Positions 1 to 64,000 of a DNA stretch of 64,000 nt are shown here, piece by piece. The stretch is from Luteimonas marina (GTDB lineage: Bacteria; Pseudomonadota; Gammaproteobacteria; Xanthomonadales; Xanthomonadaceae). The first letter of the stretch is position 1. The number at the start of each line of letters is the position of its first letter. The notes beneath the pieces were generated by a model. That model did no database searches and had not been told where the DNA came from. It saw only the letters and a program-made list of their open reading frames with translations. The translations under genes and the position numbers were made by a program. The stretch covers positions 186,001-250,000 of the forward strand of contig NZ_VOHK01000001.1 of the NCBI RefSeq assembly GCF_007859325.1, in the 5' to 3' direction.

Positions 1-1
1 G

Positions 2-202
2 GTGGTCGACGAGCACAGGGCGGGCGGCTACCCGACGCCGGTCACGCACGCCTCGGGCCGCGACCCGGTGTTCGTCGGCCGCATCCGCGAAGACCTCTCG
101 CATCCGCGCGGACTCAACCTCTGGATCGTCTCCGACAACATCCGCAAGGGCGCCGCGCTGAACGCGGTGCAGGTGGCGGAACTGGTGGCGAACGGCGGTT
201 GA
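2..202 (+). CDS. asd: Aspartate-semialdehyde dehydrogenase, C-terminal fragment
   Basis: Only the last 66 codons are in the window; the reading frame is open to the left edge, so the 5' end is missing and the GTG at position 2 is not a real start. The tail ending SDNIRKGAALNAVQVAEL is the characteristic C-terminus of Asd, the NADPH enzyme that makes aspartate semialdehyde for lysine, diaminopimelate, threonine and methionine. Placement just before fimV matches the asd-fimV-truA order known in Xanthomonadales. Family call is fairly sure despite the short fragment. Confidence 0.85.
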   Translation: MVDEHRAGGYPTPVTHASGRDPVFVGRIREDLSHPRGLNLWIVSDNIRKGAALNAVQVAELVANGG

Positions 203-254
203 TCGCGGAGGCGATCGTTGCGCCGCGACCGCATGGGCGGCTAGAGTCGCGGCC

Positions 255-2117
255 ATGTCGAGGGCACCTCTCCTGAACAAGACACCGCGCAGCGGGCCGT
301 GGGCGATGCTTTGCGGCCTGCTGCTGGCCGTGCTCGCGTGGCCGGCGTTCGCGCTGGGCCTGGGCCAGATCGAGGTGAAGTCGCAGGCCGGGCAGCCGCT
401 GCTGGCCGAGATCCCGATCATCTCCAGCGATCCGTCCGAGCTGGAGAACCTGCAGGCGCGGCTGGCCTCGCCGGAGACCTTCGCGCGCATCGGGCTGCAG
501 CCGCCGACCGGCTTGGTGTCGGACCTGCGCTTCACGGTGGCGCTGGATGCGCGCGGACGCCCGGTGATCCGGATCACCAGCGACGCGCCGGTGCAGCAGC
601 CGATGCTGACCTTCCTGGTCGAGGTCGATTGGGGGCAGGGACGGCTGGTGCGCGAGTATTCGGCGCTGGTCGACACGCCGCAGACCGTGGCCGCGCCCGC
701 GCAGCCGCCGATCCAGGCGCCGGTCGCAGCGCCCTCGAACACCATCGTGCGTCCACCCGAAACGGCGACGCCCGAGACCGCGCCGGCGGACGAAGCGCTG
801 GCCTCCGATGACGCGCCCGCCGCCGAAGCCGAGGCGGCGCAGGCCGTGGCCGAGACGCCGCCTCCTGCGCCGGCGCCGCCCACTCCCGCGCCCACTCCCG
901 CGCCCGCGGCGCCCGCCGCCGCCGCGCCCGGCGAATACGGACCGGTGCAGCGGGGGCAGACGCTGGGCGAGATCGCGTCCTCGCTGTCGGTCGGCAGCGG
1001 CCACAGCCTGAACCAGGTGATGCTGGCGCTGCTGCGCGCCAATCCGGAAGCCTTCATCGGCGGCAACCTCAACCTGATCCGCCAGGGCGCGGTGCTGCGC
1101 GTGCCCGTGCAGGGGGAATGGTCCGAGGCCAGCGTCGCCGAAGCCAATGCGGTCGTGCGCGAGCACGTCGGCCGCTGGCGCGAGATGCGCCGGCCGGTGC
1201 CGCAGCCGGACGCCGTCGCCGAGGCCGGGGCGTCCACAGCCACGGCGTCGGCCACGCCGGCCGCCACCGCGCAGGGCCCGGCCCGCGTGGCCGGGGCGCG
1301 GCTGGAAATCGTGCCGCCGTCGTCGGGCGGCGGCCAGGATGCGGGAACACGAACCGGCACCGCCGCCGGGGGCGAGGGCGACATGCTGCAGCAACAGGAA
1401 CTGGTCCAGACCCGGGAAACCCTCGCCGCGCGCGACGCCGAGGTGCAGGAGCTCAAGACGCGCCTGGCCGAACTGGAACAGCTGCAGCAGCAACAGCAGC
1501 AACTGATCCAGATGAAGGACAGCGAGCTGGCCGCGGCGCAGCAGCGCCTGGCGGAGAGCAACAACCGGCCGGCACCGACGCTGGCGCAGGCCGACGCCGC
1601 CCAGCCCGCGCCGGCCCCGGAGAGCGGCGCGAACCTGCCTTGGCTGTGGATCGGCCTCGGCCTGCTGGCCGCCGCGCTGCTGGCCTGGTGGCTGGCCTCG
1701 CGCCGCAAGGAGGCGCCGCGCGATCGCAAGCCGGGCTACGGCTTCGCGTCGTCGGGCAGTGCGCCGCCTGCGTCGTCGAAGGTCGCTGCGGACGCTGCGG
1801 TCGGAGCGACGCCCGAGCCCGAGGCATCGGAAGCCGTCGCCGAGCCCGCGGCGGTCGCTTCCTCGTGGCAGGCGGCGCCCGCGGCCGCGACCGGTGCCTC
1901 GCCCACCTGGCACGCGGGCGGCGACGGCGCCGCGCAGGCCGCGTCCGTCGCGCCGCTGAACCCGGCGCCGGCGGGGCAGGAGCGCATCGAACTGGCGCGC
2001 GCCTACCTCGACCTCGGCGACACCGACACCGCGCGCACCCTTCTGCAGGAAGTCGCCGACTTCGGCGACGCCGGCGCCCGCGGAGAAGCCCAGCGCCTGC
2101 TGCGCGAACTGGTCTAG
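255..2117 (+). CDS. fimV: FimV-like polar hub / peptidoglycan-binding protein
   Basis: A 620-residue protein with the FimV plan. It has an N-terminal signal sequence ending near AFALG, then the conserved FimV N-terminal domain beginning [15 protein letters not shown] (about residues 33-140). A Pro/Ala-rich linker is followed by a LysM-type segment (about 225-285), a Gln-rich coiled coil (about 375-430), one membrane helix (about 455-478) and a C-terminal tetratricopeptide-like FimV domain (about 575-620, [18 protein letters not shown]). In relatives FimV positions type IV pilus and chemosensory proteins at the pole. It is shorter than the roughly 900-residue Pseudomonas protein; the cytoplasmic acidic/TPR part is reduced. 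A TAGAGT box at 242-247 could be a -10. Confidence 0.9.
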
Positions 2118-2119
2118 GT

Positions 2120-2914
2120 GTGCCGCGCTACGCGCTGGGCGTCGAATACGACGGCGGTGGTTTCCGCGGCTGGCAGCGGCTGACGCAGCCGGGCCTGCCC
2201 GACGGGCACACGATCCAGGGTGTGCTGGAAACGGCGCTGTCCTCGGTGGCCGACGCGCCGGTGGCTACCGTCTGCGCGGGCCGCACCGACGCCGGCGTGC
2301 ATGCGCAATGCCAGGTCGTGCACTTCGACAGCGACGCGGTGCGCGACCCGCGCGCATGGACGCTCGGCGCGACCACGCGCCTGCCGCCGGCGGTCAGCGT
2401 GGTCTGGTGCCGGCCGGTCGCCGATGACTTCAACGCGCGTTTCTCGGCGCAGGCGCGCCGCTACCGCTACCGCATCCTCAACCGCCAGGTGCGGCCGGCG
2501 CTCGGTCGGCAGTGGCTGTCGTGGCACTGGCGTCCGCTCGATGCCGGCGCGATGCACCGTGCCGCGCAGGCGCTGGTCGGCGAGCACGATTTCGGCGCGT
2601 TCCGGTCCGCCGAATGCGAGGCCACGCACGGGCGCCGCGAGCTGCAGCGCATCGCGGTGGCGCGCGAGGGCGATCTCGTCACCGTCGACGTACAGGCGAA
2701 CGCGTTCCTGCACCACATGGTGCGCAACATCGTCGGCTCGCTGCTGGAGGTGGGCGCCGGCGCGCAGCCCGAGGCGTGGATCGCGGAACTGCTGGAAGGC
2801 CGCGATCGCACGCGCGCCGGCCCCACCGCGCCGGCGGATGGGCTGGTCTTCATCGGTCCGCTGTACGCGGCGCACTGGGGCCTGCCCGGCGGCGTGACGG
2901 CGGAGCAGGGCTGA
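2120..2914 (+). CDS. truA: tRNA pseudouridine(38-40) synthase TruA
   Basis: A 264-residue TruA, which isomerises uridines 38-40 in the anticodon arm of many tRNAs. The start chosen is the GTG two bases after the fimV stop, giving [12 protein letters not shown], the normal N-terminus; longer readings upstream lie inside fimV in another frame. The catalytic loop is GRTDAGVHA, with the nucleophile Asp57. The conserved tRNA-binding segment [17 protein letters not shown] is present near residues 195-211. The tight spacing suggests translational coupling to fimV. Confidence 0.95.
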
Positions 2915-2956
2915 CAGGCATGCCGCAAGGCGCAGGGGCTGCCCAAGCCAAGCGCT

Positions 2957-3033
2957 TGTCATCCCGGGCGCCGCGAGGGATCTTCTGTCCGTGGCGACGA
3001 AAGGGAGATCCCTCGCTGCGCTCGGGATGACAA
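2957..3033. repeat. Intergenic inverted repeat, family A (copy A1)
   Basis: The left arm reads TGTCATCCCGGGCGCCGCGA and the right arm reads its near reverse complement ending GCTCGGGATGACA. The element fills most of the truA-trpF gap. The same arms recur at 3816-3900, 10690-10775, 12079-12149 and (as a TTTCGACCG variant) 50182-50263. It would form a long RNA hairpin but has no U-run. Confidence 0.85.
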
Positions 3034-3049
3034 CCCTTTACGCTCTCCC

Positions 3050-3077
3050 GATTCCCGATTCCCGATTCCCGATTCCC
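3050..3077. repeat. Four tandem GATTCCC units
   Basis: The heptamer GATTCCC occurs four times head to tail, ending 9 bases before the trpF ATG. It occupies the place where a ribosome binding site would be, and no clear Shine-Dalgarno sequence remains between it and the start. Confidence 0.9.
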
Positions 3078-3086
3078 GGCCGCCCC

Positions 3087-3743
3087 ATGACCTCACCCCT
3101 GTTCCGCACCCGCATCAAGTTCTGCGGCATGACCCGCCCCGGCGACGTGCGCCTGGCCGGCGAGCTCGGCGTCGACGCCGTGGGCTTCGTGTTCGCCGAG
3201 CAGAGCCGCCGGCGGGTCGAACCCAGGCAGGCGGCGGCGATGCGCGAGGCGCTGGCGCCGATGGTCGATGCGGTGGCGCTGTTCATGGACAACGGCAAGG
3301 AGGAAGTGCAGCAGGTGGTCGGCCTGGTGCGGCCGTCGCTGCTGCAGTTCCACGGCGACGAGGACGACGCGTTCTGCCGCGCGTTCGGGCTGCCGTACCT
3401 GAAGGCGGTGGCGATGGGGAGCGATGGCCCCCTCGATCCGCTGGCACTGCATGCCCGCTACCCGGCGGCGGCCGGCTTCCTGCTGGACGCGCACGCGCCC
3501 GGCGAAGGAGGCGGCACCGGCCGTGCCTTCGACTGGTCGCGCGTGCCCGGCGGCATGCTCAAGCCCTTCCTCGTGGCCGGCGGACTGACGCCGGACAACG
3601 TCCACGACGCCATCCTCGCCACCCGCCCCTGGGGCGTGGACGTGTCGAGCGGGGTGGAGGCCGCCGGCGAGCCGGCAGGCGTCAAGGACGGCGCACGCAT
3701 GCGCCGCTTCGTCGAGGAAGTGCGGCGCGCCGACTGCGGCTGA
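3087..3743 (+). CDS. trpF: Phosphoribosylanthranilate isomerase
   Basis: A 218-residue TIM-barrel enzyme of tryptophan synthesis, converting phosphoribosylanthranilate to Cd[15 protein letters not shown] near the N-terminus carries the catalytic base Cys13. The acid Asp lies in the C-terminal [11 protein letters not shown] motif, which also forms the phosphate site. The ATG at 3087 is preferred; a longer in-frame reading from 2991 merely translates repeat A1 and the GATTCCC tandem. trpF stands apart from trpBA here, separated by a convergent regulator gene. Confidence 0.95.
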
Positions 3744-3766
3744 GGCCGGGCGGGTTCAGGCCGAAG

Positions 3767-3900
3767 AGGTCATTCCGAACGCAGCCGGAGGGACCTCGCT
3801 GAATCAAACGCAAGTTGTCATTCCGAGCGTAGCGAGGAATCTGCTTTTGCCATTGTTCGACCTGGTTGCAAGTAGATTCCTCGCTACGCTCGGAATGACA
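3767..3900. repeat. Intergenic inverted repeat, family A (copy A2 plus an extra left-arm remnant)
   Basis: 3816-3900 is a complete element: TGTCATTCCGAGCGTAGCGA at the left and its reverse complement at the right, with about 30 bases between. A partial left arm, GTCATTCCGAACGCAGCCGG, precedes it at about 3769. It sits between the convergent trpF and trpI genes and ends 14 bases from the trpI stop, so it could end transcription from either side by a hairpin, though no T-run is present. Confidence 0.85.
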
Positions 3901-3914
3901 GTTGGTTGTAGGGC

Positions 3915-4808
3915 CTAAGCGATCTCTGCGAATTGCCCACCGAGCCACACGGCCAGCCGCTCGATCTGCGGATCCGGCTCCGCGCGCGTGCACAGGCACC
4001 AACGCGCCCCGGTGTCGATGAAGCCCCAGGGCGCGGCCAGCCGGCCCGCGGCAAGGTCGGCGGCGACCAGCGGCTGCGGCGCGATGGCGACGCCCAGGCC
4101 GGCGACCGCGGCTTCCAGCAGGTAGTACAGGTGCTCGAAGCCGGTGCCCAGTCGCAGCTGGCCGGGGTCGAGGCCGTGGTGCCGAGCCCACTGCGGCCAG
4201 GCCTGCGGCCGCGAGGCGGTGTGCAGCAGTTCCTCGTGCAGCAGCGCCTCCATCGGCTGCCGCGACAGCCGTTCGAAGGCCGGATGACGCGGATCGACCA
4301 CCGGGCCGATCCGCTCCGGCGCCAGCGTGTGCACGCGCCATGACGCCGGCCACGGCGGCGCGCCGACCAGCAGGGCCGCGTCGAGGCCGGGCAGGCCGGG
4401 ATCGAACTCGCCCTCGTGCGGCGACAGGTGCAGCTTGAGTTCCGGCAGGTCGCGCTGCAGGCGGTCCAGGCGCGGGATCATCCAGCGCGCCAGCAGGCTG
4501 CCCGGGCAGCCGATGACGCGGGTGCCGGGTTCGCTGCCGCGGCGCAGGGTACGCACCGTGGCCTGGATCTGCCCGAAGGCGGCGCCGGCGGCATCGCGCA
4601 GGCGCCCGCCGGCCTCGGTCAGGCGCAGGCCGCGCCCTTCGCGGACGAACAGCGCGACGCCGAGGTCGTCCTCCAGCAGCCGGACCTGGCGGCTCACCGC
4701 GCCGTGGGTGACGTGCAGTTCGGCCGCGGCCCGGCTGACGCTGCCCAGCCGCGCCGCGGCCTCGAAGGCGCGCAGGGCGTTGAGCGGGGGCAGGGAGCGG
4801 TCGGCCAT
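3915..4808 (-). CDS. trpI: LysR-type activator of trpBA, TrpI-like
   Basis: A 297-residue LysR-family regulator. The N-terminal winged helix-turn-helix spans about residues 8-66 ([20 protein letters not shown], then [13 protein letters not shown]). The effector domain carries [24 protein letters not shown] and [17 protein letters not shown], segments I recall from Pseudomonas TrpI. It is divergent from trpB with a 103-base spacer, the same arrangement as trpI/trpBA in pseudomonads, where TrpI with indoleglycerol phosphate activates trpBA. Function is therefore inferred from both sequence and context. Another GcvA-group LysR role is possible but less likely. Confidence 0.85.
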
Positions 4809-4911
4809 CTGTGATTTTTCCTGACGAATGTGCCAGATACTATCGATTTTTCCGCGCGGACATGTGCGCTAGGGTGAAACCTGCTCCCGCACCGCCACTC
4901 GTCGCCCGTCC
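4809..4911. promoter_or_regulatory. trpI/trpB divergent regulatory region
   Basis: This 103-base spacer must hold both promoters. Two exact copies of GATTTTTCC lie at 4813-4821 and 4845-4853, 32 bases (about three helical turns) apart, in an otherwise GC-rich stretch. This is a plausible TrpI site pair, with the first copy close to the trpI start where autorepression could act. No intergenic repeat element is present. Confidence 0.5.
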
Positions 4912-6132
<1,221 letters not shown>

Positions 6133-6141
6133 ACGCGCGTT

Positions 6142-6260
6142 TCTCCCTCCCCTTCAAGGGCAGGGCCGGGGGGGATGGTGTTCGCGGCGCACTTGCCATT
6201 GCCTTCGAACCATCTCCATCCAACACCATCCCCACCCAACCCTCCCCTTGAAGGGGAGGG
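6142..6260. repeat. Large nested inverted repeat, family D (copy D1)
   Basis: Outer arms are CTCCCTCCCCTTCAAGGG and CCCTCCCCTTGAAGGGGAGG; inner arms are GGGGATGGTGTT and AACACCATCCCC. The element separates trpB from trpA by 155 bases, whereas these two genes usually overlap or nearly touch. A related element (D2) lies before pssA at 61498-61630. Confidence 0.8.
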
Positions 6261-6287
6261 CTTGAAAAGCCTTCCGCGAGCAGAACG

Positions 6288-7088
6288 ATGAACCGCTTCG
6301 ACCACAAATTCGCCGACCTCCGCGCCGCCAGCCGCAAGGCGCTGATCCCCTTCGTCACCGCCGGCGATCCCTCGCTCGAAGCGACCGTGCCGGTGATGCA
6401 TGCGCTGGTCGAGGCCGGGGCCGACGTGATCGAACTCGGCGTGCCGTTCTCCGACCCGATGGCCGACGGACCCACGATCCAGCGCAGCTCCGAGCGCGCG
6501 CTGGCGCGCGGCGCCGGCCTGTCCTGGGTGCTCGACGCCGTGCGCGCCTTCCGCGAGCGCGACGCGGGCACGCCGGTGGTGCTGATGGGTTATCTGAACC
6601 CGATCGAGATCCGCGGCGCCGAATGCTTCGCGCGCGAGGCCGCGCAGGCCGGTGTCGACGGCGTGCTGCTGGTCGACCTGCCGCCGGAGGAGTCGCCGGA
6701 GTTCCGGCAGGCCTTCGCCGCGCACGGCGTCGATCTGATCCTGCTGGCCTCGCCGACCACCACCGACGCGCGCCTGCGCCTGCTGCTGGCGAACGCGCAG
6801 GGCTATCTCTACTACGTCAGCTTCGCCGGGGTCACCGGCGCCTCCGAGCGCCTGGATACGCAGGCGGCGGCGGACCACCTGCGCCGGATCCGCGCCGACA
6901 GCCCGGTGCCGGTCGTGGCCGGCTTCGGCATCCGCGACGCGGCCAGCGCCGCGGCGATGGCGGTGGACGCGGACGGCGTGGTGGTCGGCAGCGCGCTGGT
7001 CTCGACCCTGGCCGAGGCCGGCGATGCGGACGAGGCGGTCGCCCGTGCCGCGGGCTTCCTGGCGCCGCTGCGGGCGGCGCTGGACTGA
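6288..7088 (+). CDS. trpA: Tryptophan synthase alpha chain
   Basis: A 266-residue TIM-barrel enzyme cleaving indole-3-glycerol phosphate to indole, which is channelled to TrpB. The catalytic residues are Glu49 (ADVIELGVPFSDP) and Asp60 (DPMADGPTIQ), at the same positions as in E. coli TrpA. The phosphate-binding GFGIRD segment is near residue 213. It is codirectional with trpB and probably cotranscribed across the D1 repeat. Confidence 0.97.
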   Translation: MNRFDHKFADLRAASRKALIPFVTAGDPSLEATVPVMHALVEAGADVIELGVPFSDPMADGPTIQRSSERALARGAGLSWVLDAVRAFRERDAGTPVVLMGYLNPIEIRGAECFAREAAQAGVDGVLLVDLPPEESPEFRQAFAAHGVDLILLASPTTTDARLRLLLANAQGYLYYVSFAGVTGASERLDTQAAADHLRRIRADSPVPVVAGFGIRDAASAAAMAVDADGVVVGSALVSTLAEAGDADEAVARAAGFLAPLRAALD

Positions 7089-7133
7089 ACACCGGCGCTC
7101 GGGAAGGGCGATAGCTTCCCAACCTGCAAGGAC

Positions 7134-7256
7134 CGTCATCCCCGCGAAGGCGGGGATCCAGCGTCTTTTGTCCTGAACGGTGGGGTGCCGGAAGGTTCCG
7201 TCGCCAATCGACCCTGCGGCGAAAGACACTGGGTCCCCGCCTTCGCGGGGATGACG
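7134..7256. repeat. Intergenic inverted repeat, family B (copy B1)
   Basis: Arms CGTCATCCCCGCGAAGGCGG and the reverse complement CCGCCTTCGCGGGGATGACG enclose about 80 bases that include the family's inner words CCAGCGTCTTT and AAAGACACTGGG. Copies recur at 42566-42642 and 46592-46676. It lies between trpA and accD. Confidence 0.85.
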
Positions 7257-7363
7257 AGCCTGTTTCCATGCGCCGGCGATATCGCCGGCCGCGGCCTCTC
7301 CGGGCCGTGCGCTAAACTGCGCGCCTCCCGCGGCCGCGGCCGCGACCGGATGCGACGCCCAGC

Positions 7364-8241
<878 letters not shown>

Positions 8242-8245
<4 letters not shown>

Positions 8246-9606
8246 GCCGCCGCTACTTCGGCACCGACGGCATCCGCGGCCGCGTCGGCGAAGGCCCGAT
8301 CTCGGCCGACTTCGTGCTGCGCCTGGGCAACGCCTACGGCCATGCCTTGCGCGCCGCCGCCGCCGCGCAGGGCGGCGAATGGCGCAAGCCCGAGGTGATC
8401 ATCGGCAAGGACACCCGCATCTCGAACTACATGTTCGAGGCGGCGCTGGAAGCGGGCCTCGTTGCCGCAGGCGTCGACGTGCAGCTGATGGGCCCGATGC
8501 CCACGCCCGCGGTCGCGCATCTGACGCGCTCGATGCGCGCCGACGGCGGCATCGTCATCTCCGCCTCGCACAACCCGCACTACGACAATGGCATCAAGTT
8601 CTTCTCCGCCGACGGGGAGAAGCTCGACGATGCCACCGAGCTCGCGATCGAGGCTTCGCTCGAACAGCCTTTCAGCACGGTGTCGTCGGAACTGCTGGGC
8701 AAGGCGGTGCGCACGCGCGACGCGGTCGGCCGCTACGTCGAGGCCTGCAAGGGTTCGGTTTCGCGCAGCTTCGACCTTGGCGGCATGCGCATCGTGGTCG
8801 ACTGCGCCAACGGCGCCACCTACCAGATCGGGCCGATGGTGCTGGCCGAACTCGGCGCGCAGGTCGATGCGATCGGCGTCACCCCGAACGGCGTCAACAT
8901 CAACGACGGCGTCGGTTCGATGTATCCCGAAGGCCTCGCTGCGCGCGTACGCGAGACAGGCGCCGAACTCGGCATCGCCTTCGACGGCGACGGCGATCGC
9001 CTGCTGTTCGTCGACAGCGACGGCAACGTGCGCGACGGCGACGACCTGCTGTACCTGCTGGCCACCGACTGGCAGGCCAACGGCCGCCTGCGCGGCCCGG
9101 TGGTCGGCACGGTGATGACCAACTACGGCGTCGAGCAGGCGCTGGAGAAGGCCGGCATCGGCTTCCTGCGCACCAGGGTCGGCGACCGCTACGTGCATCA
9201 GGCGCTGCTGGAGCATGGCGGCATCCTCGGCGGCGAGGCCTCGGGCCACCTGCTGTGCCTGGACCGCGCCACCACCGGCGACGGCATCATGAGCGCGCTG
9301 CAGGTGCTCGAGGTGCTGCGCCGACGCGATATGACGCTGCAGCACGCGCTGGCCGGCGTGCGCAAGCTGCCGCAGAAGACGGTCAACGTGCGCTACGGCA
9401 ACGGCGCGAAGCCGGCCGAGGCCGAGAGCGTCCAGGCCGCGCTGGCGCAGGCGCAGGCGGCGGTGCAGGGCAGGGGGCGCGCGTTCCTGCGGCCGTCGGG
9501 CACCGAACCGGTGGTGCGGGTCACGGTCGAGGCCGACGACGAGGCGCTGGTCGCCTCCACCCTGTCGCAACTGTCGGACGCGGTGCGTGCCGCGGCCGGG
9601 CAGTGA
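8242..9606 (+). CDS. glmM: Phosphoglucosamine mutase
   Basis: A 454-residue alpha-D-phosphohexomutase converting glucosamine-6-phosphate to glucosamine-1-phosphate for UDP-GlcNAc, hence peptidoglycan and LPS. It begins [17 protein letters not shown]. The phosphoserine Ser108 is in [12 protein letters not shown], the magnesium loop is DGDGDR, and the sugar-binding and phosphate-binding motifs GEASGH and [10 protein letters not shown] are present. The GTG start overlaps the accD stop by four bases, indicating translational coupling. Confidence 0.97.
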
Positions 9607-9681
9607 CTTGATCGGGATCAGTGCCCGCGCACGGCGCGCGTGGTCGAATGTCCCGAATCGCATGACTTCCGGAGCCGATCG

Positions 9682-10620
9682 ATGAGTTCTCGAATCCCCA
9701 CCCTCGACATCCGCCGCTTCGACACGGACCGCGACGCCTTCGTCGCCGAACTGGGCGCGTCCTACCGCGAATGGGGCTTTGCCGGCATCAACGGCCACGG
9801 CATCCCGCAGGCGGACATCGACGCCGCCTACGGCGTGTTCAAGGCCTTCTTCGCGCTGCCGGAAGACACCAAGAAGCGGTACCACGTCCCCGGCGGCGGC
9901 GGCGCGCGCGGCTACACGCCGTTCGGCGTCGAGACCGCGAAGGGCGCCAAACACTTCGACCTCAAGGAGTTCTGGCACATCGGCCGCGAGATCCCGGACG
10001 ATTCGAAGTACCGCGACGTGATGCCGCCGAACCTGTGGCCGGACGAGGTGCCCGGCTTCCGCGAACACGGCTACGGCCTCTACCGGACGCTCGACCGGCT
10101 CGGCTCGAAGGTGTTGTCGGCGCTGGCGCTGCACATCGGCCTGCCCGAGGACTGGTTCGCCGACAAGACCCACTACGGCAACTCGATCCTGCGTCCGATC
10201 CACTACCCGCCGATCACCGCCGACGACATCCCCAACGTGCGCGCCGGCGCGCACGAGGACATCAACCTGATCACCCTGCTGGTCGGCGCCAGCGCGGCCG
10301 GGCTGGAAGTGCGTTCGAAGCAGGGCGAGTGGGTGCCGTTCACCTCCGACGCCGACACCATCGTCGTCAACATCGGCGACATGCTGCAGCGCCTGACCAA
10401 CCACGTGTACCCCTCGACCACCCATCGCGTGACCAACCCGCCGGGCGAGCAGGCGCGCAAGCCGCGCTATTCGGTGCCCTTCTTCCTGCATCCGAACCCC
10501 GATTTCCTGATCGACGTGCTGCCCTCGACGGTGACGCCGGACAACCCGAGTCGCTATCCCGAGCCGATCACGGCGCAGGGCTATCTCGAGGAGCGGCTGC
10601 GCGAGATCAAGCTGAAGTAG
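9682..10620 (+). CDS. Isopenicillin N synthase-family Fe(II)/2-oxoglutarate oxygenase
   Basis: A 312-residue non-haem iron oxygenase. The N-terminal DIOX_N-like region (IPTLDIRRFDTD, GFAGINGHGIP) is followed by the jelly-roll core with the iron triad His191 and Asp193 (AHEDINL) and His248 (THRVTNPP), and the cosubstrate-binding Arg262/Ser264 (PRYSVPFF). The start at 9682 has GGAG eight bases upstream; an in-frame ATG at 9640 lacks this. The substrate is unknown. The family includes IPNS, plant oxidases and bacterial housekeeping members, and nothing nearby indicates a biosynthetic cluster. Confidence 0.85.
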   Translation: MSSRIPTLDIRRFDTDRDAFVAELGASYREWGFAGINGHGIPQADIDAAYGVFKAFFALPEDTKKRYHVPGGGGARGYTPFGVETAKGAKHFDLKEFWHIGREIPDDSKYRDVMPPNLWPDEVPGFREHGYGLYRTLDRLGSKVLSALALHIGLPEDWFADKTHYGNSILRPIHYPPITADDIPNVRAGAHEDINLITLLVGASAAGLEVRSKQGEWVPFTSDADTIVVNIGDMLQRLTNHVYPSTTHRVTNPPGEQARKPRYSVPFFLHPNPDFLIDVLPSTVTPDNPSRYPEPITAQGYLEERLREIKLK

Positions 10621-10675
10621 CCGCCGGCCGCGATCGGCGGCGGGGCAGGGCCGTGGAATCTTCCCGGAAGCGCCG

Positions 10676-12055
10676 ATGAGACCCATGCTTGTCATCCCGA
10701 ACGAAGTGGGGGATCTGCTTTCCCCCGGCGATGCCGGCGAGGACAGGCAGATCCCTCACTTCGTTCGGGATGACAGCCAGGGCGCAGCGTGCCGTGGGGT
10801 CGGGCCGCGTGGTGCGGTCCCGCGCTTCGCGTCGATCGCACTGTCGTGCCTGCTGACGGTGGCCTGCGCCCATGGCGTCCCGGACGATGCGGAGGGCGTG
10901 CGGGACGAACGCGAGGCCGGCGCCGGTCTCGCCGAAAACCGGGGCATGGACTGTGAAGTCGAGGAGATTGCCGGTTCGCCGGACGCCGGGCTTCCCGACC
11001 CGTTCGCACGCGCCGACGGCTCCCGCATCGCAACCCGGGCGGACTGGCGTTGCCACCGGCAGGCGCTGCTGCGCACGGCCGAGGCACAGGTCTACGGCTG
11101 GAAGGGCCCGAAGCCGGATCGCGTAACCGGGACGATCGCCGACGATCGCATCGACGTCACCGTGTCCCACGCGGGCAGGGAAGTGTCGTTCAGCGCCGAC
11201 CTCCGCCTGCCCGAAGGCCCCGGCCCGCATCCGGCGATCATCGTCGTGGGCGGACGTGCGGGCGTCGACGACGGCCTGCTCGCCGGCGAAGGCGTCGCCC
11301 GCATCGACTTCGTTCCGACCGCGGTCGGCGCCGAGACCGGCACCTCGCGCGCAAGGCAGGGCGCGTTCTTCGACCTGTACGGAGAACAGGTGCAGGGCAC
11401 GGGCACCCTGATGGCCTGGGCCTGGGGCGTGAGCCGCATCATCGACGTCGTCGCGCAGGCCGGGCAGGGCAGGCTGCGCGTCGATGCGATCGCGGTCACC
11501 GGCTGCTCGCGCTACGGCAAGGGCGCGCTGGCGGCCGGCGCATTCGACGAGCGCGTGGCGCTGACGATCCCGATCGAATCCGGCTCCGGCGGCGTTCCGG
11601 CGTGGCGCGGCGTCGTCGCCGAGGGCGCGCAGCCGCCGCACAGCGCCTTCGGCGAACAGCCCTGGCTGGGCGACGCCTTCGGCGCCTTTGCCAACGAGGT
11701 GGAGCGGCTGTCCATCGACCAGCACGAGGTGCTCGGCCTGGTCGCGCCGCGCGGCCTGCTCGTCCTCGACAACCCGCACGTCGACTGGCTGGGCGCGCGC
11801 TTCGGTCACGTCAGCGCGCTGGCGGGGGCGGAGATCTACCGGGCGCTCGGCGTCGCCGGCAACCTCGGCTACCACTCGGCGGTCGCGGACGGAACGCACT
11901 GCGCCTGGCGCAGCGAGTGGGACGTGGCCGCGCGCGACGCCATCCGGCGCCACCTGCGCAAGGCGCAGGCCGATGACCTGCCGATCGTTGCCGCGGACGG
12001 GAAGGCGGGGTCGCCGGAGGCGTCCTGGCAGTGGCGGGCGCCGGAACTGCGTTAG
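10676..12055 (+). CDS. CE15 glucuronoyl-esterase-like lipoprotein with repeat-derived N-terminus
   Basis: The open frame is 459 residues. The serine-hydrolase core has the CE15 signature GCSRYGKGA (nucleophile Ser278), the acid candidate in IPIESGSGG and a C-terminal His in DGTHCAWR. CE15 enzymes cleave ester links between glucuronic acid of xylan and lignin alcohols, and are exported. A lipoprotein-like signal, SIALSCLLTVACAHG, lies at about residues 51-65, but no in-frame ATG, GTG or TTG precedes it other than the ATGs at 10676 and 10682, which read through a family A repeat. The true start is therefore unresolved, or the repeat now encodes the N-terminus. The catalytic call is better supported than the start. 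Confidence 0.75.
   Translation: MRPMLVIPNEVGDLLSPGDAGEDRQIPHFVRDDSQGAACRGVGPRGAVPRFASIALSCLLTVACAHGVPDDAEGVRDEREAGAGLAENRGMDCEVEEIAGSPDAGLPDPFARADGSRIATRADWRCHRQALLRTAEAQVYGWKGPKPDRVTGTIADDRIDVTVSHAGREVSFSADLRLPEGPGPHPAIIVVGGRAGVDDGLLAGEGVARIDFVPTAVGAETGTSRARQGAFFDLYGEQVQGTGTLMAWAWGVSRIIDVVAQAGQGRLRVDAIAVTGCSRYGKGALAAGAFDERVALTIPIESGSGGVPAWRGVVAEGAQPPHSAFGEQPWLGDAFGAFANEVERLSIDQHEVLGLVAPRGLLVLDNPHVDWLGARFGHVSALAGAEIYRALGVAGNLGYHSAVADGTHCAWRSEWDVAARDAIRRHLRKAQADDLPIVAADGKAGSPEASWQWRAPELR
10690..10775. repeat. Inverted repeat, family A (copy A4), overlapping the CE15 gene start
   Basis: TGTCATCCCGAACGAAGTGG at the left and CACTTCGTTCGGGATGACA at the right enclose a short GC-rich middle. In the CE15 reading frame it would encode about the first 33 residues (VIPNEVGDLL and IPHFVRDDS at the two arms). 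Confidence 0.85.
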
Positions 12056-12078
12056 GGAAGCTCTGAACAAGTCGGAAT

Positions 12079-12149
12079 TGTCATTCCGAACGCAGTGAGG
12101 AATCTCGGAGAATCAAGAGCACGGATTTCTCGCCGCGCTCGAAATGACA
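12079..12149. repeat. Intergenic inverted repeat, family A (copy A5)
   Basis: TGTCATTCCGAACGCAGTGA and the divergent right arm ending GCGCTCGAAATGACA lie between the convergent CE15 and SDR genes (gap 12056-12185). Nothing else is recognised in that gap. Confidence 0.8.
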
Positions 12150-12185
12150 AGTTGGGGGTTTTCAGGAGTTTCCTCCAGGCGCGAC

Positions 12186-12986
12186 CTATTCCGTACTGCG
12201 GATGCGCGACGAGTTCTTCGCCATGCGCCGCAGGATGAAGCGATCGGGCAGGTGCTTGGTCGCGAAGCGCAGCAGCTTGTACACCGCGCCGGGGACCACG
12301 ACCACCTCGCCGCGCTCCACGGCGTCGATGCCGGCGCGGGCGACGTCGTCGGCGTCGAGCCACATCCACTGCGGCAGCTTCGACATCATCGCGCGCGTGC
12401 CGGTGACGTCGTGGAATTCGGAATGCGTGAATCCCGGGCACAGCGCGGTGGCGTGCAAGCCGGCGTCGGCGTTCTCCAGCGCCAGCGATTCGCTGAAGCG
12501 GACCATGAAGGCCTTCGCCGGCGCATACAGCGTCTGCCCGTCGGCCGAGGGCACCAGCGCGGCGAACGAGGCCACGTTGAGGATGCGGCCGTCGCCGCTG
12601 TCGCGGATCGCCGGCAGCAGGCGCCAGGTCAGTTCCGACACCGCGCCCACCATCACCTGCAGGAAGGCGGCGTGCGTGCGCCAGTCGTTCTTCAGGTAGC
12701 GGCCCGGCACGCCGTAGCCGGCGTTGTTGACCAGGATGCGGACCGGCAGGCCGCGGGCGGCGATCGCGTCGGCCAGCGCCTGCGGCGCGGCGGGGTCGGC
12801 GAGATCGGCCGGGACGACGTGGACCTTGACCTGCGCGCGCAGTTCCGCGGCCAGCGCCTGCAGCCGTTCGGCGCGGCGCGCGGTCAGCACCAGCGGCACG
12901 CCGCGGCGCGCGTACTCGCGCGCGATCGCGATGCCGATACCGCTGGAGGCGCCGGTGACGAGGGCATGGCCGCGCGGATCGGGCAT
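12186..12986 (-). CDS. Short-chain dehydrogenase/reductase
   Basis: A 266-residue classical SDR. The Rossmann dinucleotide motif is TGASSGIG near residue 11, followed by NNAG, the catalytic Ser in VAS, and YAPAK. An Arg-rich second strand end (LTARRAERLQ) hints at NADPH preference. The C-terminal KHLPDRFILRRMAKNSSR is similar to the tail of many fatty-acid or retinol-type SDRs of unknown substrate. It is transcribed away from tpiA across a 68-base spacer. No specific function is assigned. Confidence 0.85.
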   Translation of the reverse strand: MPDPRGHALVTGASSGIGIAIAREYARRGVPLVLTARRAERLQALAAELRAQVKVHVVPADLADPAAPQALADAIAARGLPVRILVNNAGYGVPGRYLKNDWRTHAAFLQVMVGAVSELTWRLLPAIRDSGDGRILNVASFAALVPSADGQTLYAPAKAFMVRFSESLALENADAGLHATALCPGFTHSEFHDVTGTRAMMSKLPQWMWLDADDVARAGIDAVERGEVVVVPGAVYKLLRFATKHLPDRFILRRMAKNSSRIRSTE

Positions 12987-13054
12987 CGGGGGCTCCTTCG
13001 GTGGTCGCGGACGCTTCGGCTATCCTGTGCGCCCTTCAGGATCGGAGTCGCGCG

Positions 13055-13807
13055 ATGCGCCGCAGGATCGTAGCCGGAAACTGGAAGCTGCACGGCACCC
13101 GCGATTTCGCCACCCGGCTGGTCGGCGAGGTGGCGGCGGGGCTGCCGGTCCCGGGGGTGGAGCTCGTGGTGCTGCCGCCGCTGCCCTACCTGGGCGACCT
13201 GATCGAGGACTTCGAGGGCCATCCCCTGGCCTTCGGCGCGCAGGACGTCAGCCACAACGAGCAGGGGGCCTATACCGGGGAGGTATCGGCGTCGATGCTG
13301 GTCGATGTCGGCGCCCGTTACGGGCTGGCCGGCCATTCCGAACGCCGCCGCTACCACGCCGAGAACAGCGATCTGGTGGCCAGGAAGTTCCTCGCCGCCG
13401 CCAACGCCGGCCTGGTGCCGATCCTGTGCCTGGGCGAGACGCTGGAGGAGCGGCAGGCCGGGCGCACCGAAGAGGTGATCGCGGCGCAGCTGCGGCCGGT
13501 GCTGGATCTGGCCGGGGTGGAGCGGTTCGCCGCCGCGGTCGTGGCCTACGAGCCGGTCTGGGCGATCGGCACCGGGCAGACCGCGACCCCGGACCAGGCC
13601 CAGGCCGTCCATGCCTTCATCCGTGGCGAGGTGGCGGCCCGGGATGCTAGAATCGCTGATTCCCTGCCGCTGCTGTACGGCGGCAGCGTCAAGCCGGACA
13701 ACGCCGCCGAGCTGTTCGCGAAAGCGGACATCGACGGCGGCCTGATCGGCGGCGCCTCGCTGGTGGCGGCGGACTTCCTCGCCATCGCCCGCGCCGCGGC
13801 CCGCTGA
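13055..13807 (+). CDS. tpiA: Triose-phosphate isomerase
   Basis: A 250-residue glycolytic TIM barrel interconverting dihydroxyacetone phosphate and glyceraldehyde-3-phosphate. The active site is complete: Lys11 (GNWKLHG), His94 (GHSERR) and Glu166 (AYEPVWAIGTG); the phosphate-binding LLYGGSVKPDN follows. The ATG at 13055 has GGAG eight bases upstream, so the longer in-frame reading from 13001 is rejected. Confidence 0.97.
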   Translation: MRRRIVAGNWKLHGTRDFATRLVGEVAAGLPVPGVELVVLPPLPYLGDLIEDFEGHPLAFGAQDVSHNEQGAYTGEVSASMLVDVGARYGLAGHSERRRYHAENSDLVARKFLAAANAGLVPILCLGETLEERQAGRTEEVIAAQLRPVLDLAGVERFAAAVVAYEPVWAIGTGQTATPDQAQAVHAFIRGEVAARDARIADSLPLLYGGSVKPDNAAELFAKADIDGGLIGGASLVAADFLAIARAAAR

Positions 13808-13842
13808 CGCCGGTTCGAACACTTTTTTCCGAGTACGCCGCA

Positions 13843-14301
13843 ATGCTGTTGCTGACCCTCAACATCCTGTTCGTCCTGGTCGCGGTCGCGATGATCGCGC
13901 TGATCCTCATGCAGCGCGGCGCCGGCGCTTCGGCCGGCTCCGGATTCGGCGGCGGTGCGTCGGCCACCGTGTTCGGCGCGCGCGGTTCCGCGAACTTCCT
14001 CAGCAAGGCCACCAAGTGGCTGGCGATCACCTTCTTCGCGATCACGCTGTTCATGGCGTGGTACGCGACGCACCGGGCGACCGCGCCGACCGCGGGCACC
14101 GACCTGGGCGTGATGTCGCAGGTTCCCGCGGCGCCCGCCGCCCCGGGGGCGGTGGCTGTGCCCGCCGCGCCGGTGGCCACGCCGTCAACCGTGCCTGCCG
14201 CGCCCGATACGCAGCCGGAGGCGACTTCGACGGTCCCGGCCGCGCCGGCGGAATCCCCGGCGGCGCCACAGGATGCCGACCCGGCTGCTCAAACGCAGTA
14301 G
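13843..14301 (+). CDS. secG: Preprotein translocase subunit SecG
   Basis: A 152-residue SecG, the two-helix accessory subunit of SecYEG. Membrane helices span about residues 2-23 and 56-75, with the conserved MQRGAGASAGSGFGGGAS loop and FLSKATKWLA. The C-terminal 65 residues are a low-complexity Ala/Pro/Thr tail absent from E. coli SecG but common in relatives. The tpiA-secG-tRNA-Leu order is conserved widely in gammaproteobacteria. Confidence 0.95.
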   Translation: MLLLTLNILFVLVAVAMIALILMQRGAGASAGSGFGGGASATVFGARGSANFLSKATKWLAITFFAITLFMAWYATHRATAPTAGTDLGVMSQVPAAPAAPGAVAVPAAPVATPSTVPAAPDTQPEATSTVPAAPAESPAAPQDADPAAQTQ

Positions 14302-14308
14302 GAACGCT

Positions 14309-14314
14309 TACAAT
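14309..14314 (+). promoter_or_regulatory. Probable -10 box for tRNA-Leu
   Basis: TACAAT lies 7 bases after the secG stop and 42 bases before the tRNA. No good -35 is visible at 17 bases upstream (TGCTCA), so this is only a candidate; the tRNA may also be read from the secG transcript. Confidence 0.4.
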
Positions 14315-14356
14315 TGCTGCAATGCCGCGAGTGGTCTTGCGCGGCAGTTTGAATTT

Positions 14357-14441
14357 GCCCAGGTGGCGGAATTGGTAGACGCACTACCTTGAGGTGGTAG
14401 CGGCTTAGGTCGTGGGGGTTCGAGTCCCCCCTTGGGCACCA
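14357..14441 (+). tRNA. leuU: tRNA-Leu (anticodon GAG)
   Basis: An 85-base class II tRNA with a long variable arm and genome-encoded CCA. The acceptor stem is GCCCAGG paired with CTTGGGC (one G-U). The anticodon stem CTACC/GGTAG encloses loop TTGAGGT, giving anticodon GAG, which reads CUC/CUU. The T arm is GGGGGTTCGAGTCCCCC. Its position after secG matches leuU in E. coli. No attachment-site duplication or integrase follows. Confidence 0.95.
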
Positions 14442-14517
14442 TTTTGAAGTTGCGCGCGCGTCAAGGCGCGCCGAGCAACGGCCGCGGCGACGCGGCAAGT
14501 AGCCGAGAGAACAACGA

Positions 14518-14874
14518 GTGCTGGCCGAATACCTGCCGACCCTGCTGTTCCTGCTTGTTGCCACCGGTATCGGCATCGCATTGCTGATCATCGGCAACCT
14601 GCTGGGCCCCAAGCGCCCGTCGCCGGAAAAACTGTCGCCGTACGAATGCGGCTTCGCCGCGTTCGAGGATGCGCGCATGCAGTTCGACGTGCGCTACTAC
14701 CTCATCGCCATCCAGTTCATCATCTTCGACCTGGAAATCATCTTCATCGTGCCCTGGGCCACCGTGTTCCGCGAGCTCGGTCCGCTCGGCCTGGTCGAGA
14801 TGGGCATCTTCGTCGGCATGCTGCTGCTCGGGTTCGTCTACGTCTGGAAGAAGGGAGCGCTGGAATGGGAGTGA
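14518..14874 (+). CDS. nuoA: NADH-quinone oxidoreductase subunit A
   Basis: A 118-residue, three-helix membrane subunit of complex I at the quinone-site junction. The conserved loop [20 protein letters not shown] and the motif FLIFDLEI-like [14 protein letters not shown] are present. It starts with GTG, with only a weak GAGAGA ribosome site. It opens the 14-gene nuo operon; the 76 bases between tRNA-Leu and this start show no convincing promoter, so transcription may come through the tRNA. Confidence 0.96.
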
Positions 14875-15470
14875 TCCAGGCGATCCGCGGCCTGGCGGAT
14901 TCGGCCAGCAACCCGCTGCCGGAAGGCCGCGTCGACGACATCCTGCGTCCGGAGACCCTGCTGGGCGCATCGGCCGACAACAACCCGCTGCTCGAGCGCG
15001 GTTTTGTCACCACCAGCTCCGACGTGCTGCTCAACTGGGCGCGCACCGGCTCGATGTGGCCGATGACCTTCGGCCTGGCCTGCTGCGCGGTGGAAATGAT
15101 GCATGCCGGCGCCGCGCGCCTCGACCTCGACCGCTACGGCGTCGTGTTCCGTCCGTCGCCGCGCCAGTCCGACGTGATGATCGTGGCCGGCACCCTGGTC
15201 AACAAGATGGCCCCGGCGCTGCGCAAGGTCTACGACCAGATGCCGAGCCCGAAGTGGGTGATCTCGATGGGCAGCTGCGCCAACGGCGGCGGCTATTACC
15301 ATTATTCCTACGCGGTGGTGCGCGGCTGCGACCGCATCGTGCCGGTCGATGTCTACGTGCCTGGCTGCCCGCCGACCGCCGAGGCGCTGGTCTACGGCAT
15401 CCTGCAGCTGCAGAAGAAGATCCGCCGCGCCACCAACTTCGGCGACGACAAGACGGGGCTGCGCGAATGA
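14865..15470 (+). CDS. nuoB: NADH-quinone oxidoreductase subunit B
   Basis: A 201-residue peripheral-arm subunit that binds iron-sulfur cluster N2, the last electron carrier before quinone. The four ligands are in [18 protein letters not shown] and VPGCPPTAE. The ATG lies inside the nuoA 3' end (10-base overlap), giving [15 protein letters not shown], an extended N-terminus before the conserved core. Confidence 0.97.
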
Positions 15471-16225
15471 GCGAGCCGCTGTCCGCCTTCGTCGAGCGCC
15501 TGCGCGCGCGTTTCCCCGAGGCCGAAGTGACGGTCGCGCAGCCGCGCGGCGAGGTCGGCATCGTCACCGCCGGCGACTGGCTCGCCGCCTGCACCGTGCT
15601 GCGCGACGAGTTCGGTTTCGAATCATTGGTCGACCTGTGCGGCGTCGATTACCTCGGCTACGGCAGCGACGAGTGGGATACCGACACTTCGTCGGAAGGC
15701 TTCAGCCGCGGCGTCGAAGGGCGCGGCCCCGGTCGCTTCCGCTTCGGCGAGGCGCCCTCGCAGCAGCTGCCGCAGCCCGACGGCGAGGGCGCGATCCCGG
15801 TGCCGCAGCGCCGCTTCGCTGCCGTGGCGCAGCTGCTGTCGGTGCGCCACAACCGTCGCCTGCGCGTGACCTGCTTCGCGCCCAGCGACGACCTGCCCGT
15901 GGTGTCCTCGCTGACCGGCCTGTGGCCGGTCGCCAACTGGTTCGAGCGCGAGGCCTTCGACCTGTTCGGCATCGTCTTCCAGGGCCATCCGGACCTGCGC
16001 CGGATCCTGACCGACTACGGCTTCGTCGGTCACCCGTTCCGCAAGGATTTCCCGCTGATCGGCAACGTCGAGGTACGCTATGACGCGGAGAAGAAGCGCG
16101 TGGTGTACGAACCGGTGACCTCGGTCGAGCCGCGCGTCGGCGTGCCGCGCGTGATCCGCGACGACGCGCGCTACGAGACCGCGGTCGGCGAACAGGCGGC
16201 CCGCCGCACGGGGGATGCGAAGTGA
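15467..16225 (+). CDS. nuoC: NADH-quinone oxidoreductase subunit C (30 kDa)
   Basis: A 252-residue peripheral-arm subunit, separate from NuoD rather than fused as in E. coli. The conserved tail includes [20 protein letters not shown] and [13 protein letters not shown] charged insert of about 50 residues (about 65-115) interrupts the early part of the domain. The start overlaps the nuoB stop (ATGA). Confidence 0.95.
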
Positions 16226-17544
16226 GCGCCGTCCCGCACCTGCCCGTGCAGCAGGCGAGCGAAGGCTTCGCCAGCAATCCCGCCGAATCCCGGCAGGAGA
16301 TCCGCAACTACACGCTGAACTTCGGCCCGCAGCATCCGGCCGCGCACGGCGTGCTGCGCCTGATCCTGGAGATGGACGGCGAGACCGTCGTCCGCGCCGA
16401 CCCGCACGTGGGCCTGCTCCATCGCGGCACCGAGAAGCTGGCCGAGTCCAAGCCGTTCAACCAGTCGATCGGCTACATGGACCGGCTCGACTACGTGTCG
16501 ATGATGTGCAACGAGCACGCCTACGTGCGCGCGATCGAGACCCTGATGGGGATCGAGGCGCCCGAGCGCGCGCAGTACATCCGCACGCTGTTCGACGAAG
16601 TCACGCGCATCCTGAACCACCTGATGTGGGTCGGTTCGAACGCGCTCGACCTCGGCGCGATGGCGGTGTTCCTGTACGCGTTCCGCGAGCGCGAGGAGTT
16701 GATGGACGTGTACGAGGCGGTGTCGGGCGCGCGCATGCACGCGACCTACTACCGCCCGGGCGGCGTCTACCGCGACCTGCCCGACCGCATGCCGCAATAC
16801 CGCGAGTCGCCGTGGCGCAAGGGCGGCAAGCTCAAGCGCTTCAACGAGTGGCGCGAAGGCTCGATGCTGGACTACCTGGAAGCCTTCGCCAAGGACTTCC
16901 CGACGCGTGTCGACGAGTACGAGACGCTGCTCACCGACAACCGCATCTGGAAGCAGCGCACCGTCGGCATCGGCGTGATCCCGCCCGAGCAGGCGCTGGC
17001 TTGGGGCATGACCGGCCCGATGCTGCGCGGTTCCGGCGTGGCCTGGGACCTGCGCAAGAAGCAGCCCTACGCGAAGTACGCGGAGGTCGATTTCGACATC
17101 CCGGTCGGCGTCAACGGCGACTGCTACGACCGCTACCTCGTGCGCGTGGCCGAGATGCGCGAGTCCACCCGCATCATCGAGCAGTGCGTGCACTGGCTCA
17201 GGGCCAACCCCGGCCCGGTGATGATCGACAACTACAAGGTCGCGCCTCCCTCCCGCGAGGAGATGAAGGACGACATGGAAGCGCTGATCCACCACTTCAA
17301 GCTGTTCTCGGAAGGCTATTGCGTGCCCGCCGGCGAGACCTACAGCGCGGTCGAGGCGCCCAAGGGCGAGTTCGGCTGCTACCTGGTCAGCGACGGCGCC
17401 AACAAGCCCTTCCGCGCGCACCTGCGCGCGCCGGGCTTCGCCCACCTGTCGTCGATGGACGAGATTGTGAAGGGGCACATGCTGTCGGACGTGGTGGCGA
17501 TGATCGGCACCTATGACATCGTGTTCGGAGAGGTCGACCGATGA
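16222..17544 (+). CDS. nuoD: NADH-quinone oxidoreductase subunit D (49 kDa)
   Basis: A 440-residue subunit that lines the quinone cavity with NuoB. It contains [37 protein letters not shown] and the C-terminal [10 protein letters not shown] and [19 protein letters not shown], all typical of the family related to hydrogenase large subunits. The GTG start overlaps the nuoC stop by four bases. Confidence 0.97.
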
Positions 17545-18068
17545 AGGCGACTGGCAATTTCGAGAACGCGCGCAACGTCGACCCGATGGTCGTGCTGAGC
17601 GATTCGACGCGCGCGCACATCGACCACTGGCTGACCAAGTTCCCGCCAGACCGCAAGCGCTCGGCCGTGCTGCAGGGCCTGTTCGCCGCGCAGGAGCAGA
17701 ACCAGGGCTTCCTGACCGACGAACTGATCGCGGGCGTGGCCAAGTACCTCGGCCTGCCGCCGGTCTGGGCCTACGAGGTCGCGACCTTCTACTCGATGTT
17801 CGAGACGCAGAAGGTCGGCCGCAACAACGTCGCCTTCTGCACCAACATCAGCTGCTGGCTCAACGGCGCCGAGCAACTGGTCGAGCACGCGGAGAAGAAG
17901 CTCGGCTGCAGGCTGGGCGAATCGACCGCCGACGGCCGCGTCTACCTCAAGCGCGAGGAAGAGTGCGTGGCCGCGTGCTGCGGCGCGCCGGTGGTCGTGA
18001 TCAACGGGCATTACCACGAGAAGCTCACGCCGGAACAGGTGGACGAGCTGCTGGACGGGCTGGAGTGA
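17541..18068 (+). CDS. nuoE: NADH-quinone oxidoreductase subunit E (24 kDa)
   Basis: A 175-residue thioredoxin-like subunit carrying the off-path 2Fe-2S cluster N1a. The cluster ligands are in CTNISCW and [13 protein letters not shown]. The start overlaps the nuoD stop (ATGA). It works with NuoF and NuoG as the NADH-oxidising module. Confidence 0.96.
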
Positions 18069-19435
18069 TGGTGGGTCATTCGCACTATTCGGAAGGTTAC
18101 GGACCCGTCGGCCCCGCGCCGAAGGAGCACCAGGCCGTCTACACCACGCTGCACTTCGACAAGCCGTGGTCGTACGAGAACTACCTCAAGACCGGCGGCT
18201 ACAGCGCGCTGCGCAAGATCCTCGAGGAGAAGATCCCGCCGGCCGACGTGGTCGAGATGGTCAAGCAGTCGGGCCTGCGCGGCCGCGGCGGCGCGGGCTT
18301 CCCGACCGGGCTGAAGTGGAGCTTCATGCCAAAGGGCGAGATGCAGAAGTACATCCTCTGCAATTCCGACGAATCCGAGCCGGGCACGGCCAAGGACCGC
18401 GACATCCTGCGCTACAACCCGCACGCGGTGATCGAGGGCATGGCGATCGCCTGCTACGCCACCGGTTCGAGCGTGGCCTACAACTACCTGCGCGGCGAGT
18501 TCCACCACGAGCCGTTCGAACACCTCGAGGAAGCCACCCGCGAGGCCTATGCCAACGGCTGGCTGGGCAAGGACATCCTCGGCTCCGGCATCGACATCGA
18601 CATCCACAACGCGCTGGGCGCGGGCGCCTACATCTGCGGCGAAGAGACCGCGCTGATGGAGTCGCTGGAAGGCAAGAAGGGGCAGCCGCGTTACAAGCCG
18701 CCGTTCCCGGCCAATTTCGGCCTCTACGGCAAGCCGACCACGATCAACAACACCGAGACCTACGCCTCGGTGCCGGCGATCGTGCGCAACGGCGCCGAGT
18801 GGTTCATGAACCTGGGCAAGCCCAACAACGGCGGCTGCAAGATCTTCTCGGTCTCCGGCCATGTCGCGCGCCCGGGCAACCACGAGATCCGCCTCGGCAC
18901 GCCGTTCACCGAATTGCTCGAGCTGTGCGGCGGCATGCGCAACGGCAACCGCATCAAGGGCGTGATCCCGGGCGGTTCGTCGATGCCGGTGCTGCCGGGC
19001 GAGACGATGATGGGCCTGACGATGGACTACGACGCCCTGCAGAAGGCCGGCTCCGGCTTGGGCTCGGGCGCGGTCATCGTCATGGACCACACCACCTGCA
19101 TGGTGCGCGCCTGCCAGCGCATCGCGCGCTTCTACTTCAAGGAGAGCTGCGGCCAGTGCACGCCCTGCCGCGAAGGCACCGGCTGGATGTACCGCATGCT
19201 GACCCGCATCGCGAACATGGAGGCCACGCTCGACGACTTGCACATGCTGCGCGCGGCCGCCGGCCAGATCGAGGGCCACACCATCTGCGCCTTCGGCGAA
19301 GCCGCGGCGTGGCCGGTGCAGGGCTTCCTGCGCCACTTCTGGCATGAATTCGAGTACGCCATCGTGAACCGGCGCTTCCACGTCGACGACGAACTGGCGG
19401 GCACGCTGGTCACGGCAGAGAAGGTGGCCGCGTGA
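18068..19435 (+). CDS. nuoF: NADH-quinone oxidoreductase subunit F (51 kDa)
   Basis: A 455-residue subunit that binds NADH, FMN and the 4Fe-4S cluster N3. The nucleotide and flavin motifs [15 protein letters not shown] and [19 protein letters not shown] are present; the cluster ligands are [10 protein letters not shown] and the later Cys in [12 protein letters not shown]. The ATG at 18068 shares one base with the nuoE stop; a GTG immediately before it is an alternative that changes one residue. Confidence 0.97.
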
Positions 19436-21708
19436 GCGCACAGCCCGTCAATCCCAACCTGCCGCCCGACCACGTCACCGTCTTCATCGACGGCGTCGAG
19501 CTGGCCGCGCCCAAGGGCTCGATGATCATCCATGCCGCCGACAAGGCCGGCATCCCGATCCCGCGCTTCTGCTACCACGACAAGCTGGCGATCGCGGCCA
19601 ACTGCCGCATGTGCCTGGTCGACACCGAGGTCGGCGGCCGCTCGGCGCCGAAGCCGTCGCCGGCCTGCGCCACGCCGGTGATGGACGGGCTGAAGGTCTT
19701 CACGCGCAACGAGAAGGCGCTCAAGGCGCAGCGCAACGTGATGGAGTTCCTGCTGATCAACCATCCGCTCGACTGCCCGATCTGCGACCAGGGCGGCGAG
19801 TGCGAGCTGCAGGACCTCTCGCTCGGCTACGGCCGTTCGGTGAGCCGCTTCGTCGAGCGCAAGCGCGTGGTCGCCGACGAGGACATGGGCCCGCTGGTCG
19901 CGACCGAGATGACCCGCTGCATCCAGTGCACGCGCTGCATCCGCTTCACCGCGGAGATCGCCGGCACCTACGAGCTGGGCGGCATGCAGCGCGGCGAGAA
20001 CCTGCAGATCGGCACCTACGACGGCAAGCCGCTGACCACCGAACTGTCGGGCAACGTCATCGACGTGTGTCCGGTGGGCGCGCTGACCAACAAGGTGTTC
20101 CGCTTCCGCGCGCGGCCCTGGGAGCTGATCGCGAAGGAATCGCTGGGCTTCCACGACGCCCTCGGCAGCAACCTGTTCCTGCACCTGCGCCGCGGCGACG
20201 TGATGCGCGCGGTGCCGCGCGACAACGAGGCGGTCAACGAGTGCTGGTTGTCGGATCGCGACCGCTACTCGCACCAGGGCCTGTACGCCGATGACCGCGC
20301 GCTGAAGCCGCTGGTCCGCGTCGCCAGCAACGGCGACGACGGCGACTGGCGCGAGGCTTCGTGGGACGAGGCGCTGACGAAGGCCGCGCAGATCCTGCGC
20401 GACAACGCAGCCGACAGCCTCGGCGTGCTGGTGCATCCGGCGACCTCGAACGAGGAGGGCGCGCTGCTGGCGCGCCTGGCCGAGGGCCTGGGCACCGCCA
20501 ACCTCGACCACCGCATCGCCCAGCGCGACCTGTCCGACGGCGCGCTCGCGCAGCCGTTCGCGACGCCGGTGGCGGAGATCGAGCAGGCCGACGCCATCGT
20601 CATCGTCGGCTCCAACCTGCGCCACGAAGTGCCGCTGCTGCACCAGCGCGTGCGCAAGGCCTGGAACCGCGGCGCGAAGGTACACGTCGTCAATCCGGTC
20701 GACTTCGAGTTCGCGTTCGACATCGCCTCAAAGGCGATCGTCGCGCCGTCGAAGCTGGCCGTCGCGCTGTCGGCCGCTGAACTCGCCGACTCGGTGAAGG
20801 GCGCCGACAACCTCGTCGTGATCGTCGGCGCGGTGGCCGAGAACGGCATCCATGCTGCCGAGATCCGTGCCGCGGCCGATGCCTTCGCCAGTGCGAACAA
20901 CGGCAGGCTCAACCGCATCCCGCAGGGCGCCAACGCGCTCGGGCTGGCGCGCCACGGCGTGCTGCCGGGCGCGCGCGACGCCGGCGCGATGCTGGCCGAT
21001 CCGCGCAGCGCCTACGTCATCTACGGCATCGAGCCGGGCCTCGATTTCGCCGATCAGGCCGCCGCGCTCAAGGCGCTGGGCGGCGCGCAGGTGGTGGCCT
21101 TCAGCCACTTCGCCTGCCAGTCCACGCGCCGCGTCGCCGACGTGATCCTGCCGATCGCGACCGGGTTCGAGAACGATGCGACGCTGACCAACCTCGACGG
21201 ACGCGACCAGCGCGCCGTGGCCGCGGGCAGGCTGCCGGGGCAGGCGCGCCAGGGCTGGACGGCGCTGCGTGCGCTCGGCGGCCAGCTCGGACTCGCCGGC
21301 TTCGCTTTCACCGATCTCGCCGGATTGCGCGCCAGCGTCTCCGTGGGAGCGCCTTCAGGCGCGACCTCCGCGGGTGAGCAGTCGCGGCTGAAGCCGCTCC
21401 TGCAGGAGGAAGGGCTGGAGCTGGCGGTCTCGCAGGCGATCTACCGCGTCGACGGCCTCACCCGCCGCGCACAGGCGCTGCAGGCGCATCCGCTGACCGT
21501 CGGCGCGCGCATCAGCCTGCATCCGGACGACGCGAAGGCGGCGAAGCTGGCATCGGGCGCGATGGCGAAGGTCGGCAACGCGGTCGGCACGGCGACGCTG
21601 CAGGTCAACGTCACCGACGCCGTGGCGCCCGGCTGCGCCTGGATCGAATCGGGCTATGGCGCGACCGCCGCGCTCGGCGCCGGCCGCGTCAGGGTGGAGG
21701 CGGCATGA
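19432..21708 (+). CDS. nuoG: NADH-quinone oxidoreductase subunit G (75 kDa), with an in-frame repeat
   Basis: A 758-residue iron-sulfur subunit. The N-terminal 2Fe-2S ligands are in [10 protein letters not shown], the H/C ligands of the next cluster in [14 protein letters not shown], and N4 in [11 protein letters not shown]; the molybdopterin-oxidoreductase-like domain occupies the remainder. Near residues 638-658 the reading frame runs through an intergenic-type inverted repeat (21343-21403) encoding [21 protein letters not shown]. The segment falls in a variable C-terminal part, so function is probably kept. The GTG start overlaps the nuoF stop. Confidence 0.96.
21343..21403. repeat. Family C inverted repeat inside nuoG (copy C2)
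   Basis: The 23-base left arm (21343-21365) and the reverse complement of the right arm (21381-21403) agree at 19 of 23 positions. The first 22 bases are identical to the left arm of the intergenic element at 29361-29382. The reading frame remains open throughout. Confidence 0.85.
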
Positions 21709-22811
21709 GCACGACGACCAACACCGCAACGCTGCTGTCCGGGCTGGCCGCGCCGCTGCACGACTGGCTGATGTCGCTGGGCGCGATCGGCGTGATCGCC
21801 TGGATCGTGCTGAAGGTCCTGTTGATCGCGATGCCGGTCATCATCACCGTCGCGTTCTACGTGGTCTGGGAGCGCAAGCTGATCGGCTGGATGCACGTGC
21901 GCCACGGGCCGATGTACGTCGGCTGGGGCATCCTCCAGGCCTTCGCCGACGTGTTCAAGCTGCTGTTCAAGGAAGTCATCCAGCCGACCAACGCGCAGCG
22001 CACGCTCTACATCCTCGCGCCGCTGCTGACGCTGGCGCCGGCGTTCGCGGCCTGGGCGGTGGTCCCGTTCGACGCACAGCTGGTGCTGTCGAACGCCAAC
22101 GCGGGCCTGCTGTACCTGCTGGCGATGACCTCGCTGGGCGTGTACGGGATCATCCTCGCCGGCTGGGCCTCGAACTCGAAGTACGCCTTCCTCGGCGCGA
22201 TGCGCTCGGCCGCGCAGGTGGTGAGCTACGAGATCGCGATGGGCTTCGCCCTGGTCGGCGTGATGGTCGGCGCGGGCAGCCTGAACCTGTCCGAGATCGT
22301 GGTGGCGCAGGCGGGCAACGCCGGCCTGTTCGAGTGGTTCTGGCTGCCGATGCTACCGCTGTTCGTGGTGTATTTCGTGTCCGGCGTGGCCGAGACCAAC
22401 CGCGCGCCCTTCGACGTGGTGGAAGGCGAATCGGAAATCGTCGCCGGCCACATGGTCGAGTACTCCGGCTCGGCGTTCGCGCTGTTCTTCCTCGCCGAGT
22501 ACGCGAACATGATCCTGGTCAGCTTCCTGACAGCGATCTTCTTCCTCGGCGGCTGGCTGTCGCCGGTCCCGGCGGCGCTGGTCCCCGACCTCCCGATCGT
22601 GCGCGTGATCCTCGGCGACGGCTGGTGGTGGCTGTTCGCGAAGGTGTTCTTCTTCGCCAGCTGCTTCATCTGGTTCCGCGCCTCGTTCCCGCGCTACCGC
22701 TACGACCAGATCATGCGCCTGGGCTGGAAGGTGTTCATCCCGCTGAGCATCGGCTGGATCGTGGTGGTGGCGTTGATGGCGTATTTCGGCGTGTTCGAGG
22801 CGGGCGTCTGA
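21705..22811 (+). CDS. nuoH: NADH-quinone oxidoreductase subunit H
   Basis: A 368-residue, eight-helix membrane subunit that anchors the peripheral arm and forms part of the quinone chamber. The conserved loop [21 protein letters not shown], the acidic loop [23 protein letters not shown] and the C-terminal [14 protein letters not shown] are present. The start overlaps the nuoG stop (ATGA). Confidence 0.97.
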
Positions 22812-23299
22812 TGGGCAAGTTGGTGACATGGTTGCGCAGCCTGCTGCTGCTCGAACTGCTCGGCGGCCTGTGGCTGACGCTCAAGTACCTGTTCCGTCCG
22901 AAGTACACGCTGATGTACCCGATGGAGAAGACGCCGCAGTCGCCGCGCTTCCGCGGCCTGCACGCGCTGCGCCGCTATCCCAACGGCGAGGAGCGCTGCA
23001 TCGCCTGCAAGCTGTGCGAGGCGGTGTGCCCGGCGCTGGCGATCACCATCGACTCGGAGCAGCGCGAAGACGGCACCCGCCGCACCACGCGCTACGACAT
23101 CGACCTGTTCAAGTGCATCTACTGCGGCTTCTGCGAGGAATCGTGCCCGGTCGACTCGATCGTCGAGACCCACCTGCACGAGTACCACTTCGAGAACCGC
23201 GGCGAGAACATCGTCACCAAGCCCAAGCTGCTGGCGCTGGGCGACCGGCTCGAGGCCGAGATCGCCGAACGCCGCGCCGCGGACTCGGCCTACAGGTAA
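22811..23299 (+). CDS. nuoI: NADH-quinone oxidoreductase subunit I (23 kDa ferredoxin)
   Basis: A 162-residue subunit with two 4Fe-4S clusters (N6a, N6b). The ligand motifs are [16 protein letters not shown] and [16 protein letters not shown]. An amphipathic N-terminal helix (about residues 4-27) lies on the membrane. The ATG shares one base with the nuoH stop. Confidence 0.97.
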
Positions 23300-23309
23300 G
23301 CCACAGACC

Positions 23310-23960
23310 ATGGATTTCGCACTGCTCGCCTTCCTCGCCTTCGCCGCCGTGACCGTGATGTCCGCCGGCGCGGTGATCAGCGTCAAGAACCCGGTGCACG
23401 CCGCGCTGTTCCTGGTGCTGACCTTCTTCACCGTGGCCTGCACCTGGATCCTCGCCGGCGCCGAGTTCCTCGGCGTGGCCCTGATCCTGGTCTACGTCGG
23501 CGCGGTGATGGTGCTGTTCCTGTTCGTGGTGATGATGCTCGACATCGACGTCGTGCCGCTGCGCGAGGGCTACGTGCGCTACCTGCCCGTCGGCCTGCTG
23601 GTGGCGGTGGTGATGCTGGTCGAGATGCTGGTCCTGATCGGCATCAAGGCGCGCACCGTGCCGTTCGGCGTCGACCCGGCCGAGGCCGCGGGCACCGGCA
23701 ACGTGAGCTGGCTCGCGCGCCGGCTGTTCACCGATTTCCTGCTGCCGTTCGAGGTCGCCGCGCTGATCCTGACCGTGGCCGTGATCGCCGCGGTGACGCT
23801 GACGCTGCGCCGCCGCGAGGGCACCAAGCACCAGAACCCCGGCGCGCAGGCGCGGGTGAAGGCCAGGGACCGGTTCCGCATGGTCAGCATGCAGGCCGAG
23901 AAGCCGGTGTCCGAGCCGCAGCCCGCGGAGCCGGCCGCCGGTGAAGGGGAGGCGAAATGA
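23310..23960 (+). CDS. nuoJ: NADH-quinone oxidoreductase subunit J
   Basis: A 216-residue membrane subunit with five predicted helices. The conserved third-helix segment [20 protein letters not shown], containing the characteristic bulge region, and the [11 protein letters not shown] motif are present. The C-terminal about 45 residues are a charged cytoplasmic tail ending in Pro/Glu-rich sequence. Confidence 0.96.
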
Positions 23961-24283
23961 TGGACCTGTTCGGCCAGGGCCTGTCGCTGGGCCATTACCT
24001 CGCGCTCGGCGCCGCGCTGTTCTGCATCAGCGTCGCGGGCATCTTCCTCAACCGCAAGAACGTCATCATCCTGCTGATGTCGATCGAGCTGATGCTGCTC
24101 GCGGTCAACACCAACTTCATCGCGTTCTCGCGCCACTTCGGCGACGAGGCGGGGCAGATCTTCGTGTTCTTCATCCTCACCGTGGCCGCGGCCGAGGCCG
24201 CGATCGGCCTGGCGATCCTGGTCACGCTGTTCCGCAACCGGCGCACGATCAACGTCGCCGAAATCGACACGCTGAAGGGCTGA
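23957..24283 (+). CDS. nuoK: NADH-quinone oxidoreductase subunit K
   Basis: A 108-residue, three-helix MrpC-like proton-channel subunit. The two conserved membrane glutamates are in [11 protein letters not shown] and [12 protein letters not shown]. Two ATG codons stand in tandem at the start; the first overlaps the nuoJ stop (ATGA). With an N-terminal extension it is a few residues longer than E. coli NuoK. Confidence 0.96.
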
Positions 24284-24287
24284 GCAG

Positions 24288-26357
24288 ATGCCGGGTATGG
24301 AAGTCGCCATCTCCAAGACGATGCTGCTGGCGATCGTGCTGGCGCCGCTGCTGGGCGCGATCGTCGCCGGGTTCTTCGGCCGCCAGGTCGGTCGCGCGGG
24401 TTCGCACGTGGTCACGATCCTCGGCGTCGCGGTCAGCTGTGCGCTGTCGTCGTACGTGTTGTACCAGCTGGTCGTGCAGGGCGCGGCGCCGTTCAACCAG
24501 AACGTCTACACCTTCTTCGAGGTCGGCCAGTACTCGGCGCACGTCGGCTTCATGATCGACAAGCTCACCGCGATGATGATGGTCGTGGTGACCTTCGTAT
24601 CGCTGCTGGTGCACGTCTACACCATCGGCTACATGGCCGAGGACCCCGGCTACCAGCGCTTCTTCAGCTACATCAGCCTGTTCACCTTCTCGATGCTGAT
24701 GCTGGTGATGTCCAACAACTTCCTGCAGCTGTTCTTCGGCTGGGAAGCGGTGGGCCTGGTGTCGTACCTGCTGATCGGCTTCTGGTTCAAGCGCCCGACC
24801 GCGGTGTTCGCCAACCTCAAGGCCTTCCTGGTCAACCGCGTCGGCGACTTCGGCTTCCTGCTCGGCATCGCCGCGGTGCTGTGGTACTTCGAGACGCTGG
24901 ACTACGCGACCGTGTTCGCGAACGCGGGCGACGTGCTCGAGGGCCGCGTGATCGAGGTGTTCGCCGGCCACGAGTGGTCGGTCGCCACCATGATCTGCAT
25001 CTGCCTGTTCATCGGTGCGATGGGCAAGTCGGCGCAGGTGCCGCTGCACGTCTGGCTGCCGGACTCGATGGAAGGCCCGACCCCGATCTCGGCGCTGATC
25101 CACGCCGCGACGATGGTCACCGCCGGCATCTTCATGGTCGCGCGCATGTCCCCGGTCTTCGAGCTGAGCGTGACCGCGCTCAACTTCGTGCTGTTCATCG
25201 GCGCCACGACCGCGTTCTTCACCGGCCTGATCGGCATGGTGCAGAACGACATCAAGCGCGTGGTCGCGTATTCGACGCTGTCGCAGCTGGGCTACATGAC
25301 CGTGGCGCTGGGCGTCTCGGCGTACTCGGCGGCGGTGTACCACCTGATGACCCACGCCTTCTTCAAGGCGCTGCTGTTCCTGGCGGCGGGCAGCGTGATC
25401 ATCGGCATGCACCACGAGCAGGACATGCGCCGCATGGGTGGCCTGCGCAAGTACATGCCGATCACCTTCTGGACCAGCGTGATCGGCACGCTGGCGCTGA
25501 TCGGCACGCCGTTCTTCAGCGGTTTCTACTCGAAGGACACGATCATCGAGGCGGCCAAGCTTGGCGCCGAGCGCGGCGGCTGGATCGGCAGCTATGCCTA
25601 CTGGGCGGTGCTGCTGGGCGCGTTCGTGACCTCGTTCTACAGCTTCCGCCTGCTGTACATGACCTATTTCGGCAAGGAGCGCTTCCGCGAGGTCGCGCAC
25701 GACGACCACGGGCACGGCCACGACGATCACGGCCACCATGGCGTCCACGAGCCGCACGAGTCGCCGTGGGTGGTGACCCTGCCCCTGATCCTGCTGGCGA
25801 TTCCGTCGATCGCGGTCGGCTTCTTCACTGTCGGCCCGATGCTGTTCGGCACCGACGTCGGCGGCCACCACGAGGCGACGCCGTTCTTCGCCGGCGCGAT
25901 CGAGGTGCTGGCGCAGCACGACGTGATGGTGCAGCTGAAGGAAGCACTGTGGCATGGCCCGGTCGCCTTCGCGCTGCACGGCTTCATGGCGCCGGCGTTC
26001 TGGCTGGTGCTGGCGGGCTTCGCGCTCGCGACCGTGATGTACCTGTGGAAGCCGGAGCTGCCGGCCAAGGTGGCGCACGCGCTGCGCCTGCCGATCCGCG
26101 TGCTCGAGAACAAGTACGGCATGGACGACCTGTGGATCAAGGGCTTCGCCGGCGGCAGCCTGCTCCTCGGCAAGGGCTCGCGCGAGGTCGACTCGCGGCT
26201 GATCGACGGCGTGTTCGTCAACGGCGCGGCGAAGCTCGTCGATTTCGCCGCCGGCGTCGTGCGCCGCCTGCAGACCGGATACCTCTACCACTACGCGTTC
26301 GCGATGATCGTCGGCCTGATCGTGCTGCTGGCCGTGCTGATCCGCCATTGGACCTGA
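24288..26357 (+). CDS. nuoL: NADH-quinone oxidoreductase subunit L
   Basis: A 689-residue, antiporter-like proton-pumping subunit with the long lateral helix at its C-terminus. Conserved segments include FGWEAVGLVSYLLIGFWF, GKSAQVPLHVWLPDSMEGPTP split by the key Lys, and HLMTHAFFKALLFL. An unusual His/Asp-rich cytoplasmic loop lies near residues 466-485 (HDDHGHGHDDHGHHGVHEPH). Another in-frame ATG four codons on is possible. Confidence 0.97.
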   Translation: MPGMEVAISKTMLLAIVLAPLLGAIVAGFFGRQVGRAGSHVVTILGVAVSCALSSYVLYQLVVQGAAPFNQNVYTFFEVGQYSAHVGFMIDKLTAMMMVVVTFVSLLVHVYTIGYMAEDPGYQRFFSYISLFTFSMLMLVMSNNFLQLFFGWEAVGLVSYLLIGFWFKRPTAVFANLKAFLVNRVGDFGFLLGIAAVLWYFETLDYATVFANAGDVLEGRVIEVFAGHEWSVATMICICLFIGAMGKSAQVPLHVWLPDSMEGPTPISALIHAATMVTAGIFMVARMSPVFELSVTALNFVLFIGATTAFFTGLIGMVQNDIKRVVAYSTLSQLGYMTVALGVSAYSAAVYHLMTHAFFKALLFLAAGSVIIGMHHEQDMRRMGGLRKYMPITFWTSVIGTLALIGTPFFSGFYSKDTIIEAAKLGAERGGWIGSYAYWAVLLGAFVTSFYSFRLLYMTYFGKERFREVAHDDHGHGHDDHGHHGVHEPHESPWVVTLPLILLAIPSIAVGFFTVGPMLFGTDVGGHHEATPFFAGAIEVLAQHDVMVQLKEALWHGPVAFALHGFMAPAFWLVLAGFALATVMYLWKPELPAKVAHALRLPIRVLENKYGMDDLWIKGFAGGSLLLGKGSREVDSRLIDGVFVNGAAKLVDFAAGVVRRLQTGYLYHYAFAMIVGLIVLLAVLIRHWT

Positions 26358-26361
26358 CCCC

Positions 26362-27873
26362 GTGCAGAACTGGCCCCTCCTCAGTCTCCTGATCTGGCTG
26401 CCGATCCTCGGCGGCGCCCTGGTGCTCGCGCTGGGCGACAAGCGCCCGCAGGCCGCGCGCTGGGTGTCGCTGGCGATCGCGCTGGCGGTGTTCGCGCTCA
26501 GCATCCCGCTGTTCACCGGCTTCGATTACGCCGCCACGGGGCTGCAGTTCCTCGAGCGCCGCGCCTGGATCCCGGCCTACGACATCCAGTATCACCTCGG
26601 CGCCGACGGCATCTCGGTGGCGCTGATCATCCTGACCACGCTGACCACGGCGCTGGTGCTGGTCGGCGCCTGGACCGCGATCGACAAGCGCGTGAACCAG
26701 TACTACGCGGCGATGCTGGTGCTCGAAGGCCTGATGATCGGCGTGTTCTCGGCGGTCGACGCGCTGCTGTTCTATGTGTTCTTCGAAGGCATGCTGATCC
26801 CGATGTTCATCATCATCGGCGTCTGGGGCGGCCCGCGGCGCGTGTACGCGTCGATCAAGTTCTTTTTGTACACCTTCCTCGGCTCGGTGTTCATGCTGGT
26901 CGGGCTGGTCTACCTGTACCTGAAGGCGGGCAGCTGGCAGCTGCCGGACCTGTACGCGCTGCCGCTGTCGTCGAAGGAACAGATGTGGCTGTTCTTCGCC
27001 TTCCTCGCGGCGTTCGCGGTCAAGGTGCCGATGTTCCCGGTGCACACCTGGCTGCCGGATGCGCACGTCGAGGCGCCGACCGGCGGTTCGGTGATCCTGG
27101 CCGCGATCATGCTCAAGATCGGCGGCTACGGCTTCCTGCGCTTCAGCCTGCCGATCACGCCTGACGCCGGCCACGAGTGGGCCTGGCTGGTGATCGCGCT
27201 GTCGCTGATCGCGGTGGTCTACGTCGGCCTGGTGGCGCTGGTGCAGGAGGACATGAAGAAGCTCATCGCGTACTCCTCGGTGTCGCACATGGGCTTCGTG
27301 ACGCTGGGCATCTTCATCGCCTTCGCGCTGATCCGCGATGCGAACAGCGTCGACGCCGCGCGCCTGGGCCTGCAGGGCGCGATGGTGCAGATGATCTCGC
27401 ACGGCTTCATCTCCGGCGCGATGTTCTCCTGCGTCGGCGTGCTCTACGACCGCATGCACACGCGCATGATCAAGGACTACGGTGGCGTCGCCAACGTGAT
27501 GCCGTGGTTCACCTTCTTCATGGTGCTGTTCGCGATGGCGAACTCCGGCCTGCCGGGCACCTCGGGCTTCGTCGGCGAGTTCATGGTGATCCTGGCCAGC
27601 TTCCAGCAGCACCCGCTGATCGCGTTCGCCGCCGCGCTGACCCTGATCATCGGCGCCGGCTACACGCTGTGGCTGGTCAAGCGCGTGATGTTCGGCGAGG
27701 TGGCCAATGCCCACGTCGCCGAGCTGGAGGACATCAACTACCGGGAGTGGATCGTGCTCGGCACGTTCGCCGCCGGCACGCTGCTGATCGGCGTGTGGCC
27801 GAAGCCGCTGACCGACCTGATGGAACCGGCCATCGCGCAGCTCGCGAGTCAGCTCGCCATGAGCAAGCTTTGA
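26362..27873 (+). CDS. nuoM: NADH-quinone oxidoreductase subunit M
   Basis: A 503-residue, antiporter-like membrane subunit. It contains FEGMLIPMFIIIGVWGG with the essential membrane Glu, KVPMFPVHTWLPDAHVEAPT, and the HGFISGAMFSCVGVLYDRMHTR region. It begins with GTG four bases after the nuoL stop. Confidence 0.97.
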   Translation: MQNWPLLSLLIWLPILGGALVLALGDKRPQAARWVSLAIALAVFALSIPLFTGFDYAATGLQFLERRAWIPAYDIQYHLGADGISVALIILTTLTTALVLVGAWTAIDKRVNQYYAAMLVLEGLMIGVFSAVDALLFYVFFEGMLIPMFIIIGVWGGPRRVYASIKFFLYTFLGSVFMLVGLVYLYLKAGSWQLPDLYALPLSSKEQMWLFFAFLAAFAVKVPMFPVHTWLPDAHVEAPTGGSVILAAIMLKIGGYGFLRFSLPITPDAGHEWAWLVIALSLIAVVYVGLVALVQEDMKKLIAYSSVSHMGFVTLGIFIAFALIRDANSVDAARLGLQGAMVQMISHGFISGAMFSCVGVLYDRMHTRMIKDYGGVANVMPWFTFFMVLFAMANSGLPGTSGFVGEFMVILASFQQHPLIAFAAALTLIIGAGYTLWLVKRVMFGEVANAHVAELEDINYREWIVLGTFAAGTLLIGVWPKPLTDLMEPAIAQLASQLAMSKL

Positions 27874-27886
27874 GGACCTGCACGCG

Positions 27887-29347
27887 ATGACCGCCGCAAT
27901 GATGACGCCCCCCGTCCGATCCTTCGCCGAACTCGCGCCGCTGGCGCCCGAGCTGGTCGTGGTGTTCGGCGCGTTCGCGCTGCTGATGCTGGACCTGTTC
28001 CTCGACGATCGCCGCCGCGTGCTCACCCACGCGCTCGCGATCGCCACCCTGCTGGTCGCCGCGGCGATGCTGTGGTTCGACGTGGGCGGGCAGGGCTCCA
28101 CGCTGTCGGGCATGTTCGTGCGCGACGAGGGCGCCGACGTGCTGAAGCTGGCGCTGCTGGTCGTGAGCGCGGTGGCGCTGGCCTACGTCTGGCCGTTCCT
28201 GCGCGAGCGCGGCCTGTACAAGGGCGAGGTCGCGGTGCTGGTCCTGTTCTCGGTGGCCGGCATGATGCTGCTGGTCTCGGCCGGCAGCCTGACCATGGTC
28301 TACGTCGGCCTGGAGTTGCTGGCGCTGTGCTCGTACGCGCTGGTCGCGACCGACCGCGAGAGCCCGCTCGCCTCCGAGGCGGCGATGAAGTACTTCGTGC
28401 TCGGCTCGCTGGCCTCGGGCCTGCTGCTGTACGGCATGACGCTGGTCTACGGCGCGACCGGCACGCTCGACCTAGTCGCGATCCGCGACGCCGCCTTCGG
28501 CATCCAGGGCGAGGACCGCACCCTGCTGCTCACCGGCACCGTGTTCGTGGTGGTCGGCATCGCCTTCAAGTTCGGCGCCGCGCCGTTCCACATGTGGCTG
28601 CCCGACACCTACCACGGCGCGCCGACCCCGATCACGCTGTTCATCGGCTCGGCGCCGAAGATCGCCGCGTTCGGGATGACGTGGCGCCTGCTGGAGGTCG
28701 CGCTCGGCCCGGCCTACGAGCAGACCCAGTTCCTGCTCGCCGCGCTCGCGGCGCTGTCGCTGGCAGTGGGCAATCTGTTCGCGATCGCGCAGGCCAACCT
28801 CAAGCGCATGCTGGCCTACTCGACGGTCTCGCACGTGGGTTTCCTGTTCCTCGGCCTGGCCTCGGGCGGCAGCGAGGGCTATGCGGCGGCGATGTTCTAC
28901 GCGATCAGCTACGCGATCATGTCGGCGGCCGCGTTCGGCGCCATCGTGATGCTGGCGCGCAACGGCTTCGAAGCGGACCGCATCGACGATTTCAAGGGCC
29001 TGGCCGCGCGCAGCCCGTGGATGGCGGGCATGGTGCTGCTGGTCATGGCCTCGCTGGCCGGCATCCCGCCGCTGCTCGGGTTCTGGGCCAAGCTCGCGGT
29101 GCTGCGCGCCGCGCTCGAGGGCGACCTGCTGTGGCTGGCGATCGTCGGCATCGTGTTCGCGGTGATCGGCGCGTTCTACTACCTGCGCGTGATCAAGGTG
29201 ATGTACTTCGACCCGCCGTCGGGCGAGTCGATCCGCGTGCGCACCGGCGCGCTGCAGGCGGTGTTCTCGGTCAACGCGCTGGCGCTGCTCGGGCTCGGCC
29301 TGTTCTGGAACCCGCTGATGGCGTGGTGCCAGCAGGCGTTCGCCTGA
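27887..29347 (+). CDS. nuoN: NADH-quinone oxidoreductase subunit N
   Basis: A 486-residue antiporter-like subunit that closes the complex I operon. It contains YVGLELLALCSYALVA, KFGAAPFHMWLPDTYHGAPTP, and the Lys-bearing NLKRMLAYSTVSHVGF segment. The exact start is uncertain: ATG codons occur at 27887, 27899 and 27902. The operon is followed by a family C repeat and then the initiator tRNA. Confidence 0.96.
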   Translation: MTAAMMTPPVRSFAELAPLAPELVVVFGAFALLMLDLFLDDRRRVLTHALAIATLLVAAAMLWFDVGGQGSTLSGMFVRDEGADVLKLALLVVSAVALAYVWPFLRERGLYKGEVAVLVLFSVAGMMLLVSAGSLTMVYVGLELLALCSYALVATDRESPLASEAAMKYFVLGSLASGLLLYGMTLVYGATGTLDLVAIRDAAFGIQGEDRTLLLTGTVFVVVGIAFKFGAAPFHMWLPDTYHGAPTPITLFIGSAPKIAAFGMTWRLLEVALGPAYEQTQFLLAALAALSLAVGNLFAIAQANLKRMLAYSTVSHVGFLFLGLASGGSEGYAAAMFYAISYAIMSAAAFGAIVMLARNGFEADRIDDFKGLAARSPWMAGMVLLVMASLAGIPPLLGFWAKLAVLRAALEGDLLWLAIVGIVFAVIGAFYYLRVIKVMYFDPPSGESIRVRTGALQAVFSVNALALLGLGLFWNPLMAWCQQAFA

Positions 29348-29360
29348 CGTCCCCGCAACC

Positions 29361-29443
29361 GTGGGAGCGCCTTCAGGCGCGATGCTTTTCATTCCGCTGC
29401 AAGCCATGGACACGAAAAGCAGCGCGCCTGAAGGCGCTCCCAC
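29361..29443. repeat. Intergenic inverted repeat, family C (copy C1)
   Basis: GTGGGAGCGCCTTCAGGCGC and its exact reverse complement at 29424-29443 enclose 43 bases; GCTTTTC/GAAAAGC extends the pairing inward. It lies between nuoN and the promoter of the initiator tRNA and could form the operon's 3' hairpin. Confidence 0.9.
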
Positions 29444-29493
29444 CGTCTTCGGCGGGAGAGCGGGCGGCGTTCAGCCCCGACGGACGCCGGGGG

Positions 29494-29522
29494 TTGTCAA
29501 AACCGGTGCGCGTCCGCATAAT
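29494..29522 (+). promoter_or_regulatory. Sigma-70 promoter of the initiator tRNA
   Basis: TTGTCA (29494-29499) and CATAAT (29517-29522) are separated by exactly 17 bases, and the tRNA starts 12 bases after the -10. This is one of the two clearest promoters in the window. Confidence 0.75.
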
Positions 29523-29533
29523 TCCGCGTCTGC

Positions 29534-29610
29534 TGCGGGGTGGAGCAGTCTGGCAGCTCGTCGGGCTCATAACCCGAAGGTCGCAGGTTCAAATCCTGCC
29601 CCCGCTACCA
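29534..29610 (+). tRNA. metY: Initiator tRNA-fMet (anticodon CAT)
   Basis: A 77-base tRNA with encoded CCA. The anticodon stem carries the three consecutive G-C pairs (GGG/CCC around loop CTCATAA) that define initiators. The first and last stem positions are T and T, so they do not pair, keeping the unpaired 1-72 position required for formylation; E. coli has C and A there. Its place before rimP corresponds to metY in E. coli. Confidence 0.95.
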
Positions 29611-29729
29611 GTTTCACCGGGTCGTCGAAGGCGCTGAAGCCTTTCCACGGATGCCGGGAAACCGGGCTTCATCGAGGTCACTGCTTGCCTCGATGCCGAA
29701 ATCCAGCCGGACCGGCTGGACATTCAGGA

Positions 29730-29759
29730 CAAGGGGCCCATCGGGCCCCTTGTTGTTTT
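29730..29759 (+). terminator. Rho-independent terminator between tRNA-fMet and rimP
   Basis: A perfect 10-base-pair stem, CAAGGGGCCC/GGGCCCCTTG, with a 3-base loop is followed by TTGTTTT. It would end tRNA transcription or attenuate reading into rimP, whose start is 41 bases further on. Confidence 0.85.
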
Positions 29760-29800
29760 CGACGTTTCGATTTTCGAAGGGTTTGGGACACGGTACGGAC

Positions 29801-30382
29801 GTGACGGACAAGGCGACGCAAATAGCGGCACTGCTCGCGCCCACGGTGGAATCGCTGGGGCTGCAGCTGCTCGGCACCGAATACCTGCCCTCGCCGGGCG
29901 GTGCGGTGCTGCGCCTGTACATCGACGTGCCCGATGCCGAGCTCGACGCGCGCCACGTCACGATCGAGGACTGCGAGGCGGTCAGCCGCGAGGTGTCGGC
30001 CCGGCTCGACGTCGAGGATCCGATTTCCGGCAACTACACGCTGGAAGTGTCCTCGCCGGGCGTGGACCGGCCGCTGTTCGCGCCGGCGCAGTTCGCGCGC
30101 TTCGCCGGCGAGCGCGCCAAGGTCGGGCTGAAGCTGCCGCAGGACGGGCGCCGCCGGCTGACGGGCACGATCGTGTCGGTCGAAGGCGATGCCATCGTGT
30201 TCGATGTCGACGGCCAGCCGTTCACGGTGGCGGCGGACAACATCGACAAGGCCCGGCTGGTGCCGGACTGGGCCGCCCTCGGGCTCGCGCCCGCCCGCGA
30301 TGCCGCGGGTGGCGATGCGCGTCCCGGGAAGGCGAGGCGCAAGGCGGCGGCGAAGAAGCCTTCGCGGTCCCGCCAAAACTAG
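29801..30382 (+). CDS. rimP: Ribosome maturation factor RimP
   Basis: A 193-residue factor required for 30S maturation. The N-terminal domain has [11 protein letters not shown] and [18 protein letters not shown], then [14 protein letters not shown]; the C-terminal SH3-like domain covers about residues 90-150. A Lys/Arg/Ala-rich tail of about 35 residues follows. The GTG start gives [14 protein letters not shown]; upstream reading would cross the terminator and is rejected. Confidence 0.93.
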
Positions 30383-30493
30383 GGTTTTCGATGCCGCGTC
30401 GCGCGTTTGCGCCGGCGGGGCGAGGTGGAGCCGGGCGGATGCGCCCGGCGTGGATGAACGGATCAAGCCGGTTTTCAGAGGTCTGACGAGAAG

Positions 30494-32005
30494 ATGAGCA
30501 AAGAACTGTTGTTGGTGGTGGACGCGGTCGCCAACGAGAAGGGGGTGCCGGAAGCGGTGATCCTCGAGGCGATCGAGGCCGCGCTGGCCACCGCCGCGAA
30601 GAAGCGCTATGCCGAGCAGGACGTGCTCACGCGCGTGTCGATCGATCCCAAGGACGGCAGCTACGAGACCTTCCGCCGCTGGGAAGTGGTCGCCGACGAC
30701 GTGGTGATGGAGTCGCCCGACCGCCAGATCCGGATGATGGACGCGGTCGACGAGGTCGAGGGCGTGGAGATCGGCGACTACATCGAGGAGCAGATCGAGA
30801 ACGTCGACTTCGGCCGCATCGCCGCGCAGGCCGCCAAGCAGGTGATCGTGCAGCGCGTGCGCGAGGCCGAGCGCCAGCAGGTGGTCGACGCATGGAAGGA
30901 CCGCATCGGCGAACTGGTGACCGGCGTGGTCAAGCGCGTGGAGCGCGGCAACGTCTACGTCGACCTGGGCGGGAATGCGGAAGCCTTCATCCCCAAGGAC
31001 AAGGCGATCCCGCGCGACATCGTGCGCGCCGGCGACCGCATCCGCGGCTACCTGTTCGACGTGCGCAGCGAGCCGCGCGGCCCGCAGCTGTTCATCAGCC
31101 GCGCCGCGCCCGAATTCATGATGGAACTGTTCAAGCTCGAGGTGCCGGAAGTCGGCCAGGGCCTGGTCGAGATCAAGGCCTGCGCGCGCGATCCTGGCGA
31201 CCGCGCCAAGATCGCCGTGGTCGCCTACGACAACCGCACCGACCCGATCGGCGCCTGCATCGGCATGCGCGGTTCGCGCGTGCAGGCGGTGAGCAATGAA
31301 CTGAACGGCGAGCGCGTGGACATCGTGCTGTGGTCGGACAATCCGGCGCAGTTCGTGATCAATGCGATGGCGCCGGCCGAGGTGCAGTCGATCGTGGTCG
31401 ACGAGGACAAGCACTCGATGGACCTCGCGGTGGCGGAAGACAAGCTGGCGCAGGCGATCGGCAAGGGCGGCCAGAACGTGCGCCTGGCCAGCCGCCTGTC
31501 GGGCTGGCAGCTCAACGTGATGACCCAGGACCAGGTGGCGGCGAAGTCGGAGGCCGAGCAGGCCGCGGCGCGCCAGCTGTTCCAGGAGAAGCTCGAGGTC
31601 GACGAGGAAATCGCCGGCATCCTGGTCGCCGAAGGCTTCAACACGGTCGAGGAAATCGCCTACGTGCCGGTCGGCGAGCTGCTGGCGGTCGAGGGCTTCG
31701 ACGAGGACATCGTCGAGGAACTGCGCGCCCGCGCCCGCGACGCGCTGCTCAACGACGCGCTCGCGGTCGAGGAGGAACTCGACGAGCACGCGCCCGCCGA
31801 GGACCTGCTCGCGCTGGAAGGCATGGACGACGAGACCGCGTATGCGCTGGCCTCGCATGGCGTGCGCACGAGCGAGGACCTGTCCGACCTCGGCGCCGAC
31901 GAAGTGGTCGAATTCGGCATCGAGGGCCTGGACGAGGCGCGCGCCGCCGCGCTGATCCTGGCCGCCCGCGCCGAGGAAATCGCCCGCCTGGAGCGTGGCG
32001 AGTGA
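30494..32005 (+). CDS. nusA: Transcription termination/antitermination factor NusA
   Basis: A 503-residue RNA polymerase-binding factor. Order: N-terminal polymerase-binding domain (about 1-125), S1 domain (about 135-200, VVKRVERGNVYVDLGGNAEA), two KH domains (about 230-345, including IGACIGMRGSRVQAV and AIGKGGQNVRLASRL), then two acidic helical repeats (about 365-500) as in E. coli NusA. It follows rimP in the standard order, with a 111-base gap. Confidence 0.97.
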   Translation: MSKELLLVVDAVANEKGVPEAVILEAIEAALATAAKKRYAEQDVLTRVSIDPKDGSYETFRRWEVVADDVVMESPDRQIRMMDAVDEVEGVEIGDYIEEQIENVDFGRIAAQAAKQVIVQRVREAERQQVVDAWKDRIGELVTGVVKRVERGNVYVDLGGNAEAFIPKDKAIPRDIVRAGDRIRGYLFDVRSEPRGPQLFISRAAPEFMMELFKLEVPEVGQGLVEIKACARDPGDRAKIAVVAYDNRTDPIGACIGMRGSRVQAVSNELNGERVDIVLWSDNPAQFVINAMAPAEVQSIVVDEDKHSMDLAVAEDKLAQAIGKGGQNVRLASRLSGWQLNVMTQDQVAAKSEAEQAAARQLFQEKLEVDEEIAGILVAEGFNTVEEIAYVPVGELLAVEGFDEDIVEELRARARDALLNDALAVEEELDEHAPAEDLLALEGMDDETAYALASHGVRTSEDLSDLGADEVVEFGIEGLDEARAAALILAARAEEIARLERGE

Positions 32006-32094
32006 GCGCCACGGTGACACGCCCGGAGCACGGCGCATGATCTCGCGATGAACGCCGCCCTGCACCGATCAGGGCTTAGAATCCGCGCTTCCCT

Positions 32095-32125
32095 TGCTCT
32101 GCGCGAGGGGGCGCCAAACAGAGCA
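32095..32125 (+). promoter_or_regulatory. Leader hairpin just upstream of infB
   Basis: TGCTCTG (32095-32101) and CAGAGCA (32119-32125) can pair, with GCGC/GCGC extending the stem inward, ending two bases before the AGGA ribosome site (32127-32130). A TAGAAT box (32077-32082) lies just before it and could be a local -10. The structure could hold or free the infB ribosome site. Confidence 0.4.
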
Positions 32126-32135
32126 TAGGATCCGA

Positions 32136-34733
32136 ATGTCGCAACAAACCACCATCCGCAAGCTTGCCGCCCTGGTCAATACGCCGGTGGAGAAGCTGCT
32201 CGAGCAGTTGTCCGAAGCGGGCATGGCGTTCAACGACCCCGACCAGGTCGTCACCAGCACCGAGAAGGTCAAGCTGCTCGGCTTCCTGCGCCGCACCCAC
32301 GGCAAGGCCGACAAGCCGGCCGAGGACGCGGTCGCGCCGAAGAAGATCACGCTAAACCGCACGCGTAAGCAGGAAATCACCGTCGGCGGCGGCAAGAACA
32401 AGGCCACCGTCGACGTGGTGGTGCGCAAGAAGGTCACCCTGGTCAAGCCGAGCGAGGCCGACAAGGCCGCGCCGGCGCCGGTGAACGACGAGCAGGCGGA
32501 GATCCTGCGCAAGCTCGAGGAATCGCGCCAGCGCAACCTGTCCGAGCAGCAGCGCCTGGCCGAAGAGGACAAGCGCCGCGCCGAGGAGGCCGAGCGCCAG
32601 CGCCAGGCAGAAGCGGATGCCGAGCGCCTGCGCAAGGAAGCGGAGCTCGCGGCCGCCGCGGTGCCCGAGGACGAGGCCGCCACCACTGCCCGCAAGGCGG
32701 GCAGCCATGGCCACGGCCATCCCAAGCCGGCGGCGCCGCGCAGCGAAGAACGCGGCACCGGGCCCAAGCACAAGGGCAACCGCGGCTCGCACGTCATGGT
32801 CGCGGGCGTCGAGGACGACGACAGCACGGCGCGTTTCGCCGGCCAGTTGCACCTGTCCGCCTCCGAGCGCGCGCGCCGCACCAGTTCGCGCGGCAAGCCC
32901 AAGGCCCGTCGCCACGTCGAGCAGTCGCGCAGCGGCGCCGGCCCGCACGGCTTCGAGCGCCCGACCGCGCCGGTCGTGCGCGAAGTCGCGATCGGCGAGG
33001 CGATCACCGTGGCCGACCTCGCACAAAAGCTCGCGCTCAAGGGCGGCGACGTGGTCAAGGCGCTGTTCAAGATGGGCGTCATGGCGACCATCACCCAGAG
33101 CATCGACCATGACACCGCGGTGCTGGTGGTCGAGGAACTCGGCCACAAGGCCGTCGCCGCCGAAAGCAACGACGCCGAATCCGAGCTGCTGGCGCACGCC
33201 GGGGAAGTGCAGGGCGAGAAGGTCGCACGTCCGCCGGTGGTCACGATCATGGGTCACGTCGACCACGGCAAGACCTCGCTGCTGGACTACATCCGCCGCA
33301 CCAAGGTCGCCACCGGTGAGGCCGGCGGCATCACCCAGCATATCGGCGCCTACCACGTCGAGACCGGCAAGGGCGTCATCAGCTTCCTCGACACCCCGGG
33401 CCACGCCGCCTTCACCTCGATGCGCGCGCGCGGAGCAAAGCTGACCGACATCGTGGTGCTGGTGGTCGCGGCCGACGACGGCGTGATGCCGCAGACGATC
33501 GAGGCGATCCAGCACGCGAAGGCGGCGAAGGTGCCGCTGATCGTGGCGATCAACAAGGTCGACAAGTCCGACGCCGACCCGGGCCGGATCAAGAACGAAC
33601 TGCTGGCGCAGGACATCGTGGCCGAGGATTTCGGCGGCGACACCCAGATGGTCGAGCTGTCGGCGAAGACCGGGCAGGGCGTCGACGACCTGCTCGACGC
33701 GATCTCGCTGCAGGCCGAAGTGCTCGAACTGCGCGCAGTGGCCGAAGGCCGCGCCACGGGCACGGTCATCGAATCCTCGCTCGACAAGGGCCGTGGCCCG
33801 GTGGCGACGGTGCTGGTGCAGCAGGGCCTGCTTTCGAGGGGCGACTACCTCGTGTGCGGCGTGCAGTACGGCCGCGTGCGCGCGCTGTTCGACGAAACCG
33901 GTTCGCAGGTGCAGTCGGCGGGCCCGTCGATCCCGGTGCAGGTGCTGGGCCTGTCGGGCGTGCCCGATGCCGGCGACGACTTCGTCGTGGTCGAGGACGA
34001 GCGCCTGGCCAAGGACGTCGCGCAGCAGCGCGAGGCCAAGCGGCGCGAGTCGCGCCTGGTCGCGCAGGCCGGCAACCGCATGGAGGACATCATGGCCCAG
34101 ATGGGCCAGGGAGAGGCGCAGCAGCAGCTCAACCTGGTCATCAAGGCCGACGTGCAGGGTTCGGTGGAGGCGCTGCGGCAGGCGCTCACCGCGCTGTCGA
34201 ACGAGCAGATCCGCATCCACGTGATCGTCTCGGGCGTCGGCGGCATCACCGAGTCCGACGCCAACGCCGCCGCGACCGCGAAGGCCACGATCATCGGCTT
34301 CAACGTCCGCGCCGACGCCTCCGCGCGCAAGGTGATCGAGGGCAACGGCCTGGACCTGCGCTACTTCTCGATCATCTACGACGTGATCGACCAGGTGAAG
34401 CAGGTGGCTTCGGGCCTGCTGGGCGTGGAGATCCGCGAGGAGATCATCGGCATCGCCGAGGTCCGCGACGTGTTCCGCAGCTCGAAGTTCGGCGCGGTCG
34501 CCGGCTGCATGGTGGTCGAGGGCGTGGTCAAGCGCGCCAAGCCGATCCGCGTGCTGCGCGACAACACGGTGGTCTTCGAGGGCGAGCTGGAATCGCTGCG
34601 CCGCTTCAAGGAGAACGTCGACGAAGTGCGCAACGGCACCGAGTGCGGCATCGGCGTGAAGGCCTACAACGACGTGCAGCCGGGCGACCAGATCGAGTGC
34701 TTCGAGCGCATCGAGGTGCAGCGGACGCTGTAG
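32136..34733 (+). CDS. infB: Translation initiation factor IF-2
   Basis: An 865-residue GTPase that brings fMet-tRNA to the 30S subunit. The IF2-N domain is at the start ([20 protein letters not shown]). A long charged Ala/Arg/Glu linker (about 110-290) follows, then a second IF2-N-like domain. The G domain has GHVDHGKTS from Gly373, the switch DTPGHAAF and NKVD from Asn473; domains II-IV follow. The ATG at 32136 with AGGA six bases upstream is preferred to an in-frame ATG at 32094. Confidence 0.97.
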
Positions 34734-34742
34734 GCGTCCGCC

Positions 34743-34858
34743 GTGATTCGTGAATTGGTGATTGGTGATTCGTGAAAGCGGATCACGGGTCCAGTTGCGA
34801 ACCACGGGATCGGAAAGATTTTTCGAATCACCAATCACGAATACCAACCACCAATCAC
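34743..34858. repeat. Intergenic inverted repeat, family E
   Basis: The left part reads GTGATTCGTGAATTGGTGAT then TGGTGATTCG, and the right part has the complementary words CGAATCACCAATCACGA and CCACCAATCAC. It fills nearly the whole infB-rbfA gap and ends at the rbfA GTG, so that gene has no ordinary Shine-Dalgarno sequence. Confidence 0.8.
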
Positions 34859-35218
34859 GTGTCCACCAAATCCTTCCACCGAACCGACCGCGTCTCCGCC
34901 CAGCTCCGCCGCGAGCTGGGCACGCTCGTGCGCGCGGCGGTGGCCGAGCACGGGCTGCCGTCGGTCAGCGTGTCCGACGTCGAGGTGACGCGCGACATGG
35001 CGCATGCCAAGGTGTTCGTCACCGCGCTGCAGGCCGAGCGCGCCGCCGAGGCGATGAAGGGGCTGAAGGCGGTGGCGCCGGAGATCCGCTTCCGCCTCGC
35101 GCGCGCGGTGAAGATGCGGCACGTGCCCGAGTTGCATTTCCACTACGACGACTCGGTCGACCGCGGCGAGCGCATCGACAACCTGCTCCGCGATCTGCCC
35201 GACCTGGACAACCCATAG
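34859..35218 (+). CDS. rbfA: 30S ribosome-binding factor A
   Basis: A 119-residue KH-like factor for late 30S maturation and cold adaptation. Typical segments are RTDRVSAQLRRELGTLV, the VSVSDVEVTRDMAHAKVFV strand pair and the C-terminal RHVPELHFHYDDSVDRGERI. The GTG at 34859 gives the usual N-terminus; the only upstream ATG (34772) would translate the family E repeat. The TAG stop is the first three bases of another repeat. Confidence 0.93.
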   Translation: MSTKSFHRTDRVSAQLRRELGTLVRAAVAEHGLPSVSVSDVEVTRDMAHAKVFVTALQAERAAEAMKGLKAVAPEIRFRLARAVKMRHVPELHFHYDDSVDRGERIDNLLRDLPDLDNP

Positions 35219-35278
35219 GGCGGACCTCGGCCCGCCGCCCGGACGCGATCGATGGAGGCGGGGCCAGCCCCGCCCTAT
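35216..35278. repeat. Intergenic inverted repeat, family F
   Basis: TAGGGCGGACCTCGGCCCGCC and the complementary GGCGGGGCCAGCCCCGCCCTA fill the space between rbfA and truB exactly. The left end contributes the rbfA TAG stop; the right end runs into TATACAAT (35276-35283), which resembles a -10 only a few bases before the truB ATG. Confidence 0.8.
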
Positions 35279-35290
35279 ACAATCCCGGCG

Positions 35291-36268
35291 ATGACCGCAC
35301 GCCCGCGCACGAAGTTCAGGAAGCTCGATGGCATCGTGCTGCTCGACAAACCGCGCGGGCTGAGTTCGAACCAGGCGCTGCAGCGGGTGCGCCACCTGTT
35401 CCGCGCGGAGAAGGGCGGGCACACCGGCAGCCTCGATCCGCTGGCCACCGGCCTGCTGCCGGTCTGCTTCGGCGAGGCGACCAAGATCGCCGGCGGGCTG
35501 CTCGGCGCGCGCAAGGCCTACGACACCGTGGCGCGGCTGGGCATCGTCACCGATACCGATGACGCCGAAGGCCAGCCGCTGCGCGAGCGGCCGGTGCCGC
35601 CGCTGCGCATTCCGCGCATCGACGAGGCGCTGCGCGCGCTCAGCGGCCGCATCCGCCAGCGCCCGCCGATCTACTCCGCGCTCAAGCGCGGCGGCGAGCC
35701 GCTGTACGCCAAGGCGCGCCGCGGCGAGGTGGTGGAGGTCGACGAGCGCGAGATTGACGTGCACGAATTCGCCCTGCAGTCGGCCGCCGACCTGCTCGAC
35801 GACCTGCACGGTGTGCCGCCGCAGCTGCGCCTGCACGTCGAATGCGGCTCGGGCACCTACGTGCGCGCGCTGGTGCGCGACCTCGGCGAGGCGCTGGGCT
35901 GCGGCGCCCATGTCGCCGAACTGCGGCGGCTGTGGGTGGATCCGTTCCGCGATCCGAAGATGTGGACGCTGGAGGAACTGCAGGCGCTGGCCGAACGCGG
36001 CGACCGCAGCCTGCTGGCCTGCCTGCTGCCGCTGGAGCGGGGCATGGCCTCGTGGCCGCCGGTCGAACTCGACGAGGCCCAGGCCCGGCGCCTGGGCCGG
36101 GGGCAGGCGGTGGACGGGGCCTTCCATCCGCCGGGCCGCGTCGCGGTGTTCGGGCCCGACGGGCGGGCGCTGGGGCTGGGCGAGGTGGCCGAGGGTCGCC
36201 TGCGGCCGCAGCGGTTGTTCAGCTGGGCCTGCGCCCAGGCCGATGCCGCGCGCCGACCTTGTCCGTGA
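35291..36268 (+). CDS. truB: tRNA pseudouridine(55) synthase TruB
   Basis: A 325-residue enzyme that makes pseudouridine 55 in the T loop of all elongator tRNAs. The N-terminal motif is [19 protein letters not shown]; the catalytic Asp is in [39 protein letters not shown] follows, and a C-terminal PUA-like region is present. An earlier in-frame ATG (35252) would read the family F repeat and is rejected. Confidence 0.95.
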
Positions 36269-36287
36269 CCCCGGAAGGGGCTACAAT
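36259..36287 (+). promoter_or_regulatory. Sigma-70 promoter of rpsO
   Basis: TTGTCC (36259-36264) and TACAAT (36282-36287) are 17 bases apart; the -35 overlaps the end of truB. The predicted transcript starts near 36294 and has an unusually long 140-base leader before rpsO, room for S15 autoregulation as known in other bacteria. Confidence 0.7.
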
Positions 36288-36434
36288 TCCGCGGCTTTTT
36301 CAAGCACTTCCGTTCGTTCCCCCGGGGGCGTCCGCTCCGGACCTTCCCGACCATCCATGACGAACCGTGCGGTACGCCGCCTGCGTCGACGACGCGGCGA
36401 CGGAATCTGCGGGTTTCGCGACTACGAGGCAACC

Positions 36435-36695
36435 ATGTCCATCGACAACAGCAAGATCATCGAAGAACACGCACGCGGCGCCAACGACACCGGCTCGCCG
36501 GAAGTCCAGGTGGCCCTGCTCACCGCGCGCATCGTGCACCTGACCGAACACTTCAAGACGCACAAGAAGGATCACCACAGCCGGCGCGGCCTGCTGCAGA
36601 TGGTCAACCGCCGCCGCAGCCTGCTCGACTACCTGCACCGGAAGGACGCGGAGCGTTACAAGGCCCTGATCGAGAAACTCGGCCTGCGTCGATAA
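36435..36695 (+). CDS. rpsO: 30S ribosomal protein S15
   Basis: An 86-residue S15, which binds 16S rRNA helices 20-22 early in assembly. Motifs include [21 protein letters not shown] and [21 protein letters not shown]. The ATG after ACGAGG at 36424-36429 is the conserved start. An in-frame ATG at 36357 would add a 26-residue Arg-rich extension not seen in the family. It lies upstream of pnp as in most proteobacteria. Confidence 0.97.
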
Positions 36696-36706
36696 GCTGA
36701 ACCACC

Positions 36707-36741
36707 GCCGCGGCGCAGCGATGCGCCGCGGCTTCGTTTTT
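36707..36741 (+). terminator. Rho-independent terminator/attenuator between rpsO and pnp
   Basis: An 11-base-pair stem, GCCGCGGCGCA/TGCGCCGCGGC, with loop GCGA and tail TTCGTTTTT. Partial read-through into pnp is likely, as in E. coli. Confidence 0.85.
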
Positions 36742-36883
36742 GGGGCGTGGCGGTGTCCGCTGCCGCACCCGGGGCAGACGAAGCCCATCCCACCGCAAGC
36801 AATGCAAGGCCATGCGCACGTGGCCACCCGTCCGGGGCATGGGCCCCGTCCGGTTCATCGATCCAGACCCAAGGACCTCCAAC

Positions 36884-38992
36884 GTGGCAAAAGTGACCAA
36901 GACCTTCCAGTACGGCAACCAGGCCGTGACCCTCGAGACCGGCGAGATCGCGCGCCAGGCAGGCGGCGCCGTGATGGTGTCGTGCGAAGGCACCGTCCTG
37001 CTCGTGAGCGCGGTGGCCAACAAGACCGCGCGCGAAGGGCAGGACTTCTTCCCGCTGACCGTGGACTACCAGGAAAAGTTCTACGCCGGCGGCCGCATCC
37101 CGGGCGGCTTCTTCAAGCGTGAAGGCCGCGCGACCGAGAAGGAGACGCTGATCTCGCGCCTGATCGACCGCCCGATCCGCCCGCTGTTCCCCGACGGCTT
37201 CCGCAACGAAGTGCAGATCATCGCCACCGTGATGTCGATGAACCCCGAGGTCGACGGCGACATCCTCGCGCTGATTGGCGCCTCCGCCGCGCTGTCGCTG
37301 TCGGGCGCGCCGTTCGACGGCCCGATCGGCGCGGCGAAGGTCGGCTACAAGGACGGCCAGTACCTGCTCAACCCGACCGTCAGCGAGCTGAAGGATTCGG
37401 ACCTGGAGCTGGTGGTCGCCGGTACCGCCGCCGCCGTGCTGATGGTCGAGTCCGAGGCGCGCGAGCTGTCCGAGGACGTGATGCTGGGCGCGGTGATGTT
37501 CGGCCACCAGCAGATGCAGGTCGCGATCGCCGCGATCAACGAACTGGTTGCCGAAGCCGGCAAGCCGAAGTGGGACTGGCAGCCGCCGGCCGCCAACGAA
37601 GGCCTGATTTCCGCCATCCGCACCGCCGTCGGCGAGCAGCTGGCCAGCGCCTTCCAGGTGCGCGACAAGCTCGAGCGCAAGGACGCCATCTCGACCGTCA
37701 AGAAGGCGATCCTCGAAGCGCTGGCGCCGCAGGCCGAGGCCAATGCCTGGTCCAGCGGCGAACTGTCGAAGGAATTCGGCGAGCAGGAATACCAGACGAT
37801 GCGCAACTCGGTCCTCAAGACCAAGGTCCGCATCGACGGCCGCGCGCTCGACACCGTGCGCCCGATCGCCTCGAAGGTCGGCATCCTGCCGCGCGTGCAC
37901 GGCTCGTCGCTGTTCACCCGCGGCGAGACGCAGGCGATCGTGGCGGTCACGCTGGGCACCGCGCGCGACGGCCAGATCATCGACGCCGTCGCCGGCGAGT
38001 ACAAGGAACACTTCCTGTTCCACTACAACTTCCCCCCGTACTCGGTGGGTGAAGCCGGCCGCATGATGGGCCCGAAGCGCCGCGAGATCGGCCACGGCCG
38101 CCTCGCCAAGCGCGGCGTGCTGGCGGTGATGCCGACGATGGAGGAGTTCCCGTACACGATCCGCGTCGTGTCGGAGATCACCGAGTCGAACGGTTCCTCG
38201 TCGATGGCCTCGGTCTGCGGCTCCTCGCTGGCGCTGATGGACGCGGGCGTGCCGATCAAGGCGCCGGTCGCCGGCATCGCGATGGGCCTGGTCAAGGAAG
38301 GCGACGACTTCGTCGTGCTGTCGGACATCCTCGGCGACGAGGATCACCTCGGCGACATGGACTTCAAGGTCGCCGGCACCACCAACGGCATCTCGGCGCT
38401 GCAGATGGACATCAAGATCCAGGGCATCACCGAGGAGATCATGAAGGTCGCGCTGGCCCAGGCCAAGCAGGGCCGCCTGCACATCCTCAATGAGATGAGC
38501 AACGCGCTGTCCGTCGCGCGCACCGAGCTGAGCGAGTACGCGCCGCGCCTGCTGACGATCAAGATCCACCCCGACAAGATCCGCGAGGTGATCGGCAAGG
38601 GCGGCTCGACGATCCAGGCGATCACCAAGGAAACCGGCACCCAGATCGACATCCAGGACGACGGCACCATCGTCATCGCCTCGATCAACGCCGCCGCGGC
38701 GCAGGCCGCGAAGGACCGCATCGAGCAGATCACGTCCGACGTCGAGCCGGGCCGGATCTACGAGGGCAAGGTCGCCAAGATCATGGACTTCGGCGCGTTC
38801 GTCACCATCCTGCCGGGCAAGGACGGCCTGGTGCACGTCTCGCAGATCTCCAACGAGCGCGTCGAGCGCGTCGGCGACAAGCTCAAGGAAGGCGACGTGG
38901 TCAAGGTCAAGGTGCTGGAAGTCGACAAGCAGGGCCGCATCCGCCTGTCGATGAAGGCCGTCGAGGAAGGCGAGGGCGTGGCCGCGGAGTGA
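36884..38992 (+). CDS. pnp: Polyribonucleotide nucleotidyltransferase
   Basis: A 702-residue PNPase, a 3'-5' phosphorolytic RNase of the degradosome. Two RNase PH domains (about 10-220 and 320-540, the second with [10 protein letters not shown] and [19 protein letters not shown]) flank an all-helical domain. KH (about 555-615, [15 protein letters not shown]) and S1 (about 622-692, [26 protein letters not shown]) domains complete it. The GTG at 36884, with AAGGA eight bases upstream, gives [11 protein letters not shown]; an ATG at 36740 overlaps the terminator and is rejected. Confidence 0.96.
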
Positions 38993-39022
38993 TTCGCGCG
39001 ACGCTGTCGGTTGCTTTGAAGG

Positions 39023-39048
39023 AAACGGGCTTCGGCCCGTTTTCTTTT
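39023..39048 (+). terminator. Rho-independent terminator after pnp
   Basis: The stem AAACGGGC/GCCCGTTT with a UUCG tetraloop is followed by TCTTTT, 31 bases after the pnp stop. It closes the secG-to-pnp gene series before the convergent DUF1501 gene. Confidence 0.9.
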
Positions 39049-39088
39049 GGGTCTTCGCGAGCGGGGCGCCCCCGGGACGCCCCCCCGG

Positions 39089-40630
39089 CTACAGACTGTG
39101 CTGCTGCATCAGCCGGAACAGCTTCAGCCGCAGCCGCAGCAGCGGCTGCGAGATCCTGGCAGGCATCCGCACCGTGCCGCGCTGGCGCCGGATCGGTGCG
39201 TCCGGGATCACGTTGCCGGCGCTCGCCGTCGCCGCCGGTGCCGACTGTGTACGGATATTGCTGACCGGCGCCTGCGCCGCGGCCTGCTGCGCGGGCTGGG
39301 CCTGCGCCGTGGCGCCGGCGGCGGTGAACATGCCGAGCGCGCTGTAGCCGGTGTATCCGGGAAACACCTCGGCGGTGCGGGTGTGTCCCATGCGCGCCTG
39401 CAGCAGTTCGGTGATCACGCGGCGGAAGTCCGTGGTCACCGGCACGTCGCCGAAGTAGGGCGACAGGATCTCCGGGTTCAGTCCCAGCCAGCTGCCGTAG
39501 AAGCGCCGCCCGTTCACCGGGCCGCCGAGGACCAGCAGCGGATTGCCGTAGCCGTGGTCGGTGCCGCCGCTGCCGTTCTCGCGCACGCGACGGCCGAACT
39601 CGGACTGCACCACCACGGTCACGCGCGCCATCTCGCCGCCGGCGGTGAGATCGGCGTAGAAGGCGGCGAGCGCCTGGGACAGTTCCGCGATCCGGTCGCG
39701 GTAGTAGCCGCCGCCGCCGTTGCCCTGGCTTTCGTGCGTGTCCCAGCCGCCGACATCGACCGCGGCGTAGCGCAGGCCGAGGTCGAAACGGATCGACTGG
39801 GCGACCGTCCACAGCTGGCGGGCGAAGGTCGTCGTTGGCCACCCCGAGGGCAGGGTGCCCGTATAGGGCTGCCTTGCCACCGTGCGCAGCGCGGCATCCG
39901 CGGCGCGGCCGCTGTGCTCGATGCCGACGTTGCCCTGCCACATGCTGGCGAGCGTCTCGTTGACGCCCTTGAAGCCCACGGGCGAGCCATCGCGCGCCAT
40001 CTGCCAGGCCCAGGAGCCGTTGTTGAGCACGAAGTCGTTCGGGCTGCCCATCGTCAGCGCCTGGGTGGCGCCGAGCAGGTTCGCCGGCATGCGGCTGTTC
40101 ACCGCCAGCGCCGGCATCACCACCGACGGCGAGGCGCCGGGCTGCGTGTTCCAGGCCCGCGCGAGCCAGCCGGTGCCGTTGCCCTTGCTGCCCGGCGTGC
40201 CGAAATCGAGGTACTGCTGGGCGTCGAAATGGCTGCGCGTGACCGTGGTCTGCATGCCGCAGCAGTGCACGATCGCCAGCTTGCCGTCGACCCAGATGTC
40301 GCGCAGGCCGCTCGCGCCCGAGTGCAGGCCGAAGCCGGTCGCGGACCCGTTCGACAGGGTCAGCGGCAGGGCGGCGTTGTCGCCGCTGACCGGGACCCGG
40401 ATGTCCGGGCGCGCCTGCTCGTAGAAGCTGCGGTCGTTCCCGGACACCGGCAGGACGAGGTTGAGCCCGTCGATGCCGCCGCGCAGGAAGACGTGGACGA
40501 TGGTGTCGTAGCTGTTGGCCGCGGCGTGCGCGGCGCTGCCGAAGAACAGCGACGGGCCGACGGCGCCGACCGCAGCGGTGGCGCAGCAGCCCTTGAGGAA
40601 TTCGCGGCGATCGAGTTCGATCCTCTTCAT
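39089..40630 (-). CDS. DUF1501 family Tat-exported protein
   Basis: A 513-residue protein. The N-terminus carries a twin-arginine signal (DRREFLKG at residues 7-14, then a hydrophobic stretch ending AAHAAA). The body has the DUF1501 hallmarks VFLRGGIDGLNLVLPV, SHFDAQQYLDFG and GGWDTHESQGNGGGGYY. DUF1501 belongs to the alkaline-phosphatase/sulfatase-like superfamily, but its biochemical role is unknown. The C-terminal part (about 445-490) is Ala/Gln-rich. It follows the DUF1800 gene by 10 bases; the two are almost always paired and presumably act together outside the cytoplasm. Confidence 0.88.
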   Translation of the reverse strand: MKRIELDRREFLKGCCATAAVGAVGPSLFFGSAAHAAANSYDTIVHVFLRGGIDGLNLVLPVSGNDRSFYEQARPDIRVPVSGDNAALPLTLSNGSATGFGLHSGASGLRDIWVDGKLAIVHCCGMQTTVTRSHFDAQQYLDFGTPGSKGNGTGWLARAWNTQPGASPSVVMPALAVNSRMPANLLGATQALTMGSPNDFVLNNGSWAWQMARDGSPVGFKGVNETLASMWQGNVGIEHSGRAADAALRTVARQPYTGTLPSGWPTTTFARQLWTVAQSIRFDLGLRYAAVDVGGWDTHESQGNGGGGYYRDRIAELSQALAAFYADLTAGGEMARVTVVVQSEFGRRVRENGSGGTDHGYGNPLLVLGGPVNGRRFYGSWLGLNPEILSPYFGDVPVTTDFRRVITELLQARMGHTRTAEVFPGYTGYSALGMFTAAGATAQAQPAQQAAAQAPVSNIRTQSAPAATASAGNVIPDAPIRRQRGTVRMPARISQPLLRLRLKLFRLMQQHSL

Positions 40631-40640
40631 GATCTCGTCC

Positions 40641-42407
40641 TCAACGGCTCAGGAATTCGGGAGACATCAGGATCAGCGAGACCATGCTGCGGATCCGCTC
40701 GTGGTTGTAGTGGCGCTTGAAGTCGTTCTGCGACCAGGTGTTGGTGTCCTCGATGACGTAGGTCGCGGGATCGCCGTTCTGCGCCAGGAAGTTGCGCAGC
40801 ACGGTGACGCGCGAGGACTTGGGCAGATAGCCGAGGATGCGCCTGCACCAGAAGTCGACCAGCCTGTTGGCCGTCCACTGTGCGACGGGAACGCCGGCCC
40901 GGGTGATGTCGAGGATCGGCAGCAGCTTGCCGTCGCCGGCGACGTTGTTGGTCTCGGTGATCCAGTTCAAGATCTTCCAGGTCATGCCGTAGCTGCTGGC
41001 GCCGGACCACGCCGTGGCGATGTCGGGATAGCCGTTCGGCGCCGGCCAGTCGTAGGGCTGGTGGCCGGTGAAGCCCAGGCGCCAGTTGAGGTCGTCGCTG
41101 CGGTTTTCGTTGAGCCGGTAGGTCCATTCGCTGCCGAGCGCGCGCAGCGCCGCGGCGACGGCCTCGAACGGACGCCGGTTCTTTCGGCCCCAGGTGTGCT
41201 GGGCGACGTCGGAGAGCAGGATGTGGCGCAGGGTGCGCTTGATCTGGTCGGGTGCCCGCCAGTTCGCGCGGAAGATCGCGGCGGCGCTGTCGACCAGGTC
41301 CTGCGGCGGATCGTCGGTGAAGAAGCGGCGGATCAGCTTCCTGCAGATGAACTTCGCCACGCGCGGGTGGCTGGCGATGCGGTCGAGGATGTCGCGGCCG
41401 TCCTGCAGCGCCGGGCGCTCGGGATAGATGAAGGTGCCGAGGACGAACTTGGGCCCCGAGTCGTGCCAGTCGGAGTGGTAGTAGAAGGCGCCGTTGTCCT
41501 TGTCGGCGTGGGTGAACTCCCAGTGGTTGTTGTTGATCGTCCAGCCGGTGAACGCGGCGGCGGTCTCGTAGACGTCGATGTCGGTGTAGCCGATCGGATA
41601 GCCGGGATCCTCCGGGCAGGGCGGGACGTCGAAGGGGTCCATGAAGCCCAGGTAGTTCTCCGCACCGAAGGTGTGCAGTTCCAGCAGCTCGCGCGCGAAG
41701 TTCTCGTTCGGGCCGGAGCGGCGGTTCGACTTGTTGTCGAGATAGGTCATCATCGCCGTGCTCCTGGCGACCGCCTCGAGCATGGTGCGGAAGTTGCCTA
41801 ACGCGTTGGCCCGGATCACGTCGCGATCGTAGTGGACGTAGACCGGGCAGCAGTCGTAGTCACTCAGCATCACGTTGAAGTGGTCGTGCCAGAACGTGTT
41901 GACGACCTCGAACAGCTGCCGTTTCGAGAAGACCGCGCGCACCAGGGCCGCGCGCTGGACTTCCCAGCCCGGACGCATGCGCACCGCCCATTCGACGTCG
42001 GCGCGCACGTGCTCGGACCATTGCTGTTGGAGCGTCTTGTCGAGCGTGGAGTATTCGGCGTCGGCGAGCCGGGTGGCGACGGCGCCGTCGTCGATCGTGG
42101 AAGGATCGAGCTGCCGGTCGACCCAGGCGGTCAGGCGCGCGAGGTCGCTGCTGCCCAGCGCGTTGAACTCGGCGATCGATGCCGGCGTCGCGCCGTAGCT
42201 GAGGTTGTTGAGGACCCGCACCGCGAACGGCGGCTTGGCCAGCGTCAGCAGTCGCCGCTGGGACGACTTCTCGGGCAGTGGCCCGCTCGCGGCGGCCTGG
42301 TGGTCTTTCGGCAGCGGCTGGAAGCGCGGCGCGCGGGCAAGCTTGTACCGCTGGCGCTGCGCGCGGTCGAGCATGGCGCGCTCCGCCTGGGAAAGGCCTG
42401 GGTGCAT
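40641..42407 (-). CDS. DUF1800 family protein
   Basis: A 588-residue protein of the DUF1800 family, the usual partner of DUF1501. Characteristic segments are VLNNLSYGATPASIAEFNALG, TFWHDHFNV, NENFARELLELHTFG, and FICRKLIRRFF. The ATG at 42407 has AGGA about eight bases upstream; a longer reading to 42482 lacks this. No signal peptide is evident, so export might depend on its Tat-signal partner. Function is unknown. Confidence 0.85.
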   Translation of the reverse strand: MHPGLSQAERAMLDRAQRQRYKLARAPRFQPLPKDHQAAASGPLPEKSSQRRLLTLAKPPFAVRVLNNLSYGATPASIAEFNALGSSDLARLTAWVDRQLDPSTIDDGAVATRLADAEYSTLDKTLQQQWSEHVRADVEWAVRMRPGWEVQRAALVRAVFSKRQLFEVVNTFWHDHFNVMLSDYDCCPVYVHYDRDVIRANALGNFRTMLEAVARSTAMMTYLDNKSNRRSGPNENFARELLELHTFGAENYLGFMDPFDVPPCPEDPGYPIGYTDIDVYETAAAFTGWTINNNHWEFTHADKDNGAFYYHSDWHDSGPKFVLGTFIYPERPALQDGRDILDRIASHPRVAKFICRKLIRRFFTDDPPQDLVDSAAAIFRANWRAPDQIKRTLRHILLSDVAQHTWGRKNRRPFEAVAAALRALGSEWTYRLNENRSDDLNWRLGFTGHQPYDWPAPNGYPDIATAWSGASSYGMTWKILNWITETNNVAGDGKLLPILDITRAGVPVAQWTANRLVDFWCRRILGYLPKSSRVTVLRNFLAQNGDPATYVIEDTNTWSQNDFKRHYNHERIRSMVSLILMSPEFLSR

Positions 42408-42565
42408 GGCGATATCCTGGGTGGTCCCCTGCGGGAGAGAGTATCGGGCTGGCGTCGGGCGGGGATGTGACCGCGCCCACAATCCAAAGTCCGCGAGCGT
42501 TGGTCAATACGCACGGTGGCGTATGGGGAAACGCGGGCGTGGCCGCGGGTGATGTGCCGCACGGC

Positions 42566-42642
42566 CGTCATCTCCGCGGAGGCGGGGATCCCTTCTGGCT
42601 TCAGGGGAAAGACACTGGGTCCCCGCCTTCGCGGGGATGACG
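42566..42642. repeat. Intergenic inverted repeat, family B (copy B2)
   Basis: A left arm with two changes (CGTCATCTCCGCGGAGGCGG) and a perfect right arm CCGCCTTCGCGGGGATGACG, 10 bases closer than in B1. It lies in the 282-base gap upstream of the DUF1800 gene and downstream of the permease gene; nothing else is recognised there apart from a possible DUF1800 promoter. Confidence 0.85.
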
Positions 42643-42689
42643 ATGCCGGGGCTTCGGGGGCAGCCGAACCCTCCGGGAACCTGCCGCCC

Positions 42690-44093
42690 TCAGACCAGCC
42701 CGGTCGCGTAGAACACGCCGATGATCACGAACACCGCCGCGGTCTTGATCAGGGTGATCGCGAAGACGTCCTTGTAGGACTGGCGGTGGGTCAGGCCGGT
42801 GACCGCGAGCAGGGTGATGACCGCGCCGTTGTGGGGCAGGGTGTCCATGCCGCCCGAGGCCATCGAGGCGACGCGGTGCAGCACGTCCATCGGGATGCCC
42901 GCGGCTTCCGCGTTGGCGATGAAGGTGTCGGCCATCGCCGCCAGCGCGATGCTCATGCCGCCGGAGGCCGAGCCGGTGATGCCGGCCAGCGCGGTGACGG
43001 TCACCGCCTCGTTGACCAGCGGGTTCGGGATCGCGCCCAGCGCGTTGGCGACGATCAGGAAGCCCGGCAGCGCCGCGATCACCGCGCCGAAGCCGTACTC
43101 GGACGCGGTGTTCATCGAGGCGAGCAGGGCGCCGCCGATGGCGCTCTTCGTGCCTTCGGCGAAGCTCGCGAACACCGGCTTCCAGGCGAACACGAGGATC
43201 GTGGCGATGCCGACCAGCAGCGCACCCTGGACCGCCCAGATCGCGGCGATCTTCGGCACCTCCTGCACCACCGGCGCGGCGTTGCCGACCACCGCCGGCA
43301 CGAACTCGTGGGTCGCGCCGTAGGCCTTCGGGATCCAGCGCGTGAACAGCAGGTTGCTCACGCCGACCAGCACCAGCGGCAGCAGCGACACCAGCGGGTT
43401 CGCCAGCCGGTCGCCGGCGAAGGGCGCGGGTTCGTTGAGCAGGGTCGCCGGGTCGCCGTAGCCTTCGCCGGCGCGCTGCGCGACGCGCCGGCGCCATTCG
43501 AGGTAGCTCATGCCGACGACCAGGATGAACACGCCGCCGATCGTGCCCAGCACCGGCGCGGCCCAGGCATTGGTGCCGAAGAACGCGGTCGGGATGATGT
43601 TCTGGATCTGCGGCGTGCCGGGCAGGGCGTCCATGGTGAAGGTGAAGGCGCCCAGCGCGATCGTGCCGGGGATCAGGCGCTTGGGGATGTTGCCCTGGCG
43701 GAACAGCTCGGCCGCGAACGGATACACCGCGAACACCACCACGAACAGCGACACGCCGCCGTAGGTCAGCAGTGCGCAGACCAGCACGATCGCCAGCATC
43801 GCCCGCTGCGCGCCGACCACGCGGATGGTGGCGGCGACGATCGACTTGGAGAAGCCGGAGATCTCGATCAGCTTGCCGAACACCGCGCCCAGCAGGAACA
43901 CCGGGAAGTACAGCTTCAGGAAGCCGACCATCTTGTCCATGAACAGGCCGGTGAACATCGGCGCCACCAGCGAGGCATCGGTCAGCAGCACCGCGCCCAG
44001 GGCCGCGATCGGTGCGAACAGGATCACGCTGTAGCCGCGGTAGGCGACGAACATCAGGAAGCACAGCGCCGCCAGGACGATCAGGAAATCCAT
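42690..44093 (-). CDS. GntP-family permease, possible 3-hydroxybutyrate transporter
   Basis: A 467-residue inner-membrane carrier with about 12-14 helices and the GntP/CitM-type repeats (YGGVSLFVVVFAVYPFAAEL, GSASGGMSIALAAM, LPHNGAVITLLAVTGLTHR). GntP proteins import gluconate and other small hydroxy-acids; many members in PHB-forming bacteria are annotated as D-3-hydroxybutyrate permeases. That assignment here is inferred from the neighbouring dehydrogenase, oligomer hydrolase and PHA synthase genes and from a motif shared between promoters. Gluconate or another organic acid remains possible. Confidence 0.8.
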   Translation of the reverse strand: MDFLIVLAALCFLMFVAYRGYSVILFAPIAALGAVLLTDASLVAPMFTGLFMDKMVGFLKLYFPVFLLGAVFGKLIEISGFSKSIVAATIRVVGAQRAMLAIVLVCALLTYGGVSLFVVVFAVYPFAAELFRQGNIPKRLIPGTIALGAFTFTMDALPGTPQIQNIIPTAFFGTNAWAAPVLGTIGGVFILVVGMSYLEWRRRVAQRAGEGYGDPATLLNEPAPFAGDRLANPLVSLLPLVLVGVSNLLFTRWIPKAYGATHEFVPAVVGNAAPVVQEVPKIAAIWAVQGALLVGIATILVFAWKPVFASFAEGTKSAIGGALLASMNTASEYGFGAVIAALPGFLIVANALGAIPNPLVNEAVTVTALAGITGSASGGMSIALAAMADTFIANAEAAGIPMDVLHRVASMASGGMDTLPHNGAVITLLAVTGLTHRQSYKDVFAITLIKTAAVFVIIGVFYATGLV

Positions 44094-44264
44094 TCACGAG
44101 CCCTTCGGCGCGTCGGCGCCCGAAACCGGCGGACAGTGTCCGGACGGCGGCGGCGGCGGCCCATTGTCCGAAGGTACGATGCCACCCGGTTTGACGACTC
44201 CTTAACCTCCCTCGCCATGTGGCCAGCCGGCCACGCGCCATGCATCCCGTGGGAGGGGCCGTCG
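44094..44264. promoter_or_regulatory. Divergent control region, permease / TonB receptor
   Basis: The 171-base spacer contains an odd-centred palindrome CGGACAGTGTCCG (44130-44142) with another TGTCCG half at 44165-44170. It also holds GTCCGAAGGTACGATG (44166-44181), which matches 13 of 16 bases of a sequence in the bdhA/hydrolase spacer (59586-59601). Both are candidate operators; the promoters themselves are not clear. No intergenic repeat is present. Confidence 0.5.
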
Positions 44265-46490
44265 ATGAAGCACCGCAACCTGAAATACAGCAGCCTGAGC
44301 CTGGCCATCGCCCTGGGCATGGCCGCGCCCGCCGCGTTCGCGCAGGACGCGTCCGAGCCGGCGCCGGCGAATCCGTCCAGCACGACCAGCCTCGACACGA
44401 TCACGGTCACCGCGCGCAAGCGCGAGGAGACGCTGCAGGAGGTGCCGGTGGCGGTGACGGCGTTCACCCCCGAAACGCTGGAGAAGCTCAACGTCCAGGA
44501 CCTCGGCGACCTCGGCGCCCAGGTGCCGAACCTGACGGTGTACGCGGCGCGCGGTTCCAGCAGCACGGTGACCGCCTACATCCGCGGCATCGGCCAGGCC
44601 GATCCGCTGTGGGGTGTGGACCCGGGCGTGGGCATCTACCTCGACGACGTCTACATCGCCCGCCCGCAGGGCGCGCTGCTCGACGTGTTCGACGTCGAGC
44701 GGATCGAAGTGCTGCGCGGCCCGCAGGGCACGCTGTACGGCAAGAACACCATCGGCGGCGCGATCAAGTACATCTCGCGCGGCCTGCCGAAGCAGACCGA
44801 CGGCTTCGCCTCGGTCACGGTCGGCAACCACAGCCAGCTTGACGTGAAGGCCGCGATCGGCGGGCCGATCGGCGGCAGCGAGGCGCTGCGCGCCCGGGTG
44901 TCGGTGGCCAGCCTCAACCGCGACGGCTACGGCGAGAACCTGCACAGCGGCCAGCAGGTCAGCGACAAGGAGATCCTGGCCGCGCGCGCCCAGCTCGGCG
45001 CCTACGTCAACGACGACCTCGACATCCAGTTCGCGATCGACTGGATGGACGACCAGTCCGGCGTGCGCGGCGGCAAGATGCTCGCCCCCAACCCGCTGGA
45101 CTACGTCATCGACCCGGGCCGCGGCTTCGGCCAGCAGCCGCTGGACAACCGCTACGACATCCGCAGCGGCATGCCCAACGTCAACGACACCTCGATGCTC
45201 GGCATGTCCGCGACCGTCAACTGGCGCGTGAACGAGGACTGGGCGCTGAAGTACGTGGTCGCCAAGCGCGAGTCCGACACCGAGACCAACATCGACTTCG
45301 ACATGCTGCCCAACCGCATCGTCGACGTGCTCGCGTTCTACAGCGACGAACAGGTCAGCAACGAGTTCCAGGTCAACTACGACGCCGGCGGGCGCGTGCG
45401 CGGCGTGGTCGGCCTCTACGCCTTCGACGGCGAGGCCGGCGGGCAGGTGCTGAACAACTTCCTGAATGCCTCGTTCGGCGACACCCGCGGCACGGTCTAC
45501 ACCGAAAGCCTGTCGCTCTACACCGACTGGACGATCGACCTGACCGACAGGTTCAAGCTCGATCTCGGCGCGCGCTACACCGACGAGGACAAGCACGCGG
45601 TCGTGCTGAACCGCGCGTATTCGAGCGCGGACTTCGACACGGTGATCGCCGTCCCGGCGGATTTCGACAAGACCGTCAACTTCAGCAACGTCTCGCCGAA
45701 GATCTCGCTGGGCTACCAGGTGAACGACGACGTGCTGGTCTACGGCCTGGCCTCGCGCGGCTTCAAGTCGGGCGGCTACAACATCCGCGCCAACAGCGCG
45801 GTGCCGCACACGCTGCTGCCGTTCGACGACGAGTCGGTCGACAGCTTCGAGATCGGCGCCAAGCTGGGCCTGCTGGACCAGCGCCTGTTCCTGAACCTCG
45901 CCGCGTTCCACAACAAGTACGACGACATCCAGCTGTCGGTGTTCACCGGATACGATTCGAACGGCGATGGCGTCGACGATGCCTTCCTCGGCGACTTCAC
46001 CAACGCCGGCAAGGGCACGGTGAACGGCGTCGAGGTGGAATACCAGTGGCTGCCGACCGAACACTGGCTGATCAGCGGCAACCTCGCGTGGCTCGACGCC
46101 AAGTACGACGAGTTCATCAGCGCGGGCACGAACGTCGCCGACAGCCAGGTGTTCACCAACGCGCCGGAATTCTCGGGCGCGGTGAACGTCGAATGGCGCA
46201 CCGACCTGGCCAACGGCGGCAACCTCTCGGCCCGCGTCAGCTACGCCTACCAGAGCGAGGTCTACCCGACCACCGACCTGTCCGAGGACATCAAGCAGGA
46301 CGGCTACGGGCTGGTCAACGCCGGCGTGATCTGGCGCATGAACGACGCCTGGTCGTTCTCGCTGCAGGGCACCAACCTGGCCGACAAGGAATACCGCACC
46401 ACCGGCTACAACATCGCCGCGCTGGGCATCCTGACCGGCTTCTACGGCCCGCCTCGCCAGTACAGCCTCACCGCCCGCTACGATTTCTGA
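44265..46490 (+). CDS. TonB-dependent outer-membrane receptor
   Basis: A 741-residue receptor. A signal peptide (cleavage near AAFAQ, residue 27) is followed by a TonB-box-like DTITVTARKR (about 44-53), the plug domain (about 60-180, with RGIGQADPLWGVDPGVGIYL and VERIEVLRGPQGTLYGKN), and a 22-strand-type barrel ending in the terminal aromatic YDF. The ATG has GGGAGGGG upstream; the very long upstream open frame crosses the antisense permease gene and is rejected. Divergence from the GntP permease suggests the two import one substrate, proposed to be 3-hydroxybutyrate or its oligomers; this is inference. Confidence 0.9.
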   Translation: MKHRNLKYSSLSLAIALGMAAPAAFAQDASEPAPANPSSTTSLDTITVTARKREETLQEVPVAVTAFTPETLEKLNVQDLGDLGAQVPNLTVYAARGSSSTVTAYIRGIGQADPLWGVDPGVGIYLDDVYIARPQGALLDVFDVERIEVLRGPQGTLYGKNTIGGAIKYISRGLPKQTDGFASVTVGNHSQLDVKAAIGGPIGGSEALRARVSVASLNRDGYGENLHSGQQVSDKEILAARAQLGAYVNDDLDIQFAIDWMDDQSGVRGGKMLAPNPLDYVIDPGRGFGQQPLDNRYDIRSGMPNVNDTSMLGMSATVNWRVNEDWALKYVVAKRESDTETNIDFDMLPNRIVDVLAFYSDEQVSNEFQVNYDAGGRVRGVVGLYAFDGEAGGQVLNNFLNASFGDTRGTVYTESLSLYTDWTIDLTDRFKLDLGARYTDEDKHAVVLNRAYSSADFDTVIAVPADFDKTVNFSNVSPKISLGYQVNDDVLVYGLASRGFKSGGYNIRANSAVPHTLLPFDDESVDSFEIGAKLGLLDQRLFLNLAAFHNKYDDIQLSVFTGYDSNGDGVDDAFLGDFTNAGKGTVNGVEVEYQWLPTEHWLISGNLAWLDAKYDEFISAGTNVADSQVFTNAPEFSGAVNVEWRTDLANGGNLSARVSYAYQSEVYPTTDLSEDIKQDGYGLVNAGVIWRMNDAWSFSLQGTNLADKEYRTTGYNIAALGILTGFYGPPRQYSLTARYDF

Positions 46491-46591
46491 GCGGGGTTCC
46501 AGTCGGGGCGGCCGCCGGCCGCCCCCGCAGCCGGGCCGCGGATTCGTCCGCAGCCCGTCGCGTTTTTTCGCGGTTGCTGGGCAAAAAACTT

Positions 46592-46676
46592 CGTCATCCC
46601 CGCGAAGGCGGGGATCCAGCGTCTTCAACCCGACGGAACGCAAAGACACTGGGTCCCCGCCTTCGCGGGGATGACG
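46592..46676. repeat. Intergenic inverted repeat, family B (copy B3)
   Basis: CGTCATCCCCGCGAAGGCGG and its exact reverse complement flank about 45 bases with the inner words CCAGCGTCTT and AAAGACACTGGG. It sits in the 327-base gap 46491-46817, which also contains a hairpin GGGGCGGCC/GGCCGCCCC (46505-46525) without a T-run after the receptor gene. No gene is seen in this gap. Confidence 0.9.
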
Positions 46677-46817
46677 ACCCCATGCTGTTTCGTTCCCGGG
46701 CAAAGCCGGGACGCAGCGCAGGATGCATGACAGTCGTCCGGTGGTTCCCTATGCTCCCGCAGATGACGACGCAGCAGCGACCGGCGACATGATCGCGCAA
46801 GGGCAGGGCCGGCCGCG

Positions 46818-49800
46818 ATGCTGAGCATCGGCGCCGTCGTCGCGGCGGCCGCGCTGTGGCTGGCGCTGCTGTTCGCCACCGCGGTCTACGCCGAGCGCCA
46901 CTCCGGCGTGCTGGCGCGCCACTGGCGCCACGTCTACGCGCTGTCGCTGGCGGTGCACTGCACCTCGTGGACCTTCTACGGCACGGTCACCCAGGCCGCG
47001 CGCTACGGCTGGCCGCTGCCGCCGACCTTCGTCGGCGCGATCGCGTTCTACGCCCTGGCGGTGTTCTTCATGATCCGGCTGGTGCGGCTGGCGCGCGAGA
47101 GCAACGCGACCTCGCTGGCGGACCTGATCGCCACGCGGTTGGGCAAGGATCCGTGGCTGGCGGCGACGGTGACCCTGGTCGCCGCGCTCGGGCTGATCCC
47201 GTACATCGCGCTGCAGCTGCAGGCGATCACCCAGAGCTTCGCCACGCTGACCGCCGGCGCCGTGCACGCGGGCGACGCGCCGCCGCCGCCGTGGCGCGAC
47301 GGCGCGTTCTACGTGGCGCTGGCGATGGCGCTGTTCGCGATGCTGTTCGGCACCCGCCGCGCCAGCGCCACCGAGCACAACCCGGGGCTGGTGCTGGCGA
47401 TCGCGTTCGAGTCGCTGTTCAAGCTGGTGGCGATGCTGGCGCTGGGCGCGTTCGTCTGGTTCGGGCTGAAGGGACTGCCGACGATCGATGCGCCACCGCC
47501 CGTGGCGACCTCCGCCGGCGGCTTCATGCCGCTGGTGCTGCTGGGCGCGCTGGCGATGTTCATCATGCCGCACCAGTTCCATGTCGGCGTGGTCGAGTGC
47601 CGCGACGACCGCGACGTCCGCACCGCGCGCTGGCTGTTCCCGCTGTACCTGCTGCTGATCGCGATCCCCGGGCTGCCGCTGGCGCGCGCGGGCGCGGCGC
47701 TGCTCGGCGATCGCGTGCCCTCGGACATGTATGCGCTGGCGCTGCCGCTGGCCGCCGGCAACGACGGCATCGCGCTGCTGGTGTTCCTCGGCGGCCTCAG
47801 TGCGGCCACCGGCATGGTCATCGTCAGCACGCTGACGCTGAGCCTGATGATCGGCAACCACTGGTTCGCGCCGGGCCTGCTGCGTGGCGCGTGGTCGCGC
47901 GGGCAGGCCGACGACCATCGCGGCGCGCTGCTGGCGCTGCGCCGCGGCGGCATCGTCGCGATCATGCTGCTGGGCTGGGCCTACAGCCGGCTGGTCGGCG
48001 GCAACGAGGCGCTGGCCGACGTCGGCGCGGTGTCGTTCTCGGCGCTGGCGACGCTGGCGCCGGCGCTGGCGTTCGCGGTGTGGCGGCCGCAGACGCCGGC
48101 GCGCGCGGCGGTGCTGGGCGTGCTGGCGGGCTTCGGCGCCTGGGCCTGGGTGACGCTGCCGCCGATGCTCGAACCCGGGCAGGCGTGGCTGCAGTCAGGG
48201 CCGTGGGGCCAGTCGTGGCTGGCGCCGGAATCCCTGTTCGGCCTGACCGGCTGGAGCCGGCTCGGTCGCGCCGTCGGCGTGAGCCTGTTCGTCGGCACCG
48301 CGGTCACCCTGCTGGCGGCGGGGCTGCGCAGCACGCCGCATCGCAGCGAGGCGCGGGGTTCGGACCTGCGTACGCTGCGCAACGCCGGCCGCCGCTTCCT
48401 GCCGGCGCAGCGCGTCGACGAACTGCTGCGCGGCGCGCCCGCGAACGGGCCGGTTCCGGCGGCCACCGAACTGGGCCTGGAGCGCGAACTGGCCGCGGTG
48501 CTGGGCAGCGCCTCGGCGCGCCTGCTGCTCGACGCCGCGCGCCGCGACGCCGGGCCGGACCTCGACACCGTCGCCGCGATCGTCGGCGAGGCCTCGCAGG
48601 ACCTGCGCTTCAACCAGCGCCTGCTGGAGGCCGCGCTCGAGAACATGAGCCAGGGCATCAGCGTGGTCGACAGCGAACTGCGCCTGGTCGCCTGGAACCG
48701 GCGCTACGCCGAACTGTTCGATTATCCGCCGGAGCTGCTGCGCGTCGGCCTGCCGGTGGAGCGGCTGCTGCGGCACAACCTGCGCGGCGGGCTGGTCGGC
48801 CCGGTCGACATCGATCGCGAAGCGGACCGACGGCTGCGGCACATGCGCGCAGGCACGCCCTACGTGACCGAGCGCCGGTTCCCGGACGGCACCGTGGTCG
48901 AAATCCGCGGCAATCCGATGCCCAGCGGCGGCTTCGTCGCCACCTTCACCGACGTCACCGCGTTCCGCGACACCGAGGCCGAACTCAAGCGCAGCAACGA
49001 AACCCTGGAGCATCGCGTCGCCGAGCGCACCGACAGCCTCGACCAGGCGCGGCGCGAGGCCGAGCGCGCGAACGACGCCAAGAGCCGCTTCCTCGCCGCG
49101 GTCGGCCACGACCTGCTGCAGCCGCTGCACGCCGCGCAGCTGTTCACCGACTCGCTGGCCAGGCAGCTCGACGACGCGCGCCGGCCGGCGCTGCAGCAGG
49201 TGCGCGGCGCGCTGGATTCGACCACCGACCTGCTGACCGGCCTGTTCGACATGTCGCGGCTGGAGGCGGGCGGGCTGGTGCCGCAGCCACGCGATTTCCC
49301 GCTGGCCGAGGTGCTCGATCCGCTGGCTTCGGAGTTCCGCGCGCTGGCCACGGAACAGGGGCTGGCGTTCCGCCACGTGCCGACCATGGCCTGGGCGCAC
49401 GGCGACCCGCAGTTGCTGCGGCGCGTGCTGCAGAACTTCCTCGCCAATGCGGTGCGCTATACCCGGACCGGCGGCGTGCTGCTGGGCGTGCGCCGCGACG
49501 GCGACGGCCTGCGCATCGAGGTGCACGACACCGGCCCCGGCATCGATCCCTCGCAGCAGGCGCTGATCTTCGAGGAGTTCCGGCGCGGCGACGGCGTGCC
49601 GGGGCAGGGCCTTGGCCTGGGGCTGGCGATCGCGGATCGCATCGCGCGGCTGATGTCGGCGCCGCTCGGCTTGCGCAGCCGGCCGGGCTGCGGAACCGTG
49701 TTCTCGCTGCGGCTGCCGCGCGCGGCAGTGCAGGCGCGACCGGTCGCCGGCGGCGGCAAGCCCGTGCTCGCGGGCACGCGCCTGCTGCTGGTCGACAACG

Positions 49801-50138
49801 ATCCCGGCGCGCTCGCGGCCCTGCGCGTGCTGCTGGAAGGCTGGGGCTGCGAGGTCGAAGCGGCGGCCGACGGCGCCGGCGCCGAAGCGATCCTGCGGCG
49901 CGCGCCGGCCGCGCTGTGGCTGTTCGACTACCACCTCGACGACGGCGACACCGGCGTCGCGCTGCACGCGCGGCTGTCGGCGGCGTTCGGCGAGCGCCCG
50001 ACCCTGATCCTCAGCGCCGACGACAGCGGCGACGTGCGCCGAGCCGCGCTCGAACACGACCTGTCCCTGCTGCAGAAGCCGGTGCGCCCGCTGGCGCTGA
50101 AGTCGGTGCTGGACCGGATGCTGGCGAGCCGGCTCTAG
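46818..50138 (+). CDS. Hybrid sensor histidine kinase with SLC5-like membrane domain
   Basis: An 1106-residue protein. Residues about 1-500 form a 12-13 helix sodium:solute-symporter-like domain. A PAS domain (about 600-720, ENMSQGISVVDSELRLVAWN) precedes a short coiled coil. HisKA has phospho-acceptor His764 (AAVGHDLLQPLH), HATPase spans about 865-965 (NFLANAVRY, DTGPGID, GLGLGLAIADR), and a C-terminal receiver (about 988-1098) has Asp1037 in LFDYHLDDG. This is the architecture of CrbS of Vibrio and MxtR of Pseudomonas, which with a LuxR-type partner control acetate use. The likely partner lies at 57904-58569. The signal is unknown. Confidence 0.88.
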   Translation: MLSIGAVVAAAALWLALLFATAVYAERHSGVLARHWRHVYALSLAVHCTSWTFYGTVTQAARYGWPLPPTFVGAIAFYALAVFFMIRLVRLARESNATSLADLIATRLGKDPWLAATVTLVAALGLIPYIALQLQAITQSFATLTAGAVHAGDAPPPPWRDGAFYVALAMALFAMLFGTRRASATEHNPGLVLAIAFESLFKLVAMLALGAFVWFGLKGLPTIDAPPPVATSAGGFMPLVLLGALAMFIMPHQFHVGVVECRDDRDVRTARWLFPLYLLLIAIPGLPLARAGAALLGDRVPSDMYALALPLAAGNDGIALLVFLGGLSAATGMVIVSTLTLSLMIGNHWFAPGLLRGAWSRGQADDHRGALLALRRGGIVAIMLLGWAYSRLVGGNEALADVGAVSFSALATLAPALAFAVWRPQTPARAAVLGVLAGFGAWAWVTLPPMLEPGQAWLQSGPWGQSWLAPESLFGLTGWSRLGRAVGVSLFVGTAVTLLAAGLRSTPHRSEARGSDLRTLRNAGRRFLPAQRVDELLRGAPANGPVPAATELGLERELAAVLGSASARLLLDAARRDAGPDLDTVAAIVGEASQDLRFNQRLLEAALENMSQGISVVDSELRLVAWNRRYAELFDYPPELLRVGLPVERLLRHNLRGGLVGPVDIDREADRRLRHMRAGTPYVTERRFPDGTVVEIRGNPMPSGGFVATFTDVTAFRDTEAELKRSNETLEHRVAERTDSLDQARREAERANDAKSRFLAAVGHDLLQPLHAAQLFTDSLARQLDDARRPALQQVRGALDSTTDLLTGLFDMSRLEAGGLVPQPRDFPLAEVLDPLASEFRALATEQGLAFRHVPTMAWAHGDPQLLRRVLQNFLANAVRYTRTGGVLLGVRRDGDGLRIEVHDTGPGIDPSQQALIFEEFRRGDGVPGQGLGLGLAIADRIARLMSAPLGLRSRPGCGTVFSLRLPRAAVQARPVAGGGKPVLAGTRLLLVDNDPGALAALRVLLEGWGCEVEAAADGAGAEAILRRAPAALWLFDYHLDDGDTGVALHARLSAAFGERPTLILSADDSGDVRRAALEHDLSLLQKPVRPLALKSVLDRMLASRL

Positions 50139-50181
50139 CCGGCAATCGTTCCGCCGCGCCTCGTCCGGCGACCTTTCACGC

Positions 50182-50263
50182 TGTCATTTCGACCGAAGGG
50201 AGAAATCTGCTTGTCTTCCCGGCTGGAACAAGAAGCAGATTTCTCCCTTCGGTCGAAATGACA
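50182..50263. repeat. Intergenic inverted repeat, family A variant (copy A6)
   Basis: TGTCATTTCGACCGAAGGGA and the exact reverse complement ending GGTCGAAATGACA flank a centre with AAATCTGCTTGT and AAGCAGATTT, giving an almost perfect long hairpin. It follows the kinase gene; a TAGAAT box at about 50314-50319 then precedes the Nudix gene. Confidence 0.9.
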
Positions 50264-50346
50264 GCCGGGGGCGGCGGAATGCACACGGCCCCGCGAGCGG
50301 CGACCCCCTCGCCTAGAATGTGCGTTTCCCGCACCTGCACTGCCCG

Positions 50347-50835
50347 ATGCCCTACACCCCCATCGTCGCCACCCTCGGCTACGTGCTGTCGCCGGACCGC
50401 CGCCGGGTCCTGATGATCCACCGCAACGCGCGCCCCGGCGACCATCACCTAGGCAAGTACAACGGCCTCGGCGGCAAGCTCGAGCCGGACGAGGACGTGG
50501 TCGCCGGCATGCGCCGCGAGATCCTCGAGGAAGCCGGCATCACCTGCGGGGCGATGGCGCTGCGCGGCACCATCAGCTGGCCCGGCTTCGGCAAGCACGG
50601 CGAGGACTGGCTGGGCTTCGTGTTCGTGGTCACCGGCTACGACGGCACGCCGTTCGCCTCGAACCCGGAAGGCACGCTGGAGTGGGTCGACGTCGACCGC
50701 ATCCTCGACCTGCCGCTGTGGGACGGCGACCGCCACTTCCTGCCGCTGGTGTTCGACGACGACCCGCGCGCCTTCCACGGCGTGATGCCGTATCGCGACG
50801 GCAGGATGGTGTCCTGGAGCGTGTCCAGGATCTGA
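50347..50835 (+). CDS. Nudix hydrolase, MutT/8-oxo-dGTP diphosphatase-like
   Basis: A 162-residue Nudix enzyme. The Nudix box is complete: it begins GKLEPDEDVV and ends RREILEEAGI (about residues 42-64) with all metal-binding Glu residues in the GX5EX7REUXEEXGU pattern. Members near this sequence hydrolyse oxidised purine nucleoside triphosphates (8-oxo-dGTP, 2-hydroxy-dATP). The ATG at 50347 is preferred; an in-frame ATG at 50320 would add nine residues and lies too near the candidate -10. Confidence 0.88.
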   Translation: MPYTPIVATLGYVLSPDRRRVLMIHRNARPGDHHLGKYNGLGGKLEPDEDVVAGMRREILEEAGITCGAMALRGTISWPGFGKHGEDWLGFVFVVTGYDGTPFASNPEGTLEWVDVDRILDLPLWDGDRHFLPLVFDDDPRAFHGVMPYRDGRMVSWSVSRI

Positions 50836-50868
50836 CCGCAGGCGGGGCGGGGCGCAGCCCAGGGAACG

Positions 50869-51966
50869 TCAGCGCATGGCCAGGGGTTCCGTGAGCGGCT
50901 GGATGCTCAGCGCCTGTCCCGGCTCGACGCGCTCCGCGCCGCGCACGACCAGGCGATCGCCCGGCGCGATGCCGCCGGTCACCTCGACCATGCCGTCGAA
51001 CTCGTCGCCGGCCTGCACCGGCAGGCGTTCGGCCCGGTCGGCGGCGTCCACGCGCACCACGAAATCGCCCTCGCGACGCAGCACCAGCGCATCGCGCGGC
51101 ACCGCCACCACCGCGCGCGTTTGCGCACCGGGCATGCCGACGGTCACCGCGGTGCCGACGGGCAGGGTGTCCTGGTCGATGGCGACGCGCAGTTCGAGCT
51201 GGCGCGAGGCCTCGTCTCCGACCGGCACCAGTGCGGTCACGACCGCCTCGCGTTCGGTTCCGCCGGAGCGGATGCGGACGGCGGCGCCCGGTGCGACGTG
51301 CTGCGCCAGCGCCACCGGCGCGTGCGTGCGGACTTCGCGCGCGGCCGTGTCGACCAGACGCGCGACCGCTTCGCCCGGCTGCAGGTATTCGCCCGGCTGC
51401 ACCAGGCGTTCGGCGATGATGCCGTCGAACGGCGCGCGCACCACCATCCGCTCGCGCTGGTGGCTCGTGCGTGCGAGTTGCGCGCGCGCCTGCGCGAGGT
51501 CCTGCGCCAGCACGTCGCGATCGGCCCGCTGCTGCTCGTACTGCGCGCGGGCGACGCTGCGCTGCGCCGAGAGCGTGGCGAAGCGGCGCTCCTGCGCCTG
51601 CGCCAGTTCCAGCTGCGCCTGCACGCGTGCGACCACGGCCCGGCTCTCGCGTTCCTCGAGCCGCAGCGCGGTGTCGTCGAGCACGGCGATGGCTTGGCCG
51701 GCGCGCACCTCGTCGCCCACCTCGGCGATCCGCACCACCAGCCCGGCTGCGTCGCCGGAGACGCGCGAGTCGCTCCGGCTGACGACGCTGCCCGGGGACC
51801 AGTGCCAGGGGAGGAATTCGGTGCCGACGGCGGGCGCGACGCTGACCGTCGCGGGCGGCGCCTCCGGCTTGGCCGGCGCGCCGGCGTCGGCATCGATCTT
51901 CAGCTGCGACAGGAGCAGGGCGCCGACCAGGGCGGTCGCGATCAGGGAGGCTTGCAGGGGACGCAT
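50869..51966 (-). CDS. RND efflux periplasmic adaptor (membrane fusion protein)
   Basis: A 365-residue adaptor. An N-terminal membrane anchor (about 6-22) has no lipobox. The split lipoyl domain (VVRIAEVGDEVRAGQAIAVLDD and VVRAPFDGIIAERLVQPGEYL) flanks an Ala/Arg/Gln-rich helical hairpin, followed by beta-barrel and membrane-proximal domains. It would link the inner-membrane pump to an outer-membrane channel, but no TolC-like gene is in the window. The adaptor comes after the pump gene by 20 bases, the reverse of the usual order. Confidence 0.9.
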   Translation of the reverse strand: MRPLQASLIATALVGALLLSQLKIDADAGAPAKPEAPPATVSVAPAVGTEFLPWHWSPGSVVSRSDSRVSGDAAGLVVRIAEVGDEVRAGQAIAVLDDTALRLEERESRAVVARVQAQLELAQAQERRFATLSAQRSVARAQYEQQRADRDVLAQDLAQARAQLARTSHQRERMVVRAPFDGIIAERLVQPGEYLQPGEAVARLVDTAAREVRTHAPVALAQHVAPGAAVRIRSGGTEREAVVTALVPVGDEASRQLELRVAIDQDTLPVGTAVTVGMPGAQTRAVVAVPRDALVLRREGDFVVRVDAADRAERLPVQAGDEFDGMVEVTGGIAPGDRLVVRGAERVEPGQALSIQPLTEPLAMR

Positions 51967-51986
51967 GTCGTTCTCCGGGAGCGGGT

Positions 51987-54900
51987 TCAGGCGGTGGCCT
52001 GGACGAGGGGATCGATGGCGGTCTCGCGGCTGCGGCTGCGGGCGTCGCCCAGGCGCATCAGCGCGGGCACCAGCACCACGGTGAACACCAGGCTGAGCGC
52101 GACGCCGCCGACGGACACGGCCGCGAGGCCGCGATAGATCACCGCGCCGGGGCCAGGGTTGATCGCCATCGGCAGCGCGCCGAGCACGCCGGTCAGCGCC
52201 GCGATCAGGATCGGGCGCAGGCGCTGGTCGAGCGCCTGTCGCAGGGCATCGTCCAGCGATGCGCCGGCGGACTGCGCCTCGCGCGCTTGCGCGACCAGCA
52301 GGATCGCGTTGTTGATGACCATGCCCATCAGCAGGATGAAGCCGATCATCGACAGCAGGTCCAGCGTCTGGCCGGCCGCGAGGTCGAGCACGCGCAGGCC
52401 GACGACGCCGCCGAGCACGGCCAGCGGCAGCGTCGCCATGACGAACAGGCTGTCGCGCAGCGAACGGAACATCGCCGCCATCAGCATGAACAGCACCAGC
52501 AGGGCCATGGCGAAGTTCGCGCCCATGCTGCCGACCACCTGGTCCAGGCGGTCGGCGCTGCCGGAGACGCGCACCGCGGCGTCCGCGGGCAGTTCGGCGC
52601 GCAGCGCCGGCACGATTTCGCCGTCGACGATGCGCAGCGCCTCCTCCAGCGACATTGCCGCCGGCGGATCCACGGTCAGCGTGACCGTGCGGCGGCGGTC
52701 GATGCGGCGCAACTGGTTGGGCGCGATGACGGTGCGGACCTGCGCCAGTTCGCCCAGGCTCAGCACGCCGCCGCGCGGCGTCGCCAGTGGCGCGGCCTCG
52801 AACGGATCGGCGGCGTCGCGTGCACTGCGCAGGATGATCGGCAGCCGGCGGTCGCCGTCGAAATGCTCGCCCAGCCACTGGCCGTCGCCGAGTGCGCGCA
52901 CGACCGTGCCCAGGTCGCTGCGCTGCCAGCCGGCTTCCGCCAGCCGGCGATCGTCCGGGCTGATCCGCAGTTCCGGCGTGCCGGCATCCGCGTTCGGCCA
53001 GGCCTGGACGTTGGCGCCGGCGAAGCGTTCGGCCAGCGCGCGACGGCCCGCTTCCGCGGCGCGCGCCAGCGCATCGCCGTCGCCGTGCTGGAGATGGATG
53101 GCGATCGCGCGCGCCGAGCCGCCGAAGCCGCCGAACAGTTCGCCCTCGCTGGCGAAGGCGCGCGTGTCCGGGAAACCGACCACGACCTCGTCGCGGACGA
53201 TGCGTTCCAGTTCGCCGATCGCGTCCGGATCGACCACCCGCGCGCCCAGCGTGCCGCCTCCCGGCCACAGGTTGAGGTACCAGTTGCTGAGTCGGGGCTG
53301 CTTCCCGCCTTCCATGTACGGGCGCATGCGCTCCATCAGCACCGGCGCGACCTCGCGGTTGACGCGCTCGGGACTCATCCCCGGCGGGAAGGTGAAGAAT
53401 GCGTCGACCGCGGCGCGCTTGACCGGCGGCAGGTAGTCGATCTGCGGCATCAGCAGCGCTGCCAGCAGCGCCGGCGCGAGCACCAGCGCGCCGACCCACG
53501 CCAGCTGCCGGCGACGGGTGCGGGTGGTGCGCAGCGCCCAGTCGCCGATGTCCGTCCAGTAGCGGTGGCGGCGCTGCTCGCGCGGCCGCGAGCGCAGCCA
53601 GTTGCCCGCCGCCGCCGGGAGCACGCTCATCGCCACCAGCAGCGAGATGCCGACGGCGATGGAGATCGTCAGCGCCAGGTCCGCGAACAGCTGGCCCTCC
53701 ACGTCCTCCATGAAGACCACCGGCAGGAACACCGCGATCGTGGTCAGCGTGGACGCGACCAGCGCGCCGCCGACCTGGCGCGTGCCCTCGAGCGCCGCGC
53801 GCGCTGCGGGCACGCCGTGCTCGCGCAGGCGCACGATGTTCTCGGCCACCACCACCGCAGCGTCCATCACCATGCCGACGGCGAAGGCCAGGCCCGCCAG
53901 CGAGATCACGTTGAGGCTGCGGCCGGTGAGCTGCAGCACGATGAAAGTCGCCAGCAGCGAGATCGGGATGGCGCAGGCGATCAGGACGGTGGCGCGCACG
54001 TCGCGCAGGAACCACCACAGGCAGCCGACCGCCAGCAGCACACCCGCGAACAGGCTGCCCGACAGCAGCCCGATCGCGCGGTTGATGAACACCGAGGCGT
54101 CGAAACTCTGGGCGATGTCGAGGCCGAGCGGCTCGAGTTCCTGCTCGCGCAGATCGGCGACCACGCGCTTGACCTCTTCCAGCGTCGCGAGCACGTTGGC
54201 GTCGTTGGTGCGCAGGATGCGCAGCCCGATCGCGGGATTGCCGTTCTGGTAGGAAAAGAAGCGCTGCTCCGGCCGCTTCACCTCGACCGTGGCGACGTCG
54301 GCGAGCCGCACCGGGCGGCCGTCGCGCCAGGCCAGGATCAGTTCGCCCATCGCCTCGGGCGAATAGCGCCCGGCGAAACGCAGCACGTACTCGCGGCGAC
54401 CGGCCTCGACGATGCCGCCGGAGACGTCGGTGGCGCGCGCTGCGACCGCCGCGACGTCCGGGATGCGGATGTCCAGCGCGGCGGCGCGCGCGAGGTCGAG
54501 GGTGATGGTCAGCTCCTCCGCCGCGCCGCCATTGACGGCCACGCCGGCCACGCCTTCCACCGAGGTGATGCGCGGGACCACGCGGTCCTCGATCAGCTGG
54601 CGGTAGTCGAGGATGCTGCCGGGCGTGCCGGGCAGTTTCTGCACGAAGAAGTAGGTGAGCGAATTGTTGGCGTTGTCCGCGCCGGCCTGCACGACCGGCG
54701 GCGTGGCGTCGCGCGGCAGCGGCGGCAGGCGGTTCATCCGCGCCAGCACTTCCACCAGCATCGCGTCCATGTCGCTGCCGACCGCGAAGGTGAGGTTGAT
54801 CCAGCTGTTGCCGGCGTTGACGTTGGAGGCGATCTCCTCCAGGCCGGGCAGTCCCTGCAGCACGGTCTCGATCGGTTCGACGATCTCCGACTCCATTTCC

Positions 54901-55070
54901 TGCGGCGACGCGGCGCGCCAGCCGGTCTGGATCGACATCTGCGGGCGCTCGATGTCGGGAAACAGCTGCAGCGGCAGCTTGCCGAGGCTGAGCAGGCCGA
55001 ACGCGCAGACCAGCGCGACGGCCACCGCGACGGCGGCGGGGTTGCGCAGGGAGGATTCGGTCAGCTTCAT
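51987..55070 (-). CDS. RND efflux pump inner-membrane permease
   Basis: A 1027-residue AcrB/MexF-type resistance-nodulation-division transporter with 12 membrane helices and two large periplasmic loops. Typical sequences include the N-terminal ESSLRNPAAVAVA and KLPLQLFPDIERPQMSI, GMVMDAAVVVAENIVRLREHG in the fourth helix with the proton-relay Asp, and LSMIGFILLMGMVINNAILL. Substrates are unknown; the genes lie downstream of a LytS/LytTR pair, which probably controls them. Confidence 0.93.
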   Translation of the reverse strand: MKLTESSLRNPAAVAVAVALVCAFGLLSLGKLPLQLFPDIERPQMSIQTGWRAASPQEMESEIVEPIETVLQGLPGLEEIASNVNAGNSWINLTFAVGSDMDAMLVEVLARMNRLPPLPRDATPPVVQAGADNANNSLTYFFVQKLPGTPGSILDYRQLIEDRVVPRITSVEGVAGVAVNGGAAEELTITLDLARAAALDIRIPDVAAVAARATDVSGGIVEAGRREYVLRFAGRYSPEAMGELILAWRDGRPVRLADVATVEVKRPEQRFFSYQNGNPAIGLRILRTNDANVLATLEEVKRVVADLREQELEPLGLDIAQSFDASVFINRAIGLLSGSLFAGVLLAVGCLWWFLRDVRATVLIACAIPISLLATFIVLQLTGRSLNVISLAGLAFAVGMVMDAAVVVAENIVRLREHGVPAARAALEGTRQVGGALVASTLTTIAVFLPVVFMEDVEGQLFADLALTISIAVGISLLVAMSVLPAAAGNWLRSRPREQRRHRYWTDIGDWALRTTRTRRRQLAWVGALVLAPALLAALLMPQIDYLPPVKRAAVDAFFTFPPGMSPERVNREVAPVLMERMRPYMEGGKQPRLSNWYLNLWPGGGTLGARVVDPDAIGELERIVRDEVVVGFPDTRAFASEGELFGGFGGSARAIAIHLQHGDGDALARAAEAGRRALAERFAGANVQAWPNADAGTPELRISPDDRRLAEAGWQRSDLGTVVRALGDGQWLGEHFDGDRRLPIILRSARDAADPFEAAPLATPRGGVLSLGELAQVRTVIAPNQLRRIDRRRTVTLTVDPPAAMSLEEALRIVDGEIVPALRAELPADAAVRVSGSADRLDQVVGSMGANFAMALLVLFMLMAAMFRSLRDSLFVMATLPLAVLGGVVGLRVLDLAAGQTLDLLSMIGFILLMGMVINNAILLVAQAREAQSAGASLDDALRQALDQRLRPILIAALTGVLGALPMAINPGPGAVIYRGLAAVSVGGVALSLVFTVVLVPALMRLGDARSRSRETAIDPLVQATA

Positions 55071-55157
55071 CGGCGTCCACGCGGAGGGTCGGCGGGGCGC
55101 ACGATGCGCGCGAACGGCGCGCGGGCGATGGCCCGGAAGTCATGCCGGCGACGGGGT

Positions 55158-55195
55158 TGCGGCGAAGCGTTGCCAGGCTGCGGCGAAGCGATGCC
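55158..55195 (-). promoter_or_regulatory. Direct-repeat operator candidate upstream of the RND pump
   Basis: The 17-base unit TGCGGCGAAGCGTTGCC (55158-55174) recurs with one change at 55179-55195. The period is 21 bases, two helical turns, so both copies face the same side of DNA. It lies 88 bases upstream of the pump ATG and just after the LytTR regulator gene. LytTR proteins bind spaced direct repeats, so this is a candidate target. Confidence 0.55.
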
Positions 55196-55204
55196 GCGGC
55201 AAGC

Positions 55205-56062
55205 TCAGAGCAGGATCGCGAGCTTGTCCCGATGGCTGCGCGAGAGCTTCAGCTCCTGGCCGCAGTCCAGCCGCAGGAAGCTTTCGCCGTTGCTGTGCGG
55301 GCGCAGTTCGACCACGCGCGCGGCGTTGACGATGGTCGAACGGTGGATGCGCGGGAAGCGCGCCGGGTCGAGCTGCTGCTCCATCTCGCGCATGGTCGCG
55401 CGCAGGATCAGGGTGTCGCCGCCGCCGTTGCCGTCGACGTGGATGCACATGTAGTCGCCCGCGGCGTCGATCCAGCGGATGCTGCGCAGGTCCACGCGCA
55501 CGGTGCGCTGGCCGTCGCGCACCGCGAGCTTGTCGTCGCGCCGCAGCTGCTCGATGGCATCGGGGCGGAGTGCCTCGTCGAGCCGCAGCGGCGGCTTGCC
55601 GCTCAGTTCGCCGAGCAGTTCCAGCAGGTGCTCGCAGTGCGTGCCGGCGTCGCGCTGGGCGCGCGCCTTGCGCACCTTCGACAATGCCTGCGCAAGGCGA
55701 CTGTCTTCGACCGGCTTGAGCAGGTAGTCCGCGGCGGAAGCCTCGAAGGCGCGGATCGCGTAGTGGTCGAACGCGGTCACGAACACGACCAGCGGCATCT
55801 CGTTCGAGGGGATGCGGCGCAGCGTCTCGAAGCCGTCGACACCCGGCATCTGCACGTCGAGGAACATCAGGTCAGGGCGGTCGGCGCGCAGCGCGGCGAT
55901 CGCCGACGCGCCATCGCCGTACTGTCCGACGATCTCCACGTCCGGATGCGCCTGCAGCCGGATCTCCAGCCCGCGCCGCGCCAGCGGCTCGTCGTCGACG
56001 ATCACCGCGCGCAGCCGCGCGCACGCGGCCCTGCCGGCTCCTGCCTGCGGTGCCGTCGCCAC
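55205..56062 (-). CDS. LytTR-family response regulator
   Basis: A 285-residue regulator. The receiver domain (about 18-135) begins RLRAVIVDDEPLARRG, with phospho-acceptor Asp69 in LMFLDVQMPG and the conserved Lys in YLLKPVED. The LytTR DNA-binding domain (about 180-285) includes IRWIDAAGDYMCIHVDG and FPRIHRSTIVNA. The GTG start lies four bases after the sensor stop; longer readings enter the sensor gene. This AlgR/LytR-type regulator pairs with the LytS-type kinase immediately upstream. Confidence 0.9.
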   Translation of the reverse strand: MATAPQAGAGRAACARLRAVIVDDEPLARRGLEIRLQAHPDVEIVGQYGDGASAIAALRADRPDLMFLDVQMPGVDGFETLRRIPSNEMPLVVFVTAFDHYAIRAFEASAADYLLKPVEDSRLAQALSKVRKARAQRDAGTHCEHLLELLGELSGKPPLRLDEALRPDAIEQLRRDDKLAVRDGQRTVRVDLRSIRWIDAAGDYMCIHVDGNGGGDTLILRATMREMEQQLDPARFPRIHRSTIVNAARVVELRPHSNGESFLRLDCGQELKLSRSHRDKLAILL

Positions 56063-56066
56063 GGCG

Positions 56067-57182
56067 TCAGTCCCCGGCGCCCTGCGAGGTCTCGAACGGC
56101 AGCCGCAGCGTGACCTCGATGCCGGGCTCGCGGTTGCGGACCGAGAACGAACCGGCATCGCCGTACAGCACGGCGAGCCGCTCGCGCGTGTTGCGCAGGC
56201 CCACGCCCTTGCCGGGGGGCAGGCGGTCGCCCTCGAGGCAGCTGCAGCCTGGGCCGTCGTCGGCGACCGTCAGCACCAGCTGCGCGTCCTCGCGGCGCGC
56301 CTGGATCCTCAGCAGGCCGCCGGCCACCTGTTTGGCGACCGCATACTTGATCGCGTTCTCGACCAGCGGCTGCAGCAGCAGGCTGGGCAGCAGCGCGCGC
56401 CAGCAGTCCTCGTCGATGCCGGTTTCGACCCGCAGGCGTTCGGCGAAGCGGATCTTCTCGATGTCCAGGTACAGCGTCAGCGCGTCCAGTTCCTGGCGCA
56501 GGGTGACGCGCTGCATCGGGTCGTTGTCCAGGGAGTGCCGCAGGAACGCCGACAGTCCCTGGACCATGCGGTTGGCGGTGCCGTTGTCGCGATCGAGGAT
56601 CAGCGTGGAGATCGCGTTGAGCGTGTTGAACAGGAAGTGCGGGTTGAGCTGGTAGCGCAGCATTTTCAGCTGCGCCTGGTGGGCGATGCTGCGTGCGGCC
56701 AGCGTGCGTTCGGTTTCGTTTTGCAGCTGCCGGTAGTACTTGATGCCGAAGTACAGGCCGACCCAGGCCAGCAGCACGTAGATGTAGCCGAGGGAATAGG
56801 CGACGAACGCCATGCGGTTGGTCGGCTTGCAGGTGTCGCAGAACTCCACCAGCGCCTCGCGCGTGAGGAAATCCATCAGCGCCGAGCTCGCGAGGATCGG
56901 CAGCACCATCAACAGCAGCAGCCGCTTCGGCGGCAGGCCCCAGCACAGGCGCAGCAGGAAACGCAGCCCCAGGGTGAACAGCGCGCCGGTGGTCGCGGCC
57001 GTCAGCGGCACCACCCAGTAGCCGGACGGCTTGCCATGGGCGATGGCCGACAGGTAGCCCTGCCCGAAGTAGGCCGTCCAGCCGCCGATGTGCAGCAGCC
57101 AGAACAGATGCTGGCGCGGCATCTCCAGCGGGCGGGACAGGGCGATGGACATCGACGTGGCATCCGGGTGCAACCGGGACAT
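56067..57182 (-). CDS. LytS/AlgZ-type sensor histidine kinase
   Basis: A 371-residue membrane kinase. Four to five helices occupy residues about 25-150. The His_kinase domain has the phospho-acceptor His182 in MLRYQLNPHFLFNTLNAIS, the form unique to LytS-like kinases, followed by LLQPLVENAIKYA and an HATPase G box in GVGLRNTRERL. The start is uncertain: ATG at 57182 or, ten codons later, at 57152; neither has a clear ribosome site. It forms an operon with the LytTR regulator. Confidence 0.88.
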   Translation of the reverse strand: MSRLHPDATSMSIALSRPLEMPRQHLFWLLHIGGWTAYFGQGYLSAIAHGKPSGYWVVPLTAATTGALFTLGLRFLLRLCWGLPPKRLLLLMVLPILASSALMDFLTREALVEFCDTCKPTNRMAFVAYSLGYIYVLLAWVGLYFGIKYYRQLQNETERTLAARSIAHQAQLKMLRYQLNPHFLFNTLNAISTLILDRDNGTANRMVQGLSAFLRHSLDNDPMQRVTLRQELDALTLYLDIEKIRFAERLRVETGIDEDCWRALLPSLLLQPLVENAIKYAVAKQVAGGLLRIQARREDAQLVLTVADDGPGCSCLEGDRLPPGKGVGLRNTRERLAVLYGDAGSFSVRNREPGIEVTLRLPFETSQGAGD

Positions 57183-57291
57183 GCTACTGCCGAAGGGCGC
57201 GCCATGGACTCGCTTCGCCGCGGATCCGGCACGGTTCGCCGTGCGCGGCGGGGCGATGGCGGGAGCGTCGCTGCCGGCTCCCCGGCGCCGC

Positions 57292-57693
57292 TCAGTCCCG
57301 CAGGAAGGACATCCGTGGCGAGTAGTCCGCCGGCGACAGCACACGCTCGTCGATGTCACCGACGAAGCGGCCGTGCTCGCGCGCGGTGACGCGCTTGATC
57401 TCCGCCCACTCCTCGTCGGCCATGAACTTCTCCCAGCCCTCGCGCATCGCCGGTTCGTCCGGCCATTCCAGCAGGTAGACGAACTGCGGCCGGCCATCGT
57501 CGCCGTGGCTGTCCCGGATCGCGACGATCTCGAAGCCGTATTTCGGCATGATCCGCGCAGCGTGGTCGCGGAAGCGGTCGTGGAAGGCCTCGCGGGTGTC
57601 GTCGAAGACCTCGTAGACCCGCAGTTGGTGGATCGGGCGCGAGGCATCGTCCGCGCTCGCGGGTCCGGGGCAGCAGCGCCCGGAGGAGGGCAC
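57292..57693 (-). CDS. NIPSNAP-domain protein, body frame (apparent frameshift upstream)
   Basis: A 133-residue open frame with a NIPSNAP-type dimeric alpha/beta-barrel fold: IHQLRVYEVFDDTREAFHDRF, KYGFEIVAI, FVYLLEWPDE and a C-terminal SPRMSFLRD. Its first 15 residues look unnatural. Immediately upstream, in another frame, is a good signal peptide (57666-57736). Deleting one C from a CCCC run (57667-57670 on the plus strand as GGGG) would join them as ALLPGPASA followed by DDASRP, an ideal signal-peptidase site. The gene is thus either frameshifted, or the assembly has a one-base error. Function of NIPSNAP proteins in bacteria is unclear. Confidence 0.7.
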   Translation of the reverse strand: MPSSGRCCPGPASADDASRPIHQLRVYEVFDDTREAFHDRFRDHAARIMPKYGFEIVAIRDSHGDDGRPQFVYLLEWPDEPAMREGWEKFMADEEWAEIKRVTAREHGRFVGDIDERVLSPADYSPRMSFLRD

Positions 57694-57736
57694 AGATCGC
57701 CAGCCAGCGGTGGGCGAAGGGCGGGGAAGTCGACAT
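57666..57736 (-). other. Out-of-frame signal-peptide coding segment of the NIPSNAP gene
   Basis: From the ATG at 57736 (GGAG six bases upstream) the frame reads MSTSPPFAHRWLAICALLRA then LLP, a clear hydrophobic signal sequence, before passing into the wrong frame at the CCCC run. It belongs with the NIPSNAP body at 57292-57693. The 161 bases upstream (57743-57903) contain no other gene that I recognise. Confidence 0.65.
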
Positions 57737-57903
57737 CGGCATCTCCGGTCTCACCTGGTACCGGTGAAGTGGGAGTCCCGTCGCGCGAAAGGGTTCCCGG
57801 AGAAACCTGACGGAGTCCGCGGATCGGCGACTCCATCGGCGAAATCCGCTCCGACGGACGCCCCGGGACGCGGTGCGTGCGCTGCAGGCGGACCCGGACC
57901 GGA

Positions 57904-58569
57904 TCAATCCGCCGCCTGCCGGCTCGGATCCCCGATCTCGAGTTCGCGCAGGATCACGCTGGCCTGGGTGCGGTTGCGGGCGCCGAGCTTCTCGAAGATC
58001 ACCGACAGGTGCGCCTTGACCGTGCGCTCCTGGATGTCGAGGCGGTCGGCGATCTGCTTGTTGAGCAGGCCTTCGGCGACCAGGGTCAGGACGCGGAACT
58101 GCTGCGGGGTGAGGCTGGCCAGGCGCGCGGCAAGGTCGGCGTCGGCGGGGGAGGATTGCGCGCGGGTGACCGCGCCGCGCAGCGCGGGCGGCAGCCACTG
58201 TTCGCAGGCGAGCACGGTGCGGATCGCCTCGCGCATGTCGTCCAGGCCGGCGCTCTTGGGGATGTAGCCGGCGGCGCCGTGGTCGAGCGCGCGGCGCACG
58301 GTGTGCGGATCCTCGTTGGCCGAGACCAGCACGACGGCGACGGCCGGATGCTGGGCGCGGATCGCGGCGAGGCCGGCGAGGCCGTGGTTGCCGGGCATGT
58401 GCAGGTCGAGCAGGACCAGGTCGATGTCGTTGCGCGATTCCAGCAGCGCCAGCACGCCGTCGAGCGATTCGGCCTCGCAGGTGGCCACGTCCGCGGCCGC
58501 CTCGGCGGCGGCCCCGCGCAGCGCGGCGCGGAACAGCGGGTGGTCGTCGGCGATCAGCAGGGTGGGCAT
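57904..58569 (-). CDS. LuxR/FixJ-family response regulator, CrbR/ErdR-like
   Basis: A 221-residue regulator. The receiver domain (1-125) begins TLLIADDHPLFRAAL, with Asp55 in LVLLDLHMPG and Lys in AAGYIPKSAG. The C-terminal LuxR helix-turn-helix (about 150-212) has LTPQQFRVLTLVAEGLLNKQ and RTVKAHLSVIFEKL. CrbR/ErdR-type regulators that pair with SLC5-domain hybrid kinases have this form, so the kinase at 46818-50138 is a likely partner, although the two genes are 8 kb apart. It lies downstream of the dehydrogenase gene in the same direction. The ATG at 58569 gives the conserved N-terminus. Confidence 0.88.
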   Translation of the reverse strand: MPTLLIADDHPLFRAALRGAAAEAAADVATCEAESLDGVLALLESRNDIDLVLLDLHMPGNHGLAGLAAIRAQHPAVAVVLVSANEDPHTVRRALDHGAAGYIPKSAGLDDMREAIRTVLACEQWLPPALRGAVTRAQSSPADADLAARLASLTPQQFRVLTLVAEGLLNKQIADRLDIQERTVKAHLSVIFEKLGARNRTQASVILRELEIGDPSRQAAD

Positions 58570-58705
58570 GCCGGGAAGCCTACCGCGTGCGTCCTGCGCA
58601 GGCGATGGCGTTGGCACGGCGCTCGCGATGGCATGCACGTTCACCCGGGCCCGGGGCTGTTCCCGCGAACGCAGGAGGTCGCCGCGGCAATGGGGCCGGC
58701 GGTGG

Positions 58706-59524
58706 TCATTGCGCCGTCCAGCCACCGTCGATCGGCATCGCCGTGCCGGTCACGTTGTGCGCCTCGCGCCGGCACAGCCAGGCGGCCATCGCGCCGATGT
58801 CCTCGGGCAGCGACATGCGCAGGCTGGGCTGCTTTTCCGACAGCAGCGCGCGCACGCCGTCGTCGCGGCTGCCGCCGTTGCGGCGCGCCTCGATCTGCGG
58901 CTCGATCAGCGGTGTCTCCACCCAGCCCGGGCAGATGCAGTTGACGGTGACGCCGCCGCTGTCGCGGCTGCCGGCCGCGGCGTATTCCAGCGCGGCGACC
59001 CTGGACAGGCCGACGATGCCGAACTTGCTGGCGACGTAGGGCGCCTTGTCCTTCGATGCGACGAGGCCGTGCACCGAGGCGATGTTCACCACGCGCCCGT
59101 AGCCGCGCGCAGCCATGCCCGGCATCGCCAGCCGCATGGTGTGGAAGGTGGCGCTGAGGTTGATGGCGAGGATGTCGTTCCACTTCGCGACCGGCATCTC
59201 GGCCAGCGGCACCGCGTGCTGGATGCCGGCGTTGTTGACCAGCACGTCGACGCCGCCGCCGGACGCCTGCGACCACGCCGCGACGTCGGCCAGCATCGCC
59301 TCGATCTGCGCCGGATCGCGCAGGTCGGCGTCGAAGTGGCGGGCGTCGGGCGCGCCGGCGTCGCGGGCCGAGGCGACGGCATCGTCGATCTGCCCCGGCG
59401 TGCCGAGGCCGTTGACGGCCACGCGCGCGCCGTGCGCGGCCAGCGTGCGGGCGATGGCCAGGCCGATGCCGGAGGTGCTGCCGGTCACCAGCGCGGTGCG
59501 GCCTTCGAGGAAGCGGTCGTTCAT
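58706..59524 (-). CDS. bdhA: 3-hydroxybutyrate dehydrogenase
   Basis: A 272-residue SDR that oxidises D-3-hydroxybutyrate to acetoacetate. The cofactor motif is TGSTSGIG; family-specific segments are NNAGIQHAVPLAEMPVAKWN, NIASVHGLVASKDKAPYVASK with the catalytic Ser and YxxxK, and GWVETPLIEPQIEAR. It is slightly longer than the usual 255-260 residues, with an extra AAAGSRDSGG stretch before VTVNCICPG. It is divergent from the oligomer hydrolase, which would supply its substrate. Confidence 0.92.
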   Translation of the reverse strand: MNDRFLEGRTALVTGSTSGIGLAIARTLAAHGARVAVNGLGTPGQIDDAVASARDAGAPDARHFDADLRDPAQIEAMLADVAAWSQASGGGVDVLVNNAGIQHAVPLAEMPVAKWNDILAINLSATFHTMRLAMPGMAARGYGRVVNIASVHGLVASKDKAPYVASKFGIVGLSRVAALEYAAAGSRDSGGVTVNCICPGWVETPLIEPQIEARRNGGSRDDGVRALLSEKQPSLRMSLPEDIGAMAAWLCRREAHNVTGTAMPIDGGWTAQ

Positions 59525-59633
59525 GCGTGAGGCGGGGAAGCCGAGGTCGCCGGAAACGGTAGCAGGCGCGTTTCCCGCGCGCGTGGTACCAAAGTACGAT
59601 GAAGCCCGCGGTCGTGGCTGCTACCGTGCCGGC
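59525..59633. promoter_or_regulatory. Divergent control region, bdhA / oligomer hydrolase
   Basis: The 109-base spacer contains GTACCAAAGTACGATG (59586-59601), 13 of 16 identical to GTCCGAAGGTACGATG in the permease/receptor spacer. Its centre is about 40 bases before the hydrolase ATG, a usual place for an activator site close to a promoter. Core promoter elements are not obvious. Confidence 0.5.
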
Positions 59634-61466
59634 ATGACCACCTCATCGATGATCGGAACATTGTGCGCGGCCGCGCTTGCGGCTGGACTCGTGGCCTGCG
59701 CGACCGGGCCGCGCACCCAATCGGCGGAGGCGACCGTGTTCACGGCACAGCGCAGCAGCGAGCACCGCGGCCAGGACGACCTGCTGACCGGCGGCCTCGG
59801 CCTCGACGGCCTGCGCGCGATGGCGCCGCCGGCGTTCGCCGATCCGGCGCAGCCGACCGCGGCGGAACTGCGTCGCCGCGCGCTCTGGAGCAACTGGCGC
59901 GGCATCGCCGACCTGGCCCCGGGCGGCGGCTACGGCGAACTGTTCGGCAGCCTCGCCGCGGTCCCCGGCCGCGAGTTCCATGCCTACGCGAAAGTGCCCG
60001 GCGCGGCCTCTCCGCACCGCGTGATGCTGCAACTGCCGGACGCATTCGATGCAAGCAAACGCTGCGTGGTGGTCACCGCATCCTCGGGCTCGCGCGGCAT
60101 CTACGGCTCGATCGCCGTGGCCGGCGCCTGGGGCCTGCCGAAGGGCTGCGCCGTGGCCTATACCGACAAGGGCGCCGGCACCGACTACTTCGATCTCGAA
60201 GCCCAGTCCGGCGTGCGCGCCGACGGCACGCGCGGCGCGCTCGACGCCGGCGACCTGGCCTTCATCCCCGATGCGCCGGTCAACGCGTCTGGCGTTGCCT
60301 TCAAGCACGCGCATTCGAAGGACAATCCCGAGGCCGACTGGGGCCGCCACGTGAAGCAGGCGGCCGAGTTCGCGCTGCAGGCGCTGGGCGAAGCCCTGCC
60401 GGATGCGGCGCCGTTCACTTTCGCCAATACCCGCGTGATCGCGGTCGGCATTTCCAACGGCGGCGGCGCGGTGCTGCGCGCGGCCGAACTCGACGGCGAC
60501 TGGCTGGACGCGGTGGTGGCGGGCGAGCCGAACGTGTTCGTCGACGGCCATGGCGGTCGCTCGCTGTACGACTACACCACCGAGGCGGCGCTGCTGATGC
60601 CCTGCGCGCAGCTGCACCTGCAGGACCTGCCGCAGCCGCCGTTGCGGGCGCAGGTCGAGGCGCTGTGGACGCTGCGCTGCGGCTCGCTGCAGGCGGCTGG
60701 ACTGGTCGAGGGCGGCGATCCCGCGGCGCAGGCGAAGTCGGCCTTTGACCGCATGCTGGCCAACGGCTGGAGCGAGGGTGCGATTCGCGCCGGCGTGCTC
60801 TCCACCGGCTTCGACCTGTGGCGTGCGGTCGCGGTCACCTATGCCTCGGCCTATGGCCGCTATGGCGTGGACGAGCATCCCTGCGAGTTCGCGTTCTCCG
60901 CGCAGAACGCGGATTTCCAGGCGCGCGCGGCGACGCCGGCGGAGCAGGCGGCATGGTGGAGCGATGCCAGCGGCATCCCGCCGGGCGCGGGCGTGGGCAT
61001 GCTCGGCACGCCGGTGGCCTTGCCCGACGCCACGCTGCCGGGCCTGCAGTGCCTGCGCGCGCTCAACGACGGCGACGGCGAGGACGCGAAGCGCGTGCAG
61101 GCCGGCATCGCCGCCACCCGCGCCGCGCCGCCGCGCGCGGGCCTGCCGGTGGTGGTGGTGCACGGCACCGACGACGGCCTGGTGCCGATGGCCTTCAGCA
61201 GCGCGCCCTACGTGGCCGCGGCCCGCGCGGCCGGACGTGACGTGCGCTATTGGCAGGTGCGCAACGCGCAGCATTTCGACGGCTTCCTCGGCCTGCCGGA
61301 CTACGCCGCGCGCTACGTGCCGCTGCTGCCGTATGTGTACGAGGCGCTGGATCGTGTGTCGGCGCACCTGGATGGCGCCGGCGCGCTGCCGGCCGACGCC
61401 GTCATCGCGACCACGCCGCGCGGGCCAGGCGCGGCGCTGACGCGGGCGCATCTCGCGATTCCCTGA
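59634..61466 (+). CDS. D-3-hydroxybutyrate oligomer hydrolase, lipoprotein
   Basis: A 610-residue protein of the 3-hydroxybutyrate-oligomer hydrolase family, which splits PHB-derived oligomers to monomer. The N-terminus has a lipoprotein signal with lipobox LVAC (Cys23), so it is probably attached in the envelope. Family motifs include ALWSNWRGIADLAPGGGYG, AVAYTDKGAGTDYFDLE and FKHAHSKDNPEADWG. The lipase box is GISNGGG with nucleophile Ser274; VVVHGTDDGLVPMAFSS and a late His in NAQHFDGF probably complete the triad. The ATG at 59634 begins the signal sequence. Confidence 0.9.
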   Translation: MTTSSMIGTLCAAALAAGLVACATGPRTQSAEATVFTAQRSSEHRGQDDLLTGGLGLDGLRAMAPPAFADPAQPTAAELRRRALWSNWRGIADLAPGGGYGELFGSLAAVPGREFHAYAKVPGAASPHRVMLQLPDAFDASKRCVVVTASSGSRGIYGSIAVAGAWGLPKGCAVAYTDKGAGTDYFDLEAQSGVRADGTRGALDAGDLAFIPDAPVNASGVAFKHAHSKDNPEADWGRHVKQAAEFALQALGEALPDAAPFTFANTRVIAVGISNGGGAVLRAAELDGDWLDAVVAGEPNVFVDGHGGRSLYDYTTEAALLMPCAQLHLQDLPQPPLRAQVEALWTLRCGSLQAAGLVEGGDPAAQAKSAFDRMLANGWSEGAIRAGVLSTGFDLWRAVAVTYASAYGRYGVDEHPCEFAFSAQNADFQARAATPAEQAAWWSDASGIPPGAGVGMLGTPVALPDATLPGLQCLRALNDGDGEDAKRVQAGIAATRAAPPRAGLPVVVVHGTDDGLVPMAFSSAPYVAAARAAGRDVRYWQVRNAQHFDGFLGLPDYAARYVPLLPYVYEALDRVSAHLDGAGALPADAVIATTPRGPGAALTRAHLAIP

Positions 61467-61497
61467 CGTCGCTGGCGTAAGGGCGACGACGATCTGC

Positions 61498-61630
61498 TCC
61501 TTCCCCCGCTTGCGGGGCATTGCGCCCTTTACGGGTGGAAGGTTGGGATGGGGGGCGAGGCGCACGGCGCCGAGCTTTCGCCACGAAGAGCGCCCCCACC
61601 CCAACCCTCCCCCGCAAGCGGGGGAGGGAG
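61498..61630. repeat. Large nested inverted repeat, family D (copy D2)
   Basis: Outer arms TCCTTCCCCCGCTTGCGGGG and CCCCCGCAAGCGGGGGAGGG; inner arms GGTTGGGATGGGGG and CCCCCACCCCAACC. It fills the 221-base gap between the oligomer hydrolase and pssA and is followed by TTTTGC. It shares the plan of D1 (6142-6260). Confidence 0.8.
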
Positions 61631-61687
61631 TTTTGCAGGAGCAGGGCAGGATTTGGCACTCTGGGGGCCGGTTTCCGCGAGATCGCC

Positions 61688-62308
61688 ATGTCCAGACCCC
61701 GCCACTTCTCGATGCTGCGCGATTTCCAGCTGGCCGACTGGTTCACGCTGGCCAACGCCTTCTGCGGCACCGGCGCGGTGTTCGCGGCGATGCGCTTCCT
61801 GCAGGACGGCGTCGTCCGCGACCTGCTGGTGGGCATGGCCCTGATCCCGCTGGCCTTCGTGTTCGATGCACTCGACGGGCGCATCGCGCGCTGGCGCAAG
61901 GTCGCCTCGACCCTCGGCCGCGAGCTCGATTCGCTGGCCGACGTGATCTCGTTCGGCCTCGCCCCGGCCGCGCTCGGCTACGCCTGCGGCCTGCAGGGCG
62001 GCTGGGACTGGGTCGTGTTGAGCTATTTCGTCGGCTGCGGGGTCAGCCGGCTGGCGCGCTACAACGTCACCGCCGAGACCCTGGCCGACGGCGGCGACAA
62101 GGTGAAGTATTTCGAAGGCACACCGATCCCGACCAGTCTGCTGATCGTGGTGCTGCTGGCCGTGGCCGCGTGGCAGGGTGCCATCGGCGACGCGATCTGG
62201 TTCGGCCAGTGGCAGCTCGGCCCCTGGCAGTTGCATCCGCTGGTGCTGGTGTACGCGCTGTCGGGTTCGCTGATGATCAGCAAGACCGTCCGCATTCCGA
62301 AACTCTGA
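61688..62308 (+). CDS. pssA: CDP-diacylglycerol-serine O-phosphatidyltransferase
   Basis: A 206-residue membrane enzyme of the CDP-alcohol phosphatidyltransferase family, type II PssA, making phosphatidylserine on the way to phosphatidylethanolamine. The active-site motif DG-x2-AR-x8-G-x3-D-x3-D is intact in DALDGRIARW through LDSLAD (about residues 60-82). About six helices are visible. The N-terminal FQLADWFTLANAFCGTGAVF is typical. Serine as the alcohol is inferred from the family; its place between PHB genes may be incidental. Confidence 0.88.
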   Translation: MSRPRHFSMLRDFQLADWFTLANAFCGTGAVFAAMRFLQDGVVRDLLVGMALIPLAFVFDALDGRIARWRKVASTLGRELDSLADVISFGLAPAALGYACGLQGGWDWVVLSYFVGCGVSRLARYNVTAETLADGGDKVKYFEGTPIPTSLLIVVLLAVAAWQGAIGDAIWFGQWQLGPWQLHPLVLVYALSGSLMISKTVRIPKL

Positions 62309-62454
62309 AGCCGCCGGGCCGCGCGGGCGGCGGCACGGGGCGGGATTCGCGGCGTCCACCCGGCCACGGGCCGGATTGGACATCCTGTCGCATCGATCCG
62401 CCACTGGATCGACGCCTGCGGTTGCTATGATCGTGGCGCAACGCGGAGACAGGC

Positions 62455-63603
62455 ATGGCAAACGGATCGATGGCGGATTTCGAGCGGCTCGCCCGGCAGT
62501 ACTGGGGCGCCTGGGGCGATGCGATGCGCGGCGCGGCGCCGGGCGGCGGGCAGCCGGGCATGCATGCCTGGCAGGACGCCATCGACTGGTGGACGCGCTA
62601 TGCGCACGGCGGCCGCGAGGGCGTGAACGAGGCGCTGGGCCGGTTCAACGTGCAGGCGCGCGACTGGTACGGGCACATGCAGCAGGTGGCCGCGCAGTTC
62701 GCGGGGCGCGACAACAGCGCCCGTGACGTCGCCGCCGCCTGGAAGCAGGCGCTGGGCGCGGCCGGCATGAACCCGTTCCCGGAAATGTTCCGCTCGATGC
62801 GCGGCCACGGCCTGCAGGGGCTCGACCAGTGGGTCGAGGACGCGTCGCCCTGGCTCGACGCGATGCGCGGCGAGGGCATGTCCTGGCTGAAGCTGCCGGC
62901 CTTCGGCGTCGGCCGCGAGCACCAGGAGCGGCTGCAGGCGCTGGCGCAGGCGCAGGTGGAGTACCAGGAGTGCAACAACGCCTACGGCGCGCTGATGCTG
63001 AAGGCCTCGCAGTCGGCGTTCGAGATCTTCGAGGACAAGCTGGTCGAACGCGAGGAACCGGGCCGGCAGATCGAATCGCCGCGCGCGCTGTTCGACCTGT
63101 GGATCGACGCGGCGGAGGAGGCGTACGCGGAGATCGCGCTGTCGAAGGAATTCCGCGAAGTCTACGGCAAGCTGGTCGACGCGCAGATGCGGCTGCGCGC
63201 CGGCGTGCAGCGCGAGGTGGAGCAGGCGAGCGCGCTGCTGGGCATGCCCACGCGCACCGAGGTCGACGCCGCGCACCGCAAGATCGTGGAACTCGAGCGC
63301 GCCCTGCGCCGCATGCGCGATGCCGCCGAGGCCGCGCCGCCGCGAGCGTCGGCGGGCAAGCCGCCCGAGGCCCCGGCGCCCAAGCGCGCCGAAGCCGCCC
63401 GCAAGCCGGCGGCCGCCGCGAAGCCCAAGCCCGCGCCATCGAAGAAACCGGCAGCGGCGAAGCGCGCAGCACGCAAGGTCGCGGCACGGCCGAGCGTTGC
63501 CAGCCGTCGCGCCCCCACCAACGGTTTCTCGAGCGCGATCCCGATGCCGGTCGCACCCCTGCCGCCGGACGATGCGGCGCGGTCGAAGAAGGAAGGACGC
63601 TGA
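62455..63603 (+). CDS. phaE: Class III PHA synthase subunit PhaE, with basic C-terminal tail
   Basis: A 382-residue PhaE, the non-catalytic partner of class III PhaC in making polyhydroxyalkanoate. Typical features are the N-terminal RLARQYWGAWGDAMRG, helical central domain with WLKLPAFGVGREHQERLQAL and SPRALFDLWIDAAEEAYAE, and the LLGMPTRTEVDAAHRKIVELERAL coiled coil. Residues about 295-360 are Lys/Arg/Ala/Pro-rich (for example AAKPKPAPSKKPAAAKRAAR), like the nucleoid-binding tails of PhaF/PhaM. The stop lies one base before the phaC start. Confidence 0.9.
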   Translation: MANGSMADFERLARQYWGAWGDAMRGAAPGGGQPGMHAWQDAIDWWTRYAHGGREGVNEALGRFNVQARDWYGHMQQVAAQFAGRDNSARDVAAAWKQALGAAGMNPFPEMFRSMRGHGLQGLDQWVEDASPWLDAMRGEGMSWLKLPAFGVGREHQERLQALAQAQVEYQECNNAYGALMLKASQSAFEIFEDKLVEREEPGRQIESPRALFDLWIDAAEEAYAEIALSKEFREVYGKLVDAQMRLRAGVQREVEQASALLGMPTRTEVDAAHRKIVELERALRRMRDAAEAAPPRASAGKPPEAPAPKRAEAARKPAAAAKPKPAPSKKPAAAKRAARKVAARPSVASRRAPTNGFSSAIPMPVAPLPPDDAARSKKEGR

Positions 63604-63604
63604 C

Positions 63605-64000
63605 ATGACCGGACCGCTGAACATCTCCATCGAACGCACGGCCGAGGAGGCGATGCGCTTCCAGCAGAAGCTGGGCGCGGGCCTGCAGACGCTGCGCGAG
63701 GTCGGCGACTACGACTACGGCGCGACCGCGAAGGAGGAAGTCTGGCGCGACGGCAAGGTGGCGCTGTACCGCTTCCGCGGCGAGCGCACACCGACCGCGA
63801 AGGTGCCGCTGCTGATCAGCTACGCGCTGGTCAACCGACCGTACATGGTCGACCTGCAGGCGGACCGCTCAATCGTGAAGGGGCTGCTGGAGCGCGGCGA
63901 GGACGTCTACATCATCGACTGGGGCTACCCGGACCGCTCCGACCGCTTCCTGACGCTGGAGGACTACATCGAGCGCTTCCTCGGCGGCGCGGTGGACCAC
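63605..64000 (+). CDS. phaC: Class III PHA synthase subunit PhaC, N-terminal fragment
   Basis: The first 132 codons; the gene runs off the right edge, before the active-site Cys. The translation begins TGPLNISIERTAEEAM and has the class III hallmarks VWRDGKVALYRF, KVPLLISYALVNRPYMVDLQ and EDVYIIDWGYPDRSD. PhaC polymerises 3-hydroxyacyl-CoA on granules in complex with PhaE, whose gene is directly upstream. Confidence 0.92.
   Translation, partial: MTGPLNISIERTAEEAMRFQQKLGAGLQTLREVGDYDYGATAKEEVWRDGKVALYRFRGERTPTAKVPLLISYALVNRPYMVDLQADRSIVKGLLERGEDVYIIDWGYPDRSDRFLTLEDYIERFLGGAVDH

Follow-up and report, generated by a model that had tools for sequence, protein, structure and literature searches.

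Little seems to have been written on how the breakdown products of PHB pass the Gram-negative envelope, and the question is raised by a locus of Luteimonas marina (GCF_007859325.1, NZ_VOHK01000001.1, positions 186,001-250,000), a stretch of 64,000 nucleotides that is called the window here and on which all coordinates are based. No receptor for PHB or 3-hydroxybutyrate (3HB) oligomers was found in the literature searched, and a word search of two reviews of PHA degradation, one dated 2026, returned neither "TonB" nor "transporter". The original prediction proposed that genes of the window might together take up, split, and oxidise or store such oligomers. The genes that it named, for a GntP-type permease, a TonB-dependent receptor (TBDR), a lipoprotein 3HB-oligomer hydrolase (3HBOH), BdhA, PhaE and PhaC, are all present, and they are listed here with their neighbors:

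42690..44093, minus strand: GntP-type permease, predicted inner-membrane 3-hydroxybutyrate importer; orthologues in Pseudomonas and others lie directly before bdhA
44166..44180, minus strand: promoter site ATCGTACCTTCGGAC, in the GntP/TBDR intergenic region
44265..46490, plus strand: TBDR, sub-type A of the PHA-linked receptor clade
46818..50138, plus strand: hybrid histidine kinase, CrbS/NahK-like but under curated cut-offs, with a long N-terminal part that has no Pfam match
50320..50835, plus strand: NUDIX-domain protein, a conserved neighbor
50869..51987, minus strand: membrane-fusion protein (MFP) of an RND efflux pair, lineage-specific insertion, probably outside the system
51987..55070, minus strand: AcrB-family RND pump, same insertion as the membrane-fusion protein
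55205..57836, minus strand: LytTR-type response regulator and His_kinase-type sensor, same insertion as the RND pair
57904..58569, minus strand: ErdR/CrbR-like LuxR-family response regulator, candidate binder of the promoter site (start estimated)
58706..59524, minus strand: 3-hydroxybutyrate dehydrogenase (BdhA)
59586..59600, minus strand: promoter site ATCGTACTTTGGTAC, in the BdhA/3HBOH intergenic region
59634..61466, plus strand: lipoprotein 3HB-oligomer hydrolase (3HBOH), PF10605
61685..62308, plus strand: PssA-like CDP-alcohol phosphatidyltransferase, a neighbor only (start estimated)
62455..63603, plus strand: PhaE, class III PHA synthase subunit, a neighbor
63605..64000, plus strand: PhaC, class III PHA synthase, a neighbor, cut by the window end

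Two halves lie about 12 kb apart, one with the permease and TBDR divergent, the other with BdhA and 3HBOH divergent and followed by PssA, PhaE and PhaC. The grouping is not chance. In the reading that we regard as likely, these genes comprise a co-regulated system for polyester-oligomer utilisation, in which the TBDR takes in PHB oligomers. (R)-3-hydroxybutyrate oligomers would be freed from PHB by depolymerases, one of which is encoded directly behind the receptor in some relatives; the oligomers would bind the TBDR and be pulled by TonB across the outer membrane. Within the envelope the 3HBOH lipoprotein would split them into monomers, which the permease would import, and BdhA would oxidise 3-hydroxybutyrate to acetoacetate, with the hybrid kinase and ErdR-like regulator switching both halves via a shared upstream site. 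What was computed are the gene identities, the varied co-location, the shared site, the widespread lipobox and the depolymerase link.

The TBDR matches Pfam profiles for the plug (PF07715, 72.6 bits) and the barrel (PF00593, 151 bits). Its N-terminus, starting at ATG 44265, was judged by eye to carry a signal peptide and a TonB-box-like motif, DTITVTA. The modelled structure (mean pLDDT 73.4) has a fold that matches TBDR structures, the best being FyuA at a TMt of 0.83. PHB oligomers are the putative substrate, and the direction of flow is likewise predicted. Against the oligomer reading, the closest solved TBDRs by both sequence and fold are receptors for siderophores, colicin I, heme, B12 and PQQ, and porins are wide enough to let 3HB dimers and trimers through. 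In a receptor tree two deep types swap within one locus slot, and the window receptor falls in sub-type A; locus L060, which is the same contig as L031, was left out of this tree and of the promoter-core and depolymerase counts given below.

The window permease itself matches nothing in Pfam or NCBIfam at E 0.01, but its ~39-50% identical counterparts in L048 and L155 match PF02447 above the cut-off. It is 72-75% identical to the permease that sits ~20 bp before BdhA in most Pseudomonas loci, and about 70-75% identical to the bdhA-linked permeases of Pseudomonas and others. Outside the order, BdhA lies within 250 bp of the permease in 33 of 58 named loci, and neither receptor nor 3HBOH had a match in any of the 58 (flanks up to 10 kb). 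The bdhA-GntP operon of Pseudomonas and others shares a similar permease and BdhA with the window, but no receptor or 3HBOH match accompanies it. In a class-wide sample the permease was present in 9 of 229 genomes at E 1e-20, and because this sample was too thin, 200 genomes of the order were sampled instead.

Within the order sample, receptor and permease are separated by 500 bp or less in at least 74 of 95 genomes listing both; in 17 more they occur on different contigs only, among the matches listed. Receptor/permease pairs among the matches listed are divergent in 73 of 75 cases, across eight families. In 11 genomes of a ninth family (12 pairs) the receptor stands directly before 3HBOH on the same strand. 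Three of these loci were read: the order is TBDR-3HBOH-BdhA-GntP in L155 and L156, and L154 has TBDR-3HBOH-BdhA in view. Other orders are TBDR-GntP-3HBOH-BdhA (L048) and TBDR-MFS-BdhA (L050 and L051), and compact operons of other families have a TetR-type gene in place of the kinase/ErdR-like pair. When one clade receptor was taken per genome from 34 genomes (seven genomes without a strong match being omitted), 32 had a permease, 3HBOH or BdhA within 12 kb, versus none of 116 other listed TBDRs. For G017 the GntP-adjacent copy is in the clade set and the better-scoring copy is counted among the 116; that best match lies away from permease, 3HBOH and BdhA, a point against the proposed link. So is the finding of BdhA in 42 of the 200 order-sample genomes, at the threshold used, versus the receptor in 118. 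Every receptor locus read comes from one order, and the locus and genome counts are not independent because the genomes are related; some other named loci may repeat genomes already counted.

The comparative evidence joins the two halves. The genes lying between them were the acknowledged gap in the original prediction, and the shared site and the compact loci elsewhere now connect the two sides. The co-occurrence that it expected in related genomes is found, with receptor, GntP, 3HBOH and BdhA together in several arrangements. A receptor that never accompanies bdhA or the hydrolase, or that belongs to another substrate, which it had named as fatal, is not what the relatives display, with 7 of 73 receptor loci exceptional.

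A type-2 scl-PHA depolymerase is encoded in 26 of these 73 receptor loci, directly behind the receptor in 13, and in 1 of 57 receptor-free loci, a comparison in which the window, short loci and duplicates are not counted and other orders supply most of the loci without a receptor. Four scanned depolymerases exceed the NF050059 cut-off of 280 bits (L072, 324.9; L064, 306.8; L084, 311.5; L036, 340.7), and that of L084 matches PDB 2d80 (E 3.7e-46). The absence of a depolymerase within the window's own locus is a point against the reading. A PF10503 search at E 1e-15 identified 12 of 41 genomes, G000 not among them, and had suggested a scavenger that needs no depolymerase; this idea was rejected on finding the type-2 depolymerases in receptor loci of relatives, which PF10503 misses because they match it weakly (best 2.2e-13). 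Permease presence is not independent evidence in the 73 loci, since most were fetched through the permease. GntP is the sole partner in 14 further loci, and the seven exceptional ones lack GntP, 3HBOH, BdhA and depolymerase altogether. One of the seven, L234, is a short contig; in three others, L217-L219, their place is taken by an alpha/beta hydrolase, a MaoC protein and an acyl-CoA ligase, beside a receptor 70-71% identical.

Polysaccharide utilisation loci and other TonB-dependent carbohydrate loci combine a receptor, a lipoprotein hydrolase, a permease, a catabolic enzyme, a regulator and sometimes a secreted depolymerase. The architecture here is the same, except that polyester enzymes replace those for carbohydrates; the scan of window genes between 39 and 64 kb brought up neither a SusD-like protein nor a carbohydrate-active enzyme. 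On balance we lean towards a broader proposal: that a TBDR class of two deep, interchangeable types imports polyhydroxyalkanoate oligomers, that these loci, with their depolymerase, receptor, lipoprotein oligomer hydrolase, permease, dehydrogenase and regulators, are to polyesters what polysaccharide utilisation loci are to polysaccharides, and that the second flavor, with alpha/beta hydrolase, MaoC and acyl-CoA ligase, may serve longer hydroxyalkanoates. If true, TonB-dependent receptors would gain a named family and a new class of ligand. The family could serve to mark PHB-eating bacteria in communities of soil, water and plastic surfaces and to tell depolymerisers apart from scavengers, and the regulon, compact and with a single predicted binding site, would lend itself to direct tests.

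It is possible, if less probable, that the receptor serves PHA catabolism with a main or additional ligand different from linear 3HB oligomers, such as hydroxyalkanoate oligomers of medium chain length or mixed composition, cyclic oligomers or a fragment of another natural polyester, an explanation that overlaps the best reading. The L217-L219 receptors, beside enzymes other than 3HBOH and GntP, and the occupation of one slot by two deep receptor types would fit such ligands; against them, many loci encode the C4-type enzymes 3HBOH and BdhA or else a depolymerase of the short-chain-length type.

Comparison of the two intergenic regions of the window, permease/TBDR and BdhA/3HBOH, revealed a 15-bp site. 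In the window's genome and each of seven relatives the exact site occurs twice, once per half. Across 21 genomes it gave 17 matches in nine, every one at the two promoters, and none in the reversed control. It is kept at both halves when these are 979 kb apart (G009) or on different contigs (G005). With one mismatch allowed, isolated extra sites turn up about as often as in the reversed control. Of 53 distinct permease promoters, 49 contain a looser core, the exceptions being L031, L048, L155 and L156 (L211 and L212, repeat genomes of L030 and L042, were omitted). Where an ErdR-like gene lies alongside, 38 of 40 3HBOH promoters contain this core too, versus 0 of 11 where it does not and 120 of 3949 random pieces. 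The 3HBOH promoter of L214-L216 is without the site, though the source genomes have receptor and permease. With a weight matrix built from the other promoter set, 38 of 48 promoters score above all 30 block shuffles of their sequence.

The ErdR-like protein is the candidate binder of this shared site, with the kinase/regulator pair as the likely switch. Both are termed CrbS/CrbR (MxtR/ErdR) "like" only, because their curated scores are under the cut-offs: 221.1 against 390 for the regulator (RR_TF_ErdR) and 354.2 against 400 for the kinase (near_NosP_CTERM). CrbS/CrbR is an acetate system (PMC5715377), and it shares with this locus a kinase, a LuxR-type regulator and a site of similar spacing (TAC-N4-GTA/GTC). 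It differs in that the scores here are under cut-offs and the site here is at 3HB genes. The CrbR ACTU site was rejected for this locus, as a pattern taken from examples in PMC5715377 gave no match in the window with one mismatch allowed.

The presence of this pair, and the acetate role of CrbS/R (PMC5715377), could suggest instead an acetate or ketone-body regulon serving 3HB, acetoacetate or acetate, with the receptor importing, in place of oligomers, a cofactor or metal complex that growth on these acids requires. We consider this unlikely: both regulators score below curated cut-offs, the compact operons keep receptor, 3HBOH, BdhA and GntP with a TetR-type gene instead, and depolymerase genes lie directly behind the receptor.

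The 3HBOH matches PF10605 at 462.3 bits (cut-off 27), starts at ATG 59634 and has the lipobox LVAC. A lipobox is present in 27 of 32 3HBOHs (21 by script; L023, L048, L057 and L074 by eye; L154 and L155 by alignment) and was not found in those of L033, L067, L068, L084 and L156; its Cys is invariant across eight aligned 3HBOHs from four families. S274 (in SNGG), D514 and H547 are invariant in two alignments (A4 and A5) and form a putative catalytic triad. The protein is predicted to hydrolyse 3HB oligomers on the envelope side of the membrane. For Pseudomonas sp. A1 an extracellular 3HB-oligomer hydrolase was reportedly described by Zhang in 1997. The window protein is of the same enzyme class as that hydrolase and PhaY of Cupriavidus, and differs in its lipobox and its linkage to receptor and permease; both of these enzymes presumably belong to PF10605. 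Ideonella PETase/MHETase is also a polyester system, and MHETase, like 3HBOH, is a lipoprotein ester hydrolase. Foldseek ranked MHETase first for the 3HBOH model, but with TM-scores of only about 0.33, so that on the model the likeness is at the alpha/beta-hydrolase level and not one of close kinship. BdhA exceeds the NCBIfam cut-off for PRK12429 (272.5 against 258 bits) but not for TIGR01963 (270.5 against 307) or PRK13394 (227.9 against 340); the BdhA proteins of L048, L051 and L155 exceed that of TIGR01963.

PhaE matches PF09712 (232.7 bits), and the PhaC fragment scores 164.7 bits with the class III model, below the full cut-off of 365 because the gene is cut by the window end. In loci of the same genus and in some from Lysobacter, 3HBOH is followed by PssA and PhaE/PhaC; no match to them was found behind 3HBOH in L035, L044, L048 and L154-L156, and many named loci end too soon to judge. 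Storage via PhaEC, which adjacency alone supports, is therefore dropped from the system. The uptake and oxidation part of the original prediction, in turn, has strong support from conserved co-location, the shared site and the extracellular PHA depolymerases of relatives.

Adjacency of PhaEC, together with 3HBOH genes without receptor or permease in four genomes (G001, G002, G021 and G361, among the matches listed), could suggest that 3HBOH recycles 3HB oligomers of the cell itself, leaked or bound to the envelope, beside an unrelated receptor, but receptor-3HBOH operons, the shared site and receptor-depolymerase operons make this very improbable. Plain inherited synteny without functional link, though one order supplies every receptor locus read, is already contradicted, and scarcely credible, given the different gene orders, the site retained with the halves apart in G009 and G005, and the absence of permease, 3HBOH or BdhA near the 116 control receptors.

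Between the halves lie the hybrid kinase, the NUDIX gene, the RND/MFP efflux pair, the LytTR regulator with its His_kinase sensor, and the ErdR-like regulator. The RND/MFP and LytTR/sensor block is a lineage-specific insertion and probably not part of the system; among the loci read, the whole block is common only to L037 and L038 (G012 and G010).

The region probably encodes a real, conserved and co-regulated system for the uptake and oxidation of PHB-derived oligomers, with such oligomers as the presumed ligand of its TonB-dependent receptor. The original prediction of an uptake-to-storage pathway is supported in its uptake and oxidation part by co-location, a shared promoter site and a link to depolymerase genes; the storage part is not supported. 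Gene calls in the window (G000:C1:186001-250000; about 70% G+C, in a genome of 3.9 Mb) were made from strand, frame and third-position G+C, and all of the genes originally described (GntP permease, TonB-dependent receptor, BdhA, the oligomer hydrolase 3HBOH and PhaE/PhaC) were located, so that description was right:

42690-44093, minus strand: GntP-type permease
44265-46490, plus strand: TonB-dependent receptor
46818-50138, plus strand: hybrid kinase
right of the hybrid kinase: NUDIX gene
50869-57836, minus strand: MFP/RND pair, then LytTR regulator with His_kinase sensor, inserted between the two halves
right of the LytTR/His_kinase pair, minus strand: ErdR-like regulator, then BdhA
59634-61466, plus strand: 3HBOH
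right of 3HBOH, plus strand: PssA, PhaE, PhaC

Genes for DUF1501 and DUF1800 proteins (39089-42482) adjoin the permease, and one or both also occur in loci L022, L025, L026, L031, L037 and L070.

The intervening genes had been named as a gap in the proposal, and that gap closes in loci of the same genus that lack the efflux/LytTR block. Four of these (L022, L023, L024, L026) have the order GntP, receptor, kinase, NUDIX, ErdR, BdhA, 3HBOH, PssA, PhaE, PhaC, and five loci (L028, L029, L032, L033, L041) hold both halves, with no BdhA match, inside one 20-kb stretch. Apart from a short sensor piece in L032 the block is absent from all nine, and among the loci compared it is whole only in the window and genomes G010 and G012; the receptor lies 4.7 kb from BdhA in L023, versus 12.2 kb in the window. 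3HBOH is placed elsewhere in other genomes of the genus, e.g., G005, G009, G018, G020, G022 and G024.

The co-occurrence expected in related genomes was borne out in a 200-genome sample of the order, where receptor, permease, 3HBOH and BdhA repeatedly adjoin. With thresholds of E 1e-85 (receptor), 1e-30 (permease) and 1e-57 (BdhA), the receptor has matches in 118 genomes, the permease in at least 124, 3HBOH in 109 and BdhA in 42. Receptor and permease are both present in at least 95 and lie within 500 bp in at least 74; the corresponding pairs within 500 bp, among the matches listed, come from 8 families and are divergent in 73 of 75 cases. Receptor and 3HBOH share 89 genomes; in 50 of these they lie no more than 12 kb apart, and in 11 no more than 500 bp. 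BdhA accompanies 3HBOH in 27 genomes (12 of them within 500 bp) and the receptor in 36 (14 of them within 12 kb). All 12 receptor-3HBOH pairs within 500 bp are same-strand, receptor first, and come from one further family. In a set of 41 closer relatives, a gene for the permease, 3HBOH or BdhA was within 12 kb of 32 of the 34 clade receptors but of none of the 116 other TonB-dependent receptors among the matches listed. One stretch (G205:C8:412730-468970) carries permease, receptor and 3HBOH in two facing copies, with one BdhA among the matches listed.

That one gene set occurs in differing orders counts against plain inherited synteny. Receptor, 3HBOH, BdhA and permease are consecutive on one strand in L155 and L156 (with a 4-base 3HBOH/BdhA overlap in L155), and L154 has the first three genes of that order; L048 runs receptor, permease, 3HBOH, BdhA, while L050 and L051 have receptor, MFS transporter, BdhA. 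The dehydrogenases of L155, L048 and L051 pass TIGR01963. A TetR_C_30 regulator adjoins the receptor in L048, L051, L055 and L155, where no ErdR-like match was seen, and is perhaps a second regulator solution.

The permease was compared across 80 loci, 22 from the window's order and 58 from elsewhere. A receptor lies within 600 bp in 19 of the 22; of the other three, L059 has none, L070 ends at the permease, and L066 has a receptor match in two pieces, the nearer 155 bp off. This two-piece match (L066 7619-9846, Thermomonas sp. S9) reflects either a disrupted gene or faulty sequence. Outside the order BdhA lies within 250 bp of the permease in 33 of 58 loci (Pseudomonas, Citrobacter, Cupriavidus, Azospirillum and others), the three BdhA proteins checked each pass at least two curated models, and no receptor or 3HBOH match occurs in any of the 58. 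The permease is therefore best read, from gene neighborhoods, as a putative 3-hydroxybutyrate importer that has a receptor beside it in this order. The window permease (42690-44093) matches no Pfam or NCBIfam profile at E 0.01; homologues match PF02447, and the missing match is a gap in the family models.

The GntP/receptor and BdhA/3HBOH intergenic regions carry ATCGTACCTTCGGAC and ATCGTACTTTGGTAC, respectively. Across the full sequence of 21 genomes, ATCGTACNTTNGKAC matches exactly 17 times; these matches fall in 9 genomes, all at the two promoters, and the reversed pattern gives none. Eight genomes, including G000, have two matches each; the draft G006 has one, at 3HBOH, its permease promoter (L031) lacking the site. 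Since the sites are 979 kb apart in G009 and on separate contigs in G005, they point to a regulon and not merely a neighborhood. Of 53 distinct permease promoters, 49 carry a looser palindromic core (background, 120 of 3949 random 300-bp pieces); the four exceptions include three compact operons with a TetR gene (L048, L155, L156). The core occurs in 38 of 40 3HBOH promoters with an ErdR-like neighbor (all except L078 and L084) and in none of 11 without one, namely L048, L154-L156, L197-L200 (permease-less; G001, G002, G021, G361) and L214-L216 (genomes with a permease). As the core tracks this neighbor, the ErdR-like regulator is the natural candidate for the protein that binds the site. The spacing recalls that of a known regulator site, the CrbR ACTU site (PMC5715377), although the proteins here fall under the curated cut-offs.

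A match to type-2 short-chain-length PHA depolymerases lies immediately behind the receptor, on the same strand with a gap of 4-225 bp, in 13 loci (from Dyella, Arenimonas, Luteibacter, a Rhodanobacter MAG, two further MAGs and two other genomes). The four of these genes that were scanned all exceed the NF050059 cut-off, and one of them matches 2d80, a PHB depolymerase of solved structure, at 3.7e-46. No locus having been picked for its depolymerase, the gene is present in 26 of 73 receptor loci (of at least 9 kb) versus 1 of 57 receptor-free loci, the latter mostly from other orders. The receptors of L053 and L055, seemingly unattached before, have a depolymerase 3.7-3.9 kb off. The window's own locus has none, and the receptor is tied to PHA more firmly by this finding than by the window enzymes. 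Most of the 73 loci were retrieved via the permease, so its presence there proves nothing alone; the order sample carries that point.

Seven of the 73 (L054, L217-L219, L221, L234, L236) have none of the four partners (GntP, 3HBOH, BdhA, depolymerase). In L217-L219 (G273, G297, G336) the receptor, of the window's type A and 70-71% identical, adjoins an alpha/beta hydrolase, a MaoC-domain protein, a hybrid kinase, an ErdR-like regulator and an acyl-CoA ligase. We take this set to be a variant for hydroxyalkanoates, possibly longer or medium-chain ones; it may instead be a sign of a wider receptor ligand range. The L054 receptor (G017:C1:2675726-2677864) outscores the permease-adjacent G017 copy against the window's receptor, and its 20-kb stretch has none of the searched PHA genes. 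Among the papers listed by literature searches that mostly did not reach subscription journals, some of them cut to the top 15 to 20 papers, none points in its title or opening abstract lines to a TonB-dependent receptor that takes 3HB or PHA oligomers, so prior work may exist. The section of PMC5979037 on rubber-oligomer import names TonB-dependent receptors, a loose parallel.

A rapid, long-branched tree separates the 56 locus receptors from 17 other TonB-dependent receptors (SH-aLRT 89) and divides them into two deep types. On the permease tree the type must change 9 times (3 of these changes are forced by strong branches; a bootstrap range of 9-11 leaves the number unsettled), and on the kinase tree 7 times, 6 of them forced. 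The two types have therefore replaced one another at the same position while the promoter site stayed in place, possibly driven by differing oligomer lengths or phage escape.

A lipobox is present in 27 of 32 3HBOHs (by script or by eye). Its cysteine is invariant in 8 aligned proteins (the window's family and three others) and is followed there by Ala or Ser, never by Asp; by the usual lipoprotein sorting rules, 3HBOH would go to the outer membrane. Its structure model is an alpha/beta hydrolase (mean pLDDT 79.5), and the best of its weak fold matches is MHETase.
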